Shown: positions 1-64,000 of the stretch, piece by piece
How the letters are laid out: every line of letters starts with the position of its first letter
How positions within the stretch are numbered: position 1 is the stretch's first letter
NCBI GenBank assembly: GCA_943736015.1
Contig: OX031073.1
Span: forward strand, 23,897,210 to 23,961,209
Source: Tridacna crocea
Lineage: Eukaryota; Mollusca; Bivalvia; Cardiida; Cardiidae
Reading direction: 5' to 3'
DNA: 64,000 bases
Notes under the pieces: generated by a model
Databases searched by the model: none
What the model saw: only the letters and a program-made list of their open reading frames with translations
What the model was told of the DNA's origin: nothing
Translations under genes and position numbers: made by a program

Positions 1-161
1 TGTAAAAAAGCATTTTCTGCTTTTCACATAATGTTTTCTACTTTTCCAAACACTAGTCACATCATATATACATTTTTTTTTTATTTACCCCACAATGTTT
101 TTAAAGGCTTTCTTTCTCAGGGTCATAAAAAGTCGGATTGTGTGGTAAAGAGTTTAATAAA
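1..161 (+). repeat. TTAA-hairpin family A fragments at window edge
   Basis: Two right-half fragments are visible. The first runs from the window edge and holds a right hairpin arm (AGCATTTTCTGCTTTTCACA). The second holds CCCACAATGTTTTTAAAGGC and ends in GTGTGGTAAAGAGTTTAA, an element terminus. Confidence 0.7.
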
Positions 162-237
162 CTCCCTTTTGCCAAAGCATGGCTTATTCTTTGACACTAA
201 AGTGTAAAACAGGCATTTTGGAAAAATAATGGGTTAA

Positions 238-438
238 CCATTATCGCACAAAACCAGTTTTTAACGACCCTGGAAAGGAAGCCTTTTAAAAACATTGTGG
301 GAAAAGAAGAAAATGCTGGTATTACCAATTGCTTCCTACTCTACTTTAGATAAATTGCACCATTGAACCACACTGAAATTGTCCTTTGCAAGTGTTTATG
401 ACTGTGACAAGGCTAAAATTTTGTCATCTTGTAGAGGG
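238..438 (+). mobile_element. TTAA-hairpin family A MITE, decayed
   Basis: It is flanked by TTAA on both sides, with a conserved left arm but a strongly decayed right arm (ACCAATTGCTTCC). Its right TTAA (439-442) is also the left TTAA of the next copy. Confidence 0.75.
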
Positions 439-442
439 TTAA

Positions 443-668
443 CTCTTTAGCACACAATCCCGACTTTTAACGACCCTAAAGAATAGGCCTTTTGAAAACA
501 TTGTGGGAAAAGGAGAAAAATTGCTGGTAACCAGCATTTTCTCCTTTTCCCACAATGTTTTCTACCCTATCAAAGAGAAATTCCATCATTTGAGCTACTT
601 CTAAATTGTCGTCTGCAGATGCTTTCAATTTGGTAAGGACTACTTTTTTGTTCTTTGGTAATGGCCTA
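443..668 (+). mobile_element. TTAA-hairpin family A MITE
   Basis: The hairpin is nearly perfect, with one extra A in the left arm. The right terminus has drifted (TAATGGCCTATTAA). It follows the previous copy head to tail with one shared TTAA. Confidence 0.8.
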
Positions 669-702
669 TTAAACAGGTTTAGTTCTTGTCATCCGGATAA
701 AG

Positions 703-920
703 TCTTTGCTCGATGATAAAAATTTAGACTGTTCCAAATTCGAAACATTTGCAGACGACAATTCAAATGTGCCTCGAATGATGAATTCTGTTATTTGAAG
801 TGAATAAATCCTTCTGGGAAAAGGAGAAAACGCTGGTTTCTAGCATTTTCTCCTTTTTCCATAATATTTTCAAATGGCATTCTTCCCAAGGGTATTAAAA
901 ACTTGGGATGACTTGGTGAC
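703..920 (-). mobile_element. TTAA-hairpin family A MITE, decayed
   Basis: The characteristic strings GCAGACGACAATTC and GGGAAAAGGAGAAAACGCTGG are present in reverse orientation. Both termini are eroded. Confidence 0.65.
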
Positions 921-959
921 GTGTAAAAGCCTTGGGGCTTCTAGAAAACGAAGATTTAA

Positions 960-1410
960 GAAGGAAAAAAGTCATGTGCACAAAAAAAATCAATGTTTAA
1001 TGTGGTGTTAATTGGCTCAAGATTCACTATCTCAAAGAGCTCAATCTCCAGGGACATCTCTGATTGGTTGACTGTTTTCCATCTGAAGTCCCGCCTTTCA
1101 ACTGTTGAAAATGCTTTTTCTAGCTATTTTTTTTTCTCATTTGAAAAGAAACAGTCAAACCTGTCTTGTGAAAATCACCTTTGTTAAGCAACCCAATGTT
1201 TTAAGAATCTACTGTTTTAAATCTACATCTTTTCTTCAGTCAACTGAATTAAACTTGCACTTAAAGACCACCTTCTTTTAAGAGATCACACACTGTCCTT
1301 TGATGGTCTCCATTTACAAGTTAGGCTGTAATAGGAGGGATTCAAAATAACCACAAATCCCTATAATCAAGCTCTGAATTGATATTTCTTGTCCAAAACC
1401 TATTTTGTAA
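960..1410. other. AT-rich stretch, no gene seen
   Basis: There is one 64-codon plus-strand open frame (993-1187) with no recognisable similarity and no splice context. I see no repeat structure. Confidence 0.4.
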
Positions 1411-1421
1411 GTACTTATTAA

Positions 1422-1642
1422 CCCTTTCCCAAACAATGCCTGTTTTTTATGAGTCTGAGATAGTAGCCTTTTGGAAACATTGTGGGAAAAGGAGCAAATG
1501 CTGGTAACCAGCATTTTCTCCTTTTCCAACAATGTTTCCTACCCCATCATAGACAGAAATCGTCTTTTCAGCAAGAGTTGAATTGTCGTCTGCAAATGCT
1601 TTCAATTTGGTCTAGTCCAAAAGTTTTTCGTTTGGGAAAGGG
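1422..1642 (+). mobile_element. TTAA-hairpin family A MITE, full length
   Basis: It is exactly 221 bp between intact TTAA sites (1418-1421, 1643-1646). The termini read CCCTTTCCCAAACAATGCC and, inverted, CCCTTTCCCAAACG. The hairpin core is GGTAACC. Confidence 0.9.
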
Positions 1643-1773
1643 TTAAGGACATGTAATTCAATTAAAATCAAACTCACATTATAGATACATCTCGTGCTTA
1701 AAAGCAGGCTTAAGAAAACATTCTGCCAAATGGAGAAAATAACCAAAATTTTCCCCCTATTTTAACATCTTTT

Positions 1774-1996
1774 TAACCTTTTACCAGAAAACAAAATTTT
1801 AGGATTTCCCAAAACAAGAGTAATTGCAGACACCAAAATAAATGAGGATAAAATATTAAAAGCTTGTTTTTGGAGGGACAAAAACATTTGTGGTTATGGG
1901 GAAAATGCTACTTATCAGCATTTTCTCCTTTTACTACCATGTTTTCAAAACTCTAAATTTTTTTTTTAATTAAAACTTGGAATTCTTTGGCAAAGG
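1774..1996 (-). mobile_element. TTAA-hairpin family A MITE, decayed
   Basis: The start (TTAACCTTTTACCAGAAAAC) and the hairpin remnant (AAATGCTACTTATCAGCATTT) are clear. The right part is AT-rich and degenerate. Confidence 0.6.
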
Positions 1997-2134
1997 TTTT
2001 CCAAACAATACCTGATTTTCATAAGCCTTTCGAAAACATTGCAGGAAGAAAAATGCTGCTATCCAGCATTTTCTCCTATTCAAACAATGTTTTCTACCTT
2101 TCCAAAAACAAATTTCAGTTTCCTTGAAAACTGA
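1997..2134 (+). mobile_element. TTAA-hairpin family A fragment
   Basis: The left end, hairpin and part of the right half remain. It stops where SINE-like sequence starts, so it was probably truncated by that insertion. Confidence 0.6.
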
Positions 2135-2345
2135 GATGTGGGCAACTTTCTATACATGGGCAATTTTTCACCTCTCACCTCTGATGCATGTGAGAAAATA
2201 GTCAGTGGCTTTGGAAAGAAAGTTATATCAGCACTTGTGTGAGAATTAAAGCCAGTATACATACTGGTGTGAGAAAGCCAGTATACATATTGGTGCATCA
2301 CTGACCGCCATGATACGACCTAAGCTATTAACCGTTAAAGTGCTG
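2135..2345 (+). mobile_element. tRNA-derived SINE body (5' truncated)
   Basis: It shares long segments with 55853-56125: CACCTCTCACCTCTGATGCA, GGCTTTGGAAAGAAAGTT, GACCGCCATGATACGACC and a GTTAAAG..GGATTAA tail. A short internal duplication (GCCAGTATACAT twice) is present. No promoter head is left. Confidence 0.65.
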
Positions 2346-2434
2346 GATTAATACAAGAGACATTTTTAAATAGGAAAAAACATCTGATATGTTGTTGTAC
2401 CAAGGTGTTTTTGGCCAGAAAACGAAGCAAAATA

Positions 2435-2502
2435 GTGGACAGTGTAGATCCAAGATCAGACTGCATGTTCTATGCAGTCTGATCTTGATCTGCACTGTCC
2501 AC
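2435..2502. repeat. dispersed short palindrome
   Basis: A 68-bp imperfect palindrome opens with GTGGACAGTG and closes with CACTGTCCAC around AGACTGCATGTTCTATGCAG. Related copies lie at 11011, 24381, 33012, 33071, 55373 and 58050. Confidence 0.75.
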
Positions 2503-2815
2503 AAAAACAAGTTAAGTTGGTTCCAGCGCTTTGAGGGTTAAAATGGCATTAAACTCCAATACAGACCCGGTACAAGGTAACACTCTGATACTGTACCTTA
2601 TGATAAGGAAAAAGTCACCATGACAAAGGGTTACGTTTCATACCATGCAGCATATTGAATAAGAAACTATTCCATGAATTATTTATAAGACGACACTTTT
2701 TTACATGTGTGATTCTAAATGGCAAATTCTGTATATAAATGTCGATCAGATGTTGCCATATAAACACACAGTTATGCATAAACAATGTGAAACTTTAGAA
2801 ACATGTGTTCATTCT

Positions 2816-3340
2816 TAACTCTACCAGATGACAAAATTTTAGATTGTATTGATTGTATGACGTTTTAACTCAGTTTTCAACATTACTTCAGTTATATTGA
2901 AGCCACCAGTACACCTACATGTACCAATACTTTCCTGATCATCTTTTACAATATTCTTTCCAAGCCACTGGCTGCTTTCCCACATAACCATCATCAAGAC
3001 AATGGTCAGCTGTGGAAGAGAATCAAATCCTGTCACAATGAGTTTCATCAATCCTCCAAAAGAAATTGGCCGAGCCGGAGATCGAACCCACAACCTGTTC
3101 TCATATCCTGTACGCTACTGACTGAGCTATGAGGGCTCGGCACAAAATTTAGACTTGTCCAGATTGAAAGCATTATAAACTCCAAACAGTGCAGAGAAAA
3201 TATGGCTCAAGCAATAGAATTTGCTTTTCATGAAGCTAAAACTACTATTGAAAAAGAAGAATATACTGGTAAGCAACAGCAATGGCAGTTTTTTCCTTTT
3301 TCCAAAGTTCTTGGAAACCCTCCTGATTTTGAATTTCAAA
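2816..3340 (-). mobile_element. TTAA-hairpin family A MITE split by a SINE
   Basis: The left terminus (TTAACTCTACCAGATGACAA) and the rest of the element from 3141 are separated by a minus-strand SINE. ACAAAATTTTAGATTGT before the SINE and ACAAAATTTAGACTTGT after it form the SINE target duplication. The hairpin half is degenerate. Confidence 0.65.
2849..3140 (-). mobile_element. tRNA-headed SINE, second family
   Basis: Read on the minus strand it starts with a tRNA-like head: A-box-like TAGCTCAGTCAG and B-box-like GGTTCGATCTC, closed by GCCGAGCC/GGCTCGGC. A body follows that recurs at 3590, 18594, 20655 and 63275 (AAGCCACTGGCTGCTTTCCC on the plus strand). About 17-bp target duplications flank it. 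The head shows it is tRNA-derived; the family name is not assigned. Confidence 0.75.
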
Positions 3341-3376
3341 ACACAGGATGTTTTTGTGTAAGTTGAGGTATTTTAA

Positions 3377-3592
3377 CACTTTACCTCACAATGATGACTT
3401 TTAACGACACTGAGAAAGAAGCCTTTTGAAAAACATTGTGGTAAAAGAAGAAAATGCTGGTTACCAGCATTTTCTCCTTTTACAAAAAAGTTTTCTACCC
3501 TATCAAAGCAAAAATGCACCATGTGAGCCACTCTGAAATTGTTGTCTGCAAAATTTAATGCTTTCAATGTGGATAGGTCTAAAATTTTTCCA
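3377..3592 (+). mobile_element. TTAA-hairpin family A MITE, 3' truncated
   Basis: It starts at TTAA 3373-3376 and has a good hairpin. It is cut near its right end by the adjoining SINE fragment (ACTGACTGCTTTCCCAC). Confidence 0.75.
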
Positions 3593-3757
3593 CTGACTGC
3601 TTTCCCACACAACCATTCTTGAAACAATTATCATCACTGTGAGAGCAGAATGAATCCTGTTGCAATGATTATCATCTATCCTTGAAGAGAACTTGGCAAA
3701 GTTTGGGATGAAACCCACCCCAGATCACAAGTCCTGTGCACTGCTGAACCCCCCTAC
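3590..3757 (-). mobile_element. SINE fragment, second family
   Basis: The body sequence matches the minus-strand SINE at 2849 (GACTGCTTTCCCACACAACC, ATGATTATCATC). The tRNA head is weak but partly present near 3700-3757. Confidence 0.6.
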
Positions 3758-3761
3758 TTAA

Positions 3762-3983
3762 CCCATTACCAAACAACAATATTTTGGACTGGTCCAATTT
3801 GAAAGCACTTGCAGATGACAAAATAACAGTGACTGAAAATTTGAAATTTGTTTTGTGAAGGGTAGAAAACATTGTGGGAAAAGGAGAAAATGCTGGTTAC
3901 CAGCATTTTCTCCTTTTCCCACAATGTTTTCTAAAGGCTTCTTTCTTAGGGGCGTAAAAAGAAGGGATTGTGGTGGTAATTGG
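3762..3983 (-). mobile_element. TTAA-hairpin family A MITE, full length
   Basis: It spans 222 bp between TTAA 3758-3761 and 3984-3987. The 33-bp hairpin arms look perfect around GGTTACC. Confidence 0.9.
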
Positions 3984-3999
3984 TTAATAAGGGGTTGGC

Positions 4000-4400
4000 A
4001 CCAAATAGGTCTAGAGCACAGTGGAACATAAATCCTACAAGCTAATCATCATCCTTGCCTCCTTACAGACTATCACCTTACCAAACCATCCAGAGTTTGG
4101 TTGAAGGATATCCCCCCCCCCCCGCCCCCCCCCCCAAAAAAAAAAGACCTTTACAAAAATTTACGCCACCTTGTAACTCAAAATTTCTCACAGTCGGCCA
4201 TTTTGCATGATGACAAATAAAAAGTAATGTAACCAGAATATCGGCAGAATATGTTTTTGCACACACCTATAAAGTTTCATGAAATTCAGTGAAATGATAT
4301 TGTCCCAGATGGACACATGGCCTGACAGACAGACTGATGGACAGACGGAATGAAAAACGCTAAAACTTTATTCCTTTGCCTTTGGTCGGGAATAACAAAA
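4000..4400. repeat. C-tract and degenerate interspersed repeat
   Basis: A C-rich run (4111-4134) is followed by A residues. It ends in GACAGACAGACTGATGGACAGACGG and TTTGGTCGGGAATAAC, resembling the GGAC-rich ends of the tandem-cored elements elsewhere. No gene is seen. Confidence 0.4.
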
Positions 4401-4504
4401 CATGAGGGATAAATATAGCTTTTAAAAATAGTGGGAAATCGAGAAATAGAAGTGGCAAGTATTTTTATCCTCTAATATCCCCAAAATGTGTTCAATCCTT
4501 TTAA

Positions 4505-4725
4505 CTCATTACCAAACGACAATGTTTTAGGCTTGCCCAAATTGAAAGCATTTGCAGACGACAAAATAAAAGTGACTGAAAATTTGAAATTTGTTTTTTG
4601 AAGGGTAGAAAACATTGTGGGAAATGGAGAAAATGCTGGTTACCAGCATTTTCTCCTTTTCCCACAATGTTTTCTAAAGGCTTCTTTCTCAGGGGCGTCA
4701 AAAGTAAGGATTGTGTGGTAATGGG
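4505..4725 (-). mobile_element. TTAA-hairpin family A MITE, full length
   Basis: It is 221 bp between TTAA 4501-4504 and 4726-4729. The left arm has one unpaired change (AAATGGAG against CTCCTTTT). Confidence 0.9.
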
Positions 4726-4839
4726 TTAAAATCAAATCACATTATATCTGCCACATTTGATTTTATTGTCTGCAAATCCATTTTCTTTGTTACGTATTAC
4801 AGAGGCAGTAATACTCATTTTAAGCCAGCTTTAACTCAT

Positions 4840-5450
4840 TTTGTTATTATTTTATCAAAATATAGTCATTCTTATATATCTATGCCAAATATTGCGCCTG
4901 ACGGTTGCAAGGTTGCTTAGATTACGCCTGATAGAAAATGCATTTCGCGGACTTGCGGCCTTAATTCAATGTAAACAGACTGCTCGCTTCCGGATTTTGA
5001 ATCAAAGATTTTCGATATCCGTTATACACTCGGGTAGATTCGTATGATGATCATGCATTCTGTAACGTGACTATATTTGACCTTGGCCGTGATGCGGTAA
5101 ATAAAGGAAAATGTATGCTTCTCTGTTGCAGCCTCTATTTTTAAACGGAGATCGAGGCCTATATGCAAGTTACACTGTATCCGACTCTAGGCGGAAACCA
5201 ACGATAAATTTCCGTGAGTCACCGCCATTGTTTACAGCTTCGATTGTCAGCCAGTTTTCTTCTGGCCAATTTTCGGTTTTTCACACAAACCCCCGTGTTT
5301 CTTTTTTCATTTACACGATATATGTCAGTAATTTATCCTTGTGTACACAAAGGACAGATTTCTGTACCATTCTATTTTTCTTTTAGAAATTTAACAGCGT
5401 TTCTGCTCTCCGGCTGTAGACAGGCATCTTTAACCTTTAAATTGCAGTCC
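4840..5450. other. CpG-richer non-repeat block, possible regulatory region
   Basis: CpG dinucleotides (GCGCC, TTTCGCGGACTTGCGG, GATCGAGG, AGGCGG) are much commoner than in the flanks, and no repeat family is visible. On the minus strand a start-like AACAATGGCGG sits near 5225-5235. Overlapping plus-strand open frames here show no recognisable domain. A promoter or enhancer is possible but only inferred. Confidence 0.3.
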
Positions 5451-5735
5451 TGAACTTTAATGACCCCGTGGAAAAAGCATTTTGAAAATGTTGTGAGAAA
5501 AATGAGAAATGCTGGCAATCAGCATTAATGTTAAATCTCCTTTTCCTACAGTGTTTTCTACCTTTACCTTATCAAAGAGGAGTTCCAACAATGAGTCACA
5601 TTTATATAAATTTATCTCTGCAAATGCCTACAATTTGGAAAAGTCTACATTTTCTCATTTGGTAGCGATCAATTCAAAACAGCATTTTCTTCTATTCCCA
5701 CAAATTTTTCAAAAGCCTTCTTTGATGTTGTTAAC
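5450..5735 (+). mobile_element. TTAA-hairpin family A copies, degenerate
   Basis: A decayed copy (about 5450-5672) has a disrupted hairpin loop. It is followed by a right-half scrap with CCCACAAATTTTTCAAAAGC. Confidence 0.55.
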
Positions 5736-5955
5736 TCTTTACAAAATGAAAACATTTTAGATTGGTCAAAATTAAAAGTATTTGCAGACACAAAAGTAAA
5801 AGTGACTGAAAATTTGAAATTTGTTTTGTAAAGGGTAGAAAACATTGTGGGAAATGGAGAAAATGCTGGTTGACAGCATTTTCTCCATTTCCCACAATGT
5901 TTTTCAATGGCATTTTTCTCAAGGTCGTCAAAAGAAGGGATTGTGTGGTAATGGT
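5735..5955 (-). mobile_element. TTAA-hairpin family A MITE with paired arm change
   Basis: It is 221 bp long. Both arms carry the same matched variant (AAATGGAGAAAATGCTGG and CAGCATTTTCTCCATTT), so the stem still pairs. Its right TTAA (5956-5959) is shared with the next copy. Confidence 0.9.
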
Positions 5956-5959
5956 TTAA

Positions 5960-6180
5960 CCCATTACCACACAATCCCTACTTTTGACGCCCCTGAGAAA
6001 GAAGCCTTTTGAAAACACTATGGGAAAAGGAGAAAATGCTGGTAACCAGCATTTTCTCCTTTTCCCACAGTGTTTTCTACCCTTTCCAAAACAAATTTCT
6101 ATTTTTTAGTAACCTTCATTTTGTCGTCTGCAAACGCTTTCAATTTGGACCAGTCTAAAATTTTCTCGTGTGGTAAAGAG
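5960..6180 (+). mobile_element. TTAA-hairpin family A MITE, full length
   Basis: It is 221 bp, in opposite orientation to its left neighbour, with which it shares one TTAA. The arms are of the ACACT/AGTGT subtype. Confidence 0.9.
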
Positions 6181-6352
6181 TTAAAACTCCAGATTGACTG
6201 GTATAAGGTTAAAAAGTAATCATCATTCAAACAATATTCACTTACCTCTAATGTAGTCAGCTCTCTTTCTAGCACCACTCCTTCCTTCTTTCCATTTTGA
6301 TGGAAATTCATTGTTTTTCATCAATACTTCATTTTGATACAAGTCAGTTTAA

Positions 6353-6553
6353 CCCTTTACCACACAGTCCCGAGTTTTAACGACCCTAAGGAGAAGGCCT
6401 TTTGAAAACATTGTAGGTAAAGGAGAAAATACTGGTTACCAGCATTTTTTCCTTTTACCACAATGCCTTCTACCCTTTCCAAATCAAATTTCAATTTTTG
6501 AGTCACATGCTTTCAATTTGGACTAGTCCAAAATTTTGTCGTTTGGTAAACAG
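6353..6553 (+). mobile_element. TTAA-hairpin family A MITE, short
   Basis: The TTAA sites are intact (6349-6352, 6554-6557). About 20 bp are missing from the right half between the hairpin and the terminus. Confidence 0.85.
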
Positions 6554-6588
6554 TTAAAGTCAATTGATTTACAAAGTTTAAACTTTAA

Positions 6589-6807
6589 CTCTTTACCAAA
6601 TGACAAAATTCTAAACTTGTCCAAATTGGAAGCACTTGCAATCCACGCAATAAACTTAATTCAAAAATTAAAATTTGTTCCAGCAGGGTAGAAAACATTG
6701 TGGGAAAAGGAGAAAATGCTGGTTACCAGCATTTTCTCCTTTCCGCACAATGTTTTCAAAAGACCCCTTTGCCAGGGTCGTGAAAACCAGGAATTGTTTG
6801 ATAATGG
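6589..6807 (-). mobile_element. TTAA-hairpin family A MITE
   Basis: The left TTAA is intact. The right site has drifted to TTGA. The hairpin is well kept. Confidence 0.85.
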
Positions 6808-6857
6808 TTGAGGCAAAGAAACAATCAACAGAAACATAATGACAGCTTGTTTTGTCC

Positions 6858-7035
6858 TTTACCTCACAAACCCACCTTCGAATAATCCTGATGAAAAAGG
6901 CATTAGAAAGCGCTTTTGGAGAAAAGGAGAAAATACTGGTAACAAGCACAGTTTTTCCTTTTCCGACAATGTTTTCTGTCCATTGTAAGACGATTCACAA
7001 CAGAGTCATATTTGATTTGCTGTTGGCGAATAATT
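6858..7035 (+). mobile_element. TTAA-hairpin family A MITE, decayed
   Basis: The hairpin is partly disrupted (ACTGGTAACAAGCACAGTTTT) and the termini are poorly kept. Confidence 0.55.
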
Positions 7036-7039
7036 TTAA

Positions 7040-7265
7040 CCCTTTACCAAACAATCCCGAGTTTTAACAATCCTGAGAAAGAATTTAGGCTTTTAAAAAC
7101 ATTGAGGGAAAAGTAGAAAATGCTGTTTACTAGCATTTTCTCCTTTTCCCACAATGTTTTCTGCCCTGTCAAAGACAAAAATCATCACTTGAGCGACCTT
7201 TTTATTTGTCATTTGCAAATATTTTCTATTTGGTGGAGTCAAAAATTTTGTCATTTGGTAAAGAG
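7040..7265 (+). mobile_element. TTAA-hairpin family A MITE, full length
   Basis: It spans 226 bp between TTAA 7036-7039 and 7266-7269. The hairpin centre has drifted to CTGTTTACTAG. Confidence 0.85.
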
Positions 7266-7291
7266 TTAAAATATCAATACAGTACTTTTAA

Positions 7292-7513
7292 CCCTTTCCC
7301 AAACAATCCCTGGTTTTTACGACCCTGAGATAGAAGCCTTTCGAAAACATTGTGGGAAAAGGAGAAAATGCCTGTAACCAGAATTTTCTCCGTTTCCCAC
7401 AATGTTTTCTACCCTGCTGGAAACAAATTTCAATTTTTGAGGTATGTTTATCAGTGTCATCTGCAAGTGCTTTCAATTTGGACCAGTCCAAAATTTTGTT
7501 GTTTGGTAAAGGG
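7292..7513 (+). mobile_element. TTAA-hairpin family A MITE, full length
   Basis: It is 222 bp with left site TTAA and right site ATAA. Single mismatches lie near the hairpin centre. Confidence 0.85.
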
Positions 7514-7692
7514 ATAAATAGCATGGTTTGAATTTCAATACATTTAAACAATTGCATTGTTTACTTTTGGCCCTTACTGGGTCTTCAAATTAAGAGAACT
7601 AAGTAATATACAGTTTCACTAAATTACTTTTAGAAAGAAATTATCAATTTCTGTAAAAAAATACAAGATACAAGAAGAAAATATTCATTTAC

Positions 7693-7767
7693 CTGAATTC
7701 CACAACTATTTTCACCATTCCTTTTTCAGACTGGGCTTTGACATGAAATGATGGTGGTAACCCCACC
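7693..7767 (-). CDS. candidate internal exon, possibly hyccin
   Basis: On the minus strand a 75-bp open segment lies between acceptor TTTTCATCAG and donor CAG|GTAAATG. It adds one base, 24 codons and two bases, reading VGLPPSFHVKAQ then SEKGMVKIVVEF. It lies outside recognised repeats, on the same strand and downstream of the clear hyccin exons. The pattern LP..K..EG....I.VE resembles the hyccin segment just after the conserved helical domain, recalled from the vertebrate protein. The exon call is reasonable; the gene assignment is tentative. Confidence 0.45.
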
Positions 7768-8101
7768 CTGATGAAAATTTTCAGATTCGTTAAAAAAAAA
7801 AACAGATAAGTAAGTCATGTGACTTTTCACTGACGACTCCTTCCCCAAGACTGAAGGTACAGTGGGAGCAGCCTTGCTTTAATTACCCAGCTTCACAGGG
7901 TAACAAATCGTTACCATGGAAACTGAAATAAACTGATATCAGGAACTCCTCTGTTTTCTTCCATTTTTCTACAATATTGAACATGGACAATACAAGTATA
8001 TACCTGTACAGAGCTTAACCCATTACCATTCAATTAGCAGTTTTATATGTCACCACCATAAAGAATAAAGTCATGCTCTGAGATCAGGGGCTTACAGGTA
8101 A

Positions 8102-8308
8102 CTCTTTACCAAACGACAAAATGTTGGACTTGTCCAAATTGAAAGCATTTGCAGACAACAAAATAAATTTGAATCAAAAATTGAAATTTCATTTGGAAGG
8201 GGAAGAAAACATTGTAGGAAAAGGAGAAAATGCTGGTTACCAGCATTTTCTCCTTTTTCAACAATGTTTTCAAAGGCTTTCTTTCTCAGGGTCTCTTAAA
8301 AACTCGTG
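8102..8308 (-). mobile_element. TTAA-hairpin family A MITE, 3' truncated
   Basis: It has left site GTAA, a good hairpin (GGTTACC), and is cut after CTTTCTCAGGGTCTC. Confidence 0.75.
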
Positions 8309-8309
8309 A

Positions 8310-8904
8310 AGAATTAATACATCTGCAAAAACTATTGATGAATATCAGCCTGTGCAGTTTGCCCAGTGTCCTTGGAGTGTCCTTGGGCAAGCCACTTTAA
8401 GGACCATCAGTATAGTACTCGTAAAACCCCACAACGTTTGATCAATTGTATTGTGTTTCACAAAATTTTCAACATTATAATTAGTTTTAAAATCATTTAT
8501 TTTACATCAACAATACTAATTTCTATCGATTGACCTTTCTGTAAACGCGAGTTTGGCACGCACGCCTTAATAAGGTGGTATATCAGTTGTTAAGCCTGGT
8601 AAGCTAACCAAAAAATGGCGTCAAATACAAAGAGAAAGAGCATTTACTTCAGTTTTATTCTAGCTGATATTTCGCTCTTGCTTAATTACAACAATTTTTT
8701 TAAAAATCTTAATTGATCAATAACACAATAGCTGTTATGATAATTATACAGACACAATCAAATTATCGCATATCTATAATAAATTGTGTCAGACTTTTTC
8801 CTTTACATTGACACCCAATGCTGCTTTTTCATTGGCCGATAAGACATGGTAAGAACTTTCAATCAAAATCGGCATAAAGATAAATTCTGCTTCCCAGGAA
8901 CTCG
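8310..8904. other. non-repeat stretch, no gene supported
   Basis: It is AT-rich with a few CpGs near 8540-8580. A 33-codon plus-strand frame starts at an ATGGCGTC near 8614 but has no splice donor or recognisable similarity. Confidence 0.35.
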
Positions 8905-9118
8905 CCCTGGTGTACTGTGCCAAATGTGTGGGCAAATAAAAACTCCAAAAGTTGACACCCTCTTCCGCGTATCAAACTTGAGCTCATATGGTCAACTCAT
9001 TACCACACAATCCCTGGTGTACTGTGCCAAATGTGTGGGCAAATAAAAACTCCAAAAGTTGACGCCGCTCCTGGGTATCAAACTTGAGCTCTTACGGTTA
9101 ACTCATTACCACACAATC
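8905..9118 (+). repeat. 107-bp tandem duplication including a MITE end
   Basis: Two copies start at 8905 and 9012 (CCCTGGTGTACTGTGCC). Each ends in the first ~20 bases of a family A terminus (CTCATTACCACACAATCC). The second copy runs into the full element at 9102. Confidence 0.85.
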
Positions 9119-9282
9119 CATATTTTTGACGACCCTAAGAAAGAAGCCTTTAGAAAACATTGTGGGAAAAGGTCTCAGAAAATGCTGGTAACCAGCATTT
9201 TCTCCTTTTCACAAAATGTTTTCTACCCTTCACAAAACAAATTTCAAAGGATAAGCCAAAAATTTTGTCATTTGCTAATGAG
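9102..9282 (+). mobile_element. TTAA-hairpin family A MITE, internally deleted
   Basis: It starts after TTAA 9098-9101. The left arm has a 4-5 bp insertion (GGTCTCAGAAAATG). The right half lost most of the TCGTCTGCAAATGC segment. Confidence 0.8.
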
Positions 9283-9416
9283 TTTTTAGTGACCAATGCT
9301 AATTACCACTATGTCACACAATGTTCTTCCAAAACCACTGACTGCTTTCCCACAAAACCATTGACACAATGAAATTGGTAGTCACTGGCTTGATGCTCAC
9401 AGAGGTAACACACCCT

Positions 9417-9545
9417 CCTTTTCACACTATGTTTTCAACACTGTCGAAGACAGAAATTATTATTTTAGCGACATTCAGCCTGTGGTCTGCAAATGCTTTT
9501 TTGGGGGGGTAGAATATAAAATTTGGTTGTGAGGTAAATGTTTAT
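9417..9545 (+). mobile_element. family A right-half fragment
   Basis: It holds the right arm (TTTTCACACTATGTTTTC) and the right half (GGTCTGCAAATGC) ending near GAGGTAAATG. Part of it is replaced by a G run. Confidence 0.55.
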
Positions 9546-9569
9546 CCCTTAACACAAAAAAAATTTTAA

Positions 9570-9962
9570 TCCTTTACCACACAATGACAACTTTTTATGC
9601 CCCTTAACCCATTACCACACGAGAAAATTTTAAACTGGTCCAAATTGAAAGCATTTGCAGACGACAAAATAAAGGCGACTGAAAAGTTGAAATTTGTTCT
9701 GGGAAGGGTAGAAAACACTGTGGGAAAAGGAAAAAATGCTGGTTACCAGCATTTTCTCCTTTTCCCACAGTGTTTTCAAAAGGCTTCTTTCTGAGGGGCG
9801 TCAAAAGTAGGGATTGTGTGGTAATGGGTTAAGAAGAAGCCTTTAGAATACATTGTGGGAAAACGAGAAAATGCTAATCACCAGCAATTTCTCCTATTCC
9901 CATAATGTTTTAAAAGGCTTCTTTTTCAGGGTTGTTAAAAGTCAGGATTGTGTGGTAAAGGG
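9570..9962. mobile_element. family A element made of two left halves, hosting an inner copy
   Basis: The outer element begins TCCTTTACCACACAATG and ends GGATTGTGTGGTAAAGGG, so both ends are of the left type. Both sides of its hairpin carry the GAAGCCTTT-type flank. An inner full-length copy sits in its left half. Without the inner copy and one TTAA the length is about 168 bp. TTAA sites flank it at 9566-9569 and 9963-9966. Confidence 0.75.
9608..9828 (-). mobile_element. TTAA-hairpin family A MITE nested in another copy
   Basis: It is 221 bp between TTAA 9604-9607 and 9829-9832. Removing it plus one TTAA restores GCCCCTTAAGAAGAAGCC, close to the family sequence GCCCCTGAGAAAGAAGCC. The arms are of the paired ACACTG/CAGTGT subtype. 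Confidence 0.9.
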
Positions 9963-10249
9963 TTAATAGCTGGTAATTGAATAGCAGCTCCTTTTCCCAG
10001 TGTTTCATACAATATAAATTTCAATGATACCAAATTTCTGTTAGTCTGTATTTATTTATACCAATTGATAGTTCCCTTTTTTCCACAATGTTTAATAAAA
10101 TGCTCATTTTCAGGTAAATAAGATTTCAATGCTTGTGATGATATCTACTTCTACTACAATGTTTTATATACAGTAACTTTATGTGGTGCAAAACAATGCA
10201 GAGTTGGTTTTTATACTAAATGATAGCTCCTTTCTCCCACAATGTTTAA

Positions 10250-10355
10250 CCTATTTCCACACAATGATATTAAACAACCTTGACAAAGAGGCCTTTTGAA
10301 AACATTGTGGGAAAAGGAGAAAATGCTGGTTACCATGCTATTTTCTACCATTATC
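10250..10355 (+). mobile_element. TTAA-hairpin family A fragment
   Basis: The left half and most of the left arm remain, after TTAA 10246-10249. The sequence breaks soon after GGTTACCATGC and meets the next element. Confidence 0.7.
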
Positions 10356-10359
10356 TTAA

Positions 10360-10583
10360 CCCTCTACCAAACAATCCCTGGTTTTTACGACCCTGAGATA
10401 GAAGCCGTTCTGAAAACATTGTTGGAAAAAGGAGAAAATGCTGGTAACCAGCATTTTCTCCTTTTCCCACAATGTTTTCCTCACTGCTGGAAACAAATTT
10501 CAATTTTTGAGTTACATTTTATTTTGTCAACTGCAAGTGCTTTCAATTTGGACAAGTTTAAATTTTTGTTGTTTGGCAAACGG
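10360..10583 (+). mobile_element. TTAA-hairpin family A MITE
   Basis: It has left TTAA 10356-10359 and right site TTAC. It is 224 bp with a core of GGTAACC. Confidence 0.85.
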
Positions 10584-10851
10584 TTACTAGTAATAGTCAT
10601 TTTTCAGCCAAGTCTATCATCTGCAAAACTGATCATGTTTTCAACTTCGACCAGTCTAGTACAACTTTGTCCTTTAGTATCGCATCAAGATAATGTTCAT
10701 TTTGAGGAATATAAAACAATTCCATAGGTTGTAACACTGTAAATGCTCATAACAAGGTAAAGCTTCTTTTCCCATACTATAAAAGATTATAATGCAAATT
10801 TCCAGGGACTAAAATGATATTGCATGCAGTGCATGGAAACTGAAATAATGA

Positions 10852-10985
10852 TCACGTTGGCGGAGAAAGTGAACTGTCTGTTTGCACGCTTTTATTTTCT
10901 CTGACATGCACATCCTTCAATTTGATAGATATTCCTACCTTTCTATCCTTACCATATTTGCGTTTTAACTTATGCGACGCTGTTC
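10852..10985 (-). CDS. weak candidate exon with stop codon
   Basis: On the minus strand, after acceptor-like TTTTATTTAG, an open segment reads GTASHKLKRKYGKDRKVG and ends in SSLSPPT before TGA. It is lysine-rich with no recognised family. An internal strong donor-like TATG|GTAAGG could end the exon earlier. The upstream side touches a dispersed palindrome at 11011. I do not claim it as part of hyccin. Confidence 0.2.
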
Positions 10986-11010
10986 CTAAATAAAACTGGT
11001 ACTCTATACA

Positions 11011-11078
11011 GTGCAGATCAAGATCAGACCGCACAAAATGTGCAGTCTGGTCTTATATCTACAATGTCTACTGCTCTT
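11011..11078. repeat. dispersed short palindrome
   Basis: GTGCAGATCAAGATCAGACC faces GGTCTTATATCTACAATG around GCACAAAATGTGC. It belongs to the same family as 2435. Confidence 0.7.
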
Positions 11079-11168
11079 TTAGACATTCTAACAAAAACAA
11101 TTATTAAATTGTAATAAACTGCATGTTCAGTACTGACTGTGAATGTACATAATAGTATAGCACTTTAA

Positions 11169-11499
11169 CCTATCACCACACAATGCAGACTTTTAACCAC
11201 CCTGAGGAATGAAGCCTTTTGAAAACATTGTGGGAAAAGAAGAAAATGCTGGTTACCAGCATTTTATCCTTTCCCACAATGTTTTCTACCCTTCCAAACA
11301 TAATTCACATCATTTAAGTCACATTGATATTGTTGTCTGCAAATACTTTCAGTTTGGACAAGTCTACAATTTTGTTGTTTGGTAAAGAGCGTGGTGTCCG
11401 TGGTTGTGAGGTAGAGCATCGGTCTCATAACCTAAAGGTCCTGTGTTCGATACCCGGGAGTGGGTAAAATAAATATGTTTAAACTAACTAACTAAAGAG
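11169..11499 (+). mobile_element. family A MITE interrupted by a tRNA-like SINE
   Basis: It lies between TTAA 11165-11168 and 11500-11503. The hairpin right arm is 2 bp short. A SINE inserted 1 bp from the right terminus, duplicating TAAAGAG. Confidence 0.85.
11390..11492 (+). mobile_element. short tRNA(Met)-like SINE
   Basis: The head resembles an initiator-type tRNA: GAGGTAGAGCATCGG (A box), GTCTCATAACC (CAT anticodon loop) and GTGTTCGATACCC (B box). A short tail, AAACTAACTAAC, follows. It is flanked by TAAAGAG at 11383-11389 and 11493-11499. At 103 bp it is little more than a tRNA plus tail. Confidence 0.8.
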
Positions 11500-11503
11500 T
11501 TAA

Positions 11504-11620
11504 CAAACCTCAGAGGTCAAAGGCTTCACAAAGCACATTGCCAGGAAAGGAGAAAGCATTGGACATCAGCATTTTGTCATTGTCCCACACTATCAATTTG
11601 CTGTCTGCAATTATACATTC
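11504..11620 (+). mobile_element. family A fragment, decayed
   Basis: It retains GCCAGGAAAGGAGAAAGCATTGG and GTCCCACACTATC but lacks both termini. Confidence 0.45.
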
Positions 11621-11736
11621 ACTTCATGCAAGGTAATTAATTCTTAACTAGGCTACAAAATCTTTGACTCATCAAAGCTCATATTTATTTGTACATTGAT
11701 TGAGAAACAAATTCTTACAAACTTATACTAGTATCT

Positions 11737-11880
11737 CTAGCTTCCTGGGAAGTAAACCAGTACTCGCACAGAATAACTTTTTGGCAATGACCAATCCCAA
11801 AGCTAAAACCTGCTCCCAGATATAGAACTCTGGACCTTATGGTTACGAGGCTGACGCTCCACCACAAAACCATGGACACC
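11737..11880 (-). repeat. tRNA-like SINE head, minus strand
   Basis: Minus-strand GTGGTGGAGCGTCAGCCTCG and GGTCCAGAGTTCTATATCTG resemble A and B boxes and are similar to the SINE at 11390. No target duplication was found. Confidence 0.5.
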
Positions 11881-12268
11881 ACTAAACTTGAATGGGGCTC
11901 AAATGAATCCTATTGTCACGAAAAAAAGTAAAGCATTGTGGAACAAGAGCTTCACAAAGCGGCCCATATAAGTCTGAAGGGACTTGTCAGTGAAAAGAGT
12001 TAAAATCTACAACATGTGCTGATATCCAAATTTTAAAAGACACACACAAAACGACACATCATAGAGATTCATTGTGGTAAGTTTGAAGTTATTCCAGTGA
12101 AAACTGTAGGAGTTGCATGGATAAGGAATTGCTAACGGACAGACAGACAGAGACATGCAGTCACCCTTTGCATGTATAAACAGGGGAAAAATTAGGTTAG
12201 CTTTTGTCTAATATTTCAAAACTGATTTGGAAAAGAGAAAGGCTGTTTAAACAGATGTTCTCACTGTA
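11881..12268. other. degenerate repeat, no gene
   Basis: ACAAGAGCTTCACAAAG near 11943 and GACAGACAGACAGAG near 12139 resemble the ends of the tandem-cored elements seen elsewhere. Confidence 0.35.
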
Positions 12269-12272
12269 TTAA

Positions 12273-12471
12273 CTCATTACCAAACGACAATATTTTAGAT
12301 CTGTCAAAATCGAAAGCATTTGCAGACAACAAAATAAAACTGACTGAAGGGTAGAAAGCATCGTGGGAAAAGAAGAAAATTCTGGTAACCAGCATTTTCT
12401 CCTTTTCCCAAAATGTTTTCTAAAGGCTTCTTTCTCAGGGTCGTAAAAAGTAGGGATGGTGTTGTAATGGG
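12273..12471 (-). mobile_element. TTAA-hairpin family A MITE, short
   Basis: It is 199 bp between TTAA 12269-12272 and 12472-12475. About 22 bp before the left arm are missing. The hairpin has three scattered mismatches. Confidence 0.85.
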
Positions 12472-12537
12472 TTAATGTGCTTCTAAGAAAATAATGGCAA
12501 GTACGGACATTACTTAAGGTAGTGGACCCGTAATTTC

Positions 12538-14124
12538 CTCCACAAAAAAATTAAAGGGTCAAGTACAAAGTGTGAAAGCGAATACATCAACGTAGATTTA
12601 TTAGAAAACAAAATATGGCATTCAATTAAAGAACTGTTTGATATCATTGTTAGGTATAAATTTCGTCTTAAAAAGTAGAAAGTCTTACCACAATTCTTCG
12701 TTAGACACGACCACCCTCCAAAGTAGGGGTGCCAGACAGGGTGGGTGGGGTAACAAAAGCAATACACTAATCATCCAACGGTATGGGTTTTTATTCAAAA
12801 TGTAAGTTGGCACTGCGTGTGTCCACCACGCGCATTAATCACTTCCTGGCATCTAAGGGGAAGCTGAGAATTAACCTCCTTATGTCTGCAACTGGTATTT
12901 GGTGCCATTCTTCAACCAGGAAATTTGACAACTCCTCAGCTATCCTTGGTTGCCGAATGCGGCTGGATAATCGGCATTGAAGAATGTCCCAGGCATGCTC
13001 TATAGGATTAAGGTCTGGCGACCTTGCTGGCCAGTCCATCCTTTCGATACCCTCCTGCTCGAGATACTGATTCACCACTCTTGCACGGTGTGGTCTTGCA
13101 TTGTCGTCCATCAGAATGAAGCCATGACCGCATGCTCCAGTGTAAGGGCGTACAACAGGTCTAGGACTTCGTCTCTGTATCTAACATCGGTCAGGGCCCC
13201 ATTTCTAATGACGTACAGGTCCGTACGTCCATCTAGGGATATGCCAGCCCATACGATCACTGATCCCCCACCATATCTGTCGTGCTCTGCCACACACCAA
13301 TCATGGAAATGCTCATTTCTCTGTCTCCACACTCGTCTGCGCCCGTCATTGAAATCCAGATTGAATCTTGACTCATCCGACCACAAAATGTTACGTGAAT
13401 GTTGAGGTCCAAGTTGCACATGATCATGGGCAAACACAACACGACATCTGCGATGGTGTGGGGTCAAGGGTGGTCGCACCACCGGTTTTCTGGCCCACAG
13501 GTTTGCTGCATGAAGTCTGTTCCCAATGGTTTGAACAGAGATTCTGTACCCATATGTCTGTTCGAAGTCTCTGTTGAGCATAACTGCCGAGTCAAAACTT
13601 CGACGCCCAGCCATCAGACACAAACATCGGGCCTGGGCCTCAGTTGTGACCCACAAACGACCTTGACCTTGCCTCCTTTGAACATCTCCAGTGTCTAGGT
13701 ACAATTGCCACAACCTGCCGATTACACTCTGGCTGACATTAAACTCTGCTGCAACATGACGTTGAGTCTGACCAGCTAGGAGACATCCAAGAGCACGCTG
13801 TCGCTCATTTTGAGACAAATGGCGTCTTTGTGGCATTTTCCTCTTATGTGGTTGAAATTTGAACTTGCTTGAGTGAAAACAGCTTTTAAAAGAAACACTG
13901 ACAGATAGAAAGCATTTTGGTGCGGCCATCTCGTGCAATTTGAAAACTGGTTTTGATACCTATCTATACCAATTCATTCAACCGTGACCATGTATTCTCT
14001 AAATGATTTTAGCTTCTTTGCTTTCTATGCCAAAGAGTCTAAATTTTCATTTTCGTATTTTGTTTGAAAATTATTTGCAGTTTCAAAAAAGTTATATATA
14101 TGACCCTTCAATTTTTTTGTGGAG
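12538..14124 (-). mobile_element. Tc1-type DNA transposon, inactivated
   Basis: Inverted ends of 24 bp (12538-12561 and 14101-14124; CTCCACAAAAAAATT then AAGGGTCA) match with one mismatch. They enclose a minus-strand DD34E transposase frame broken by one frameshift. About 1.59 kb is usual for Tc1 elements. No clean TA duplication directly abuts these repeats, so the true tips may lie slightly outside. Confidence 0.88.
12839..13836 (-). pseudogene. Tc1-like transposase, frameshifted
   Basis: The start ATG at 13836 begins MPQRRHLSQNERQRA, typical of the paired helix-turn-helix DNA-binding half. VGDVQRRQGQGR-like linker sequence follows (residues about 50-60). The first catalytic Asp lies in WSDESRF (residue 154). 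The first frame runs to a stop near 13111 (241 codons). The second frame opens with MDDNARPH (second Asp) and holds SPDLNPIEHAWD (Glu), 34 residues between the two acids, the DD34E spacing of Tc1. A one-base loss near 13121-13122 explains the break. Combined length, about 331 residues, is normal for the family. A longer upstream frame to 13938 is open but unlike transposase. It would cut and paste its own element at TA sites if intact; as it stands it should not give a full protein. Confidence 0.92.
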
Positions 14125-14244
14125 TATACTTCTAGCGCTGTATGGCATAAATTTCTTGACAGTTGATAAAGACTGATTTATAAAGATATAATATTTTTGC
14201 ACATTTTTAACCGACCAAGAATTCCTTTGATGTATATCACAAAA

Positions 14245-14400
14245 TAATTGAGAGTCAACGTTTTCAACATTATTTCAGTTATATACCTTCCTGAGATTTC
14301 TTTTACCAGTAATTTGCACCCAACATTCTCTAAATCACTAGCTATGTTCCCTACACATGAACACGTCCATGAACTTTGTAAAAACAAAATGTATGGGTTC
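14245..14400 (-). mobile_element. SINE fragment, second family
   Basis: GTTTTCAACATTATTTCAGTTATA followed by a diverged body matches 2855 and 18605. It is cut by the MULE-like element at 14413. Confidence 0.55.
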
Positions 14401-14412
14401 CAAATGTACATG

Positions 14413-14966
14413 CATCTTAGCAAGCCATGGGTGACGATCCCCTACGCTACTCTACCCTTGGCGGATTGTGCTTGATTTCGAGATTCCCCGGATATGCATT
14501 TTCATTGGTTGCAGCTAGCTCTAACTGCATGAATCAAATTGCTCATAGCATTTCATCTTTGATAAAAATAGAACAAGGTTGCGACACTTTGGATAAAAAT
14601 AGAAGGTATACATGAATACCTCTGTGGACGTGTGCATCATCTGTAATGATTTACTAACGAAAAAACATAGATGAACAATATTTACACAAAGTTTCAGTGT
14701 GACCGATCAGTTATCAAAGGTTTTGGTCTATAATCCATGCATCTGACAATGGCATGTTGAAGTATGTTTGTGGTTATTGCTTCATGTTGAATTATTGTAT
14801 TCATAAGCGGTTTGTTAAACGATCTTTCATTGGCTATAAGAAATGTGATGTAAAGGGAGATAATAAGCAGCATCCAATAGGAGGCATACCTCAGGAATCT
14901 CGAAATCGCGCTTGATCCGCCAAGGTAAGATCCACGTAGTGATCGTAACCTTGGCTCGCAAAGATG
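14413..14966. mobile_element. MULE-like MITE, long form
   Basis: It has inverted ends CATCTTAGCAAGCCATGG and TTGGCTCGCAAAGATG. A perfect 9-bp target duplication ATGTACATG flanks it (14404-14412, 14967-14975). It is 554 bp. Subterminal CTTGGCGGAT / GATCCGCCAAGG also pair. A 9-bp duplication fits Mutator-like elements; the superfamily is inferred. Confidence 0.88.
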
Positions 14967-15099
14967 ATGTACATGAAAAAGATGCAAACATAGAGGCAAA
15001 ACAAGAAATTTGTTTGTTACAAGCAATTTCTCTTTTTGTTTTATCATTTTTGAAAGAGATACACTGAAAAACAGTAATGGTAATCTTTGGACCATAATA

Positions 15100-15157
15100 T
15101 GTAAATCCTTTACCAAACAGATTTGATGATATGTTTCAGCGATATGTATTTTAATGA
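15100..15157 (-). mobile_element. family A terminal fragment
   Basis: Only the right terminus type (AATCCTTTACCAAACAG) and a few following bases remain. Confidence 0.45.
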
Positions 15158-15161
15158 TTAA

Positions 15162-15381
15162 ACACACAATGACGCCTTTAACGACCCTGACAAAGAAGCC
15201 TTTAGAAAACATTGTGGGAAAAGGAGAAAATGCTGGTAACCAGCATTTTCTCCTTTTCCCACAATGTTTTCTATCCTTCCCATAGCAAATTTTAACTTTT
15301 CAGGCACATTTATTTTGTCGTCTGCAAAATTTGAATGCTTTCAATTTCAACCAGTCAATAAATTGGTCATTTGGTAAAGAG
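15162..15381 (+). mobile_element. TTAA-hairpin family A MITE, 5' end eroded
   Basis: The hairpin arms are perfect. The first bases after TTAA 15158-15161 read ACACACAATGACG, so part of the terminus is lost. The right TTAA is 15382-15385. Confidence 0.85.
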
Positions 15382-15394
15382 TTAATGATGTTAA

Positions 15395-15615
15395 CACTTT
15401 ACCATACAATCCCGACTTTTAACGACCCTGAAAGAGAAGGCTTTGGAAAACATTGTGAGAAAAGAAGAAAATGCTGGTAACCAGCATTTTCTTCTTTTCC
15501 CACAATGTTTTCTACCCTATCAAAGGGAGAAATTATCATTTTAGCAATATTTTATTTGTCATCTGCAAGTGCTTTCAAGTTGGATGAGTCCAGAATTTTG
15601 TTGTGTTGTAAAGGG
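15395..15615 (+). mobile_element. TTAA-hairpin family A MITE with paired arm change
   Basis: It is 221 bp between TTAA 15391-15394 and 15616-15619. AAAAGAAGAAAATGC pairs with GCATTTTCTTCTTTT, a matched variant. Confidence 0.9.
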
Positions 15616-15619
15616 TTAA

Positions 15620-15845
15620 GGAGAAAAGCATTTGAAAATATTTTGGAGAAAAATATTTTCTCCATTCCCGCCCCCCCCCCCCCCCCCCACCCCCTCCCCA
15701 CCTCCACCCCCTCCCCCCCACCCCCTCCCACCCCCCATGTTTTTTACCGATTAAAAAACATTCATATCATCACATGACCAATACTTGATTTTATTCTCTG
15801 CCAAAGCTTTCAAATTAAAAAAAAAAAATGTCACATTGTACAGAG
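15620..15845 (+). mobile_element. family A MITE with a C-rich expansion in the hairpin
   Basis: Element flanks are visible (AAAGCATTTGAAAATATT, CATGTTTTTTACC, GTACAGAGTTAA). In the right arm the CTCC..TTCCCAC segment is replaced by a C-rich tract at 15669-15737, broken only by A and T. Confidence 0.65.
15669..15737 (+). repeat. C-rich low-complexity tract
   Basis: It is almost pure C with scattered A and T. The minus strand is G-run rich and could form G-quadruplexes. Confidence 0.9.
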
Positions 15846-15849
15846 TTAA

Positions 15850-16085
15850 CCCCTTTACCACACAATCCTGAATTTGAGCATACTGTGAGGAAGATGTTTG
15901 AAAATACTATGGGAAAGAAATCCTGGTGACCAGCATGTTCTACTTTTCCTGCCATAATTATACCATTTCAAAGATGAATTTCATAATCTGAGTCACATAT
16001 CCATATGCTGTCAGCAAATGCTTTTATTCTGAAAGTGGCTAAAACTTCAGACAAGTCCAAATTGAAAGCATTTGCATATGAAAAC
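15850..16085 (+). mobile_element. family A MITE, decayed, plus a reversed scrap
   Basis: The left terminus (CCCTTTACCACACAATCC) and a damaged hairpin (CCTGGTGACCAGCATG) remain. From about 16050 a reversed family A piece (ACAAGTCCAAATTGAAAGC) runs to the next element. Confidence 0.65.
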
Positions 16086-16090
16086 TTTAA

Positions 16091-16631
16091 AGGTGGCCCT
16101 TCAGATTCTGGGTCGAAAATTTTACAAAAATGCAAAAAAATCATCCTTATACTACCAAAGCCTTTTAATTTTCATTCATAAAACCCTAGTACTCGAAAAC
16201 CGTCCGACAACACGAGAAATTAGAGATTTACGACGGCCAAGGATGACATCAACGGGAAACACGTTCTATTTTTAGATGATTAATTCGCTCATTTACTTAC
16301 AGGAATATACAGAAGATGCTTCAAACATAGCGTCCGAAGGAGACATTATGGAAAATAATTATTACATGTTTGATAAGTTAGGGACTTTAAACGTTATGAG
16401 TCACGTGTCAGTCACTTGACATTCCCACAATGCTTTATTAATTTTTGGCACGAAATCTAAAAATACCTTAAGAGGCTACGTAGCCTTTTAAGGGAATACC
16501 ACCAAAAAAAAATGTTTTTTGTAATTGTATGAATCTTGATTGTTGATGATTTGTACTATTTTATCATATGAATTTCCGTGATATATATATTTTCTAATTT
16601 GGTGAGATGTAAAAATTCTTAATACCCACCT
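16091..16631 (+). mobile_element. 541-bp TTAA element, Kolobok-like
   Basis: It starts AGGTGGCCC and ends ACCCACCT between TTAA 16087-16090 and 16632-16635. A second copy lies inverted at 51848-52375. Both contain the palindromic GGCTACGTAGCC. It holds no long frame, so it is non-autonomous. TTAA with AGG ends fits Kolobok or piggyBac types; superfamily not settled. Confidence 0.75.
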
Positions 16632-16666
16632 TTAAGAATTGACTGATAGACTTTTTTCTGGTATAA

Positions 16667-16896
16667 CCCATTACCACTCAATACCTACTTTTGACGCCCG
16701 TAAGAAAGAAGCCTTTTGAAAACACTGTAAGAAAAGGAGAAAATGCTGGTAACCAGCATTTTCTCCTTTTCCCACATTGTTTTCTACCCTTCCCAGAACA
16801 AATTTCAATTTTTCAGTCACCTTTTTTTTTTTTTGTAGTCTGCAAATGCTTTCAATTTGAACCAGTCTAAAATTTTGTCGTGTGATATTTTAAGAG
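16667..16896 (+). mobile_element. TTAA-hairpin family A MITE
   Basis: The left site has drifted to ATAA and the right TTAA is 16897-16900. A T-run lengthens the right half. The hairpin has three unpaired changes. Confidence 0.85.
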
Positions 16897-16900
16897 TTAA

Positions 16901-17013
16901 GGGAAGAAAATACTTCGAGAAAAGGAGAAAATGCCGGTTACCAGCATTTTCTCCTTTTCGTACAATCTTTTCAAATGTTTTTAACTAGTAAACTCAGAGA
17001 TGTATGGTAAAGG
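16901..17013 (-). mobile_element. family A MITE, left half missing
   Basis: Hairpin and right part remain (GCCGGTTACCAGC). The left half is lost right at the shared TTAA 16897-16900. Confidence 0.65.
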
Positions 17014-17248
17014 GTTATTCTGATTTTCCCAGGAAAGGTATATCCCCTGCCATCTGGGTTGATATGGAAGAAAGTACTTATATTTGGAAATTCAATTAAC
17101 ATAATTACTTCCCCTTTTTGATTCTCCATTAAACTAACACAGTCTCGTATTAAGTTGATTACTTTTACATTAGCTCTTATTTGATTGGATATCTGTCTTG
17201 GAATTTTACCTTTTATTTTGCATGTTTCTTACCCTTCTAGTCCTTTAA

Positions 17249-17466
17249 CCCTTTACTAAATCCCTACTTTTAACGCCCCTGAGAAAGAAGCCTTTAGAAA
17301 ACATTGTGGGAAAAGGAGAAAATGCTGGTAACCAGCATTTTCTCCTTTTCCCACAATGTTTTCTACCCTTCATAACACAAATTTCAAATTTTCAGTCACT
17401 TTTAATTTGTACTCTGCAAATGCTTTCAATTTGGACCAGTCTAAAATATTGTCCTTTGGTAATGGG
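17249..17466 (+). mobile_element. TTAA-hairpin family A MITE
   Basis: It spans 218 bp between TTAA 17245-17248 and 17467-17470. The hairpin is perfect. A few bases are missing near the left tip (TTTACTAAATCCC). Confidence 0.88.
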
Positions 17467-17470
17467 TTAA

Positions 17471-17533
17471 TCCTTTACTACACATTTCGACTTTTGACGA
17501 CATTGAGATTGAAGAGCTTGTCCAGGTCACAGC
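17471..17533 (+). mobile_element. family A left-end fragment
   Basis: Sixty-odd bases of the left end lie between the shared TTAA 17467-17470 and the TTAA at 17534. Confidence 0.55.
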
Positions 17534-17537
17534 TTAA

Positions 17538-17761
17538 CCCTTTCCCAAATTTTGACAAATTTTAGACTGTCCCAAACTCAAAGTGGTTGCAGATGACAAT
17601 TTTTGCATTTGGTGAGAATGGCAGAAAGTTTTCCGATAGGATAGAAAACACTGTGGGAAAAGGAGAAATTGCTCGTTACGAGCAATTTCTCCTTTTCCCG
17701 CAATGTTTTCTAAAGACTTGTACTGCAGCCAAGTAAAATCCTAGATTTGTTTGGGAAAGAG
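17538..17761 (-). mobile_element. TTAA-hairpin family C MITE
   Basis: TTAA flanks (17534-17537, 17762-17765). Termini are CCCTTTCCCAAA and TTTGGGAAAGAG. The stem carries AAACACTGTGGGAAAAGG as in family A, but the inner part is AGAAATTGCTCGT / ACGAGCAATTTCT. CTTGTACTGCAG marks the left flank side. Confidence 0.88.
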
Positions 17762-17765
17762 TTAA

Positions 17766-17960
17766 CCCTTTCCCAAATGACAAATTTTAGACTGTCCCAA
17801 ACTCAAAGTATTTGCAGATGACAATTTTTTTCCGATAGGATAGAAAACACTGTGGGAAAAGGAGAAATTGCTCGTTACGAGCAATTTCTCCTTTGCCCAC
17901 AATGTTTTCTCAAGACTTGTACTGCAGACACGTAAAAACCAGGGCTTGTTTGGGAAAGAG
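17766..17960 (-). mobile_element. TTAA-hairpin family C MITE, second tandem copy
   Basis: It directly follows the previous copy, sharing TTAA 17762-17765, and is nearly identical but about 29 bp shorter before the hairpin. The right TTAA is 17961-17964. Confidence 0.88.
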
Positions 17961-17964
17961 TTAA

Positions 17965-18160
17965 TGGTTAGCGTATCTGACAGGTGACCTGCAGGCTGCA
18001 GGTTCGATAACCAGTTGCAGCGAACTTGCTTTATGGCGATTTTTCACCTTTCACTTCTGGTGCATCTAAGAAAAGACGTCAGTGACTTCAGGGAAAAAAA
18101 TTTGTGTAGGTACTGATAATTTAAACACTGATCACTGAAACCGACATAAAACCCACATAA
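17965..18160 (+). mobile_element. tRNA-derived SINE
   Basis: ATGGTTAGCGTATCTGACAGG and GCTGCAGGTTCGATAACC look like a tRNA head. The body CACCTTTCACTTCTGGTGC matches the SINE at 55853. The 3' part is diverged. Confidence 0.65.
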
Positions 18161-18248
18161 TCCTATACCACACGATCCTGACTTTTGACAATCTTGAGAA
18201 AATGACTTTTTTCAAATCACTGTGGGGCAAGGCAAAAATGCTGGTACA
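18160..18248 (+). mobile_element. family A left-half fragment
   Basis: AATCCTATACCACACGATCC to GCAAAAATGCTGGTAC. It is cut at the hairpin centre where SINE sequence begins. Confidence 0.55.
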
Positions 18249-18545
18249 ATACCCGGTTGTGGCAAACTTTCTTTCCAGAGATTTTTTCCACTCAAAACTT
18301 TTGATGCATGTGAGAAAAGTAGTCTGTGACTTGGGGAAGAAAGTTGTGCCAGTTCTGGAAACATTTGGATGTGTCACTGACTGCCATGATAATGTCGACC
18401 TTAAAGCTGTTAAAATGGGGTTAAAGTCCAATACAAAACAAGAAAAAGACGGACGGACGGACGGACGGACGGACGGACGGACGACCGAAACCATGCCATG
18501 ACATATTTTAGCTCTGCTGTAACCTTCAGCCAGTAGAGCTAAAAA
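18249..18545 (+). mobile_element. SINE 3' part, (GGAC)n tract and hairpin terminus
   Basis: A SINE body (GATGCATGTGAGAAAAGTAG, GACTGCCATGATAATG) runs to 18445. GGAC repeats (18448-18482) follow, then TTTTAGCTCT..CCTTCAGCCAG..AGAGCTAAAA, whose ends pair. The last part resembles the hairpin end of the element at 21305-23115. Confidence 0.55.
18448..18482 (+). repeat. (GGAC)n microsatellite
   Basis: About eight uninterrupted GGAC units. Confidence 0.95.
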
Positions 18546-18593
18546 GGCCAAACTGAGGAAGAAGGTTTTTGATTGATTGATTATCGGATTATA

Positions 18594-18738
18594 ACTATTG
18601 TGCCTAAAGCTGTTTTCAACATTATTTCAGGTTTACCGTGGTGACCAGTGTACCTATCTATGCTTTGCTGGTGTTCCTTAACCAGTCCTCCACACAATAA
18701 ATCCTGTTGCATTGATTATCATCAGTCCTTGGAGAGCC
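18594..18738 (-). mobile_element. SINE fragment, second family
   Basis: TTTTCAACATTATTTCAGG, ACCTATCTATGCTTTGC and ATTGATTATCATCAGTCC match the body seen at 2849 and 20655. Confidence 0.6.
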
Positions 18739-18855
18739 ATATTTGATCTGTTGTCTGCAAACGCTCAGGATTTGGATGAGTCAAAAATCTTGTTGTCTGC
18801 CAGTGCAGCGAGTTTCAATTCGGACCTGTCTAACTTTTTGTCGTTTGGTAAAGAG
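18739..18855 (+). mobile_element. family A right-half fragment(s)
   Basis: Two overlapping right-half pieces (GTCTGCAAACGC; GTCTGCCAGTGCAGC) end at GTTTGGTAAAGAG before TTAA 18856-18859. Confidence 0.6.
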
Positions 18856-18859
18856 TTAA

Positions 18860-19038
18860 CTCTTTCCCAAACAAGCCCTGGTTTTTACGTGTCTGCAGTA
18901 AAAGTCTTTTGAAGACACTATGGGAAAAGGAGAAATTGCTCCTTTTGAGAAATTTCTGCCATTTTCTCAAAATCTAAAATTGTCTTCTGCAAACTCTTTT
19001 GGTTTGGAAGAGTCTAAAATCTGTTATTTGGGAAAGGG
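18860..19038 (+). mobile_element. TTAA-hairpin family C MITE, short
   Basis: It lies between TTAA 18856-18859 and 19039-19042. GGTTTTTACGTGTCTGCAGT and GAAATTGCTCC mark family C. The right arm is damaged. Confidence 0.8.
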
Positions 19039-19284
19039 TTAAACAGATTTTCATTGAAAATTCCAATTCCAAAAAGAGGCAAAACTTTATCATTACCTGC
19101 CCTTGTTGTATGATTCCCCTTTTGGTCGTTCACAAATAATCCATGTTTGGAGTAAATATCCTCATTCATGACAGAGATATGACAAAGAGTCAAAAGTTCA
19201 TACATGACCTGGGCCCCGTTTCACCAAGGCAGTTACAAACAAAATTTGCCGAAGTTTTATGTAACTATAGTATAGTGGCTTTAA

Positions 19285-19506
19285 CCCATTACCACACAAT
19301 CCCTACTTTTGACACCCTTGATTAAAGATGCCTTTAGAAAACATTGTGGGAAAAGGAGAAAATGCTGGTAACCAGCATTTTCTCCTTTTCCCACAATGTT
19401 TTCTACCGTTCACAAAACAAATTTCAAATTTTCAGTCACTTTTATTTAGTCGTCTGCAAATGCTTTCGATTTAGACAAACCTAAAATTTTGTTGGTTGGT
19501 AATGAG
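19285..19506 (+). mobile_element. TTAA-hairpin family A MITE, 3' TTAA lost
   Basis: The hairpin is perfect. It ends at GGTAATGAG, exactly where the tandem-cored repeat begins, so the right TTAA is missing. Confidence 0.85.
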
Positions 19507-20415
19507 AAAATTCTGAGAAGAATTTTTAAGAATTTCTTCATGTCTGTAGAGTGTAAATAGCCCACAGCCATCAGAGCCATGATTCTTGATGGATCAAAAT
19601 TTCTAGAGCAATTTTTGAAAAGGGTCAGCCAAGAAACATTTCTGTGAAATTATTTCAAAATCTGAACAGCCTTTTCAGAGAAAAAGAATTTCTTCATGGC
19701 CACATAGTGCATGTAGCCCCCATTCACCAGAGCCCTGTTTCTAGACAAATCAGCATTTTGCCAACAATTTTTGAAAAGGGTTACCAAAGGAACATTAATT
19801 TTCTTTCAAAATCTGGTCAGCCGTTTCAGAGGAGAAGAATTTTAAAGAATTTCTTCATGGCCATATAGTGCGAGAAGCCCCCATTCACCAGAGCCATGTT
19901 TCTTGATGGATCAAAATTTAGCGAACAATTTTTGAAAAGGGTCACCCAAGGAACATGTCTGTAAAATTATTTCAAAATCTGACCATCAGTTTCAGAGAAG
20001 AAGAATTTTTTAAAGAATTTCTTCATTTCCCTATAGTGCAAGTAGTCACCTATTCACCAGGGCCATGTTTCTTGACAGATCAAAATTTTGGGAACATATT
20101 TTGAAGGAACATATCTGCGACATTATTTCAAAATCTGACCAACGGTTTCAGAGGAGATGATTTTTAAAGAATTTCCTAGAAAATTCTATTTGGTTGCCAT
20201 GGCAACCAGAGTTTTTGATGGAATCAAATTATGTGAACACTTTTTAAAGAGGATCTCCAAAGGAACATTGGAGCCAAGTTTGGTCCAAATTGGCCAATCG
20301 GTTTAGGAGGAGTTGATGTTTAAAGAATTGTTGACGATGCACGACGCACTGCAACGCACGACAGACACCGGATGACCTAAAAGCTCCCCTTGAGCACGTT
20401 GTGCTCAGATGAGCT
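19507..20415 (+). mobile_element. Helentron/HINE-like element with tandem core
   Basis: Units of about 150 bp (AAGAATTTCTTCATGGCC, CATTCACCAGAGCC, GAACATxTCTG) repeat about four times. ACGACGCACTGCAACGCACG and hairpin GAGCACGTTGTGCTC, then AGATGAGCTA, form the end. No 5' hairpin is seen, so the left end is truncated. Assignment is inferred from architecture. Confidence 0.6.
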
Positions 20416-20932
20416 ACAAACGTTCACCATTCAGGTTGTAATATCTCTTTTTTTTCTGTACTTGGTAGACGCTAACTACCCATCATTATCACCAGATTTC
20501 TCACCTTTTATACATCTGTGATAATGTGTGAGGAAAAGATTGAGAATCAAGCATGCCACACAAATCCTTGAGTCTCTTTATAGTAAAACTTAGCAGCCAC
20601 TAATATTAACCCCCAGAGTGCCAAATAAATCCTGAAAACAGTTTTCGATCTAGAAATAAGACAGATTGATTGTATGATGTTTCACACAGTTTTGAACATT
20701 ATTTCAGCTATATAGCAGCACCCAGGGCACCTATCCATGCTTCTTTTACCTGCATTCTCCACAATATTCTGGCTGCATTCCTGATATAACCATTGTCTAA
20801 ACAATTTGTCAGCCTTGAAAGAGGAACAAATCCTGTCCAAATGACTATCAACGATCCTTGGGAAAAAAATTGCTGTGGATGGAACCAGCAACTCCATGTT
20901 CTGAAGTTTTGAGCCCGTATTCACCAACCAGT

Positions 20933-21090
20933 GTTGAGAATATTGTAAGTCTTGTACTCAGAGGTTTTCTAAATTTGTAAGTAACACAACCTCTGATTGG
21001 CTAAACTGAATGGTTTAGCCAATCGGAAGTTGTGTTACTTACAAATGTAGAAAATTCTGGAGAATAAGACAAAGAAAGTTTTTGAGAATG
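20933..21090. repeat. long inverted repeat
   Basis: Arms of about 42 bp (TTGTAAGTAACACAACCTCT and partner AGTTGTGTTACTTACAA) face each other around TGAATG, with GATTGGCTAAAC / GTTTAGCCAATC at the tip. Outer sequence pairs weakly. Confidence 0.85.
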
Positions 21091-21094
21091 GTTC

Positions 21095-21158
21095 ATGACG
21101 ACGGATGGTGAGTGATCACAATACCTCCCTCTGCGCACTTCGTGCTCAGGTGAGCTAA
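21095..21158 (+). mobile_element. HINE-like 3' end fragment
   Basis: GACGGATGGTGAGTGATCAC, hairpin GCACTTCGTGC and CAGGTGAGCTAA match the terminal sequence of the elements at 44310 and 53061. Confidence 0.6.
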
Positions 21159-21304
21159 TGACAGGGCTATAACACTATCTAAAACCAGAGGTATTAAGTA
21201 CCGACTGAGCTATTGGGTCTCGCCTTTAAGAATTAAGTCCAATATAATCGTAGATTAAAGTTTTCTATAGATTACAATAATGTCTAAGCAAAGAAGACAC
21301 ATCA

Positions 21305-23115
21305 ACAAGAGGGCCATGATGGCCCTGTATCGCTCCACTGGCTAATTCGTAAAAACACTACAAGCCAAACATTATATTATTTGGCCAACTGGTTTCAAAC
21401 TTGAGGGCATACAATTTTTTTCCATAAAAACAAACAAAAAAGTTGTGACCCCTGGGCAAATCCAGTTTTGACCACAAAGCTATAATTACTTGAATCCTGG
21501 TGGAGGTCTACAATGAATGAATGAATAGTGTTTTAAGGCCCGTCGACAACTTGGGTCATATTGGGCGCACTTACTTAGTAAACAATAATGTGAGGTGAGA
21601 ATAACATACATGTCAAACAACACAAGACAAACATGATAAATGAGGAATGGATGAAACACAAAATGATGTCCCTTTTGTTGCCTTTTACGACATGCATGCT
21701 GTCACTTTTGTTCTGCCAGATGAAATGGCAGATGTGGCGATCGCGGGACTGCAGTGGTTTATTCTTATACCCCCGATTAAACCACACGGGGTCCCACAGG
21801 CCAATTGATTCTCATTCCAAACCCTATTTACGTCAAGAAAAAAATATAGGATTTGGAATAAGAACTACCCAGCCTGCTGCAATCCTACGAATTACGAAGA
21901 AAGCAGCCGTTTGTCTCTAATTTTAGTTGCCTTCTACGACATGCCATAGAGAAAGGCCGAAGTCCTATTCTATACAGTAAAAACCCCCGGGACACCACGG
22001 GGAGGAGGTCTACAAGATAAAGCCCCATACCAAATAATACAGGTCTAGAATGTGTGGTTATAAACAAGAAGATTTTCAAAGTTTTCTCAATAAAAGGCCC
22101 TGTACAACATAAAATCCATGAGACAGGGCTAAATTTAGTGGTCCTAGTCTTTATAATGGTTAGTAACAAGATGACTTAGAAAGTCTTCATCATAAAAGCC
22201 TATGTAAAACTTGTGACCCCTGGTGTGGGGACAAACTTAACCCTAAGGCTATAATTTGAGTCCTCCTGGTAGAGGCCCACTAGATAAAGCTACATGCAAA
22301 ATTTGGTAGCCCTAGGCCTTATAGCTAGGTACAAGTAGATTTTTAAAAAATTTCCAATATGAGCCCATGTAAAACTTGTGACCCCCAGGACAGGGCCAAA
22401 TTTGACTCCAGGGCTACAATTTGGGCACCTTTGGTAGACAACCACTTGATAAAGCTAGATGCAAAATTGAGTAGCCCTAGGCTTTATGGCTTGGTACGAA
22501 AAGATTTTTAAAGTTTTCACTATATAAGCCCATGTAAAACTTGTGACCCGGGGCCGGGCCAAATTTGACCTCTGGGCTATCATTTGGGCACTCTGGGTAG
22601 AGGTCTACTAGATAAAGCTACATGCCAAATTTGGTAGCCCTTGGCCCTATGGCTAAGTACCAGAAGGATTTTAAAGTTTTCCCTGTATAAGCCTATATAA
22701 AACTTGTGACCCCCGGGGTGGGGCCAATTTTGACCCCAGGGCTAATATTTGAAGGAACTTGGTAGAGGTCCACTAGATAAAGCTACATGCCAAATTTGGT
22801 AGCCCTAGGCCTTATGGTTTCAGAGAAGAAGATTTTTTAAAAATTTCAATATTTTTCAGTTTTGTTGCCATGCCAACCAGAGTTTTTGAAGGAATAAAAT
22901 TCTTTCAAGGAATTCTGAAGAGGACCATGGCAGGATTATTTCTGTGAAGTTTCATCAAAATTGGATGGGTAGTTTCAGAGAAGAAGATGTTTGAAATAAA
23001 AGTTAACGGACGCACTGACGGACGCACGCACGCATGGACGGACGGACGGACGGATGCACGACGGACACCTGGCCATGACATAAGCCAGCTGGCCTTCGGC
23101 CAGTGGAACTAAAAA
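21305..23115 (+). mobile_element. Helentron/HINE-like element with tandem core
   Basis: It starts ACAAGA, then hairpin GGGCCATGATGGCCC. The core repeats about 155-bp units (CATGTAAAACTTGTGACCCC, GATAAAGCTACATGCxAAAT). It ends with hairpin CTGGCCTTCGGCCAG then TGGAACTAAAAA. TCCACTGGC (21334) pairs with GCCAGTGGA (23099), a subterminal inverted repeat. A retroposon is inserted at 21514. Class is inferred. Confidence 0.65.
21514..22003 (-). mobile_element. retroposon with 12-bp target duplication
   Basis: GGAGGTCTACAA flanks both sides (21502-21513, 22004-22015). The plus-strand start TGAATGAATGAATAG is a simple tail, so the element lies on the minus strand. Inside, GTTGCCTTxTACGACATGC occurs twice. 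No reverse transcriptase frame is present; a SINE or short LINE 3' end is possible. Confidence 0.7.
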
Positions 23116-23290
23116 TCATATTTTATGTTTAGTGCAGTCTGACCTTGATCTACACTGACAGGAACAGTAATTTTAGTGGTCCTCCTTCCATGATGTTCCA
23201 AAATACTTTCTTTTCAGGGTCATAAAAGTCATGATGGAGCTGTAGACAGTAAATGAAGTAGGGTCTTTCAAAATGACAAAGCACCATTAA

Positions 23291-23512
23291 CCCATTACCA
23301 AACGACAAAATTTTAGACTGGTCCAAATTTAAAGCATTTGCAGACGACAAAATAAAAGTGACAGAAAATTTGAAATTTGTTTTGTGAAGGGTAGAAAACA
23401 TTGTGGGAAAAAGGAGAAAATGCTGGTTACTAGCATTTTCTCCTTTTCCCACAATGTTTTCTGAAGGCTTCAAACTGAGGGGCGTCAAAAGTGGGGATTG
23501 CGTGGTAATGGG
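23291..23512 (-). mobile_element. TTAA-hairpin family A MITE, full length
   Basis: It lies between TTAA 23287-23290 and 23513-23516 (222 bp). The left arm has an extra A (GGGAAAAAGGAG). Confidence 0.9.
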
Positions 23513-23516
23513 TTAA

Positions 23517-23737
23517 ATAAGTGTTTCAGAAATGCAAACTGCCAGTAAAAATTAGAGGTAATCTCTGATCGCTTTACATCATACATAATAATTTATGTCT
23601 TTTTGAAATTTAAGAACTCTCTCGTAGCTATGGCAACCATTTGATAGAATACCAAATGACAAAATGACTTGCGTCATCAAGTTACCATATCAATTATGAA
23701 ATGTTAACAGTTTACCATTTACCTAGCTTTAAACCAT
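23517..23737. other. non-repeat AT-rich stretch, no gene
   Basis: No open frame, splice context or repeat was recognised. Confidence 0.3.
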
Positions 23738-23740
23738 GAG

Positions 23741-23967
23741 CTCTTTACCAGACGACAAAAATTTTAGACTGGTTCAAATTAAAAGCATTAAATCTTGCAG
23801 GCAACACTTTAAATGTAGCTGTAATGATTTTAATTGTCTGTGAAAGTGTAGAAAACCCAGTGTGAGAAATGGAGAAAATGCTGGTTACCAGCATTTTTCT
23901 CCATTTTCCGCAGGATTTTCCAAAGGCTCATTACGTCAGGTACATTCAGAATTGTGTAGTTTAAAGT
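23741..23967 (-). mobile_element. family A MITE with matched arm variant
   Basis: AAATGGAGAAAATGCTGG faces CCAGCATTTTTCTCCATTT, so the variant T is matched on both arms apart from one extra T. Left site TGAG, right TTAA 23968-23971, shared with the next element. Confidence 0.8.
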
Positions 23968-23971
23968 TTAA

Positions 23972-24193
23972 CCCTTTACTCCATAGATACTCATTTCTAC
24001 ACATTGCTTGTATGAGCCTTTGGAAAACATTGTGGCAAAAGGTGAAATTGCTCGTCACGAGCAATTTCACCTTTTGCCACAATGTTTTCTATGCTATCAA
24101 AAGGTGTCATTTACACGTAAGAAATGGCTTCATCCTTGCTGTCATTTAGAGTCAATTAGAGATGCCATAGAATATGCCTTATGGGGTATAGGG
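23972..24193 (+). mobile_element. TTAA-hairpin family B MITE
   Basis: The termini (CCCTTTACTCCATAGATACT; right end GGTATAGGGCTAA) and inner stem (AACATTGTGGCAAAAGGTG, AAATTGCTCGT) differ from family A. Length is 222 bp and the hairpin sits at the same place. It directly abuts a family A copy through TTAA 23968-23971. Confidence 0.88.
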
Positions 24194-24380
24194 CTAAGTG
24201 CTGCATTAACCCAACCATTACTTTTGTTCTAGAAAAAAAGACCAAACAAATGCAACTTTTATGGTTGTTTTTATCCAGAAATATATATAGCAAGGTGGAC
24301 ATTGTACATCCGACTCAACATAATTGAAATTATATAATTGCTTATACAGTTTGTCTTAGCAAAGTGCACAATATAGAACA

Positions 24381-24415
24381 AAGATCAGACTGCATGTTTT
24401 ATGTAGTCTGGTGTT
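24381..24415. repeat. dispersed short palindrome, half
   Basis: AGATCAGACTGCATG faces ATGTAGTCTGGTGT; it is a shorter relative of 2435. Confidence 0.55.
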
Positions 24416-24465
24416 AAATGATCTATCTATTCCGGCCTGAAAAAGAACTAAATTTTCCAAAAGCC

Positions 24466-24624
24466 ACCCTTTACCAAACCAAAAGTTTAAGCCTGGTCCA
24501 AACTGAAAGACTTATTTTCAAAACAGAAGGAACCTCAGACAATAAGATTTGTCTTCAAAACAATAGAAAACATTGCAGGAAAAGGAGAAAGTACAAGCAT
24601 TTTTTCCGTTTACGAGCCATGTTT
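24466..24624 (-). mobile_element. family A MITE, decayed
   Basis: CCCTTTACCAAACCAAAAG, GCAGGAAAAGGAGAAAGTAC and TTTTTTCCGTTTACG survive. The right end runs into TTAA 24625-24628. Confidence 0.6.
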
Positions 24625-24628
24625 TTAA

Positions 24629-24851
24629 CACTTTACCACACAATCCCAACTTTTGACGACCCTGAGAAAGACAGCTTTTGAAAACACTCTTGGAAAAGAA
24701 GAAAATGCTGGTAACCAGCATTTTCTCCTTTTCCCACAATGTTTTCTACCCTTCTCATACCAAATTTCAATTTTTTAGTGACAAATTTATTTTGTCGTCT
24801 GTAAATGCTTTCAATTTGGTCCAGTCCAAAGATTTGTCGTTTGGTAAAGAG
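24629..24851 (+). mobile_element. TTAA-hairpin family A MITE, full length
   Basis: It lies between TTAA 24625-24628 and 24852-24855. The outer left arm reads ACTCTTGG, leaving a few mismatches. Confidence 0.88.
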
Positions 24852-24992
24852 TTAAAATTAAGGTTTTCTTGCACAGACTCAGTCAAACTTAGGACTGTGT
24901 GCTATAGGGTTAAAAACCACTTTTAAAAAGATTTCAATAATTTCATCACTGAGAGGACTGCAGCTATTCATGTGTACCTACAGCTTCTTCAA

Positions 24993-25207
24993 CGCTTTAC
25001 AACACGATTCTGACTTTTAACAACCGTGAGAAAGAAGTCTTTTGAAAACATTGTGGGAAAAGGAGAAAATGCTGGTTCCCTTTCTCCTTTTCCCACAATG
25101 TTTTCTACCCTTCACAAAACAAATTTTAAATTTTAAGTCACTTTTATTTTGCAGTCTGCAAATGCTTTCGATTTGGACAAACCTAAAATTTAATCATTTG
25201 GTAACGA
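24993..25207 (+). mobile_element. family A MITE lacking the hairpin tip
   Basis: The arms are intact, but the tip is shortened to ATGCTGGTTCCCTTTCTCC; about nine bases of the right arm are gone. The right site is eroded and shared with the next copy. Confidence 0.82.
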
Positions 25208-25212
25208 GTTTA

Positions 25213-25433
25213 CCCTTTACCAAATAATCCATGGTTTTTACGACCTTGAGATAAAAGCCTTTTGAAAACATTCTGGGAAAAAGAGAAAATGCTGGTAACC
25301 AGCATTTTCTTCTTTTCACACAATGTTTTCTACCCTTCCAAAACCAAATTTCAATTTTTCTGACACATTTATTTTTTCGTCTGCCAATGTTTTCCATTTG
25401 GACTGGTCTAAAGTTTTCAAGTGTGGTAAAGAG
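25213..25433 (+). mobile_element. TTAA-hairpin family A MITE, full length
   Basis: It is 221 bp. The left site has drifted (TTTA) and the right is TTAA 25434-25437. Hairpin carries four unpaired changes. Confidence 0.88.
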
Positions 25434-25451
25434 TTAATAGTAAAAAGTAAA

Positions 25452-25958
25452 ACAATCTTTCCAAGCCACTAGCATCTTTGCGAGCCAAGGTTATGATCAC
25501 TACGTGGATCTTACCTTGGCTGATTGAGCCCGATTTCGAGATTCCCGCGATGCGCCCTCTATAGGATGCTGGTTATTACCCCCCTTTACATCATATTTCT
25601 AAAAGCCAATGAAATATCATTTTACAAACCACTTATGAATGCACATAAAGTGATAAGCAGACATCCATGTGGGTTTCCATGTTTACCTTCTATTTGAGAG
25701 GTAGCAACCTTATTCTTCTTTTATCAAAGATGAAACGCTATGAGTGATTCCATTCGCTGCAGTTACAGCTGGCTGAATCCAATGAAAAGCGTATCGGGTG
25801 TATGTAAAAATCAAGCTTGATCTGCCAAGGGTAGAGTAGCGTATTGTCAGCCTTGGCTTGCGAAGATGAGCCACTAGCTGCTTTTTCTTACAATTGCCAA
25901 CAGAACGGGGGGCAAATCCAGTCTCAATGACTTTTATAATTACTAAATAATCCTGAGA
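25452..25958 (-). mobile_element. SINE fragment (second family) split by a MULE-like MITE
   Basis: CTTTCCAAGCCACTAG before, and AGCCACTAGCTGCTTTTTC after, rejoin to the body sequence seen at 2960. Confidence 0.65.
25473..25868. mobile_element. MULE-like MITE, short form
   Basis: It is 396 bp with ends CATCTTTGCGAGCCAAGG and TTGGCTTGCGAAGATG and a perfect 9-bp target duplication, AGCCACTAG. The interrupted SINE supplies an empty site. Confidence 0.9.
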
Positions 25959-25963
25959 ATTGA

Positions 25964-26185
25964 CCCTTTATTACATAATCCTAAGTATTAATGAGCTTGC
26001 CAGGGACAGCTTTTGAAAATATTGTGGGAAAAGAAGTAAATGCTGATAACCAGCATTTTCTTCTTTTCCCATAATATTTTCTACCATATCAAAGGGAAAA
26101 TACCTTAGCCTGAGCAATTCTTAATTTGTTGTCTGCAAATGATCTCAATTTAGCAGATCTTTAATTCTGTTACTATGGGAAAGAG
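25964..26185 (+). mobile_element. TTAA-hairpin family A MITE
   Basis: Left site TTGA, right TTAA 26186-26189, 222 bp. The left arm has AAAAGAAGTAAATGC facing GCATTTTCTTCTTTT. Confidence 0.82.
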
Positions 26186-26189
26186 TTAA

Positions 26190-26255
26190 TGATCAAAAAT
26201 AGAAGACATTTGAAAGTATTGTAGGAAAAAAAAGAGGAAAGAACACCATTATCTC
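26190..26255 (+). mobile_element. family A scrap
   Basis: A left-arm remnant (CATTTGAAAGTATTGTAGG) lies beside the preceding copy. Confidence 0.35.
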
Positions 26256-26410
26256 CTGCTAGATGGCATTCTACAAATACTAATCTATCTAATTTGGGCA
26301 TCTTGGGTACAGAACTGGACTACTTTTCTAAGCCACAACCGTTACTTTGAATTTCAAACTTAAATAAACGTTTACTCAATAAAACACTACCTGGTGGGAT
26401 TTATTCAGCT
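26255..26410 (+). repeat. dispersed repeat, inverted relative of 63650-63815
   Basis: CTAATTTGGGCATCTTGGGT, CCGTTACTTTGAATTTCAAA and AAACGTTTACT recur inverted next to hyccin exon 63819. Confidence 0.7.
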
Positions 26411-26500
26411 AAGATCAGCAGTTTAGAGAAATAAGGAGCTGAAACAGGTCTGGTTTTTACCCAAAGAAATTGATTAAAACCATTCTCTCCATTGTTACTT

Positions 26501-26902
26501 CATCTCCGCGAGCCAAGTTTACGATCACTACGTAGATCTTACCTTGGCTGATTGACCCTGATTTCGAGATTCCTGCGATGCACCCTCTATTGGATGCTGG
26601 TTATTACCCCCCTTTACATCATATTTCTAAAAGCCAATGAAAAATCGCTTTACAAACCGCTTACGAATACACATGAAGCGATAAGCAGACATCCACATGG
26701 GTTTCCATGTTTACCTTCTATTCGAAAGGTACAGACCTTGTTCTATTTTTATCACAGATGAAATGCTACGAGTGATTTCATTCGTTGCAGCTAGAGCTGG
26801 CTGCATCCAATGAAAAAGTGTATAGGGTGAATGTAAAAATCAAGCTCGATCCGCCACGGGTAGAGTAGCATAGTGAATCATCAGCCTTGGCTTGCGAAGA
26901 TG
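26501..26902. mobile_element. MULE-like MITE, short form
   Basis: It is 402 bp. Target duplication TTGTTACTT / TTGCTACTT has one mismatch. It is very similar to the copy 600 bp upstream. Confidence 0.88.
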
Positions 26903-27134
26903 TTGCTACTTTAAAGTGTGTATTATTACAATCTCCCCCGATATTAGGGAGAGTGATGCATCATATAAGACAGGTTGAATCTTCCAAGAATATGACAAGC
27001 ACAGACAATGGAAAGAGCACAGCATACTGGTGCCAACACTTGACAGCAGTTGCTTATCAAATTTTCATAAATAAATTCCAAGTCACAACTACTTTGATGA
27101 TTACCTGCCCTTGTTTGTATCCATTCCATTTTAA

Positions 27135-27359
27135 CTCTTTACCAAACAATAAAATTTTAGGTTTGTCCAAATCGAAGCATTTGCAGATGACAAAATAAAA
27201 GTAACTGAACATTAATTTTGAAATTTGTTTTGAGAAGGGTAGAAAACATTGTGGGAAAAGGAGAAAATGCTAGTTACCAGCATTTTCTCCTTTTCTCACA
27301 ATTTTTTCAACAGGTTTCTTTCACAGGGTCGTCAGAAATAGGGATTGTGTGGTAATGGG
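27135..27359 (-). mobile_element. TTAA-hairpin family A MITE
   Basis: It lies between TTAA 27131-27134 and 27360-27363. The right TTAA is shared with the next copy. Confidence 0.88.
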
Positions 27360-27363
27360 TTAA

Positions 27364-27519
27364 CCCTTTAACATACATTACTGAGTTTTAACTACATCTT
27401 TTCCCACAATGTTTTCTTATCTTTTACAAACAATCCCCATTACCTGTGTCACATTTACTATGTCCGTTAGTAATGCTTCCAATTTGGATCTAACATAAAT
27501 TTTGTCATGTTGCAAAGAG
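27364..27519 (+). mobile_element. family A MITE lacking the left arm and hairpin tip
   Basis: It passes from the left terminus directly to CATCTTTTCCCACAATGTTTTC, so about 65 bp including the left arm is missing. TTAA sites flank both ends. Confidence 0.8.
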
Positions 27520-27695
27520 TTAATAGTGAACAAAGAACTTGTCAAACTTAAAAGTAAATATCTTCAGTAATTTCAGTGATAAACAGTAAAATGTCAGGGT
27601 CTTGAAAATGTCAGCTTTCACATGACGACAACAATGCAAACAATGCTAGGGCTACAGTAATACCTGGATCCAGAGAGGGGGACTGGGGGTCCTCT

Positions 27696-27873
27696 TTACT
27701 AAGCAATACCAACTTCTCATGCCCTTGACAAAAAAAGGCTTTTGAAAACATTGTGGGAAAATGAGAAAATGCTGCTTAGCAGGATGTTTTATTACTGTTG
27801 AGTGACATACATTTTGTCCCTTGCAAATCCTGTCAATTTGGACATATTTAAAATTTTGTCTTCTAGTACAGAG
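27696..27873 (+). mobile_element. family A MITE, right arm lost
   Basis: It has a left arm (AACATTGTGGGAAAATGAG) with the tip AGCAGG joined to GTTTTATTACTG. The right terminus is eroded. Confidence 0.7.
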
Positions 27874-27879
27874 TAAACC

Positions 27880-28139
27880 GGCTACACCACAAAGTCCCTT
27901 GTTTTATTATGACCCTGAAGGAGAAAGCTTTGGAAAACATTGTATGAAAAGGAGAAAATGCTTGTAACCAAAATTTTATCCTTTTCCTACAATGTTTTAT
28001 ACCTTTTCAAAGACAGCATTTTCTTTTGAGCTACTTGTACATGCTATTTGTCATAACCAAAACTTAATCCTTTCAATTATTACAAGCCTGCAAATACTTT
28101 CAAAACAACTAGGGAGAAATTTTGTCATCTGGTAAATAA
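27880..28139 (+). mobile_element. family A MITE with right-half insertion
   Basis: Hairpin (GCTTGTAACCAAAATT) is imperfect. The right half is about 35 bp longer than usual. Right TTAA 28140-28143. Confidence 0.65.
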
Positions 28140-28143
28140 TTAA

Positions 28144-28702
28144 TTCTCCGAAAGCAAGCTTCAAGCGGAAGATTTGCAGTTCTCCGTCTGGGACATACAT
28201 GTATAATTATACTTGGAGGGAAGGGCTTAAAACCCAATCAGGCTAATTTCTTTGAAAAGAGAAAACATAATCCCAAATGAAGTAGAAAAGCTGAAGTTAC
28301 TTTGCAGAAATCAATACAGACTGTGTTAAGTTTTATTATCTTAATCTGCTTAAGATGGGGCTCTGACTAATGAAACACTGGTCCAGTCTACATTTTCCTA
28401 CAATTAACGTTTTTGAAAACAGATCTGTAACAAAATGGCATGTTCTAGAAATCAGATTATCAAGTAAAAAAGGACCAACTTTGTTGCTATGGTAATACTA
28501 CTTTTTGATCAGAAAATTGAAGAAAGCTTATCAAATAAAAGGGGACTTATTTCCTCAATACTATTTGGAATATACAACTTTTGTAGACAAAAAAGTCTCA
28601 AGTGGCATATTTGAAAGTCTAGAAAAGTAGCTGAGTGTTCCTTCTTAGAACCTATCATCTCTTTTCAATGAAATCATTTTTCTGAATGGCATGAATATTG
28701 TT
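28144..28702. other. non-repeat stretch, no gene seen
   Basis: AT-rich. No open frame over 60 codons, no convincing splice sites and no repeat relatives in the window. Confidence 0.35.
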
Positions 28703-28706
28703 TTAA

Positions 28707-28927
28707 CCCTTTACCAAACAATCTTTGGTTTTACGACCCTGAGATAGAAGCCTTTTGAAAACATTGTGGGAAAAGGAGAAAATGCTGATAACCAGCATTT
28801 TCTCTTTTTCCCACAATGTTTTGTACCATGCTGGAAACAAATTTCAGTTTTTGAGTTACCTTTATTTTGTCGTCTGCGAAAGCTTTCAATTTGGATCAGT
28901 CTAAAATTTTGATTTTTTGATAAAAAG
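28707..28927 (+). mobile_element. TTAA-hairpin family A MITE, full length
   Basis: It is 221 bp between TTAA 28703-28706 and 28928-28931. Its right end is the seed of the adjacent tandem array. Confidence 0.9.
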
Positions 28928-28931
28928 TTAA

Positions 28932-29190
28932 GATAAAAGATAAACATTTATTTTGCGGTCTGCAACTGCTTTCAGTTTGGACCAGTCTAAAATTTTGATG
29001 TTTGAAAAAGAGTTAAGATAAAAGATAAACATTTATTTTGTCATCTGCAACTGCTTTCAATTTGGACCAGTCTAAAATTTTGATGTTTGATAAAGAGTTA
29101 AGATAAAAGATAAACATTTATTTTGTCGTCTGCAACCGCTTGGACCAGTCTAAAATTTTGATGTTTGATAAAGAGTTCAGATAAAAGATA
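28932..29190 (+). repeat. 85-bp tandem array derived from a MITE end
   Basis: Three further units repeat the right end of the preceding element plus AGATAAAAGATAAAC (joins at 28927, 29012, 29097 and 29175). The last unit lacks seven bases. Confidence 0.92.
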
Positions 29191-29199
29191 TGTGACATT

Positions 29200-29370
29200 T
29201 ACTCTTTTCAAAGCAACAAAACTGTTGATGCGTCCTTTTGAAAGCATTGCAGATAACAAACTAGATGTACCTCAGATAGGGTTTATCTATGAAAGTTTAG
29301 AAAACAATGTATGAAAAGAAGAAAATGCTGGTTGCCATCATTTTCTTCCCTTTTCACAGTTTCATAGAGG
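29200..29370 (-). mobile_element. family A MITE, decayed
   Basis: AGCATTGCAGATAACAAAC and a damaged hairpin AATGCTGGTTGCCATCATT. Termini not seen. Confidence 0.5.
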
Positions 29371-29633
29371 ATATTTGTCTTTTCCTGTGCATGACATAAA
29401 TTTATTATGCATGAACATCATAGGTAATCATGTGGCCTCTAGTGTGGAAGGTAGTGACTGTTTTTCTTTTTATGGCAGAATATATTACAGCCAAACTTTT
29501 TGACAAATCAAATAACAAATCAATGCATGCTTATAATCTGTGCGCAAGATATTACTCTCAGACGATAGCAGTGTCTTTTTAGGGTCGACTGACTTCATAA
29601 TTGTAGGGGAAACAGGTATTCCTCACAACTTAA

Positions 29634-29854
29634 TCCTTTACTCCATAGATACTCATTTCTACGCATTGCTTGTAGGAGCCTTTGGAAAACATTGTGGCAA
29701 AAGGTGAAATTGCTCGTGACGAGCAATTTCACCTTTTGCCACAATGTTTTCTACACTATCAAAAGGTGTCATATACACATAAGAAACGGCTTTATCCTTG
29801 CTCTTATTTATGGTCAATTAGAGATACCATAGAAATGCCTTACGGGGTAAAGGG
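29634..29854 (+). mobile_element. TTAA-hairpin family B MITE, full length
   Basis: It is exactly 221 bp between TTAA 29630-29633 and 29855-29858. The arms are perfect around CTCGTGACGAG. Confidence 0.92.
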
Positions 29855-29858
29855 TTAA

Positions 29859-30093
29859 ATACCCGCTTTACTGTCTATGTAATGAAGCGATGTATTTTAC
29901 CTGTCTTACCTTTTATGTGTTTGTTTTGTTATGTTTTGTATGTCAACAAAGGCTTAAATTATCATCTGAGAGTAATATGTCATCCAATCTTATCTGGAAC
30001 TACTTTTCACAGTGTTTCAATACAGATATTTTTTTCTGTCATGTTTTTTATTTTGTATTTGAGCTGGAAAACTTACAGGTCTAAAAATAAAGT
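29859..30093. other. T-rich stretch with hydrophobic open frames
   Basis: Two overlapping plus-strand frames (29882-30097, 29890-30084) encode hydrophobic sequence, as expected from T-rich DNA. An AATAAA occurs at about 30085. No domain recognised. Confidence 0.3.
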
Positions 30094-30097
30094 TTAA

Positions 30098-30312
30098 CCC
30101 ATTACCACACAATCCCGATTTTTAACGACCCTGTAGGAGAAGGCTTTGAAAACATTGTGGTAAAAGGAGAAAATGCTGGTTACCACCATTTTTTCCTTTT
30201 CCCACAATGTTTTCTTCCCTATCAAAAACAAAATCAATCCTTTCAGTTTCATGTAATTTGTCGTCTGCAAGTCCATTGAATTTGGACCAGTCTAAATTTT
30301 TGTAGTTTGGTA
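30098..30312 (+). mobile_element. TTAA-hairpin family A MITE, 3' truncated
   Basis: Left TTAA 30094-30097. The right tip is cut after GTTTGGTAG. Confidence 0.8.
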
Positions 30313-30844
30313 GCGTAGAAGCCATGATGCTGCGAAAACATTTTGAATTGTTGTGGCACAAAAATAAATCAATCACCAGGCCCTCTTTTTCCATTAGTCA
30401 CAATGGTTTCATGAGTGTTCTGCTATGAGACCAAAATGTTATGTGTATAAGATACCGAGACGGTTAGAAATTTTTATCGCCATGAAAAGAGAGGGGAAAA
30501 AAAAGCTACTGCAATAGCGCAAAAATCGGGAAACCACTAAAATAATCAAACCAAACAAAAAGAAATCGCGGGAGAAAATCTGAGAGATTTACGTAAGCCT
30601 TCTGCAGGGAGACTAATAATTACTTCAACTCGAAAAAAGAAATCAATGTAACTTTTCACACAGCAGGCTGGCCCATAATCGTTTAGCTGTCGAAATTCTT
30701 GCTGAAAATCACTGACAATGATTTAGTAATCGACGAGATATCCTGCCAACAGAGGAATGGAAGTTCATGTCGAAGAAAAGATAGTCTTCCGCTCAAACAA
30801 GAGAAAAATTGTACTATTCTTCTATTCTTTCATATATCGCAACA
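30313..30844. other. non-repeat block with raised CpG
   Basis: Contains TACCGAGACGG, AATCGCGGG and AATCGACGAG. No repeat relatives, no credible open frame. It may be a conserved non-coding segment. Confidence 0.3.
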
Positions 30845-30848
30845 CTAA

Positions 30849-31293
30849 CTCATTACCAAACAACAATAGATAACCCATTACCACACAATCCCTACTTTTG
30901 ATGCCCCTGAGAAAGAAGCCTTTTGAAAACCCTGTGGGAAAAGGAGAAAATGCTGGTAACCAGTATTTTCTCCTTTTCCCACAATGTTTTCTACCATTTC
31001 CAAATCAAATTTCAATTTTTGATTTACCTTAAATTTGTAGTCTGAAAGTGCTTTCAATTTGGACCAGTCTAAAAATTTTGCGTTTGGTAAAGAGTTAAGG
31101 CTTGTCCAAATCAAAAACATTTGCAGGTGACAAAATAAAAGTGGTTGAAATTTGAAATTTGTTTTGTGAAGGGTAGAAAACATTGTGGGAAAAGGAGAAA
31201 ATGCTGGTAACCAGCATTTTCTCCTTTTTTCACAATGTTTTCTAAAGGCTTCTTTCTCAGGATCATCAAAAGTAGGGATTGCATGAAAATGGG
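30849..31293 (-). mobile_element. family A MITE hosting an inner copy
   Basis: The outer element starts CTCATTACCAAACAACAAT and resumes after the inner copy with GGCTTGTCCAAATC. Sites have drifted to CTAA and ATAA. Confidence 0.85.
30874..31094 (+). mobile_element. TTAA-hairpin family A MITE, nested
   Basis: It is 221 bp, inserted about 24 bp inside the outer copy. Left site ATAA, right TTAA 31095-31098. Confidence 0.9.
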
Positions 31294-31297
31294 ATAA

Positions 31298-31518
31298 TCC
31301 TTTCCTAAGCCACAATATTTTAGACAGGTCCAATTCGCAAGCACTTGCGCACAACATCATTTATATGGCATAAATGCTGGGATTTGTATCAGATAGTCTA
31401 ATAAAATCATGGGAAAAGAAGAAAATGCCGGTTACCAGCATTTTCTCCTTTTCTCACAATATTTTCAAAAGGCTTACTTCTTAGGATCGTTACAATTCAG
31501 AACAGTGTGGTAAAGGAT
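31298..31518 (-). mobile_element. TTAA-hairpin family A MITE, diverged
   Basis: Hairpin GCCGGTTACCAGC is recognisable. It starts right after ATAA of the previous element and ends near GTGTGGTAAAGG. Confidence 0.75.
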
Positions 31519-31558
31519 TCACTGATTTCAAAATCTTAGACCTCTGCCCAAACAATAA

Positions 31559-31778
31559 CTCTTTCCCGAACAACGAAATTTTAGATTGGTCCAAATTGAA
31601 AGAATTTCAAGACCACAAAATTAACATGACTCAAAAATTGAAACCTGCTATGGGAGGCTAGGAAACATGGCGGGAAAAGGAGAAAATGCTGGTTACCAGC
31701 ATTTTCTCCTTTTCCCACCATGTTTTCAAAATTCTTCTTTTTCAGGGTTGTGAAAACCAGGGATTGTTTGGGAAAGGG
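31559..31778 (-). mobile_element. family A MITE with paired arm change
   Basis: Left site ATAA, right TTAA 31779-31782. GAAACATGGCGGG faces CCCACCATGTTTTC; ATGG/CCAT is a matched change. Confidence 0.85.
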
Positions 31779-31832
31779 TTAATAGCATCTTCAAACAACA
31801 TACAAGATATGGTTAAAACTACAAGATCATCC

Positions 31833-32015
31833 TTTGAAACAGAAAATGTTATTGAAAAAGGAGAAAATGCTGTATACCAGCACTTTCTGCTTTTCCCACA
31901 ATATTCTCTACCTCTTCAAAGATAGAAATCAACTTCTCTTGTTCACTGTATTCATCATCTACGAATGCTTTCAATTTGGTTTACTCTTAACATTTGTTGT
32001 TTGGCAAAAGAAGTG
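31833..32015 (+). mobile_element. family A MITE, decayed
   Basis: A diverged hairpin (GCTGTATACCAGC) and right half remain; the left half is lost. Confidence 0.6.
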
Positions 32016-32285
32016 AGTTATAATGTGACTGTAATAGACACAAAAGCAGTCTCCATGCAGTTTCCAATGCAATTGGCTGCAGTTGCTTCTTCACAAAATA
32101 TTACGTGTACAACTTTTAAAACGCACACACATTTTTTCAGTTAGCTGAGCTTCTGGCATAGATTACTCTTTAGATGGTTTGCTAAGTTTAAGTAAATATC
32201 TTCAGTAAAAGAGACGTAAGCACATTTCAGTTTTTGCATGATTATGATGAAGACACAATGCAAGACATTAGGCAATACTCAAGTT

Positions 32286-32460
32286 TCTTTCTTTCTTTTG
32301 GGCATTATTTGTCTCTCACCTCTGATGCAGTACTGTAGACAATGGTTTTGGCAGAAAGTTGTGTCAGTACTGATGTGAGAAAGCCAGGAAACACATGTGC
32401 ACTGACAACTGTGATATGACCTACACTGTTTACAATGGCAATAAAATTCCAAGATAAACC
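32286..32460 (+). mobile_element. tRNA-derived SINE body
   Basis: GTCTCTCACCTCTGATGCAG, GATGTGAGAAAGCC and GATATGACCTACACTG match 55853. No head. Confidence 0.6.
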
Positions 32461-32524
32461 AAACTTTAACTTTCTTTTTTTAAAACCAGCTAGCCGAAAA
32501 ATCAAGCAACTGAATAGTTCTTAC

Positions 32525-32569
32525 CAGATTGTAGACAGACAGCAAAAACGCTTCAATTCCACCACATTT
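32525..32569 (-). CDS. FAM126: hyccin (FAM126) exon, KCGGIEAFLLSVYNL
   Basis: A 45-bp exon in phase 0 sits between acceptor TATTTTCAG and donor CTG|GTAAGAAC on the minus strand. Its 15 codons read KCGGIEAFLLSVYNL, matching the vertebrate hyccin segment around GCIEALLLGVYNL, which directly follows the LIW.YL segment encoded by exon 60839-60973. No repeat overlaps it. The intron before it is about 28 kb, or two shorter introns if the 33163 microexon is used. Hyccin binds TTC7 and stabilises the PI4KA complex at the plasma membrane. Confidence 0.85.
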
Positions 32570-32670
32570 CTGAAAATAGAAAACAACGCGTATGAATTAA
32601 TTTCTTTTCTAATTTAAACCTGATACCTGTAATAAACTCCTTATGCTAGAGGACAAAATATGTATATTAT

Positions 32671-32876
32671 CCCATTACCACACAATCCCTGAGATTGAAG
32701 TCTTTAGAAAAAATTGTGGGAAAAGGAGAAAATGCTGGTAACCAGCATTTTCTCCTTTTCCTGCAATGTTTTCTACCTCACTCTAAACAAATTTCAGTTT
32801 TTGAGTTACACTTATATTGTTGTCTGCAAGTACTTTCAATTTGGACCAGTCTAAAATTTTGTTGTTTGGTAAAGAG
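32671..32876 (+). mobile_element. family A MITE flanked by TTAT on both sides
   Basis: It is 206 bp with about 15 bp missing from the left half (CCCTGAGATTG). Both flanks read TTAT (32667-32670, 32877-32880). Confidence 0.85.
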
Positions 32877-33011
32877 TTATGTCTATGTTCAAAACATTTG
32901 AAGTCAAATATACCTGTACTGGCTCTCAGCTCTTTGGAAAATGACAAAAAGTTTACGTATGTCTACATGAACGCTTGGGCTGCTATGCACGACTTACTGA
33001 CCATTTGCAGG

Positions 33012-33132
33012 CAGTGTAGATCAAGATCAGACTGCGTAGAATGCACAGTCTGATGTTGAATCTACACAGTCCAATGTAGATAAAGATCAGACTGCACAGA
33101 ATGTACAGTCTGACCTTGGATCTACACAGTCC
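33012..33132. repeat. two tandem dispersed palindromes
   Basis: Two units (33012-33070, 33071-33132) each have AGATCAGACTGC facing CAGTCTG, with CAGTGTAGAT / ATCTACACAG outer pairing. Confidence 0.8.
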
Positions 33133-33162
33133 GATAATGCAATATTATTCCCATATACATAC

Positions 33163-33198
33163 CTTTGAAATCGCAATATTTTGGTTTTTACTATCACA
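33163..33198 (-). CDS. candidate 36-bp cassette microexon of hyccin
   Basis: On the minus strand, acceptor GAAATTTTCAG and strong donor AAG|GTATGT enclose 36 bp that read CDSKNQNIAISK, with no stop in phase 0. It lies between two phase-0 hyccin exons. The vertebrate protein has no matching residues at this join, and skipping gives normal spacing. If real it is likely alternatively spliced and adds 12 polar residues at a loop. Evidence is splice sites and frame only. Confidence 0.42.
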
Positions 33199-33269
33199 CT
33201 GAAAATTTCATTTTATTCATTTAGCAGGGAAAGGAATAAAAAAAGGCACCTAACATGGCATAATTTTTC

Positions 33270-33315
33270 CTTGACAGGTAGAAAATACTGAGGGAAAAGG
33301 AGAAAATGCGTGGAT
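33270..33315 (+). mobile_element. family A left-arm scrap
   Basis: GTAGAAAATACTGAGGG and AAAAGGAGAAAATGC with nothing of the right arm. Confidence 0.5.
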
Positions 33316-33448
33316 ATATATACATGTAGAAAGATTTGCAAATATGCGAATACGGACATTTTGCGTATAGAAATGTTCAAAACACCCTGTATTTTATAGT
33401 ATTGTTATGGGCGACCACTCCTTCATGCATGTCTTCATCCTGATTTAG

Positions 33449-33710
33449 CTCTTCACCACATGACAAAATTTTAGACTGGTTCAAATTGAAAGCATTTGCA
33501 GACGACAGAATAAAGGTGACTGAAAAATTAAAATTTGATCTGGGAAGAATAGAAAACACTGTGGGAAAAGGAGAAAATGCTGGTCACCAGAAAATAACAC
33601 TGTGGGAAAAGGAGAAAATGCTGGTCACCAGCATTTTCTCCTTTTCCCACAGTGTTTTCAAAAGGCTTCTTTCTCAGGGGCGTCAAAAGTAGGGATTGTG
33701 TGGTAACGGG
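33449..33710 (-). mobile_element. family A MITE with duplicated left arm
   Basis: Left site TTAG, right TTAA 33711-33714. The arm segment CACTGTGGGAAAAGGAG to GGTCACCAG occurs twice in direct order, joined by AAAATAA, adding about 41 bp. Confidence 0.9.
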
Positions 33711-33865
33711 TTAAATTATTACCTCACAACTACGGTAATTATAGTATTGGTAAGTTTAAAACCTGGAAAAAATGAGGATGACAATTATTGTTCTTCATGG
33801 ATTTGAATCCCGCCAGATGCGGTTTGTATTTCAGCTGTGCATTTGTTGCAAACTTTCATGTTCGT

Positions 33866-34409
33866 CATCTTTGCAAGCCAAGGGTGACGATCTACTGCAC
33901 TGCTCTATCCTTGGCGGATTGAGCTTGATTTCGACATTCCCCCAATATGCATTTTCATTGGTTGCAGCTAGCTCTAACTGCACGAATCAAATCGGTCATA
34001 GCATTTCATCTTTGATAAAAATAGAACAAGGTCACGACCTTTTGGATAAATATAGAAGGTAAACATGAATACCTCCGTGGATGTGTGCAGGATCTGTAAT
34101 GATTTATTACTGAAAAAAAACATAGATGAACAATATTTATACAAAGTTTCAGTGTGACTAATCAATTATCAGAGGTTTCAGACTATATCCCAGCACCTGA
34201 CCATGGAATGTCGATGTATGTTTGTGATTATTGTTTCATGTTGAATTATTGTATTTGTAAAATGATATTTCATTGACTATAAGAACTATGATGTAAAGGG
34301 AAATAATAAGCAGCATCCAATAGGTGGTGTAACACCGGAATCTCGAAGTCGCGCTCGATCCGCCAAGGTAAGATCCATGTTGTGATCGTAACCTTGGCTC
34401 GCAAAGATG
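33866..34409. mobile_element. MULE-like MITE, long form
   Basis: It is 544 bp with ends CATCTTTGCAAGCCAAGG and TTGGCTCGCAAAGATG and a perfect 9-bp duplication, CATGTTCGT. The interior resembles 14413. Confidence 0.92.
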
Positions 34410-34419
34410 CATGTTCGTA

Positions 34420-34840
34420 AGAGTATAGTTATAATAAAATACGAGAAAAGAAAAGTTTGCGAATTTCTCAAATTCAAGAAATCGCAAAAAACTTCCTGTC
34501 ACAAAAATTGTCCTCTATACAGTATTGCATTGGAATCAGTTAACAGTGACAAAGGGAAAGCTGGAATCTTCTTAACACTTATGGCAGGGGTCATACTGAT
34601 GGCAGTATTCTATAAAATGTCTTCTTGGTCTTATGCTAGATCTAGAGAGTAGTGCAAAATTCCTATGAATGGCTAAACAAATTAGCTAAGCCAATCAATA
34701 CAGTGCAAAAGTTTTAAGTTATGGAATTACTTGAGAACTGGACTAAAAATGTCATCAGGAATGGTTGTAGAATACAGGCGCCCCCCCCCCCCCACCCCCC
34801 CACCCCTGCAAACCATTCTGCATACCTCACTTCCTCAAAT
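34420..34840. other. unassigned stretch with a C-rich run
   Basis: A plus-strand frame (34407-34652) ends in a hydrophobic segment, GIFLTLMAGVILMAVFYKM, with no recognised family. A C-rich tract lies at 34780-34806. No gene can be supported. Confidence 0.3.
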
Positions 34841-34846
34841 GTTTAA

Positions 34847-35066
34847 CCAAACAACAAAATTGTAGACTTGTCCAAATTGAAAGCATTTGCAGATAACAAA
34901 AAAATAAATGTGGCTCAAAAATTGAAATTTATGTTGGGAAGTGTAGAAAATATTGTGGGAAAAAGAGAAAATGCTGGGTACCAGCATTTTCTCCTTTTCC
35001 CATAGTGTTTTCAAAAGGCTTCTCTCCCAGGGTCATTAAAAGTTGGGATTGTGTGGTAAAGAGTTT
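34847..35066 (-). mobile_element. family A MITE, 5' tip shortened
   Basis: It starts TTTAACCAAACAAC, lacking six terminal bases. Hairpin tip is GCTGGGTACCAGC. The right site is TTTA. Confidence 0.8.
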
Positions 35067-35779
35067 ATCTCATATGTCCAATTTAAAACTTTGGGTGAAG
35101 CAACATAGCATACTTGGTGTCAAACAAGATTTGAGACTAGCACTTAGCTGGTTCCAGTTATACCTGTGATAATGACATCATGAATGATGTCAACAATAAT
35201 GTAAAATGTTATGAAATTCATTCATTTTCTATAAATATCTGGGGTATATCAAAAATAAATATATTAAAATTTATTTCATCGAGTGAACATCATTCGTAAT
35301 ATTTTCACAAGTGGCACAGCCACGATCGAAAATATGACCAATGATGTTCAAGAGATGAAATAAATTTAGATTTTTCACAGCAAAAAACTCCCACAAATAT
35401 TCTATTTATTTCATGTTTTAAACCCTTTCTAGGAAGAACTTTCTTTTCAGTTATTCCCCATGGCGTACCCCTTCTGCATAACAACACACTAAGATTTTAC
35501 GCCAATGGCAAGAAATGTATGGTAAATTAAGTCATATTTCCATCTGGTTGTAAGGCATGCGCATTTCACCTAGGTAACTATTGCAATAAACTAGTGCACG
35601 GGAACAGCCATTTTCACCTTCAATGGAAGAGTCAGAATATAGAAATTAGTATTTTCACTGGTCAAAAGCACAAAATATCGAAATATATTTCACTGATATT
35701 GCTCGATAACCTTCTGGAAAGCATGGAATAGAACATAATAATTATATTCTTGCATGAATACTCTGTTACTTTATAGATA
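35067..35779. other. non-repeat stretch, no gene
   Basis: AT-rich with a few CpGs. ATGATGTCAACAATAATG and its surroundings show no coding or repeat pattern. Confidence 0.35.
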
Positions 35780-38027
35780 ACAAGAGCGGCAAACTGTCGC
35801 AAGATACGCCCGTCTTACCCCAAGTTGTAAAGCTGGGGCATGCATCGGACAAAATTCAATAATGAAAAACAAGAAAGGGAAATAACTCAAAAATTAAGCC
35901 ACAAACAGTTATGATTCCTGTGCACTGCACTCACCCTTGATGAGATCTATCCAACCCTGAAATTTCATAACCCTAGCTAGTATAGTTTTGGAGATATGCT
36001 CCAGACAAAATTGAAGTATGAAAAACAACAAAGGGCAATAACTCAAAAATTAAGTGAGCAAGAGTTATGATTCCTGCACACTGCACTCCCCCTCGATGAG
36101 ATTTATCCACCCATGAAATTTCATAACCCTAGCTAGTATAGTTTTGGAGATATGCTGCGGACAAAATTCAAGTATGAAAAACAAGAAAGGGCAATAACTC
36201 AAAAATTAAGCGAGCAAGAGTTATGATTCCTGCGCACTGCACTTCCCCTGTATGAGATCTATCCACCCATGAAATTTCATAACCGTAGCTGGTATAATTT
36301 GGAGATATTCACCTGACAAAATTCAAGTATGAAAAACAACAAAGGGCAATAACTCAAAAATTAAGAGAGCAAGAGTTACAATTCCTGCGCACTGCACTCC
36401 CCCTCCATGAGATCTATCCACCCATGAAATTTCATAACCCTAGGTAGTATAGTTTTGGAGATATGCCCCGGACAAAATTCAAGTATGAAAAACAACAAAG
36501 GGCAATAACTCAAAAGTTAAGTGAGCAAGAGTTATGATTCCTGCGCACTGCACTCCCCCTCCATGAGATCTATCCACCCATGAAATTTCATAACCTAGCT
36601 AGAATAGTTTTGGAGAAATGCCCCGGACAAAGAACTGGACGCCGCCCGCCCGCCCGGACGCCCGCCCGCCACGGGTGATCCCATAATACGTCCCATCTTC
36701 GACGGGCGTATAAAAATGACAAAGGGCAGTAACTCAAAAATTAAGCGAGCAAGAGTTATGATTCCTGCGCTCTGCACTCCCCCTTGATGAGATCTATCCA
36801 CCCATGAAATTTCATAACCCTAGCTAGTATAGTTTTGGAGATATTCACCAGACAAAAATCAAGTATGAAAAACAACAAAGGACAATAACTCAAAAATTAA
36901 GCGAGCAAGAGTTATGATTCCTATGCATTGCACTCCCCCTTGATGAGATCTATCCACCCATGAAATTTCATAACCCTAGCTAGTATAGTTTTGGAGATAT
37001 GCTCCGGACAAAAATCAAGTATGAAAAATGACAAAGGGCAATAACTCAAAAATTAAGCAAGCAAGAGTTATGGTTCTTATGCACTGCACTCTCCCTTGAT
37101 GAGATCTATCCACCTATGAAATTTCATAACCCTAGCTAGTATAGTTTTGCAGATATTCACCGGACAAAATTCAAGTATGAAAAACGACAAAGGGCAATAA
37201 CTCGAAAATTAAGCAAGCAAGAGTTATGATTTCTGTGCACTGCACTCCCCCTTGATAAGATCTATCCACCCATGAAATTTCATAACCCTAGGTAGTATAG
37301 TTTTGGAGATATTCACCGGACAAAATTCAAGTATGAAAAAAGGACAAAGGGCAATAACTCAAAAATTAAGCAAGCAAGAGTTATGGTTCCTGCGCACTGC
37401 ACTCCCCCTTAGTGAGATCTATTCACCCAAGAAATTTCATAACCCTAGCTAGTATAGTTTTGGAGATATGCTCTGGACAAAAATCAAGTATGAAAAACGA
37501 CAAAGGGCAATAACTCAAAAATTAAGCAAGCAAGAGTTATGGTTCTTATGCACTGCACTCTCCCTTGATGAGATCTATTCACCCATGAAATTTCATAACC
37601 CTAGCTAGTATAGTTTTGGAGATATGCTCCGGACAAAAATCAAGTATGAAAAACGACAAAGGGCAATAACTCAAAAATTAAGCAAGCAAGAGTTATGGAT
37701 CCTGTGCACTGCACTCCCCATTAGTGAGAACTATTCACCCAAGAAATTTCATAACCCTAGCTAGTATAGTTTTGGAGATAGGCTCCGGACAAAATTCAAG
37801 TATGAAAAACGACAAAGGGCAATAACTCGAAAATTAAGCAAGCAAGAGTTATGATTTCTGTGCACTGCACTCCCCCTTGATGAGATCTATCCACCCATGA
37901 AATTTCATAACCCTAGGTAGAATAGTTTTGGAGATATGCTCCGGACAAAGAACTGGACGCCGCCCGCCCGCCCGCCCGTCACGGGTGATCCCATAATACG
38001 TCCCGTCTTCGACGGGCGTATAAAAAT
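35780..38027 (+). mobile_element. composite Helentron/HINE-like element with 13 tandem units
   Basis: It starts ACAAGAGCGGC. About 155-bp units (GGGCAATAACTCAAAAATTAA, GAGTTATGATTCCTGCGC, CATGAAATTTCATAACCC) repeat 13 times. A terminal module (CGCCCGCCCG, then CCCGTCTTCGACGGG, then CGTATAAAAAT) occurs twice, at about 36635-36717 and 37955-38027. TACGCCCGTC (35805) pairs with GACGGGCGTA at 36701 and 38011. Class is inferred. Confidence 0.7.
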
Positions 38028-38261
38028 TGTTATAGGGCACTAAAGCAAAATGTATATCTTCAACATATGTTCACAAGCTTAATAGAAATCATCCACATAT
38101 CTGCTATAGGCCCTTGCTATGTAGCTTCGTTTGGGTTGCCAGAATAATGTCCAAGGTACATGTATTCATAAATGTAGATACAGTGCTCTAATTGCATGTC
38201 TTCTGGCTCTGTTCTTTATGTAAATGGTACAATATATAAATAAGGTTAAAATTACATTATT

Positions 38262-38317
38262 CAGTTCTTTATCTTAACCCATTACCACACAGTTCTTTAT
38301 CTTAACCCATTACCACA
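38262..38317 (+). repeat. 28-bp duplication at a MITE tip
   Basis: CAGTTCTTTATCTTAACCC and the following ATTACCACA occur twice in a row (38262 and 38290). The second copy leads into the full element. Confidence 0.9.
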
Positions 38318-38504
38318 AAATCCCTACTTTTGACGCCCCTGAGAAAGAAGCCTTTAGAAAACATTGTAACCAGCATTTTCTCCTTTTCACACAATGTTTT
38401 CTACCCTTCACAAAACAAATTCCAAATTTTCGGTCACTTTTATTTTGTTGTCTGCAAATGCTTTGGATTTGGACAAACCTAAAATTTTGTTGTTTGGTAT
38501 TACG
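38306..38504 (+). mobile_element. family A MITE lacking most of the left arm
   Basis: GAAAACATTGTAACCAGC joins the outer left arm directly to the tip, removing about 22 bp. TTAA 38302-38305 and 38505-38508. Confidence 0.88.
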
Positions 38505-38509
38505 TTAAA

Positions 38510-38793
38510 TTACTAAAACCTGCTGGAGAAGACCCAAAAAATCCCATCATATAAACAATGGACAACCAACATAAAAATTATGGGTCAATACCTGAATTAA
38601 ATCTAAAAACAATGTGAAATAAGAGGAAACAGTTCATCATAATCATTTCTCCTTTCATTACAGAATATTTCATGAGGCTGTCTGCTATATGACTATATTA
38701 GGTTGGGGGCTGGTTGGTAACATGCTAAACCAAGCTGTTGGCTTTCATTAGGGTCAGACACAGACATCATGTCTCCATGCTATTTTGTTCTAA
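38510..38793. other. no gene or repeat recognised
   Basis: AT-rich sequence without splice or frame evidence. Confidence 0.3.
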
Positions 38794-39010
38794 CCCTTGA
38801 CCGTGCAGTCTCAAGTTTAAACTGCCTTTATAAAGAGAAAACTTTTAGAAATACTGCGGGAAAAAGAAGATAATGCTGGTAACCAGTATTTTCTCCTTTT
38901 CCCGTACCACTTTCTGTCTTTAAAGACAGGTCACGTTGTTTTGGCAACCTTTAATTTTCTCTATCTGCAAATGCTTTCAATAAGAATGAGTCTAAAATTC
39001 TGCCTTCATT
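38794..39010 (+). mobile_element. family A MITE, decayed
   Basis: Hairpin GCTGGTAACCAGT and CTGCAAATGCTTTCAAT are visible. Termini diverged. Confidence 0.6.
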
Positions 39011-39315
39011 AGTGTCACAAAAAATGCGAGAAAACTTGATAATTATGCCACAAATAAAATGTTATGGAAATAAAGTATTGAGGGGAGGACAAAAACAGTT
39101 GTTTATAACAGTGTAACTTTACAAATGAAGAATGCTCTGCAAAGAGGGGGCTTAATGCAACTGCCATAAGAATAAATCCAGGTCAGCTTACGTAGTCAAG
39201 GCATGCTGACTAAACGGGCCTTTTAATCCTTTTGCAATTGGTCAATTTTCTGCAAGTTCAAAAACCAGTTTACCACATGACTGACTTAGTTGATTGTAAG
39301 GCAAAATGGATTTAA

Positions 39316-39947
39316 CCCATTACCACACAGTCCCTACTTTTGACAACCCTGAGAAAGCATCTTCACAAACCAAGGCTGACGATTCACTACACTACTCTAC
39401 CCTTGGCAGATCGAGCTTGATTTTTACATTCACCTGATACACTTTTCCATTGGATGCAGCCAGCTCTAGCTGCAACGAATGAAAAAGCTCGTAGGATTTC
39501 ATCTTTGATAAAAATAGAACAAGGTCGCTACCTTTCGAATAGAAGGTAAAACATGGAAACCCATGTGGATGTCTGCTTATCGCTTCACGTGTATTCGTAA
39601 GCGGTTTGTAAAACGATGTTTCATTTGCTTTTAGCAATATGATGTAAAGGGGGATAATAACCAGCATCCAATAGAGGGCGCATCGCAGGAATCTTGAAAT
39701 CGGGCTCAATCAGCCAAGGTAAGATCCACGTAGTGATCATAAACTAGGCTCACATAGATGTGAGAAAGAAGCCTTTAGAAAACATTGTGGGAAAAGGAGA
39801 AAATGCTGGTAACCAGCATTTTCTCCTTTTCCCATAATGTTTTCTACTCTTGGCAAACAAAAAATTCAAATTTTCAGTCACTTGAATTTTGTCGTCTGCA
39901 ATTGCTTTCGATTTGGACAAGCCTAAAATATTGTCATTTGGTAATGA
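39316..39947 (+). mobile_element. family A MITE split by a MULE-like MITE
   Basis: TTAA 39312-39315 opens it. CCCTGAGAAAG before and TGAGAAAGAAGCC after the insertion rejoin to the family sequence. The right TTAA is lost. Confidence 0.88.
39358..39760. mobile_element. MULE-like MITE, short form
   Basis: It is 403 bp with ends CATCTTCACAAACCAAGG and CTCACATAGATG. The duplication is TGAGAAAG plus one mismatched base. Opposite orientation to 25473 and 26501. Confidence 0.85.
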
Positions 39948-40167
39948 TTTCATGGATCCATGATCATTTGTTGTCAACTTGCAACACGGAGATGCATTAA
40001 GCCCCCTTTTACCAGAGCATGGCTCAAATATTTTAAACCAATAATTAAAACAAAGATTTTCAGAGATGTTGAAAAGCATATTTTATTACGTAATTTCTTG
40101 TCTCTTTTTTTTTAACCATACCTAAACTGGAGGACTTACTAATTAGTAATAAGCAGACGCAATTTAA

Positions 40168-40363
40168 CTCTTTACCAGACCACAGAATTTAACCTTGTCC
40201 ATATTCCAAGAATTTTCAGACAACTATTTTAATGTAACTCAAATGGAAAACATTGTGAGAAAAGGAGAAAATGCTGGTAATCAGCATTTTTTCCTTTTCC
40301 TACAATGTTTTCAAAAGGCATCTTTCCCAGGATTGTTAAAAGTTGGCATTGTACAGTTAAGGG
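40168..40363 (-). mobile_element. TTAA-hairpin family A MITE, short
   Basis: It lies between TTAA 40164-40167 and 40364-40367 (196 bp). About 25 bp left of the hairpin is missing. Confidence 0.85.
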
Positions 40364-40488
40364 TTAAATATAACATAGGTTTCCTCTTTATCAGACGATA
40401 ACCGTTTCAGATTATTTTGTACGTATTAAAAGCACTTGTAGTACACAAAATGTTATCAAAAGTTATTGAATTACTGAACTTTCCTTAA

Positions 40489-40690
40489 ACTCTTTACTTA
40501 AAATAACAGAATTTGACATTCATCTAAATTCAGTACTGTTGCAGACAAGAAATTAGATGTGGCTAAATTTTGTACAACTTGACACTAACAGGGTAGAAAA
40601 ATCATGGGAAATGGGAAAGATACTGGTAACCTGCATATTCTCCTTTTCTCACAATTTTTTCAAAAAGACATCTTCTCAAAAAATATTTCA
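40489..40690 (-). mobile_element. family A MITE, decayed
   Basis: Starts after TTAA 40485-40488. Hairpin reduced to ACTGGTAACCTGC. Confidence 0.6.
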
Positions 40691-41079
40691 GGTCAAATTT
40701 GAATAAATGCCCCTTCCAAAATGTGTACATACACAATACAAGAAATGAAGAAAATACTGGGTACTACAATATTTTTTAACTCTTTTTTTTTTTTCCCGCT
40801 GGTCAAAAAAAAAAAAAGAAATGAGTTGTTTTTAGAAGTCATAAATACAATGAAAGTTACCATCCTAAAGGACTGCACATAACTTGGGTTTTCCTGTAGA
40901 ATATAGATCAAGATCAAACTGACAAAGAAGTACAATCTTACAAGCTCGTACTGTGCATATATACTTTGGACTATGTTAAGATATACACAGACAGCCTCAA
41001 GGCACATGCTTATTAGTTCTACCATGTGTCTCAAAACCATCATACTAACTGCTACAATCTAGCTTTTTGGTATGTTGAT

Positions 41080-42090
41080 GCTTCCTGGAACCATCATGTT
41101 TCTTCAAACCATCATGCCTCTTAGAACCATTTTGCTTCTAAAAACCATTATGCTTCTTGGTATCATTATATTTCTTGGTACCATCTTGCTTCTTGGTGCC
41201 ATCATGTTTCTTAGTACTTACATGTTTCTTGGTGCCATCATGAAGTTGGTACATTATCATGTTTCTTGGTACCATCATTCTTCTTGCTACCATCAAGGTT
41301 CTTGGAACTATTTTGATTCCTGGTACTATCTTGCTTCTTGGTACCATCATAATTCTTGGCACCATTATGTTTCTTGGTGCCATCAAGCTTCATGGTGTTA
41401 TCATGCATTTGTACCATCATTTTTCTTGGTATCATCATGCATTTGTACCATCATTTTTCATGGTGCCATCATGCATTTGTACCATCATGCTCATTGGTAT
41501 CATCATGCTTCTTAGTGCCATCATGCATTTGGAACCGTCATGCTTCTAGGTACCATCATGTTTCTTGGTATCATCTGACATGCTGCTTGGTACCATAATG
41601 CCTCCTGGGGCTATCATGCTTCTTGGTGCTGTCATGTTTCTTGGTACCATCATGCATTTGGTACCATTGTGCATTTGGAATTATTATGCTTTTTGGTACC
41701 ATTATGTTTCTTGGTACCATCATGCTTTTTGGTACCATCATGTGTCTTGGTACAGTTATGTTTCTTGGTACCATCATGTGTCTTGGTACCATCATGTCTC
41801 TGAGTACCATCATGCCTTTTGGTACCATCATGTGTCTTGGTGCAATTATGTTTCTTGGTACCATCATATGTTTTGGTACCATCATGTGTCTTGGTGCAAG
41901 TATGTTTCTTGGTACCATCATATGTTTTGGTACCATCATGCCTTTTGGTACCATCATGTCTCTTGGGTACCATCATGTGTCTTGGTACCATCATGCCTTT
42001 TGGTACCATCATGTTTCCGGGTACCATAATGCCCTTTGGTACCATCATGTGTCTTGGTACCATCATGTTTCTGGCACCATCATGATTTTT
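41080..42090 (+). repeat. 18-bp minisatellite array, about 56 units
   Basis: The consensus GGTACCATCATGTTTCTT repeats with point changes over about 1 kb. The period is a multiple of three with no stop in most frames, so long frames arise on both strands (for example 41623-42132 plus, 41650-42096 minus). They encode only hexapeptide repeats such as GTIMFL, SWYHHV and HDGTKK. These are not credible proteins: there is no splice context or non-repeat domain. Variant units recur at spacings of 54 and 90 bp, a weak higher-order pattern. Confidence 0.95.
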
Positions 42091-42118
42091 GTTCATTTCT
42101 GTATCTTTTCTTGTAAGC

Positions 42119-42345
42119 TCTTCACCGGATGACAGAGTTTAATTTTAGACATGCTGTAATTGAAATCATTTGCACACATCAAAATAATTGAGACCTAACA
42201 ACTGAAACTTTTGTTTAGAAGGGTAGAAACATTATGGGAAACAGAGAAAATGATGCTAGTTACCAGCTTTTTCTTCCTTTACCTGAATGTCTTCTACAAT
42301 TTTCTTTCCTATGTTTGTGAAAACTCAGGATTGTTTGGTGAAGGG
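42119..42345 (-). mobile_element. family A MITE, diverged
   Basis: Hairpin ATGCTAGTTACCAGC; right site CTAA. Directly follows the minisatellite. Confidence 0.7.
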
Positions 42346-42429
42346 CTAAATTATTTTGAAAGCATATGCAGACAACAAATAACTTGTGTCTAAAATGAGA
42401 GGATTTGTAGTTTAAAATAGCTGAAATGT

Positions 42430-42550
42430 TGTGGGCATAGTAGAAAATGCCGACTACTTGCAAATCCCATTATTTCAGGCACATTTTACTTTTTCTCTCT
42501 TAAATTTCGACAAAGACAAGTCAAACATTTTGTTAGTCAGTAAAGTTTCT
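42430..42550 (+). mobile_element. family A scrap
   Basis: AATGTTGTGGGCATAG and GACAAGTCAAACATTTTG only. Confidence 0.35.
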
Positions 42551-42654
42551 ATGGACTAAAGCAATAAATTAATTACAGTAACATGAAAAAAATATTAACA
42601 TTCATCCATTGCAGTTCCACAACAAATTAATTGTGGCCAAAATGATCACATTTC

Positions 42655-42815
42655 TCTTTATCTTGCAAAATTTCAGACATGCCCGCATTGAAAGCATTAC
42701 CAGACGACAAAATAATACAGTTCAAATGATAAAATATGTGTTGAAAACATTGTTGGAAATGAAGAAAATACTGGTTACAAAAGATTCCTCTACTCATTAT
42801 ATTTTCATAAGCAAT
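42655..42815 (-). mobile_element. family A MITE, decayed
   Basis: ATTGAAAGCATTACCAGACG and GAAGAAAATACTGGTTACA are seen; the right arm is lost. Confidence 0.5.
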
Positions 42816-43055
42816 TGCTTATAAAAACAAAAGATTTTTTGGGTACAGGAATGAAAACCCAAAGTTTCACATTTCTGTAATTTCCTGTGCATTGCCTGTG
42901 ATTTCAGTGGTCGTATTTTCTGCACACATTACAAGGAAATTAGAAAAATGTCACCATCTTATGCATGGTTCCTGTACAGTAATGACTCATTAAAGTACAG
43001 TAAATACTGTCTTGGTGACCATTTCTGGTAAATAAGCAACCTATACAGGCATTAA

Positions 43056-43277
43056 CCGTTTACCACACAGCAGAATTTTAGACCTATCCAAATCGAAAGC
43101 ATTTCTATGTGATAATTTCGCAGTGGCTCAAATGAAGCAATTTTTTCTTTGATAGAGTAGAAAACTTTGTGGGAAAAGGGGAAAATGCTGGTTACCAGCA
43201 TTTTCTCCTTTTCCCACAAAGTTTTCAAAAGGCCTCTTCCTCAGGGTCGTTAAAAGTCGTCATTCTGTGGTAAAGGG
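43056..43277 (-). mobile_element. family A MITE with paired arm change
   Basis: It is 222 bp. Left TTAA 43052-43055, right TTAC. GAAAACTTTGTGGG faces CCCACAAAGTTTTC, a matched change from ACATTGT/ACAATGT. Confidence 0.9.
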
Positions 43278-43399
43278 TTACAGAAGCATAATTAGTATAA
43301 TGACAAAAGAAAGAAGACACTGCTAAGATGCATTAACCCCTCTTTTCCCAAAATGCTGCTGAATCAATATGCAAAATCTAACGTGAATTATTAAATAAA

Positions 43400-43600
43400 T
43401 CCTCTACAGACAACAAAATAGAGGCGGTGTCCAATCAAAAGATCTTGCAGACAACAACATTAATTATATGTGACTCACATGATGGTATTCATTTGCAACA
43501 GACAAAAAAAAAACATTGTGGGAAAAGGAAAAAAATGCTGGGGACCAGCATTTTTTCCTTTTCCCATCATGTTTTCAATGGTCGAATCTAACTAAAGGTG
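43400..43600 (-). mobile_element. family A MITE with paired arm change
   Basis: AAGGAAAAAAATGCTGG faces CCAGCATTTTTTCCTT, a matched substitution. The left part is degenerate and duplicated (CAGACAACA twice). Confidence 0.7.
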
Positions 43601-44309
43601 ATACAAGATGGCTGAAAGACAGACAATTCGTCAATGCAAAATTTCCCATTTTCCTTTTTTTCGACATGAATACCATAAATAGGGACACAGTAGACTTGTC
43701 TCCTCTCTTTCTCTACAGCTAATCATTTCCTTAACTAACACAGCTATGACAGTAGCTCTTGCAACAGCCATCATGCCAATGTACGTTCATTTAGATAACG
43801 TTTAGAAAAATGTTCCGAACATGCTCCATTCAGTACATACCTCCGGAACAGTGTATTGTGTTCTGAAATATTCCTTGCGCACATTCCAGAACAGCATTCC
43901 AGAACACAGAACATTGTGCCAGAAGAGGTGAAAGGAATACGCCCCTTGTATCTAAACCGTGCCAGATAGAAAACTGGCAATAACCTAATTACCAATGGCA
44001 GCTATTGGTTGTCATTTTGTACTAAAACAACCAATCAAGCAGCATGAATATCAGAATGCCTTAATTGCTGTTTGAAAATAAGGAAGCAAGATTAATCTGA
44101 TCAGGATTCATATGCCAAACTCGCTAAAACAATTAAAAAATCTTTTGTTAGGGACTTAAGAACTTTAGTTAATGATCTTTGTGAATCAACAGTTTAAATT
44201 TCCAAGTGTAACGCTTTATCCTATTAAATCTGGAAATCCCACAGATTTCTGCTTTGCAGCATCAGGCAGATTTCTGCCTTGCAGAATTAAGTGTTACCTG
44301 TTGATGAGA
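43600..44309. other. unassigned stretch with GGAACA/TGTTCC repeats
   Basis: From 43810 to 43930 several GGAACA, AGAACA and TGTTCC motifs cluster (ATGTTCCGAACATGC). No gene evidence; a minus-strand frame (43771-43995) follows from them. Confidence 0.35.
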
Positions 44310-45016
44310 ACAAGAGGACCATGATGGTCCTATTAAGCTCACCCGAGTACTGCTCAGTAAAGGTCTACAATGAAGATAAATACCAAATATCGAGGTAAAT
44401 GATAATGAAACAAGAGCGGCAAATTGTCAAAAGATATGTCCATCCCACCGCCACAATACCATTTATTTCAAGCCATTCCTACTTAAGATTAAAAAGTTTT
44501 GCTCTGGACAAGCAATTAATGCTATAAAAATGAAGGTAAAGTGGAAATAACTCAAAATTTGTGCTAGGAAGAAATACCTTTCTTGTGTCCTGCACTCCGT
44601 AATTTTTCAACAATTATGCAAACAAATTTGAAGATGTTCAGACTAGAAATGACAAAATTGTATTCATGATGAGCAGAAAATGCTGTAAAAATGACAAAGG
44701 GAAATAATTCATAACCAGTACAAGGTAGAGTCATGGTTCTTTCACAAATGCACTCCGTATTATTGCAACAAACATGAATGTCAAGTTTCAAGTCAATTGG
44801 ACAGGAGATGACATAGTATATGGGCTCCAGATAAAGAAATATCTTATGGTCATAATATATTTTGACCAAGTTTGGTGCTGTATTGGTAAATAGTTTTAGA
44901 TACTGGAATGTAAACAAAGAAATGTGAATGGACAAACAGATGCCAAAACAGACTGACTCCGACGGACGGTGAGTGATCACAATAGCTCATCCTGAGCGCT
45001 TCATGCTCAGGTGAGC
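44310..45016 (+). mobile_element. Helentron/HINE-like element
   Basis: It starts ACAAGA then hairpin GGACCATGATGGTCC. It ends GAGCGCTTCATGCTC then AGGTGAGC. GCTCACCCGAG near the start pairs with CTCAGGTGAGC at the end with one mismatch. A start of the 35780 type (ACAAGAGCGGCAAATTGTC) is nested at about 44412. Confidence 0.65.
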
Positions 45017-45255
45017 AAAAAACATTCCGACGGGCTACAGGTTTAGTTTATGTAGTCAATTTCTCAAACCAGGTTTGTTTTATGTAATAGCTCATTTCAC
45101 TTATTTCTTCCAATAAATTGAACTTTAAATTTTGCTCATTCTTTTTTTAAAAACCTTGCAACACACAATGTTTCATTTTCCCACAATCTTTCAGACAACT
45201 TCTTATAGACGCTGTTCAGACTAGAAATTACTAGGGATTGTTTGATATAGGATAA

Positions 45256-45484
45256 ACTCTTTACAAAACAATCCCTGGTTTTCACGACTCTTTGAGGGAC
45301 GGCTTTTGAAAACATTGTGGGAAAAGGAGAAAATGCTGGTAACCAGCATTTTCTCCTTTTCCCACAATGTTTTCTACCCTATCCAAGACAGAAATGATCA
45401 CTTTAGCTACATACATATCAATTGTTGACTTCAAATGCTTGCAGTTTTGGACTGATCCAGAATTTCATCATGTGGCAAAGAGGT
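45256..45484 (+). mobile_element. TTAA-hairpin family A MITE
   Basis: Left site ATAA, right TTAA 45485-45488. Perfect hairpin arms; right half slightly longer. Confidence 0.85.
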
Positions 45485-45654
45485 TTAATGGTTTGATAAT
45501 CATAGGATTCAAAGCAAGAAATATTGCTGTGATTCCCCATACGCCTGAAAATAAAGATTTTCAACAAACTGCCTCATATCCAGTACAAACCAATAATAAG
45601 CCAGAAGCTTTGGGATAATTAAAAAGTACTTTCTCTTGGCATGTGCTGCTTTAA

Positions 45655-45875
45655 CCCATTACCACTCAATCCCTACTTTTGACGCCCCTGAGAAAGAAGC
45701 CTTTTGAAAACACTGTGGGAAAAGGAGAAAATGCTGGTAACCAGCATTTTCTCCTTTTCCCACAGTGTTTTCTACCCTTTCCAGAACAAATTTCTATTTT
45801 TCAGTCACCTTTATTTTGTCGTCTGCGAATGCTCTCAATTTGGACCAGTCCAAAATTGTCTCGTGTGGTAATGAG
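45655..45875 (+). mobile_element. TTAA-hairpin family A MITE, full length
   Basis: It is 221 bp between TTAA 45651-45654 and 45876-45879. Arms are the perfect ACACTG/CAGTGT subtype. Confidence 0.93.
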
Positions 45876-45925
45876 TTAATACGCTGGTACAATTGCTTAC
45901 TAGTTCTGTAACACTGATCTTTTAC

Positions 45926-46632
45926 TCCTTTACCAGACAACAAAATTTTAGCCCCGTCCAAATTGAAAGCCATCCTCTCAAGCCAAGGTTATGGTTACAG
46001 TACGTGGATCTTACCTTGGCAGATCAAGCCCACTTTCGAGATTCCTGCGATACACACTCTATTTGATGATGGTAATTATCCCCCTTTACTTCCTGCGATA
46101 CACACTCTATTGGATACTGTAATTATCCCCTTTACATAATATTTCTTATTGCCAATGAAATATCGTTTTGCAAACTGCTTACGAATACAATAATTCAACA
46201 AGAAACAATAACCACAAAATTAATGTACTTCCACATTCCATGGTCAGGTGCTGGGATACAGCCTAAAACCTCTGATAATTGATTGGTCACACTTTCTGTA
46301 AATATTGTTTGTCTATGGTTGTTTTTATGCAGTTAGAGCTGGCTGCAACCAATGAAAATGTGTATTGGGAGAATGTCAAAATCAAGCTCGATCTGCCAAG
46401 GGTACAGTAGCATAGTCGATCATCACCCTTGGCTTGAGAAGATGATTGAAACCATTTTGCAGACGACAATTTCAATGTGGCTCAAATAGTGCAACTGTTT
46501 CATGATAGGGTAGAAAAAATTGTGGGAAAAGGAGAAAATGCTGATTACCAGCATTTTCTTCTTTTCCCACAATGCTTTCTATAGGCTTCTTTCTCAGGGT
46601 CATGAAAAGTAGGGGTTGTGTGGTAATGCCGG
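45926..46632 (-). mobile_element. family A MITE split by a MULE-like MITE
   Basis: CCAAATTGAAAGC precedes and ATTGAAACCATTTTGCAGACG follows the insertion. Left site TTAC, right TTAA 46633-46636. Confidence 0.88.
45971..46444. mobile_element. MULE-like MITE with internal duplication
   Basis: It is 474 bp with duplication ATTGAAAGC / ATTGAAACC. GCGATACACACTCTATT..GAT occurs twice about 60 bp apart (46047 and 46094). Confidence 0.87.
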
Positions 46633-46636
46633 TTAA

Positions 46637-46797
46637 GACAACAATTTCAATGTGGTTTATATGGTGCAATCTTTCTTTGAAAAAAACATTGTGGAAATAG
46701 GAGAAAATGCAGGTTTCCAACATTTTCTCCTTTTCCCGCAATATTTCTAAGGGCCTCTTCTACAGGGTTGTGAAAACCAGGGATTGTTTGATAAGGG
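46637..46797 (-). mobile_element. family A MITE, left part missing
   Basis: It begins GACAACAATTTCAATG right after TTAA 46633-46636, an internal position. Right TTAA 46798-46801. Confidence 0.75.
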
Positions 46798-46801
46798 TTA
46801 A

Positions 46802-46991
46802 ATCAATTTGAAAGCATGTGTAGACATGAAAATAAATGTCACTCAAAAATTTAAACTTGTTTCTGGAAGAGAAAAAAATACACAATGTGGCAAAATGAGA
46901 AAATGCTAGTTATCAGCATTTTCTCCTTTTCCCACAATGTTTTAAAAAGTCCTCTGTCTTGGGGGCAATTAAAACTCAGGATCCTTTTTGG
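46802..46991 (-). mobile_element. family A MITE, left part missing
   Basis: It begins TCAATTTGAAAGCATG right after TTAA 46798-46801. The arms keep pairing at GCTAGTTATCAGC with mismatch. Confidence 0.72.
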
Positions 46992-46995
46992 TTAA

Positions 46996-47207
46996 CTCTT
47001 TACCAAACAACAAAATTTTAGACCAATCAAAAATGAGAGCATATGCAGATGATGGAAAAAATGTGACTCAAAAACTAAATTTCAGGGTGGAAAACATTGT
47101 GGGAAAAGGAGAAAATGCTGGTTACCAGCATTTTCTCCTTTTCCCTCAATGTTTTCAAAAGGCTTCTATTTCAGGGTCGTAAAAACTAAGGATTGTTTGG
47201 GAAAGGG
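46996..47207 (-). mobile_element. TTAA-hairpin family A MITE
   Basis: It lies between TTAA 46992-46995 and 47208-47211 (212 bp). Confidence 0.87.
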
Positions 47208-47211
47208 TTAA

Positions 47212-47540
47212 ATTGTAACAAAACCACAAATTTTTAGACATGCTGAAATTGAAATCATTTGCTAGATCTAGTTACCTGAGCATGTTCTCCTTTTCCCACA
47301 ATGTTTTAAAAAGTCCTCTGTCTTGGGGGCAATTAATACTAAGGATCGTTTTGGTTAAGTCTTTACTAAACAACAAAATCTTATACCAGTCAAAAATGAG
47401 AGCATATGTAGATGATGGAAAAAAATGTAACTCAAAAAGCTGAATTTCAGGGTGGAAGACATTGTAGGAAAAGGAGAAAATGCTGGTAACTAGCATTTGC
47501 CTTCAAAGGGCTTCTTTCTCAAAGATGTGAAAACCCGAGA
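47212..47540 (-). repeat. duplicated block of two MITE parts
   Basis: From 47285 the sequence repeats 46921 onward (TTCTCCTTTTCCCACAATG, TCCTCTGTCTTGGGGGCAA) with a 364-bp offset, crossing the boundary of two adjacent elements. Confidence 0.85.
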
Positions 47541-48003
47541 CAGTTTGGTAAAAAGTAAAGGAGGCATACATCAAAGATGTTCTCATTTTCCCAGGAACCC
47601 CACAATTCCATATCATTCTAAACTTGACATCATTGTCGCAAAACCACTCTAAATATGGTTAATTACTATGGACAGATAAGACAGTTCTGCAAGAAACAAT
47701 TCCACTTTTCTCAGTTTTTCCCCATATGGAGACAGAAAACGCAGGTGATTTATGATCACATGCACCTGGCTCCTGTTTTCGGTTGCCATGGCAACATTTT
47801 TTGTGGGAAATTGATTATTTTTCAACCCTTTTCCTTCTAACAGCCCCTCTCCTTACAGCAATTCTAATTTTTGTGAAGAAAAAAAAAGATAAAAACACCT
47901 ACAAAAAAAATGTACACAAATGAGTAATAAAAATGTTAGGACTTACAAAAAGAAATCTTAACTAAACTGAAGTTTTATCCTCATCAGTCTTACTGTTCAG
48001 CTG
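47541..48003. other. non-repeat stretch, no gene supported
   Basis: CATATGGAGACAGAAAACG and GGTTGCCATGGCAAC occur, but no frame or splice evidence. Confidence 0.3.
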
Positions 48004-48217
48004 ACAACAAAATTTTTACGACTTAAATCATTTTAAATCGTCAAATGACAGTTTTAAATGTGGCTCAAACTCAAGGTATTTGTCTTAAACATTATAGAAA
48101 CATTATAGGAATGAAAGAGATACTGCAGGCTACCTGCATATTCTCCATTTACTACATTGTTTTATGAAAGCCATCTTCCTCAGCTTGCTTAAACACTGGT
48201 TTGTAAGGCAAAGGGTT
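48004..48217 (-). mobile_element. family A MITE, strongly decayed
   Basis: ACAACAAAATTTTTACGAC, GGCTACCTGC and a GGCAAAGGGTTAA end. Confidence 0.5.
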
Positions 48218-48362
48218 AAACCAGATTGTGTCAGTAAATGTAAAAGGACATTTTTCAATCAGTGCTGACATAGTTATAGCAATTTTAAGTCAGGGTGAAA
48301 TCTTTTTATAAGATATTCCACAGATTTCATCTGTTACAAGAAAAAACCCAAGTTTAACTTAG

Positions 48363-48583
48363 CCCTTTACCCCACAAGGCATTTCCATGGTATCTCTAAT
48401 TGACCCTAAATAACAGCAAGGATGAAGTTGTTTCTTATGTGTATATGGCACCTTTTGATAGCATAGAAAACATTGTGGCAAAAGGTGAAATTGCTCGTCA
48501 CGAGCAATTTCACCTTTTGCCACAATGTTTTCCAAAGGCTCCTACAAGCAATGCGTAGAAATGAGTATCTATGGAGTAAAGGG
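48363..48583 (-). mobile_element. TTAA-hairpin family B MITE, full length
   Basis: It is 221 bp. Left site TTAG, right TTAA 48584-48587. Perfect arms around CTCGTCACGAG. Confidence 0.92.
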
Positions 48584-48589
48584 TTAAAG

Positions 48590-48676
48590 GACCTCAGGCT
48601 TTTTAAAAGCATTATAGAAAAGAAGAAAATGCTGGTAACCAGCATTTTCTCCTTTTCCCACAATGCTTTCTATCCT
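48590..48676 (+). mobile_element. family A hairpin fragment
   Basis: Hairpin with AGCATTATAGAAAAGAAG and a good right arm. It lies between two TTAA sites (48584, 48677). Confidence 0.65.
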
Positions 48677-48680
48677 TTAA

Positions 48681-48904
48681 CCAGCTGTACCAAACGACAA
48701 AATTTGGAATGTGACCAAATTGAAAGCATTTGCAGACGACAAATTCAACATTGATAAAATGATGATTTCTGTCTTTGATAGAGTTGAAAACACTGAGGGA
48801 AAAGGAGAAAATGCTGATTACCAGCATTTTCTCCTTTTCCCACAGTGTTTTCCAAAGACTTCTTCTTTAGGGTCGTTAAAAAGCTGGGATTGTGTGGTAA
48901 AGAC
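48681..48904 (-). mobile_element. TTAA-hairpin family A MITE
   Basis: It lies between TTAA 48677-48680 and 48905-48908. Left arm ACACTGAGGG has one mismatch with CCCACAGTGT. Confidence 0.86.
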
Positions 48905-48944
48905 TTAATTTACCAAGCAAATTCAATAACTGCAGATGTTTTAT

Positions 48945-49018
48945 TTGACATCAGCATATGCTTTTAATTTGAATGTATCTAAAATTTTGTACTGTTTTGT
49001 ACATTTGGTAAGGAGTTA
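48945..49018 (+). mobile_element. family A right-end fragment
   Basis: CATATGCTTTTAATTTG to CATTTGGTAAGGAGTTA. Confidence 0.5.
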
Positions 49019-49321
49019 TGCCAAGATCAAACTGCAAAAGAATGGAAATAGCAGAGCCAAGATCGGAAGGAAAATCTTTGGCAATCTGATCTTGATAAAG
49101 TATATATCGTAAACTAAAGCTGCTAGAGTATATATTCCTCATCTCAAAGATCTAGGTTTATTTTGTCATAGGAACCCTAAAAGCACTAAATATTTTCAAC
49201 AACCTATGTTGTGAGTACTGAGACATGAGAAAAACCTCAATTAAGGAATAATATTGTTCTCAGCACCAAAACCTTTGGATTCAATACAAAACTAATTAAC
49301 CTCAATATTTTCCTTATTTAA

Positions 49322-49477
49322 CTCTTTGCCACACAATCCCGACTTTTAACCACCTTGAGAAAAATGCCTTTGGAAAACATTGTGGAAAAGAAGATATTCA
49401 TTTGTACCAACTTTGAAGTTGTGGTCTGTAAAAGTTTTGAATTTGGATGCGTCTCAAATCTGTTATTTGGGAAGGCT
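49322..49477 (+). mobile_element. family A MITE lacking the hairpin tip and right arm
   Basis: TTAA 49318-49321 and TTAC. AACATTGTGGAAAAGAAG joins ATATTCATTTG, removing about 65 bp. Confidence 0.8.
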
Positions 49478-49481
49478 TTAC

Positions 49482-49925
49482 TCTTTACCACACAATCCCG
49501 ATTTTTAACGACCTTGAAAAGGAAGCCTTTTGAAAACATTGTGGGAAAAGAAGAAAATGCTGGTCACCAGCATTTTTTCCTTTTCCAACAATGTTTTCTT
49601 ACCATCCCAAACCAAATTTCAGTTGTTAACCCTTTACCAAACAATCCCTGGTTTTTATGACCCTAAGATAGAAGCATTTTGAAAACATTGTGGGAAAAGG
49701 AGACAATGCTGGTAACCAGCATTGTCTCCTTTTCCCACTATGTTTTCTGCCTCATTAGAAACAAATTTTAATTTTGTTATGTATTTATTTTGTAGTCTCC
49801 AAGTGCTTTGAATTTGGACCAGTCTAAAATTTTGTCATTTGGGAATGGGTTAAGTCACATTTATTTTTTTGTCTGCAAATGCTTTCCATTTGGACCAGTC
49901 TATAATATTGTTGTTTGGTGAAGAG
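49482..49925 (+). mobile_element. family A MITE hosting an inner copy
   Basis: It is interrupted after CAAATTTCAGTTG and resumes GTCACATTTATTTTT. About 220 bp without the insertion. Right site TTAG. Confidence 0.88.
49630..49849 (+). mobile_element. nested family A MITE with paired arm change
   Basis: It lies between TTAA 49626-49629 and 49850-49853. GGAGACAATGCTGG faces CCAGCATTGTCTCC, a substitution matched on both arms. Confidence 0.92.
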
Positions 49926-49959
49926 TTAGTTAACAGATATAAAGATTTTTTACAGGTCA

Positions 49960-50235
49960 ATGCAATGAAAGCATTTTGTAGATAACAAATCAAAAAGGGC
50001 TCATGATGGTTTGTCTTGAATTGATAGAGGCATTTTGGGAAAAAGGAAAAAAATGCTGGTTACCAGCATTTTCTCCTTTTTCCCACAATGCTGGTAAATT
50101 GTGTCTTTGAAGCAGTGGAAAGCATTTTTGGAAAAAGGAGAAAGCAGTGATTACCAACATTTTCTCCTTTTTTAACAATGCTTTCAAATGCCATTCAAGG
50201 GTCATTAAATGCTGGATAGTTTAGCAAAGGGTTGA
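49960..50235 (-). mobile_element. two decayed family A copies in tandem
   Basis: Two hairpin remnants (GCTGGTTACCAGC near 50058, GTGATTACCAAC near 50150) are joined near 50095. Confidence 0.6.
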
Positions 50236-50462
50236 GGAAGACGCAACAAAAAATCCATGAAGTAAAGTGATTGAAATGACATCACTAGTCCGTGAGTACA
50301 AAGTAATGAAGAAAAGCGGCTTTTCACTTTAATTAGTCAGTAATCAGAGAAGCCTATGTCCTCGCTCATTCACGGAGCCAGGTTTTATCGGTATTTCTGT
50401 CCTCCCTGACATTCGATACTCTTCCCTCAAATGGATGGCATTTCCCTACATAAACCTAATAA

Positions 50463-50585
50463 TCCTATACAACACAATGCAGACTTTTAACGACCCTGAA
50501 AAACAGGCCACTAGAAAACTTTGTGAGAAAAGGAGAAAATGCAAAACTATCTTTTGAGGCACTTTTGATATCCTCACATGCAAAA
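50463..50585 (+). mobile_element. family A MITE, hairpin deleted
   Basis: Left half and left arm run to GAGAAAATGC, then AAAACTATCTTTTGAGG. The right arm is missing. Confidence 0.65.
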
Positions 50586-50589
50586 TTAA

Positions 50590-50815
50590 CCCATTCCCAC
50601 ACAATCCCTACTTTTGATGATCCTGAGAAAGAAGCCTTTAGAAAACATTGTGGAAAAAGGAGAAAATGCTGGTAACCAGCATTTTCTCCTTTTCCCACAA
50701 TGCTTTCTAGCCTTCACAAAACAAATTTCACATTAATTTTTAAGTTACTTTTATTTTGTCATCTGCAAATGATTTTGATTTGGAGAAACCTAAAATTTTG
50801 TTGTTTGGTAATGAG
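50590..50815 (+). mobile_element. TTAA-hairpin family A MITE, full length
   Basis: It lies between TTAA 50586-50589 and 50816-50819, 226 bp. Confidence 0.9.
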
Positions 50816-50819
50816 TTAA

Positions 50820-51011
50820 ATTGAAAGCATTAGCAGATGATAATTATAGTAAGTGTAGGTTAAATGTTTTTTCTTGTCTTTCATAAGGTAGAAAACTTTG
50901 TGGGAAAAGGAGAAAATTCTGGTTACCACTTGTTTCCCCTCTCTCACAATGTTTTTTTTTTTCAGTCTTCTTTCTCAAAGTTATTAAAAGTCTACGTTGT
51001 GTGGTAAAGAG
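50820..51011 (-). mobile_element. family A MITE, left part missing
   Basis: It begins ATTGAAAGCATTAGC right after TTAA 50816-50819. Right TTAA 51012-51015. Confidence 0.72.
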
Positions 51012-51015
51012 TTAA

Positions 51016-51618
51016 AGTAATCATTTTTCAATAAAAACCTATATATCGGAAAATGTGACAATTTTTTCATGACAACAACTCATAGACGATGATAATAATT
51101 CTTGCTTACAACAAGCAAAAAGGGTTGCACAATTGTATAAAGTGAAAAATTGTCTCGGATCAGCCTGTGCAGTCTGCACAAGCTAATCCAGGACAGCACT
51201 TTGGTTTTTATGTAATTTTCTGTTTGCATAAATGTATTGAACAACAGTCTATAGTTGACATAAAGTGCCATCTCAGATTAGCCTGCACAGACTGTGTAGA
51301 CTGATCTGAGACCACACTTTACAAAAATGTCTGAATGCCCCTTTTTGCATGTTGCAATGCCATATCGTCATGTTATTGTTGTCATGAAAAAAACTGTCAC
51401 ATTTTCTGATATATTATGTTTTGCAAGCCAGATCTGAATGTTTTCTTGTACAAAAACAGGCCAACTTATATGATAGACAATATTCAAACCTGGAAAAGTA
51501 TTGTAAATATTGAAGTTTCGATGCTGCTTTTTTTTGCAAGAAACAATCAGCCACAGTATAGCTCTAACTAGTCTCATTTAAATTTCTAAACTATAGCCAT
51601 AAAGGAAACAAAAATTGT
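51016..51618. other. stretch with CAGCCTGTGCAGTCTGCAC-type palindromes
   Basis: At 51140-51310, GATCAGCCTGTGCAGTCTG and GATTAGCCTGCACAGACTG face related complements. The rest is AT-rich with no gene. Confidence 0.45.
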
Positions 51619-51622
51619 TTAA

Positions 51623-51843
51623 CCCATTACCCAACGACAATATCTTAGACTGGTCCAAGTTGAAAGCATTTGCAGACGAGAAAATAAAAGTGACTGAAAA
51701 TTTGAAACTTGTTTTGTGAAGGGTAGAAAACATTGTGGGAAAAGGAGAAAATGCTGGTTACCAGCATTTTCTCCTTTTCCCACAATGTTTTCTAAAGGCT
51801 TCTTTTTCAGGCGCGTCAAAAGTAGGGATTGTGTGGTAATGGG
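51623..51843 (-). mobile_element. TTAA-hairpin family A MITE, full length
   Basis: It is 221 bp with a perfect hairpin. TTAA 51619-51622; right TTAA 51844-51847 is shared with the next element. Confidence 0.93.
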
Positions 51844-51847
51844 TTAA

Positions 51848-52375
51848 AGGGGGCATTTAGGATTTTCACATCACACCAAATTGAAAAAAAAAATATATAT
51901 ATCACTGAAATTTATATGACAAAACAATACAAATCATCAATAATTAAGAATCATAAAACTACAAAAAAAAATTGATGGTATTCCCTTAAAAGGCTACGTA
52001 GCCTCTTAAGCTATTTTTAGATTTCGCGCCAAAAATCAATAAAGCATTGTGGGAATGCCAAGTGACTGGCACGTGACTAATAACGTTTAAATTCCATTAC
52101 ATAACAAACATGTAATAATTATTTTCCATAATGTCTTCTTCGGACGGATGTTTGAAGCTTTGTCTGTGTTTTAATGTATTTGAATGAGAGAATTGATAAT
52201 CTAAAAATAGAACGTGTCTCCCGTTGGTGTCAACCTGGTCCATAATAAATCTCTAATTTCTCGTGTTAATCGGATAGTTTTCGACTGCTGGGGTTTTATG
52301 AACGCAAATTAAAAGGCTATGGGAGTATAAGGATGATTTATTTTCATTTTTGTCCCAAAATCTGAAGGGCCACCT
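51848..52375 (-). mobile_element. 528-bp TTAA element, Kolobok-like
   Basis: It is the inverted counterpart of 16091. Ends AGGGGGCA and GGCCACCT; shares TTAA on both sides with neighbours. Contains GGCTACGTAGCC. Confidence 0.78.
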
Positions 52376-52379
52376 TTAA

Positions 52380-52572
52380 ACTATTCACCATACGAAATTT
52401 TTTGGATGGGCTGAAAGTGAAAGCATTTGCAGATCTTAGTAATTCAATGTGGCAAAATTAATGACAATTGTCCCTAAGAAGGGCAGAAAAGAGTTTGAAG
52501 AAAGAGGAAATGCTTGTTACCAATATTTTGCTTTTTTCCACAATGTTTTCTCGAGCTTTCTTTCCTGGGTTG
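52380..52572 (-). mobile_element. family A MITE, diverged
   Basis: It lies between shared TTAA 52376-52379 and 52573-52576. GCTTGTTACCAATATT shows a weakened hairpin. Confidence 0.72.
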
Positions 52573-52576
52573 GTTA

Positions 52577-52798
52577 ACCCTTTACCCCATAAGGCATTTC
52601 TATGGTATCTCTAATTGACGCTAAATAACAGCAAGGTTAAAGCCGTTTCTTAGGTGTATTCGACGCCTTTTGATTGTGTAGAAAACATTGTGGCAAAAGG
52701 TGAAATTGCTCGTCATGAGCAATTTCACCTTTTGCCACAATGTTTTCCCAAGGCTCCTACAAGCAATGTTTAGAAATGAGTATCTGTGGAGTAAAGGG
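52577..52798 (-). mobile_element. TTAA-hairpin family B MITE
   Basis: It is 222 bp between TTAA 52573-52576 and 52799-52802. Centre CTCGTCATGAG. Fourth member of a chain of TTAA elements. Confidence 0.92.
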
Positions 52799-53060
52799 TT
52801 AAAACTTTGAATTGTGGGGAAAAGGCCCAACTCTTTTTAAGATAGAACAGAAGTTTATGACAAGACAAGTACACAGCTGTACATAGTCACAAAAAGAAGC
52901 ATATACAAGTGTATAAACATGAAATAATAATAGATGTAGAGTGCATGACTGACAATAAAAGGACCTAAAATTTAAGTTTTACTTGATTATGCCTCACAAA
53001 TATTTTGCCTATTGAACACTAGGTATACAAACCAAAATGAAACAAAGCAAACAAACATAA

Positions 53061-54155
53061 ACAAGAGGACCATGATGGTCCTATGTTGCTCACCTGAGTA
53101 CTAAGCAGTAAAGGTCTAAATGAAAATTCTTCTTTTCCGACAAGATCATTGTGTCATATTTGGTAGAGGTCCACTAGAAGATGCTACATAATGAAATATC
53201 AATGCTCTAGGATTTCCAGTTTCAGAGAAAAATATTTGAAAGTTTTCCTTCTTTGTTCCTATGTTTCAAACTTGTGACCCCCGAGGCTGGACCAGTTTGG
53301 ACCCCAGGGACATCATGTGAACAAACTTGGTAGAGGTCAACTAGCAGATGCTTCATACCAAATATCAAAGCTCTATTCCATCTTGTTTCAGAGAATAAGA
53401 TTTTTAAAGTTTCCCTTCTTTGTTCCCATGTTTCAAACTTGTGACCCTCGGGGCAGGGCCAGTCTTGACCCCAGGGGCTCATATGAACAATCTTGGTGGA
53501 GGTTCACTAGGAGATGCTACATACCAAATATCAAAGCATTGCCCCTTCTAGTTTCATAGAAAAGAATGTTAAAGTTTTCCTTCTTTGTTCCTATGTTTCA
53601 AACTTGTGATCCCTGGGGCGGGGCCAGTTTTGACCCCAGGGGCATCACATGAACAATCTTGGTAGAGGTCCACTAGGAGATGCTACATACCAAATATCAA
53701 AGCTCTGACCCTTCTGGTTTTAGAGAAGAAGATTTTTAAAGTTTTGCTTCTTTGTTGCTATGTTTTAAACTTGTGACCCCAAGGGCAGTGCCAGTTTTGA
53801 CCCCAAGGGCATCATATGAACAATCTTGGTAAAGGTCCACTAGGAGATGCTACATACCAAATATCAAAGCTCTGCGCCTTCTAGTTTCAGAGAAGATTTT
53901 TAAAGATTTTGCCATTTTTTTCCTTTTGGTTGCCATGGCAACCAAAGTTATGTGTGAAATTCAATCTCTTGAACAACTTTGGCAGAGCTTCACCCAAGGA
54001 ACATCATTGCCAAATTTCATCAAGATATTGGCCCAGTGGTTTAGGAGGAGAAGATATTTAAAGAAATTATGGACGACACACGACGCATGACGCACGACGG
54101 ACAGTGGGCAATCACAAAAGCTCACCTTGAGCACTTTGTGCTCAGGTGAGTTAAA
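53061..54155 (+). mobile_element. Helentron/HINE-like element with tandem core
   Basis: It starts ACAAGA then GGACCATGATGGTCC. About five units of 170 bp (CTTCTTTGTTCCTATGTTTC, AACTTGTGACCCC, GGTAGAGGTCCACTAG). It ends GAGCACTTTGTGCTC then AGGTGAG. GCTCACCTGAG (53088) pairs with CTCAGGTGAG (54141). Class inferred. Confidence 0.7.
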
Positions 54156-54250
54156 AAGTAAAGTATTTTGGACATTTTAGGCTTTAAAAGACAACAGAAC
54201 AGAAGTTTATACTTGACCAAGTTTAAACCATTTTGAAGACAACAAATTTA

Positions 54251-54395
54251 CCCATTACGACACAATCCCTAGTTATAATGTCCCTGACAGATTAGACTTT
54301 TGAAAACATTACAGTAAAAGAAGAAAATGCTTGTAACCAGCATTTTCTCTTTTTCACATCATGTTTTCAACCAAATTAAAGAGAGAAATCACCCT
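54251..54395 (+). mobile_element. family A MITE, right half missing
   Basis: Left terminus and hairpin (GCTTGTAACCAGC) remain. It is cut at TTAA 54396-54399. Confidence 0.7.
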
Positions 54396-54399
54396 TTAA

Positions 54400-54620
54400 C
54401 TCATTACCACACAATCCCTATCTTTAACGACCCAGACGAAGATTAAGCTTCTGAAAACATTGAGAGAAAAGGAGAAAATGCTGGTAACCAGCATTTTCTC
54501 CTTTTCCCACAATGTCTTCTATTCTATCATAGACAGAAATCATTATTTGAGCTACATTTGATTTGTCGTCTGCAAATACTTTCAATTCCGTCAGGTCCTA
54601 CATTGTCATTTGGTAACGAG
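54400..54620 (+). mobile_element. TTAA-hairpin family A MITE, full length
   Basis: It is 221 bp between TTAA 54396-54399 and 54621-54624; the latter is shared. Confidence 0.9.
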
Positions 54621-54624
54621 TTAA

Positions 54625-54847
54625 CTCATTACCAAAGCACAAAATTTTAAGGTTTGCCAAAATTGAAAGCATTTGCAGACGACAAAACAAATGTGGCTCA
54701 AAAATAGAAATTTGACTTGAGTAGGGGAGAAAATATAGTGGGAAAAAGAGAAAATGCTGGTTACAAGAATTTTCTCCTTTTCCTGCAATGTTTTCCAAAG
54801 GCTTCTTTCTCGGGGTCATTAAAAGTCGCGATGACGTGGTAATGGGT
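54625..54847 (-). mobile_element. TTAA-hairpin family A MITE
   Basis: It is opposite to its left neighbour, sharing one TTAA. Right TTAA 54848-54851. Hairpin GGTTACAAGAAT is damaged. Confidence 0.87.
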
Positions 54848-54859
54848 TTAACAACATTA

Positions 54860-55040
54860 AATTGTGTCTACAAATGCTTTCATTTTAGTGCAGTCCAAAA
54901 TTTTGTCCTTTGGTAAAGAATTATGTGTTATTCAAATCATGGTCTTTGTCTACAATATGGCAGAAATCATAGTGGAAAAAGAAGAAAAAGCTGGATGTCA
55001 GTATTAACTCCTTTTCCCACAAAAAGCTGTCTTCTTCAGT
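54860..55040 (+). mobile_element. family A fragments
   Basis: A right-end piece (to TTTGGTAAAGAATTA) is followed by a hairpin remnant (GCTGGATGTCAGT). Confidence 0.55.
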
Positions 55041-55047
55041 AATTTAA

Positions 55048-55266
55048 CTCATTACCAGACGACAAAATTTTAGTTTTGTCCAAACTGAAAGCATTTGCAG
55101 ATGACAAAATAAAAGTGACTGAAAATTTGAAATTTGTTTTGTGAAGGGTAGAAAGCATTGTGGGAAAAGGAGAAAATGCTGGTTACCAGCATTTTCTCCT
55201 TTTTCCACAATGTTTTCTAAAGGCTTCTTTCTAAGGTTCGTCAAAAGTAGGGATTGTGTGATAATA
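55048..55266 (-). mobile_element. TTAA-hairpin family A MITE
   Basis: Left TTAA 55044-55047. The right terminus is cut at GTGTGATAAT. Confidence 0.85.
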
Positions 55267-55372
55267 TTTCACTGCTAAATAAACAAGTGACACTTTTTCA
55301 AAGGCCAACTAAATACAGCTTAACTGCAAGATGGAGAACCACTTTGGTCATAATCTAGAATAAAGTAGTGGA

Positions 55373-55430
55373 AGTGTAGATCAGAGATCAGACTGCATGT
55401 TCAGTGCAGTCTGATCTTGATGCACACTGT
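55373..55430. repeat. dispersed short palindrome
   Basis: AGTGTAGATCAGAGATCAG faces CTGATCTTGATGCACACT around ACTGCATGTTCAGTGCAGT. Confidence 0.75.
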
Positions 55431-55477
55431 CCTCAAAAGCAGTAATGAAAGAATTAAAAGTCTGTACTCTTTGATAA

Positions 55478-55692
55478 CCTTTCCCAAACAATCCTTGGCT
55501 TTAATGACCCTGAGAAAGAAACTTTTTGAAAACATTGTGGGAAAAGGAGAAAATGCTGGTAACCAGCATTTTCTTCTTTTCCCACAGTGTTTTCTACCCT
55601 TTTGGAATCAAATTTAAGTTTTAGAGTTACATTTATTCTGTCTTCTGCAAGTGTTTTCAATTTGGACCAGTCTAAAATTTTGTTGTTTGGTA
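55478..55692 (+). mobile_element. TTAA-hairpin family A MITE
   Basis: Left site ATAA; right TTAA 55693-55696 lies a few bases early (GTTTGGTATTAA). Confidence 0.83.
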
Positions 55693-55852
55693 TTAAAAGA
55701 GATAAAGAGCTAAATGTCTAGGGGTAGATTCCTGAGTTTCATGTCCGCTAATCGGTTGGAAAATGATCCCCAATCTTTCTTTTCCCCCCCTCTCTAACCC
55801 TTTAACGAGCCTGTGTTTAAATGGATTGACAAAAGAGCCTTTTCAATAAGAT

Positions 55853-56125
55853 AAGCCCGCACGGGTGGCTTAGTGGTGAGCGTGTCAGACCCATGACCTG
55901 GTGGTTGTGAGTTCGATACCCTGTTGAGGCGAACTTTCTTTCCGGCGTATTTTCGCCTCTCACCTCTGCTGAAGCATGTGAGAAAAGTAGTCGGTGGCTT
56001 TGGAAAGAAAGTTGTGTAAGTACCGGTATGAGAAAGCCAGCAAACACATGTGCGTCGCCGACCGCCATGATATGACCTTAGCTGTTAAAGTGGCGTTAAA
56101 CCCCAGTACAACCAACCAAATCAAT
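55853..56125 (+). mobile_element. tRNA-derived SINE, near full length
   Basis: Head: GGGTGGCTTAGTGGTGAGCG (A box) and GTGAGTTCGATACCC (B box). Body: CACCTCTGCTGAAGCATGTG, GGCTTTGGAAAGAAAGTTG. End: GTTAAAGTGGCGTTAAACCC then an ACCAACCAAATC tail. It is the best copy of its family here. The family name is not assigned. Confidence 0.8.
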
Positions 56126-56698
56126 AAGATAAATAATGTGGTAACTGGAGAAAAATTAATACTGGTGACCTGCATTTTTCTTTTTTCACCACATTGTTTT
56201 TTTATGCCTTTATGCCTTGCCAGACCATTCCATAATTTTTAAAACCCTTGACATATGCTTACTACAGCATGGTAAAAGGACATCCTCGGATACCCCAGCG
56301 TCTCCCTATTTGCTACGCTACATCGACCCCTGGGACAATTGACTAATAAAACTTTGAATCAGCCGCCGAAAAACGATACGAAACGTCATAGCGTACAGTC
56401 CACTCGCCCATCACAAAATGATGATGGAACCAATGAAAAGCCAGCATTCGGCCAGCGGTAAAGCGAGGGAAATTAAATTAATTGTCCCAGGGGTCGATGT
56501 AGCATAGCAAATAGGGATACCCGGGGGTATCCGAGGATGGTAAAAGGATAAATACTTGTAGCATGCATTTTTCGATTTCCCACAATGTTTTCTGTCCTTT
56601 GCATGTTTCATCATTTGAGATACATTAAAAACTGTCTTCTGCAAAATCTGTAATACATGTACTTTCAAATAGGTTCAGTAAAAAATTGTACTGTTTGG
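56126..56698 (+). mobile_element. decayed family A sequence split by a MULE-like MITE
   Basis: GCCTTGCCAGACCATTCC before and AGCATGCATTTTTCGATTTCC after the insertion look like left and right parts. Right TTAA 56699-56702. Confidence 0.5.
56281..56539. mobile_element. MULE-like MITE, second family
   Basis: It is 259 bp. Long inverted ends start CATCCTCGGATACCC and include TTTGCTACGCTACATCGACC / ATTGTCCCAGGGGTCG. A perfect 9-bp duplication, GTAAAAGGA, flanks it. Confidence 0.9.
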
Positions 56699-56702
56699 TT
56701 AA

Positions 56703-56931
56703 CCCTTTACCAACCGACAAAATTTTAGACTGGTTGAAACTGAGTGTACTTGCAGATGATGAAATGAACATAACTCAAAATGTGAAATATGTTCCCAGAA
56801 GGATAGAAAACATTGCGGGAAAAGGAGAAAATGCTGGTTACCAGCATTTTCTCCTTTTCCAACAATGTTATCAAAACACTTCTTTTCCAAGGTCGTGTAA
56901 AACCAGGAATTGTTTGTGAAAGGGTAAAGGG
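56703..56931 (-). mobile_element. TTAA-hairpin family A MITE
   Basis: It lies between TTAA 56699-56702 and 56932-56935. The right tip carries a small duplication (GAAAGGGTAAAGGG). Confidence 0.87.
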
Positions 56932-56992
56932 TTAACAGCCGTATCTTATTCTTAGAGTCACATTCAGTTTGTCCTTGGCAAAATGCTCTTAA

Positions 56993-57218
56993 CACATACT
57001 TTACCACACGACAAAAGTTTTAGACTGGTCCAAATTGAAAGCATTTGCAGACGACAAAATAAATCTGATTCAAAAATTAAAATTTGCCCTGGGAAGAGTA
57101 GAAAACATTGTGGGAAAAGGATAAAATGCTGGTTACTAGCATTTTTTCCTTTTCATACAATGTTTTCAAAAGCCTCCTTTTTCAGGGTCATTAAAAGTCA
57201 GGATTGTGTGGTAAAGGA
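56993..57218 (-). mobile_element. TTAA-hairpin family A MITE
   Basis: It lies between TTAA 56989-56992 and 57219-57222, 226 bp. The preceding 50 bp is a family A right-half scrap. Confidence 0.88.
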
Positions 57219-57222
57219 TTAA

Positions 57223-58049
57223 CTAGGACAAGTCTAGAATTTTATGGTCAGATAAGAAGTTAAAAGGTCAAAGGGTTAATTCCTAAGTTTCATGTCAACA
57301 AAGCTGTTGAAAAATGATCCCACATTCTTCTTCTAGTTCTGCGTGTTTTCACGCATGTCACGCTACTTAGCTGCAGTAACATGACATTTTCACTCTGCAA
57401 ATGCTATAGCCTTGCGGTTTGTTGGTTCACGGTGGTTATGGTCCAATCAAGAAAAACGCAAAATTTTCACAGGGTATAGAATAAATCACCAAATAATTTT
57501 CTAATTTCATCTTTTAGTTAGTGTAATAGAAAATATGATGTAGTTTCATCTAGACATTCAAAAGAAAATCAACCTTGACCTTCACCACTGTCCCAGAGCC
57601 ATTCTGAAATTCATGCATGTTACTTCGATGGTTTTCATAAAAAAAAAAAATCAATACAACTCGATATAGGGGGTGGGGTAAATAGTGTTAAGCATGTTGG
57701 TGCCGATGGCATTGTTTTCACTTCCGGTACATTTTTCTTCCATTCTAATCTTTTATTTTGAAAAATGAAGTTGGTTGAGATACTGAAATGCTCAATTCAA
57801 GATATTTACAATCAAAATAGAGACCAGAAAAGCCGCTAGAGGGTGCCGATTTTTGCTATGACGGAAAATACTGATTACCTAAAAGCAATATGTACTGTGA
57901 ACCAACATGTCATGGCTATATACTTATACACACAAGGTCAAACAATTAGCTGCTGTTTAAGACTGTGCAAATCACGATGAGAAATTTTCAACCAATACAA
58001 AAAACCCAGAATTTTGATTCCTTATTTCATTTTGGCTGGAATATCTCAC
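57223..58049. other. non-repeat stretch, no gene supported
   Basis: Includes ACTTCCGGTACATTT near 57720 and a 24-codon frame near 57767. No splice evidence. Confidence 0.35.
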
Positions 58050-58095
58050 TACAGATTACACATTTGGTGCAGTCTGATCAAGATCTGCACTGTCC
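58050..58095. repeat. dispersed short palindrome, half
   Basis: GTGCAGTCTGATCAAGATCTGCACTG is a compact member of the family at 2435. Confidence 0.6.
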
Positions 58096-58211
58096 TCAAA
58101 AGTGTTTGGAGTAAAGCTCAGATGCTTAAGGCTTAATTCTTCATGATGCAGAAAATATTGGGCCTATCCATTTTGAATGCTTTTGTAGCTGACAAATCAA
58201 ACTTTGGTTGA

Positions 58212-58335
58212 CTCATTACCAAACGACAACATGTACAAATTGAAAGCATTTGCAGATGACGAAATAAACGTGACTGAAAATTTGAAATTTCTCTTGGGAA
58301 GGGAAGAAACATCTTGGAAAAAGGAGAAAATGCAC
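58212..58335 (-). mobile_element. family A MITE, truncated at hairpin
   Basis: Left half and left arm up to GAGAAAATGC. Left site TTGA. Tandem-core sequence follows. Confidence 0.72.
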
Positions 58336-59166
58336 TGATCCTAAATGTGACCTTTCTGTATATGAAGTCTGAAGTCACGAGCTTTCTTACTATGAAAGTT
58401 ATGCCCATACAAAAATCCAAAGTTAAATTTTACAAGGGGCAATAACTCAGAAAATAGTTGGAATAGAGTTATGGATCTTGTACACTGCACTTCTCCTTAA
58501 CCCTTCACCAAACAATCCCTGGTTTTTACGACCCTTAGATAAAGGCCTTTTGAAAACATTGTTGGAAAAGGAGAAAATGTTCATTACCGGCATTTTCTCC
58601 TTTTCCGACAATGTTTTCTACCCTACTGAAAACAAATTTCAGTTTTTTAATTTCGTTTATTTTGTCGTCTGCAAGCGCTTCCAAACTGAGCAAGTCTGAA
58701 ATTTTGTCGTTTGGTAAAGAGTTATTGTGATCTAGCTGTGTGTGAAGTTTGACGTTACTTGCTTTTTTACTTTGGAAGTTATGCCCTGGACAAAAATCCA
58801 AAGATAAATTTACAAAGGGCAATAACTCAAAAAATCAATGGAATATAGTTATGGTTTTTATACACTGCACTTCTCCTAAATGTGATCTATCTGTGTCTGG
58901 AGTTTGAAGCTTATATAATTTGGAAGTTATGCCCCGAACAGATATCCAAAGTTAAAATTTACAAAGGCCAATAACTTGAAAAATAACTAAAAAATAGTTG
59001 GAATAGAGTTATGGTTCTTGTACAATGCAGGTCTCTTCAATGTGATCTATCCATGTGTGAAGTTTAGAGTCACTGGCTCTTACACTTTGGAAGTTATTCT
59101 CCAGACAAGATTTCATGATGCACTGACGGACGGACAGAACCCCCCCTCTCCCCCCCCCCCCCCCAA
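58336..59166 (+). mobile_element. HINE-like tandem core with C/A tract, hosting a MITE
   Basis: Units (AAATGTGATCTATCTGTGT, GGAAGTTATGCCC, GGCAATAACTCA, GAGTTATGGTTCTTG) repeat about four times. It ends ACGGACGGACAG then C and A runs. A family A copy is inserted at 58501. Confidence 0.65.
58501..58721 (+). mobile_element. TTAA-hairpin family A MITE, reference copy with empty site
   Basis: This copy proves the target. The host reads CTTCTCCTTAA before and TTATTGTGATCT after, while the paralogous unit at 58871 reads CTTCTCCTAAATGTGATCT. So one TTAA became two (the right now TTAT). Family plan: TTAA; tip CCCWTTACCACACAATCCC; left flank GAGAAAGAAGCCTTT; a 67-bp palindrome with 33-bp arms (GAAAACATTGTGGG, AAAAGGAGAAAATGCTGG) and one central base, A on plus copies and T on minus copies; right flank TCGTCTGCAAATGC, AATTTGGACCAGTC; tip GTTTGGTAAAGAG; TTAA. 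TTAA plus CCC tips fits piggyBac-type elements. No coding capacity, so transposase must act in trans. Confidence 0.95.
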
Positions 59167-59190
59167 AAAAAAAAAAAAAAAAAAAAAAAA
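59141..59190 (+). repeat. C run followed by A run
   Basis: About 24 C-rich bases then about 26 A. Confidence 0.95.
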
Positions 59191-59408
59191 ATTCATTTGT
59201 GTGGGGGTATAATTATTTCATTTGTAAGGAGTGGCCTCAATACTCAATAATTTCATGATAAATTCTTTTTCACGTTTTCACAGCATGCAGTATTTCTAAC
59301 AAGGTAAACAAAAATCGAGGACATTTTAGGGAATAAAATCAAGGACATTTTAAGATAAAATAGGCATGGTCAAATTGTTTTCAAAACAACAACATAAAAA
59401 TATGTCCA

Positions 59409-59632
59409 CCCTTTACCACACAATCCCGACTTTTAATGAGCCTGAGAAAGACACCTTTTGAAAACTTTGTGGAAAAAAAGGAGAAAATGCTGATAACCAG
59501 CATTTTCTCCTTTTCTTGCAATGTTTTCTTCCCGTCCTAATAGAAATTTCAAATTTTCAGTTACTTTTACTTTGTCTCCTGCAGATAGTTTTTAATTTGG
59601 ACCAGTCTAAAATTTTGTCGTTTGGTAAAGAG
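59409..59632 (+). mobile_element. TTAA-hairpin family A MITE
   Basis: The left site has drifted (TCCA); right TTAA 59633-59636. Confidence 0.83.
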
Positions 59633-59741
59633 TTAACCAGCCATCTCAACAAATGATGTAAGCATGGTCAGAGTATTTTCAACAACAATACAAAAATAGA
59701 TTTCTTTCTTCCTCATCACAGAGAACCAAGAGACAAGACAA

Positions 59742-59946
59742 GATTACAGACTAGTTGAAACTGGAAGCATTTGCAAACAACAAAATAAATGTGACTGAAA
59801 AATTGAATTTTTTGGGGGGGAAGGGTAGAAAACATTGTGGGAAAAGGAGAAAATGCTGGTTATCAGCATTTTCTCCTTTTCCCACGATGTTTTCAAAGGG
59901 CTTTTTTTCTCAGGGTCGTTAAAAGTAGGGATTGTGTTGTAAAGAC
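59742..59946 (-). mobile_element. family A MITE, 5' truncated
   Basis: It starts ACAGACTAGTTGAAACTGG. A G run precedes the hairpin. Right TTAA 59947-59950, shared. Confidence 0.8.
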
Positions 59947-59950
59947 TTAA

Positions 59951-60109
59951 CAAATGTTTCCAAGTTTTAATGACCCTGAGAAAATCAACCTTTTGGGAAA
60001 GCAGCATTTCCTCCTTTTCCCACAAGGTTTTCTACATTTTCACAATTGTTATCATTTCTGCTAAATGTCTAATGTCATCTTTCAATTTCTGCCAGTCTAG
60101 AATTATGTC
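59951..60109 (+). mobile_element. family A MITE lacking the left arm
   Basis: CAACCTTTTGGGAAAGCAGC joins the left flank to the right arm. Right end is eroded. Confidence 0.6.
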
Positions 60110-60307
60110 ACCTCACTACATCCTGCAGTGGATTTTGTTAGTCATTGAGTAAACCACCTGTAAACCAGTCTTGGAAACACTGTATTAAAATAAGAAATGG
60201 CCATTTTATGTGTTCTAATCTTTCCCAAAATGACAAATTTTCGAATCTACAAAATTAAAAACATCTGAGGGACAATAAAAAATTCAAAATCAGTACAATG
60301 GAAAGAA

Positions 60308-60528
60308 CCCATTACCACACAATCCCTACTTTTGACGCCCCTGAAAAAGAAGCCTTTTGAAAACACTATGGGAAAAGGAGAAAATGCTGGTAACCAGAAT
60401 TTTCTCCTTTTCCCACACTGTTTTCTACCCTTCCCAGAACAAATTTCTATTTTTCAGTCATATTCATTTTGTTTTCTGCAAATGCTATCAATTTGGACCA
60501 GTCTAAAATTTTCTCGTTTGGTAAAGAG
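60308..60528 (+). mobile_element. TTAA-hairpin family A MITE, full length
   Basis: It is 221 bp. Left site AGAA, right TTAA 60529-60532. Outer arm has ACACTATGGG against CCCACACTGT. Confidence 0.88.
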
Positions 60529-60540
60529 TTAAGCATTTAA

Positions 60541-60762
60541 CCCTTTACCAAATGACAAAATTTTCCACTGGTCCAAACTGACAGCACTTGCAGATGACAA
60601 AATAAACGCAGCTCAAAAATTGATTTTTTTTTCCCAGCAGTATAGAAAACATTGTGGGAAAAGGAGAAAATGCTGGTTACCAGCATTTTCTCCTTTTCCC
60701 ACAAAGTTTTCAAAAGGCTTCCATCTTAGGGTCATAAAAACCTGAGATTGTTTGGTAAAGGT
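60541..60762 (-). mobile_element. TTAA-hairpin family A MITE
   Basis: It lies between TTAA 60537-60540 and 60763-60766. Right arm ACAAAGTTTTC is unmatched by left ACATTGT. Confidence 0.9.
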
Positions 60763-60838
60763 TTAAAGGGATGAAAGCATCCACTTACACACTCAGCATA
60801 CAAATAACTCCTGCCTGATAACTTTAGTAAACACTTAC

Positions 60839-60973
60839 AGATTTCTCTCCCTTGCTCACAAATGACAAGTACAGCCAAATCAATGAAGGAACCAGCTCCA
60901 GGGCAAATCTCTGCAACTCTTTCTCATTGGACCGATAAAACTCAAACAGCTGGTGACAGACCGGATCTAACAC
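60839..60973 (-). CDS. FAM126: hyccin (FAM126) exon, [14 protein letters not shown] region
   Basis: A 135-bp phase-0 exon lies between acceptor CGTATTTTAG and donor TCT|GTAAGTG on the minus strand. Its 45 codons contain [20 protein letters not shown], then [19 protein letters not shown] and GKGEKS-like polar end. This matches the hyccin motif [12 protein letters not shown] and the following LIW.YL helix of vertebrate FAM126A/B. Hyccin is an all-helical cytosolic scaffold that, with TTC7 and EFR3, holds PI4KA at the plasma membrane; loss of FAM126A in humans causes hypomyelination with cataract. No repeat lies within the exon; family A copies sit about 75 bp downstream and 120 bp upstream. Confidence 0.92.
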
Positions 60974-61098
60974 CTAAAATACGTCAAGAAAAAAAAAAGA
61001 GAATAAAATTAATGCTTTACAAAACAAAACTAACTTTCTTAGATTCCAAGGAGGACCGGCTCTCTCTATACTACACGATGCCGTCTCTAAATATTTAA

Positions 61099-61319
61099 CC
61101 CATTACCACACAATCCCTACTTTTGACGCCCCTGAGAAAGAAGACTTTTGAAAACACTGTGGGAAAAGGAGAAAATGCTGGTAACCAGCATTTTCTCCTT
61201 TTCCCACAGTGTTTTCTACCCTTTCCAGAACGAATTTCAATTTTCCAGTCACTTTTATTTTGTCGTCTGCAAATGCTTTCAATTTGGACCAGTCTGAAAT
61301 TTTGTTGTGAGGTAATGGG
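61099..61319 (+). mobile_element. TTAA-hairpin family A MITE, near-consensus
   Basis: It is 221 bp between TTAA 61095-61098 and 61320-61323. The palindrome at 61150-61216 has perfect 33-bp arms of the ACACTG/CAGTGT subtype. Confidence 0.95.
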
Positions 61320-61323
61320 TTAA

Positions 61324-61543
61324 CCGGAACAACCAAATTTTAGACTGGTTCAAATTGTAAGCACTTGCAGACAAAAAAATAAAATTAATGTAACTCAAAA
61401 ACTTAAATTTGTTTCCAGCTTGCAAGAAAACATTGTAGGAAAAGCAGAAAATACCGGTTACCAGCATTTTCTCCTTTTCTGACTATGTTTTCGAAAGGTT
61501 TTAATCTCAGGGTGGTAAAAACCAGGGACTGTTTGGTAAAAGG
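61324..61543 (-). mobile_element. TTAA-hairpin family A MITE
   Basis: It shares TTAA 61320-61323 with the previous copy. Its left tip is eroded (CCGGAACAACC). Right TTAA 61544-61547. Confidence 0.83.
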
Positions 61544-61547
61544 TTAA

Positions 61548-61755
61548 ATAATTCTGAGAAAGAAGATTAATCCCTCAAAAAAGATTAAGGAAAAAGGAGA
61601 AAGTACTGGTCAAAGCAATTTCTCTTTTTCCACATTTTTTTTTTCTACCCTTTCATAATCAAATGTAAATTTCTGAGTCACATTCATTTAGTCATCTGCA
61701 AATACTTTCTCTTTTCACTAATCTAAAATTCTTTTGTGTAACTGTGGTAAAGAGT
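61548..61755 (+). mobile_element. family A MITE, decayed
   Basis: It abuts TTAA 61544-61547 and lacks its left tip. Right site TTCA. Confidence 0.65.
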
Positions 61756-61781
61756 TCAATGGGAATTCACATCCTTTTTAA

Positions 61782-62001
61782 CCCTTTCCCAAACGATAAA
61801 TTTTGGACCCTTCCAAACCGAAAGAGTTTGCAGACAACAATTTTAGATTTGGAGAAAATGGCTGAAAGTTCTCAAAAAGGGTAGAAAACACAGTGGGAAA
61901 AGGAGAAATTGCTCATTACGAGCACTTTCTCCTTTTCCCACTGTGTTTTCGAACGACTTTTACTGCAGACACGTAAAAACCAGGGCTTGTTTGGGAAAGG
62001 G
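61782..62001 (-). mobile_element. TTAA-hairpin family C MITE with paired arm change
   Basis: It lies between TTAA 61778-61781 and 62002-62005. AAACACAGTGGG faces CCCACTGTGTTT, a matched change from ACACTGTG. Confidence 0.92.
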
Positions 62002-62076
62002 TTAAGATTAGTCATACAATAGCAACAGCTCTCTCATTTATGTGTTCTTGTTTTCACCACTACCAGAGTAATGTCT

Positions 62077-62266
62077 AGAGCTCCAGATAAGAGGGAGTAA
62101 TGGTATTTGAAATATTTAATTTGTCGTCCAAACCCTATTTTGTGGGTACTCATTAGAATCGTCTCGATGAGACGATTCTAATGAGTACCCATAATATAGG
62201 ATTTAGTGGATAATAAGTAATATTTCCAATTTTGACATCAAAATCACTCCCTCTATCTGGAGCTCT
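62077..62266. mobile_element. 190-bp foldback element
   Basis: Ends AGAGCTCCAGATAAGAGGG and CTCTATCTGGAGCTCT pair. The centre GTACTCATTAGAATCGTCTC / GAGACGATTCTAATGAGTAC is a perfect palindrome around GAT. Middle segments also pair (AAACCCTATTTTGTGGG). Only copy in the window. Confidence 0.85.
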
Positions 62267-62303
62267 GACTGTCTGTAACAGATTCTTCCTTAGAGTTATT
62301 TAA

Positions 62304-62524
62304 CTCTTTACCACACAATCCTGACTTTTAACGACACTGAGAGGGAAGCCTAATTTAATATGATGGGAAAAGAAGAAAACGCTGGTAACCAGCATTTTCT
62401 TCTTTTCCCATAATGTTTTCTACCCCTCCCAAAACTAATTTCAACTTTTTATTCACATTTGATTTGTCTTCTGCAAATCCTTTCAAATTGGACTAGTCTA
62501 AAATTTTTGTTGTTTGGTAAAGAG
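62304..62524 (+). mobile_element. TTAA-hairpin family A MITE, full length
   Basis: It is 221 bp between TTAA 62300-62303 and 62525-62528. The inner stem pairs AAGAAGAAAACGC with GCATTTTCTTCTT; the outer left arm is altered. Confidence 0.9.
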
Positions 62525-62528
62525 TTAA

Positions 62529-63089
62529 CCTCTAACCAAACAGTCAAAATGTTTACTGATGATCACCGACGACTAGCTGACTTTTCATTGTAAATCTCTG
62601 CTGCGACATAATAGTGACACAAAAAAACATGATCATTCAAGACATTGAAACAAAACTTTCATTCATTGAGCGTTTTGTCCCCATTATGGGTTAAAAAATG
62701 AGGGTTTATCGATATTGACAGAAACAACAACACATGCTGATCAACTCTTATTAATCTATCATCAATATAGAAAGAGTTTACTCCATCTAAATAAGAAAAC
62801 AGCATAGATAAGATAAGATGCAATGTAACCATGTGACATTCTGGAAGACCTAGTCCGAATATACTTGAAGAATATGGAAGGTTGTCTCGCTCAATGGCAT
62901 CCCTGAAATCGACAGGCATCTCCATGCATTTTCACACTCATATATCACGGCAACCAATGTAGTAACAGACACATTCCAGTTTTCTCCAATCTAATATATA
63001 TATGTGTCTTGTGATGGGTTATCTGATATCTTTTTGAGTTATAAATGGTGAAAACTACCGATTTTAAGACTTTACTGGGGCTTTAAATT
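62529..63089. other. non-repeat intronic stretch with an unassigned minus-strand frame
   Basis: A minus-strand frame (62659-62925) begins MEMPVDFRDAIERDNLPYSS. It has an acceptor-like GTCGATTTCAG inside, but no recognised family and no matching donor that I trust. It lies between two hyccin exons. Confidence 0.25.
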
Positions 63090-63270
63090 GAAAGCATTTG
63101 CAGACTACAAATCAAACTTAGCCAAAATTTTAATGATGATTTCTGTTTTGATAACTTAGAAAACATTGTGGGAAAATAGAAAATGCTGGTTACCAGCGCT
63201 TTCTCATTTTTTCACTATGTTTTCAACAGCTTTCTTTTTCAGGGTCATTCACTTGATGCTTTGTTTGGTG
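63090..63270 (-). mobile_element. family A MITE, left part missing
   Basis: It begins TTTAAATTGAAAGCATTTGC, an internal start like those at 46802 and 50820. Hairpin GGTTACCAGC, shortened arm. Confidence 0.72.
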
Positions 63271-63274
63271 TTAG

Positions 63275-63492
63275 TATTATTATCAACCTTATCTGAGTTA
63301 TATTTCTGCGGTTAGAGCACCTATCCATGCTTTCCTGGAGTCTCTTTCACCACACAATTTTCTTTCCAAGCCTGTGGCTGCTTTCCCATACAACAATCGT
63401 TTCAGAGATCAGCAGTGAGAGAGGAAATGAATCTGTGGCAATGACCATCATAAATCCTTGAAAAGAAATTTGGCAAAGCCAAGGATCGAACT
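63275..63492 (-). mobile_element. SINE, second family
   Basis: CTTTCCAAGCCTGTGGCTGC, ATGACCATCATAAATCC and a weak tRNA-like head (minus-strand CAGTTCGATCCTTGGC). Confidence 0.6.
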
Positions 63493-63649
63493 GTCTTATA
63501 TGACGAATCACTCTCCCCAATATCGGGAGACTGTCGTAATGTGCACTATAAAAATGACGATGGAGAAAATGGCTTTTATCAGTACGCTTCAGGAAAAATC
63601 AGGCCTATTTTAGCTCCAGATCTCTCTAAACTGCGGATCATAGCTGAGT

Positions 63650-63815
63650 GAATCGCACCAGGTAGTGATTTATTAAGTAAACGTTTATTTTAGTTTGAAA
63701 TTCAAAGTAACGGTTGTCTTGCAGAAAGATAGTCCGGTTCTGTACCCAGGATGCCCAAATTAGATAGATGAGTATTTATAGAATGCCATCTAGTGGAAGA
63801 TAATGTTGTCCTTCT
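63650..63815 (-). repeat. dispersed repeat next to hyccin exon
   Basis: It is an inverted counterpart of 26255-26410 (AAACGTTTATTT, TTTGAAATTCAAAGTAACGG, ATGCCCAAATTAGATAGAT). It runs almost to the splice donor of exon 63819. Confidence 0.7.
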
Positions 63816-63818
63816 CAC

Positions 63819-63923
63819 CTCTGGTTCTGGGTGCTCTTCAAATAGCGCTAGAAGGTTTGAGACCAGTTCACTATTATGACGAATGGATGCTGCATAGCTA
63901 TGAATCTCTTCCTTGGATAGAAC
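63819..63923 (-). CDS. FAM126: hyccin (FAM126) exon, upstream
   Basis: A 105-bp phase-0 exon lies between acceptor CTTCCTGCAG and donor CAGAG|GTGAGAAG on the minus strand. Its 35 codons include VLSKEEIHSYAASIRHNSEL and VSNLLALFEEHPEPE. This aligns with the vertebrate hyccin stretch with LP..SL..YA..L, then SSLVSSLYKVIQE, and joins in frame to VLDPVCHQL of the next exon. The start codon lies further upstream, outside the window. The intron to the next exon is about 2.8 kb and filled with family A, C and SINE copies. Confidence 0.88.
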
Positions 63924-64000
63924 CTGCAGGAAGATATATCAACCGAATAACTCTCTGCTATCAAACAACCAAGTATTTTATTGACCTTAACCAAACAATG

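Follow-up and report, generated by a model that had tools for sequence, protein, structure and literature searches.

A hairpin-centred element family and its copies

The window, a stretch of 64,000 nucleotides from Tridacna crocea (contig OX031073.1), bears 128 copies or fragments of one repeated element as detected by profile search with nhmmer. The repeated hairpins in this stretch are the centres of ~229-bp elements featuring TTAA ends and inverted termini of the CYCWTTACCA type, and the family is best read as a piggyBac-type MITE. The central palindrome comprises 67 bp, with 33-bp arms and a 1-base loop, and stem pairs are numbered inward from the outermost pair 0. The consensus is represented by a full element at 3752..3990 (+) with TTAA-type ends and a perfect 67-bp palindrome at 3865-3931 (nhmmer 254 bits). 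Among the 84 window hairpins oriented by flank similarity, 42 lie in each direction. TTAA stands at both ends of the consensus, as expected of TTAA target duplication; in the 101 aligned window hairpin copies it is exact on the left in 47, on the right in 55 and on both sides in 32, with the left element end absent from 27 copies and the right from 17. In the definition quoted in PMC2872659, piggyBac/TTAA MITEs have terminal inverted repeats of 12-19 bp and the terminal motif CC[C/T]T. The right end CCCTTTACCA fits this motif definition, and the left end is CTCTTTACCA in the majority, with CCC in a minority and CCCTTT in subfamilies B and C.

The family is abundant, as 20 sampled stretches of 10 kb contained 221 elements covering 41,072 of 200,000 bases, with every stretch bearing 2-26 of them. 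This sampling gives a genome-wide estimate of 1.16 million copies (bootstrap 0.90-1.42 million), occupying ~20% of the bases of a ~1.05 Gb genome, in which an exact 35-base core has at least 173,000 copies. The piggyBac transposase domain PF13843 has 118 matches in the genome, and six of 11 inspected transposase loci possess clear TTAA-CCC ends that differ in sequence from the MITE ends; an autonomous partner with matching ends was not found among these 11 loci. A hairpin-like palindrome beside the transposase in locus L038 proved to be an imperfect inverted repeat and was dropped. The MITE pattern had no match in a viral contig collection, one match in each of three records of another genome contig collection, which were taken as chance, and none in a plasmid collection queried with window positions 20000-28000 only. 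No description of the family was recognised among the open-access PMC papers listed by the literature searches, though one may exist.

Eight copies had been singled out in a preliminary description for copy-specific variants on both arms. In the profile search an element starts within 10 bases of each of these coordinates, and the variants indeed occur on both arms in each of the eight. The accompanying statement that the stem is kept perfect did not hold, since these copies each have 1-6 mismatched pairs and perfect stems are present in only 12 of the 101 window copies (seven of them plain consensus) and 25 of 295 copies in a larger set. The AAATGGAG/CTCCATTT variant is a matched A17T carried by the copy at 5729..5967 (+), which has 3 mismatched pairs and adjoins the element 5949-6188 tail to tail, and by the copy at 23734..23969 (+), which has 6 mismatched pairs and is distant from the former in the flank tree; its one-sided counterpart, in which only the left arm carries A17T, is located at 4498..4733 (+). 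The other examples are a matched G19A with 1 mismatched pair at 15389..15623 (-) (AGAAGAAAA/TTTTCTTCT), a matched T8G with 2 at 31553..31784 (+) (ATGG/CCAT), a matched A6T with 1 at 43048..43284 (+) (ACTTTGT/ACAAAGT), and a matched G21A with 4 and an additional A in one arm at 43400..43602 (+) (AAGGAAAAAA/TTTTTTCCTT). The matched A23C at 49625..49854 (-) (AGACAATGC/GCATTGTCT; 1 mismatched pair) is a genome-wide subfamily variant, and the copy at 61773..62009 (+) (ACACAGTG/CACTGTGT; 2 mismatched pairs) belongs to subfamily C with matched T7C, T8A and G30C.

The ACACTG/CAGTGT subtype that had also been named was borne out by the window alignment and the flank tree. Members of this subfamily (A2) at 9598..9835 (+), 45647..45883 (-) and 61090..61328 (-) fall in the flank clade, the last two with perfect stems. 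Subfamily C is further represented by the element at 17531..17766 (+) with matched A25T and G30C and a near-tandem second copy at 17762-17968. Subfamily B includes the hairpin at 23966..24102 (-) with matched G13C, A20T, A25T and G30C, the hairpins at 29629..29764 (-) and 48453..48590 (+), all three with perfect stems, and the element at 52574..52807 (+) with 1 mismatched pair.

Matched changes, subfamilies and stem conservation

In total, 3,172 cells in the 101 window copies contained 367 one-sided changes, 57 matched changes and 25 non-pairing double changes, and 9,168 cells in the 295 copies contained 1,179, 187 and 88, respectively; decay of one arm, which the preliminary description had expected of ordinary mutation, is what is mostly seen. 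Expected numbers were calculated with a model that takes account of the age of each copy and the rate at each position. Before correction for ancestry, the matched cells exceeded them in both the window (57 vs 23.3, a plain column shuffle giving 14.1 expected instead) and the larger set (187 vs 74.9), an overall excess over chance, most of which is attributable to ancestry. Five subfamily variants constitute 107 of the 187 matched cells, and chance would account for most of the others. When pair 7 and 58 B/C-like copies, recognised by at least one of four subfamily-diagnostic variants, were omitted, the remaining 237 copies showed 66 matched cells vs 49.1 expected (P 0.012), with an observed/expected ratio of 1.19 at register 0 and 0.73-1.02 at 16 other shifts. 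From the corresponding window counts, pair 7 and the 7 copies of families B and C were left out. Outside the window, the 148 copies taken by themselves gave 37 vs 30.3 (P 0.13, not significant). The window is also the place where the matched pairs had been noticed by the earlier reader, and the excess outside it is not significant by itself.

Most of the matched variants beyond chance derive from subfamilies whose founders bore matched changes. In the flank trees, which include only copies with sufficient flank (82 of 101 in the window and 238 of 295 in the larger set), the ACACTG, A25T/G30C, G13C/A20T and A23C pairs mostly accompany flank subfamilies, with the ACACTG pairs falling mostly in a single clade. 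For A23C, 16 of 20 fetched matched copies fall among 34 neighbouring leaves of a flank tree with 276 leaves, requiring 13 changes vs 19.6 with random labels. Continuing homogenisation of all resident copies was rejected, as matched pairs are at chance level in decayed copies, both in the 18 most decayed of the 295 (20 vs 19.5 expected) and in 22 decayed window copies (13 vs 14.2).

No other part of the element is as well conserved as the palindrome. In 66 copies selected by their flanks, divergence was 0.066 in the stem, 0.197 in the flanks and 0.165 in the termini, with the stem below the flank in 65 of 66 copies, and in three young clades stem divergence was already low, at 0.25-0.39 of flank divergence. 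The subfamily B and A consensuses are identical at 58 of 67 palindrome positions vs 38/79 and 8/27 positions in the flanks; the differences in the palindrome consist of four pair differences, all matched, and the loop as the ninth. Ascertainment was rejected as the source of this conservation, which persists in copies chosen by flanks only, and so were effects of CpG or base composition: for every consensus base, divergence in the stem is below that in flank columns outside CpG sites. Since the stem diverges ~3 times less than the flanks, it probably matters for transposition. The earlier suggestion that the hairpin is selected for transposition is therefore plausible, as an inference from the low stem divergence.

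Genome-wide counts and loop inversion

Stem pairs 23 and 24 were counted across the genome, where the consensus has 346,909 oriented matches and one-arm changes are equally common at the two pairs (2,224 at pair 23 and 2,235 at pair 24). Double changes at non-partner positions (23 with 24') were found in 28 elements over two arm assignments, so ~14 are predicted per partner pair. Oriented both-arm matches amounted to 548 at pair 23 and 402 at pair 24, the latter corresponding by scaling to roughly 210 elements vs the ~14 predicted by this rate-matched control. Among the matches listed, 53 elements at pair 24 comprised 16 T=, 18 C=, 10 G= and 9 non-complementary changes, all three possible matched variants being present, with some T= copies lying near each other on one contig. 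Among those listed at pair 23, 53 elements comprised 43 C=, 3 G=, 1 T= and 6 non-complementary changes, and the total at this pair mostly reflects one inherited variant. Matched A23G was present in 19 elements genome-wide vs 7 same-letter non-partner elements (P 4e-5), and these copies sit in many unrelated flanks, as the 18 of 19 placed on the flank tree need 17 changes vs 17.7 with random labels. A rough estimate scaled from the matches listed puts matched elements at ~4% (A23G) to 8% (pair 24) of the one-sided elements at the corresponding position; hidden subfamilies may contribute to the value for pair 24. These counts suggest a real residue of matched pairs beyond chance and ancestry; such arm homogenisation is found at A23G by counts and flank tree and at pair 24 by counts.

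The loop base was T in 100, A in 12, C in 3 and G in 2 of the 117 unselected copies whose orientation was secure and whose neighbouring bases were intact, and T in 131, A in 17, C in 3 and G in 2 of 153 when 36 copies fetched for a pair-23 variant were included. The change from T to A is commoner than substitution predicts (P 0.003 vs flank A/T columns and P 0.0008 vs arm columns), as inversion of the spacer would produce, and the 276-leaf tree requires ~28 A/T changes at the loop, the top flank and arm A/T columns having 26 and 13. A link between loop inversion and matched pairs, apparent post hoc in 5 of 8, was discarded after a planned comparison in which loop A was present in 3 of 19 A23G-matched and 4 of 21 one-sided copies; unselected copies likewise displayed no link (5/36 vs 20/160).

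Probable template switching and competing explanations

Statistical traces of template switching are present in the hairpin. The arms of this ~million-copy piggyBac-type MITE have probably been shaped by three processes, namely constraint on founders with the resulting subfamilies, decay of one arm at a time, and occasional template switching. In source elements the palindrome is under strong constraint, presumably as an aid to element movement, and in inserted copies the arms mostly decay singly. As long as the stem remains sound, DNA synthesis may occasionally switch template inside the hairpin, by an enzymology conjectured here, and would either copy one arm onto the other, yielding a private matched change, or turn the centre around, yielding T to A at the loop. 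Fold-back templated copying, which had been proposed as the cause of the matched arms, is thereby retained as a minor process on the strength of the rate-matched genome-wide control and loop inversion, with subfamilies and the chance-level pairs of decayed copies denying it the main role.

Both outcomes are known elsewhere. Template switching in yeast strains homogenises arms and inverts spacers at short inverted repeats, as here, and according to PMC8604942 the spacer was inverted without arm change in 9 of 10 genes, which is compatible with the absent association in this family; the yeast events affect coding genes and were placed on strain trees, whereas those in the present repeat family are detected statistically. 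In PMC8794818, template switching makes and maintains RNA hairpins through one-step compensatory stem changes by copying the opposite arm, in RNA genes under RNA-level selection, whereas the present DNA element bears no sign of such selection. Selection of the palindrome as a hairpin RNA (a small-RNA or microRNA-like precursor), also raised in the preliminary description, is very improbable. The RNA fold of the stem is very stable (-51.7 kcal/mol, z -15), but comparable stability is expected of any such palindrome, an Rfam search of the window returned no match, and one-sided changes leaving G-U (115) show no clear preponderance over those leaving A-C (98).

Shared ancestry alone, with all beyond-chance pairs coming from founders of large or tiny subfamilies and no recopying in resident copies, would accommodate the 107 of 187 cells in five variants, the A23C copies mostly in one flank group, the lack of excess in the most decayed copies and the non-significant non-window sample. 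Matched states likewise occur in the termini, which lie ~200 bp from each other (at one position T/T 37, A/A 13, T/A 10 and A/T 3). This reading is nevertheless unlikely, as it is opposed by the scattered A23G-matched copies and their excess over the non-partner control, the three matched variants at pair 24, and a number of loop changes above any flank or arm A/T column. A signal resembling that of recopying could arise from exchange between elements or from hidden subfamilies of small size. Gene conversion between copies, restricted to the hairpin, would keep it uniform and carry matched variants across flanks, in line with the low stem divergence of the young clades and the few matched variants that appear in unrelated flanks; it is less probable still, given that B and C hairpins mostly remain with their own flanks and that the outlying A23C-matched copies L040, L048 and L051 bear other hairpin changes and are not clean donor copies.

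A symmetric transposase dimer binding the palindrome, so that the arms change together in source elements, is a tenable though somewhat doubtful alternative, and can be combined with template switching, in which case it would explain the constraint. In piggyBac and piggyBat, according to PMC11707139, palindromic ends are contacted by paired cysteine-rich domains, and the stem stands out as the best-conserved portion of the element. This co-evolution leaves loop inversion and the scattered private pairs unexplained, no transposase is tied to the family, constraint is weaker on the termini than on the stem, and the palindrome is far longer than the 19 bp of piggyBac. The same source describes identical 19-bp palindromes at both ends of piggyBac; these end-proximal sites, to which cysteine-rich domains bind as a dimer, are palindromic like the present one, but they are short and, in piggyBat, imperfect, in contrast to the one long central palindrome here. 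It is conceivable, at somewhat less than even chances, that the palindrome serves the transposon as a functional module, being bound or extruded in the course of transposition and conserved beyond every other part, and evolves in paired jumps through arm recopying by template switching, with measurable frequency.

It has long been asked how stems stay perfect despite mutation, and the usual objects of study are a small number of RNA genes, in which selection confounds the answer. The family offers about a million palindrome copies, presumably mostly neutral after insertion, in which arm copying and loop inversion can be counted against matched controls. If template switching is correct, the family would be a built-in reporter of this process in a eukaryotic germline and a large natural record of mutation by recopying one arm from the other.

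The family is also a sizeable fraction of the genome with a centre better preserved than its ends. Coral CMITEs are likewise TTAA-flanked piggyBac-type MITEs accompanied by resident piggyBac-like transposons and tandem arrays, but are ~100 bp long and number an estimated 1,600 in one coral, in contrast to ~229 bp and about a million here. The likeness drawn here is one of element structure, and words beginning with palindrom or hairpin are absent from the coral text (PMC2872659). The 75-bp internal region of the coral elements differs less from family to family than their terminal repeats do; the same order holds here (0.066 vs 0.165 in the 66 flank-selected copies), and the well-preserved centre may point to a role of palindromes in piggyBac-type movement.

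An element with a palindromic centre

One 67-bp palindrome, whose arms GAAAACATTGTGGGAAAAGGAGAAAATGCTGGT enclose a single loop base, came up dozens of times in a palindrome scan of the window. The flanks of most of the 84 copies share one pattern (orientation by flank similarity, 42 each way), which places the palindrome at the centre of a longer element. This ~229-bp element consists of TTAA, CYCWTTACCA..., a left end of ~107 bp, the palindrome, a right end of ~55 bp, ...TGGTAAWGGG and TTAA. In the window, a profile search (at least 25 bits) found 128 non-overlapping elements or fragments covering 24,332 bases; the palindrome is complete in 101. The genome containing the window (1.05 Gb, 31 contigs) was sampled in 20 stretches of 10 kb picked by position, blind to content; 221 elements made up 20.5% of the bases and no stretch was empty. 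Exact matches to a 35-base core numbered 173,350 and 173,559 on the two strands of the genome, most copies presumably being counted twice. Adjoining elements meet at their TTAA ends at window 5729-6188, 15151-15623, 60301-60771 and 61090-61762, and look as if they insert into one another's TTAA sites. At window 28861-29190, a terminal piece has turned into a small array of four tandem 85-bp units, which include the leftmost ~76 bp of the MITE.

Its TTAA at both ends, its CCC-type termini and a shortness that leaves no room for a transposase gene point to a piggyBac-type MITE, an assignment that is probable rather than proved since TTAA is also used by Kolobok elements. The piggyBac transposase domain gave 118 whole and partial matches in the genome. 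None of the 11 piggyBac transposase loci read carried the family's own ends; clear TTAA-CCC ends, unlike the MITE's in sequence, were present at six (L029, L030, L031, L032, L035 and L037). The piggyBac-type element at L035 (873-3755) has 17-bp ends, CCCATTTATGCC, and, placed asymmetrically within them, inverted repeats of 19-22 bp. A diverged palindrome at L038 (1082-1148; C8:24819500-24823700) has the same outer 12 bases as the hairpin family. It sits in an imperfect ~300-bp inverted repeat surrounding a piggyBac transposase gene, the opposite side of which retains one arm only.

Matched and one-sided changes in the stem

The preliminary description held that arm substitutions occur in matched pairs, keeping the stem perfect. 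Matched variants are real in its examples, but the perfect stem was overstated: among 295 copies from the window and the genome sample (9,168 arm-pair cells), changes on one arm only numbered 1,179, matched changes 187 (74.9 expected) and other double changes 88. The 101 window copies (3,172 cells) showed 367 one-sided, 57 complementary double and 25 other double changes, with 23.3 matched expected under a model of copy age and position rate. Divergence per position agrees closely between the two arms (rho 0.92), and coincident matched changes follow from that alone.

The count against chance, proposed in the same description with subfamilies allowed for, leaves a small excess. Five subfamily variants account for 107 of the 187 matched cells. 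Exclusion of 58 copies resembling subfamilies B or C and of pair 7 (pairs being numbered from the outermost, 0) removed 121, leaving 66 against 49.1 expected by chance; with rising stem decay, the values were 19 versus 9.5, 27 versus 19.9 and 20 versus 19.5. Non-window copies alone gave 37 against 30.3, which is not significant. In the window, without pair 7 and the seven B and C copies, 29 were observed versus 20.8 expected (P 0.05), with 16 versus 7.5 in 72 well-kept copies and 13 versus 14.2 in 22 decayed ones. The observed/expected ratio was 1.19 at the true register and 0.73-1.02 at 16 shifted registers.

Inheritance accounts for most of the matched pairs in excess of chance, and many other matched pairs are coincidence. 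A single flank clade contains most of the ACACTG pairs, the few remaining copies being scattered, and the diagnostic pairs of subfamilies B (G13C, A20T, A25T, G30C) and C (A25T, G30C) mostly accompany their own flanks. At pair 23, 43 of the 53 double changes among the matches listed were A23C on both arms. Twenty A23C-matched copies were placed on a 276-leaf flank tree: a stretch of 34 leaves contains 16 of them and L054 is near it, while L040, L048 and L051 are placed elsewhere. On a flank tree, A23C copies require 13 changes versus 19.6 for random labels.

Residual matches and loop inversion

Changes on one arm are equally frequent genome-wide at pairs 23 (2,224) and 24 (2,235). The non-partner combination of 23 with 24', the partner-arm position of pair 24, occurred in 28 elements versus 14.3 expected under independence, a two-fold excess that measures age heterogeneity; the prediction for one partner pair is half of 28, ~14 elements. 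Partner combinations numbered 548 oriented matches at pair 23 and 402 at pair 24, or roughly 290 and 210 elements as scaled from 100 rows among the matches listed. Inherited A23C predominates at pair 23. At pair 24, the 53 elements among the matches listed comprised matched T (16), C (18) and G (10) and nine unmatched doubles; some T-matched elements, close together on contig C2, may be local duplicates, and the sole evidence for independence of the matched copies is their spread over three variants. A23G was matched in 19 elements, 18 of which, placed on a flank tree, need 17 changes versus 17.7 for random labels. L048 combines four matched pairs and one mismatch in one copy. The small matched remainder, controlled genome-wide at pairs 23 and 24, supports template switching within the hairpin.

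Turning the palindrome centre around alters the loop only, so that an inverted loop is what template switching or cruciform inversion should leave behind. Of 117 unselected copies with flank-secured orientation, 100 have T as the loop base, 12 have A, 3 have C and 2 have G (131, 17, 3 and 2 including copies fetched for pair 23). The complement predominates among loop changes, which is not so in flank or arm columns. Subfamily B had C in 16 and G in 2 copies (7 and 1 where the flank suffices). No association was found between loop inversion and matched pairs in the same copy; likewise, spacer inversion at inverted repeats in yeast genes usually occurred without arm change, according to an excerpt of PMC8604942.

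Stem constraint and other repeats of the window

In copies picked by flanks only, divergence was 0.066 in the stem, 0.197 in the flanks and 0.165 in the termini, and the stem was also less diverged base by base and inside three young clades. The palindromes of subfamilies B and A are identical at 58 of 67 positions, with a flank match hardly above chance, and all four pair differences between them are matched. Coral CMITEs, as far as described in part of PMC2872659, resemble the clam MITE in an interior better conserved than the ends. Dimers of piggyBac-type transposases bind palindromes, according to a section of PMC11707139, and such binding offers a candidate reason for the stem constraint.

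Other long palindromes at window 20965-21054, 35267-35367 and 62134-62200 are by eye unlike the family's stem. An apparently frame-shifted Tc1-like transposase occupies two overlapping frames on the minus strand at 12839-13959, with HTH_Tnp_Tc3_2 and DDE_3 matches. A 156-bp tandem repeat forms two arrays, of roughly five and eight units, at 35846-37949, and two separate tandem arrays with similar ~165-bp units lie at 22166-22817 and 53160-53910.
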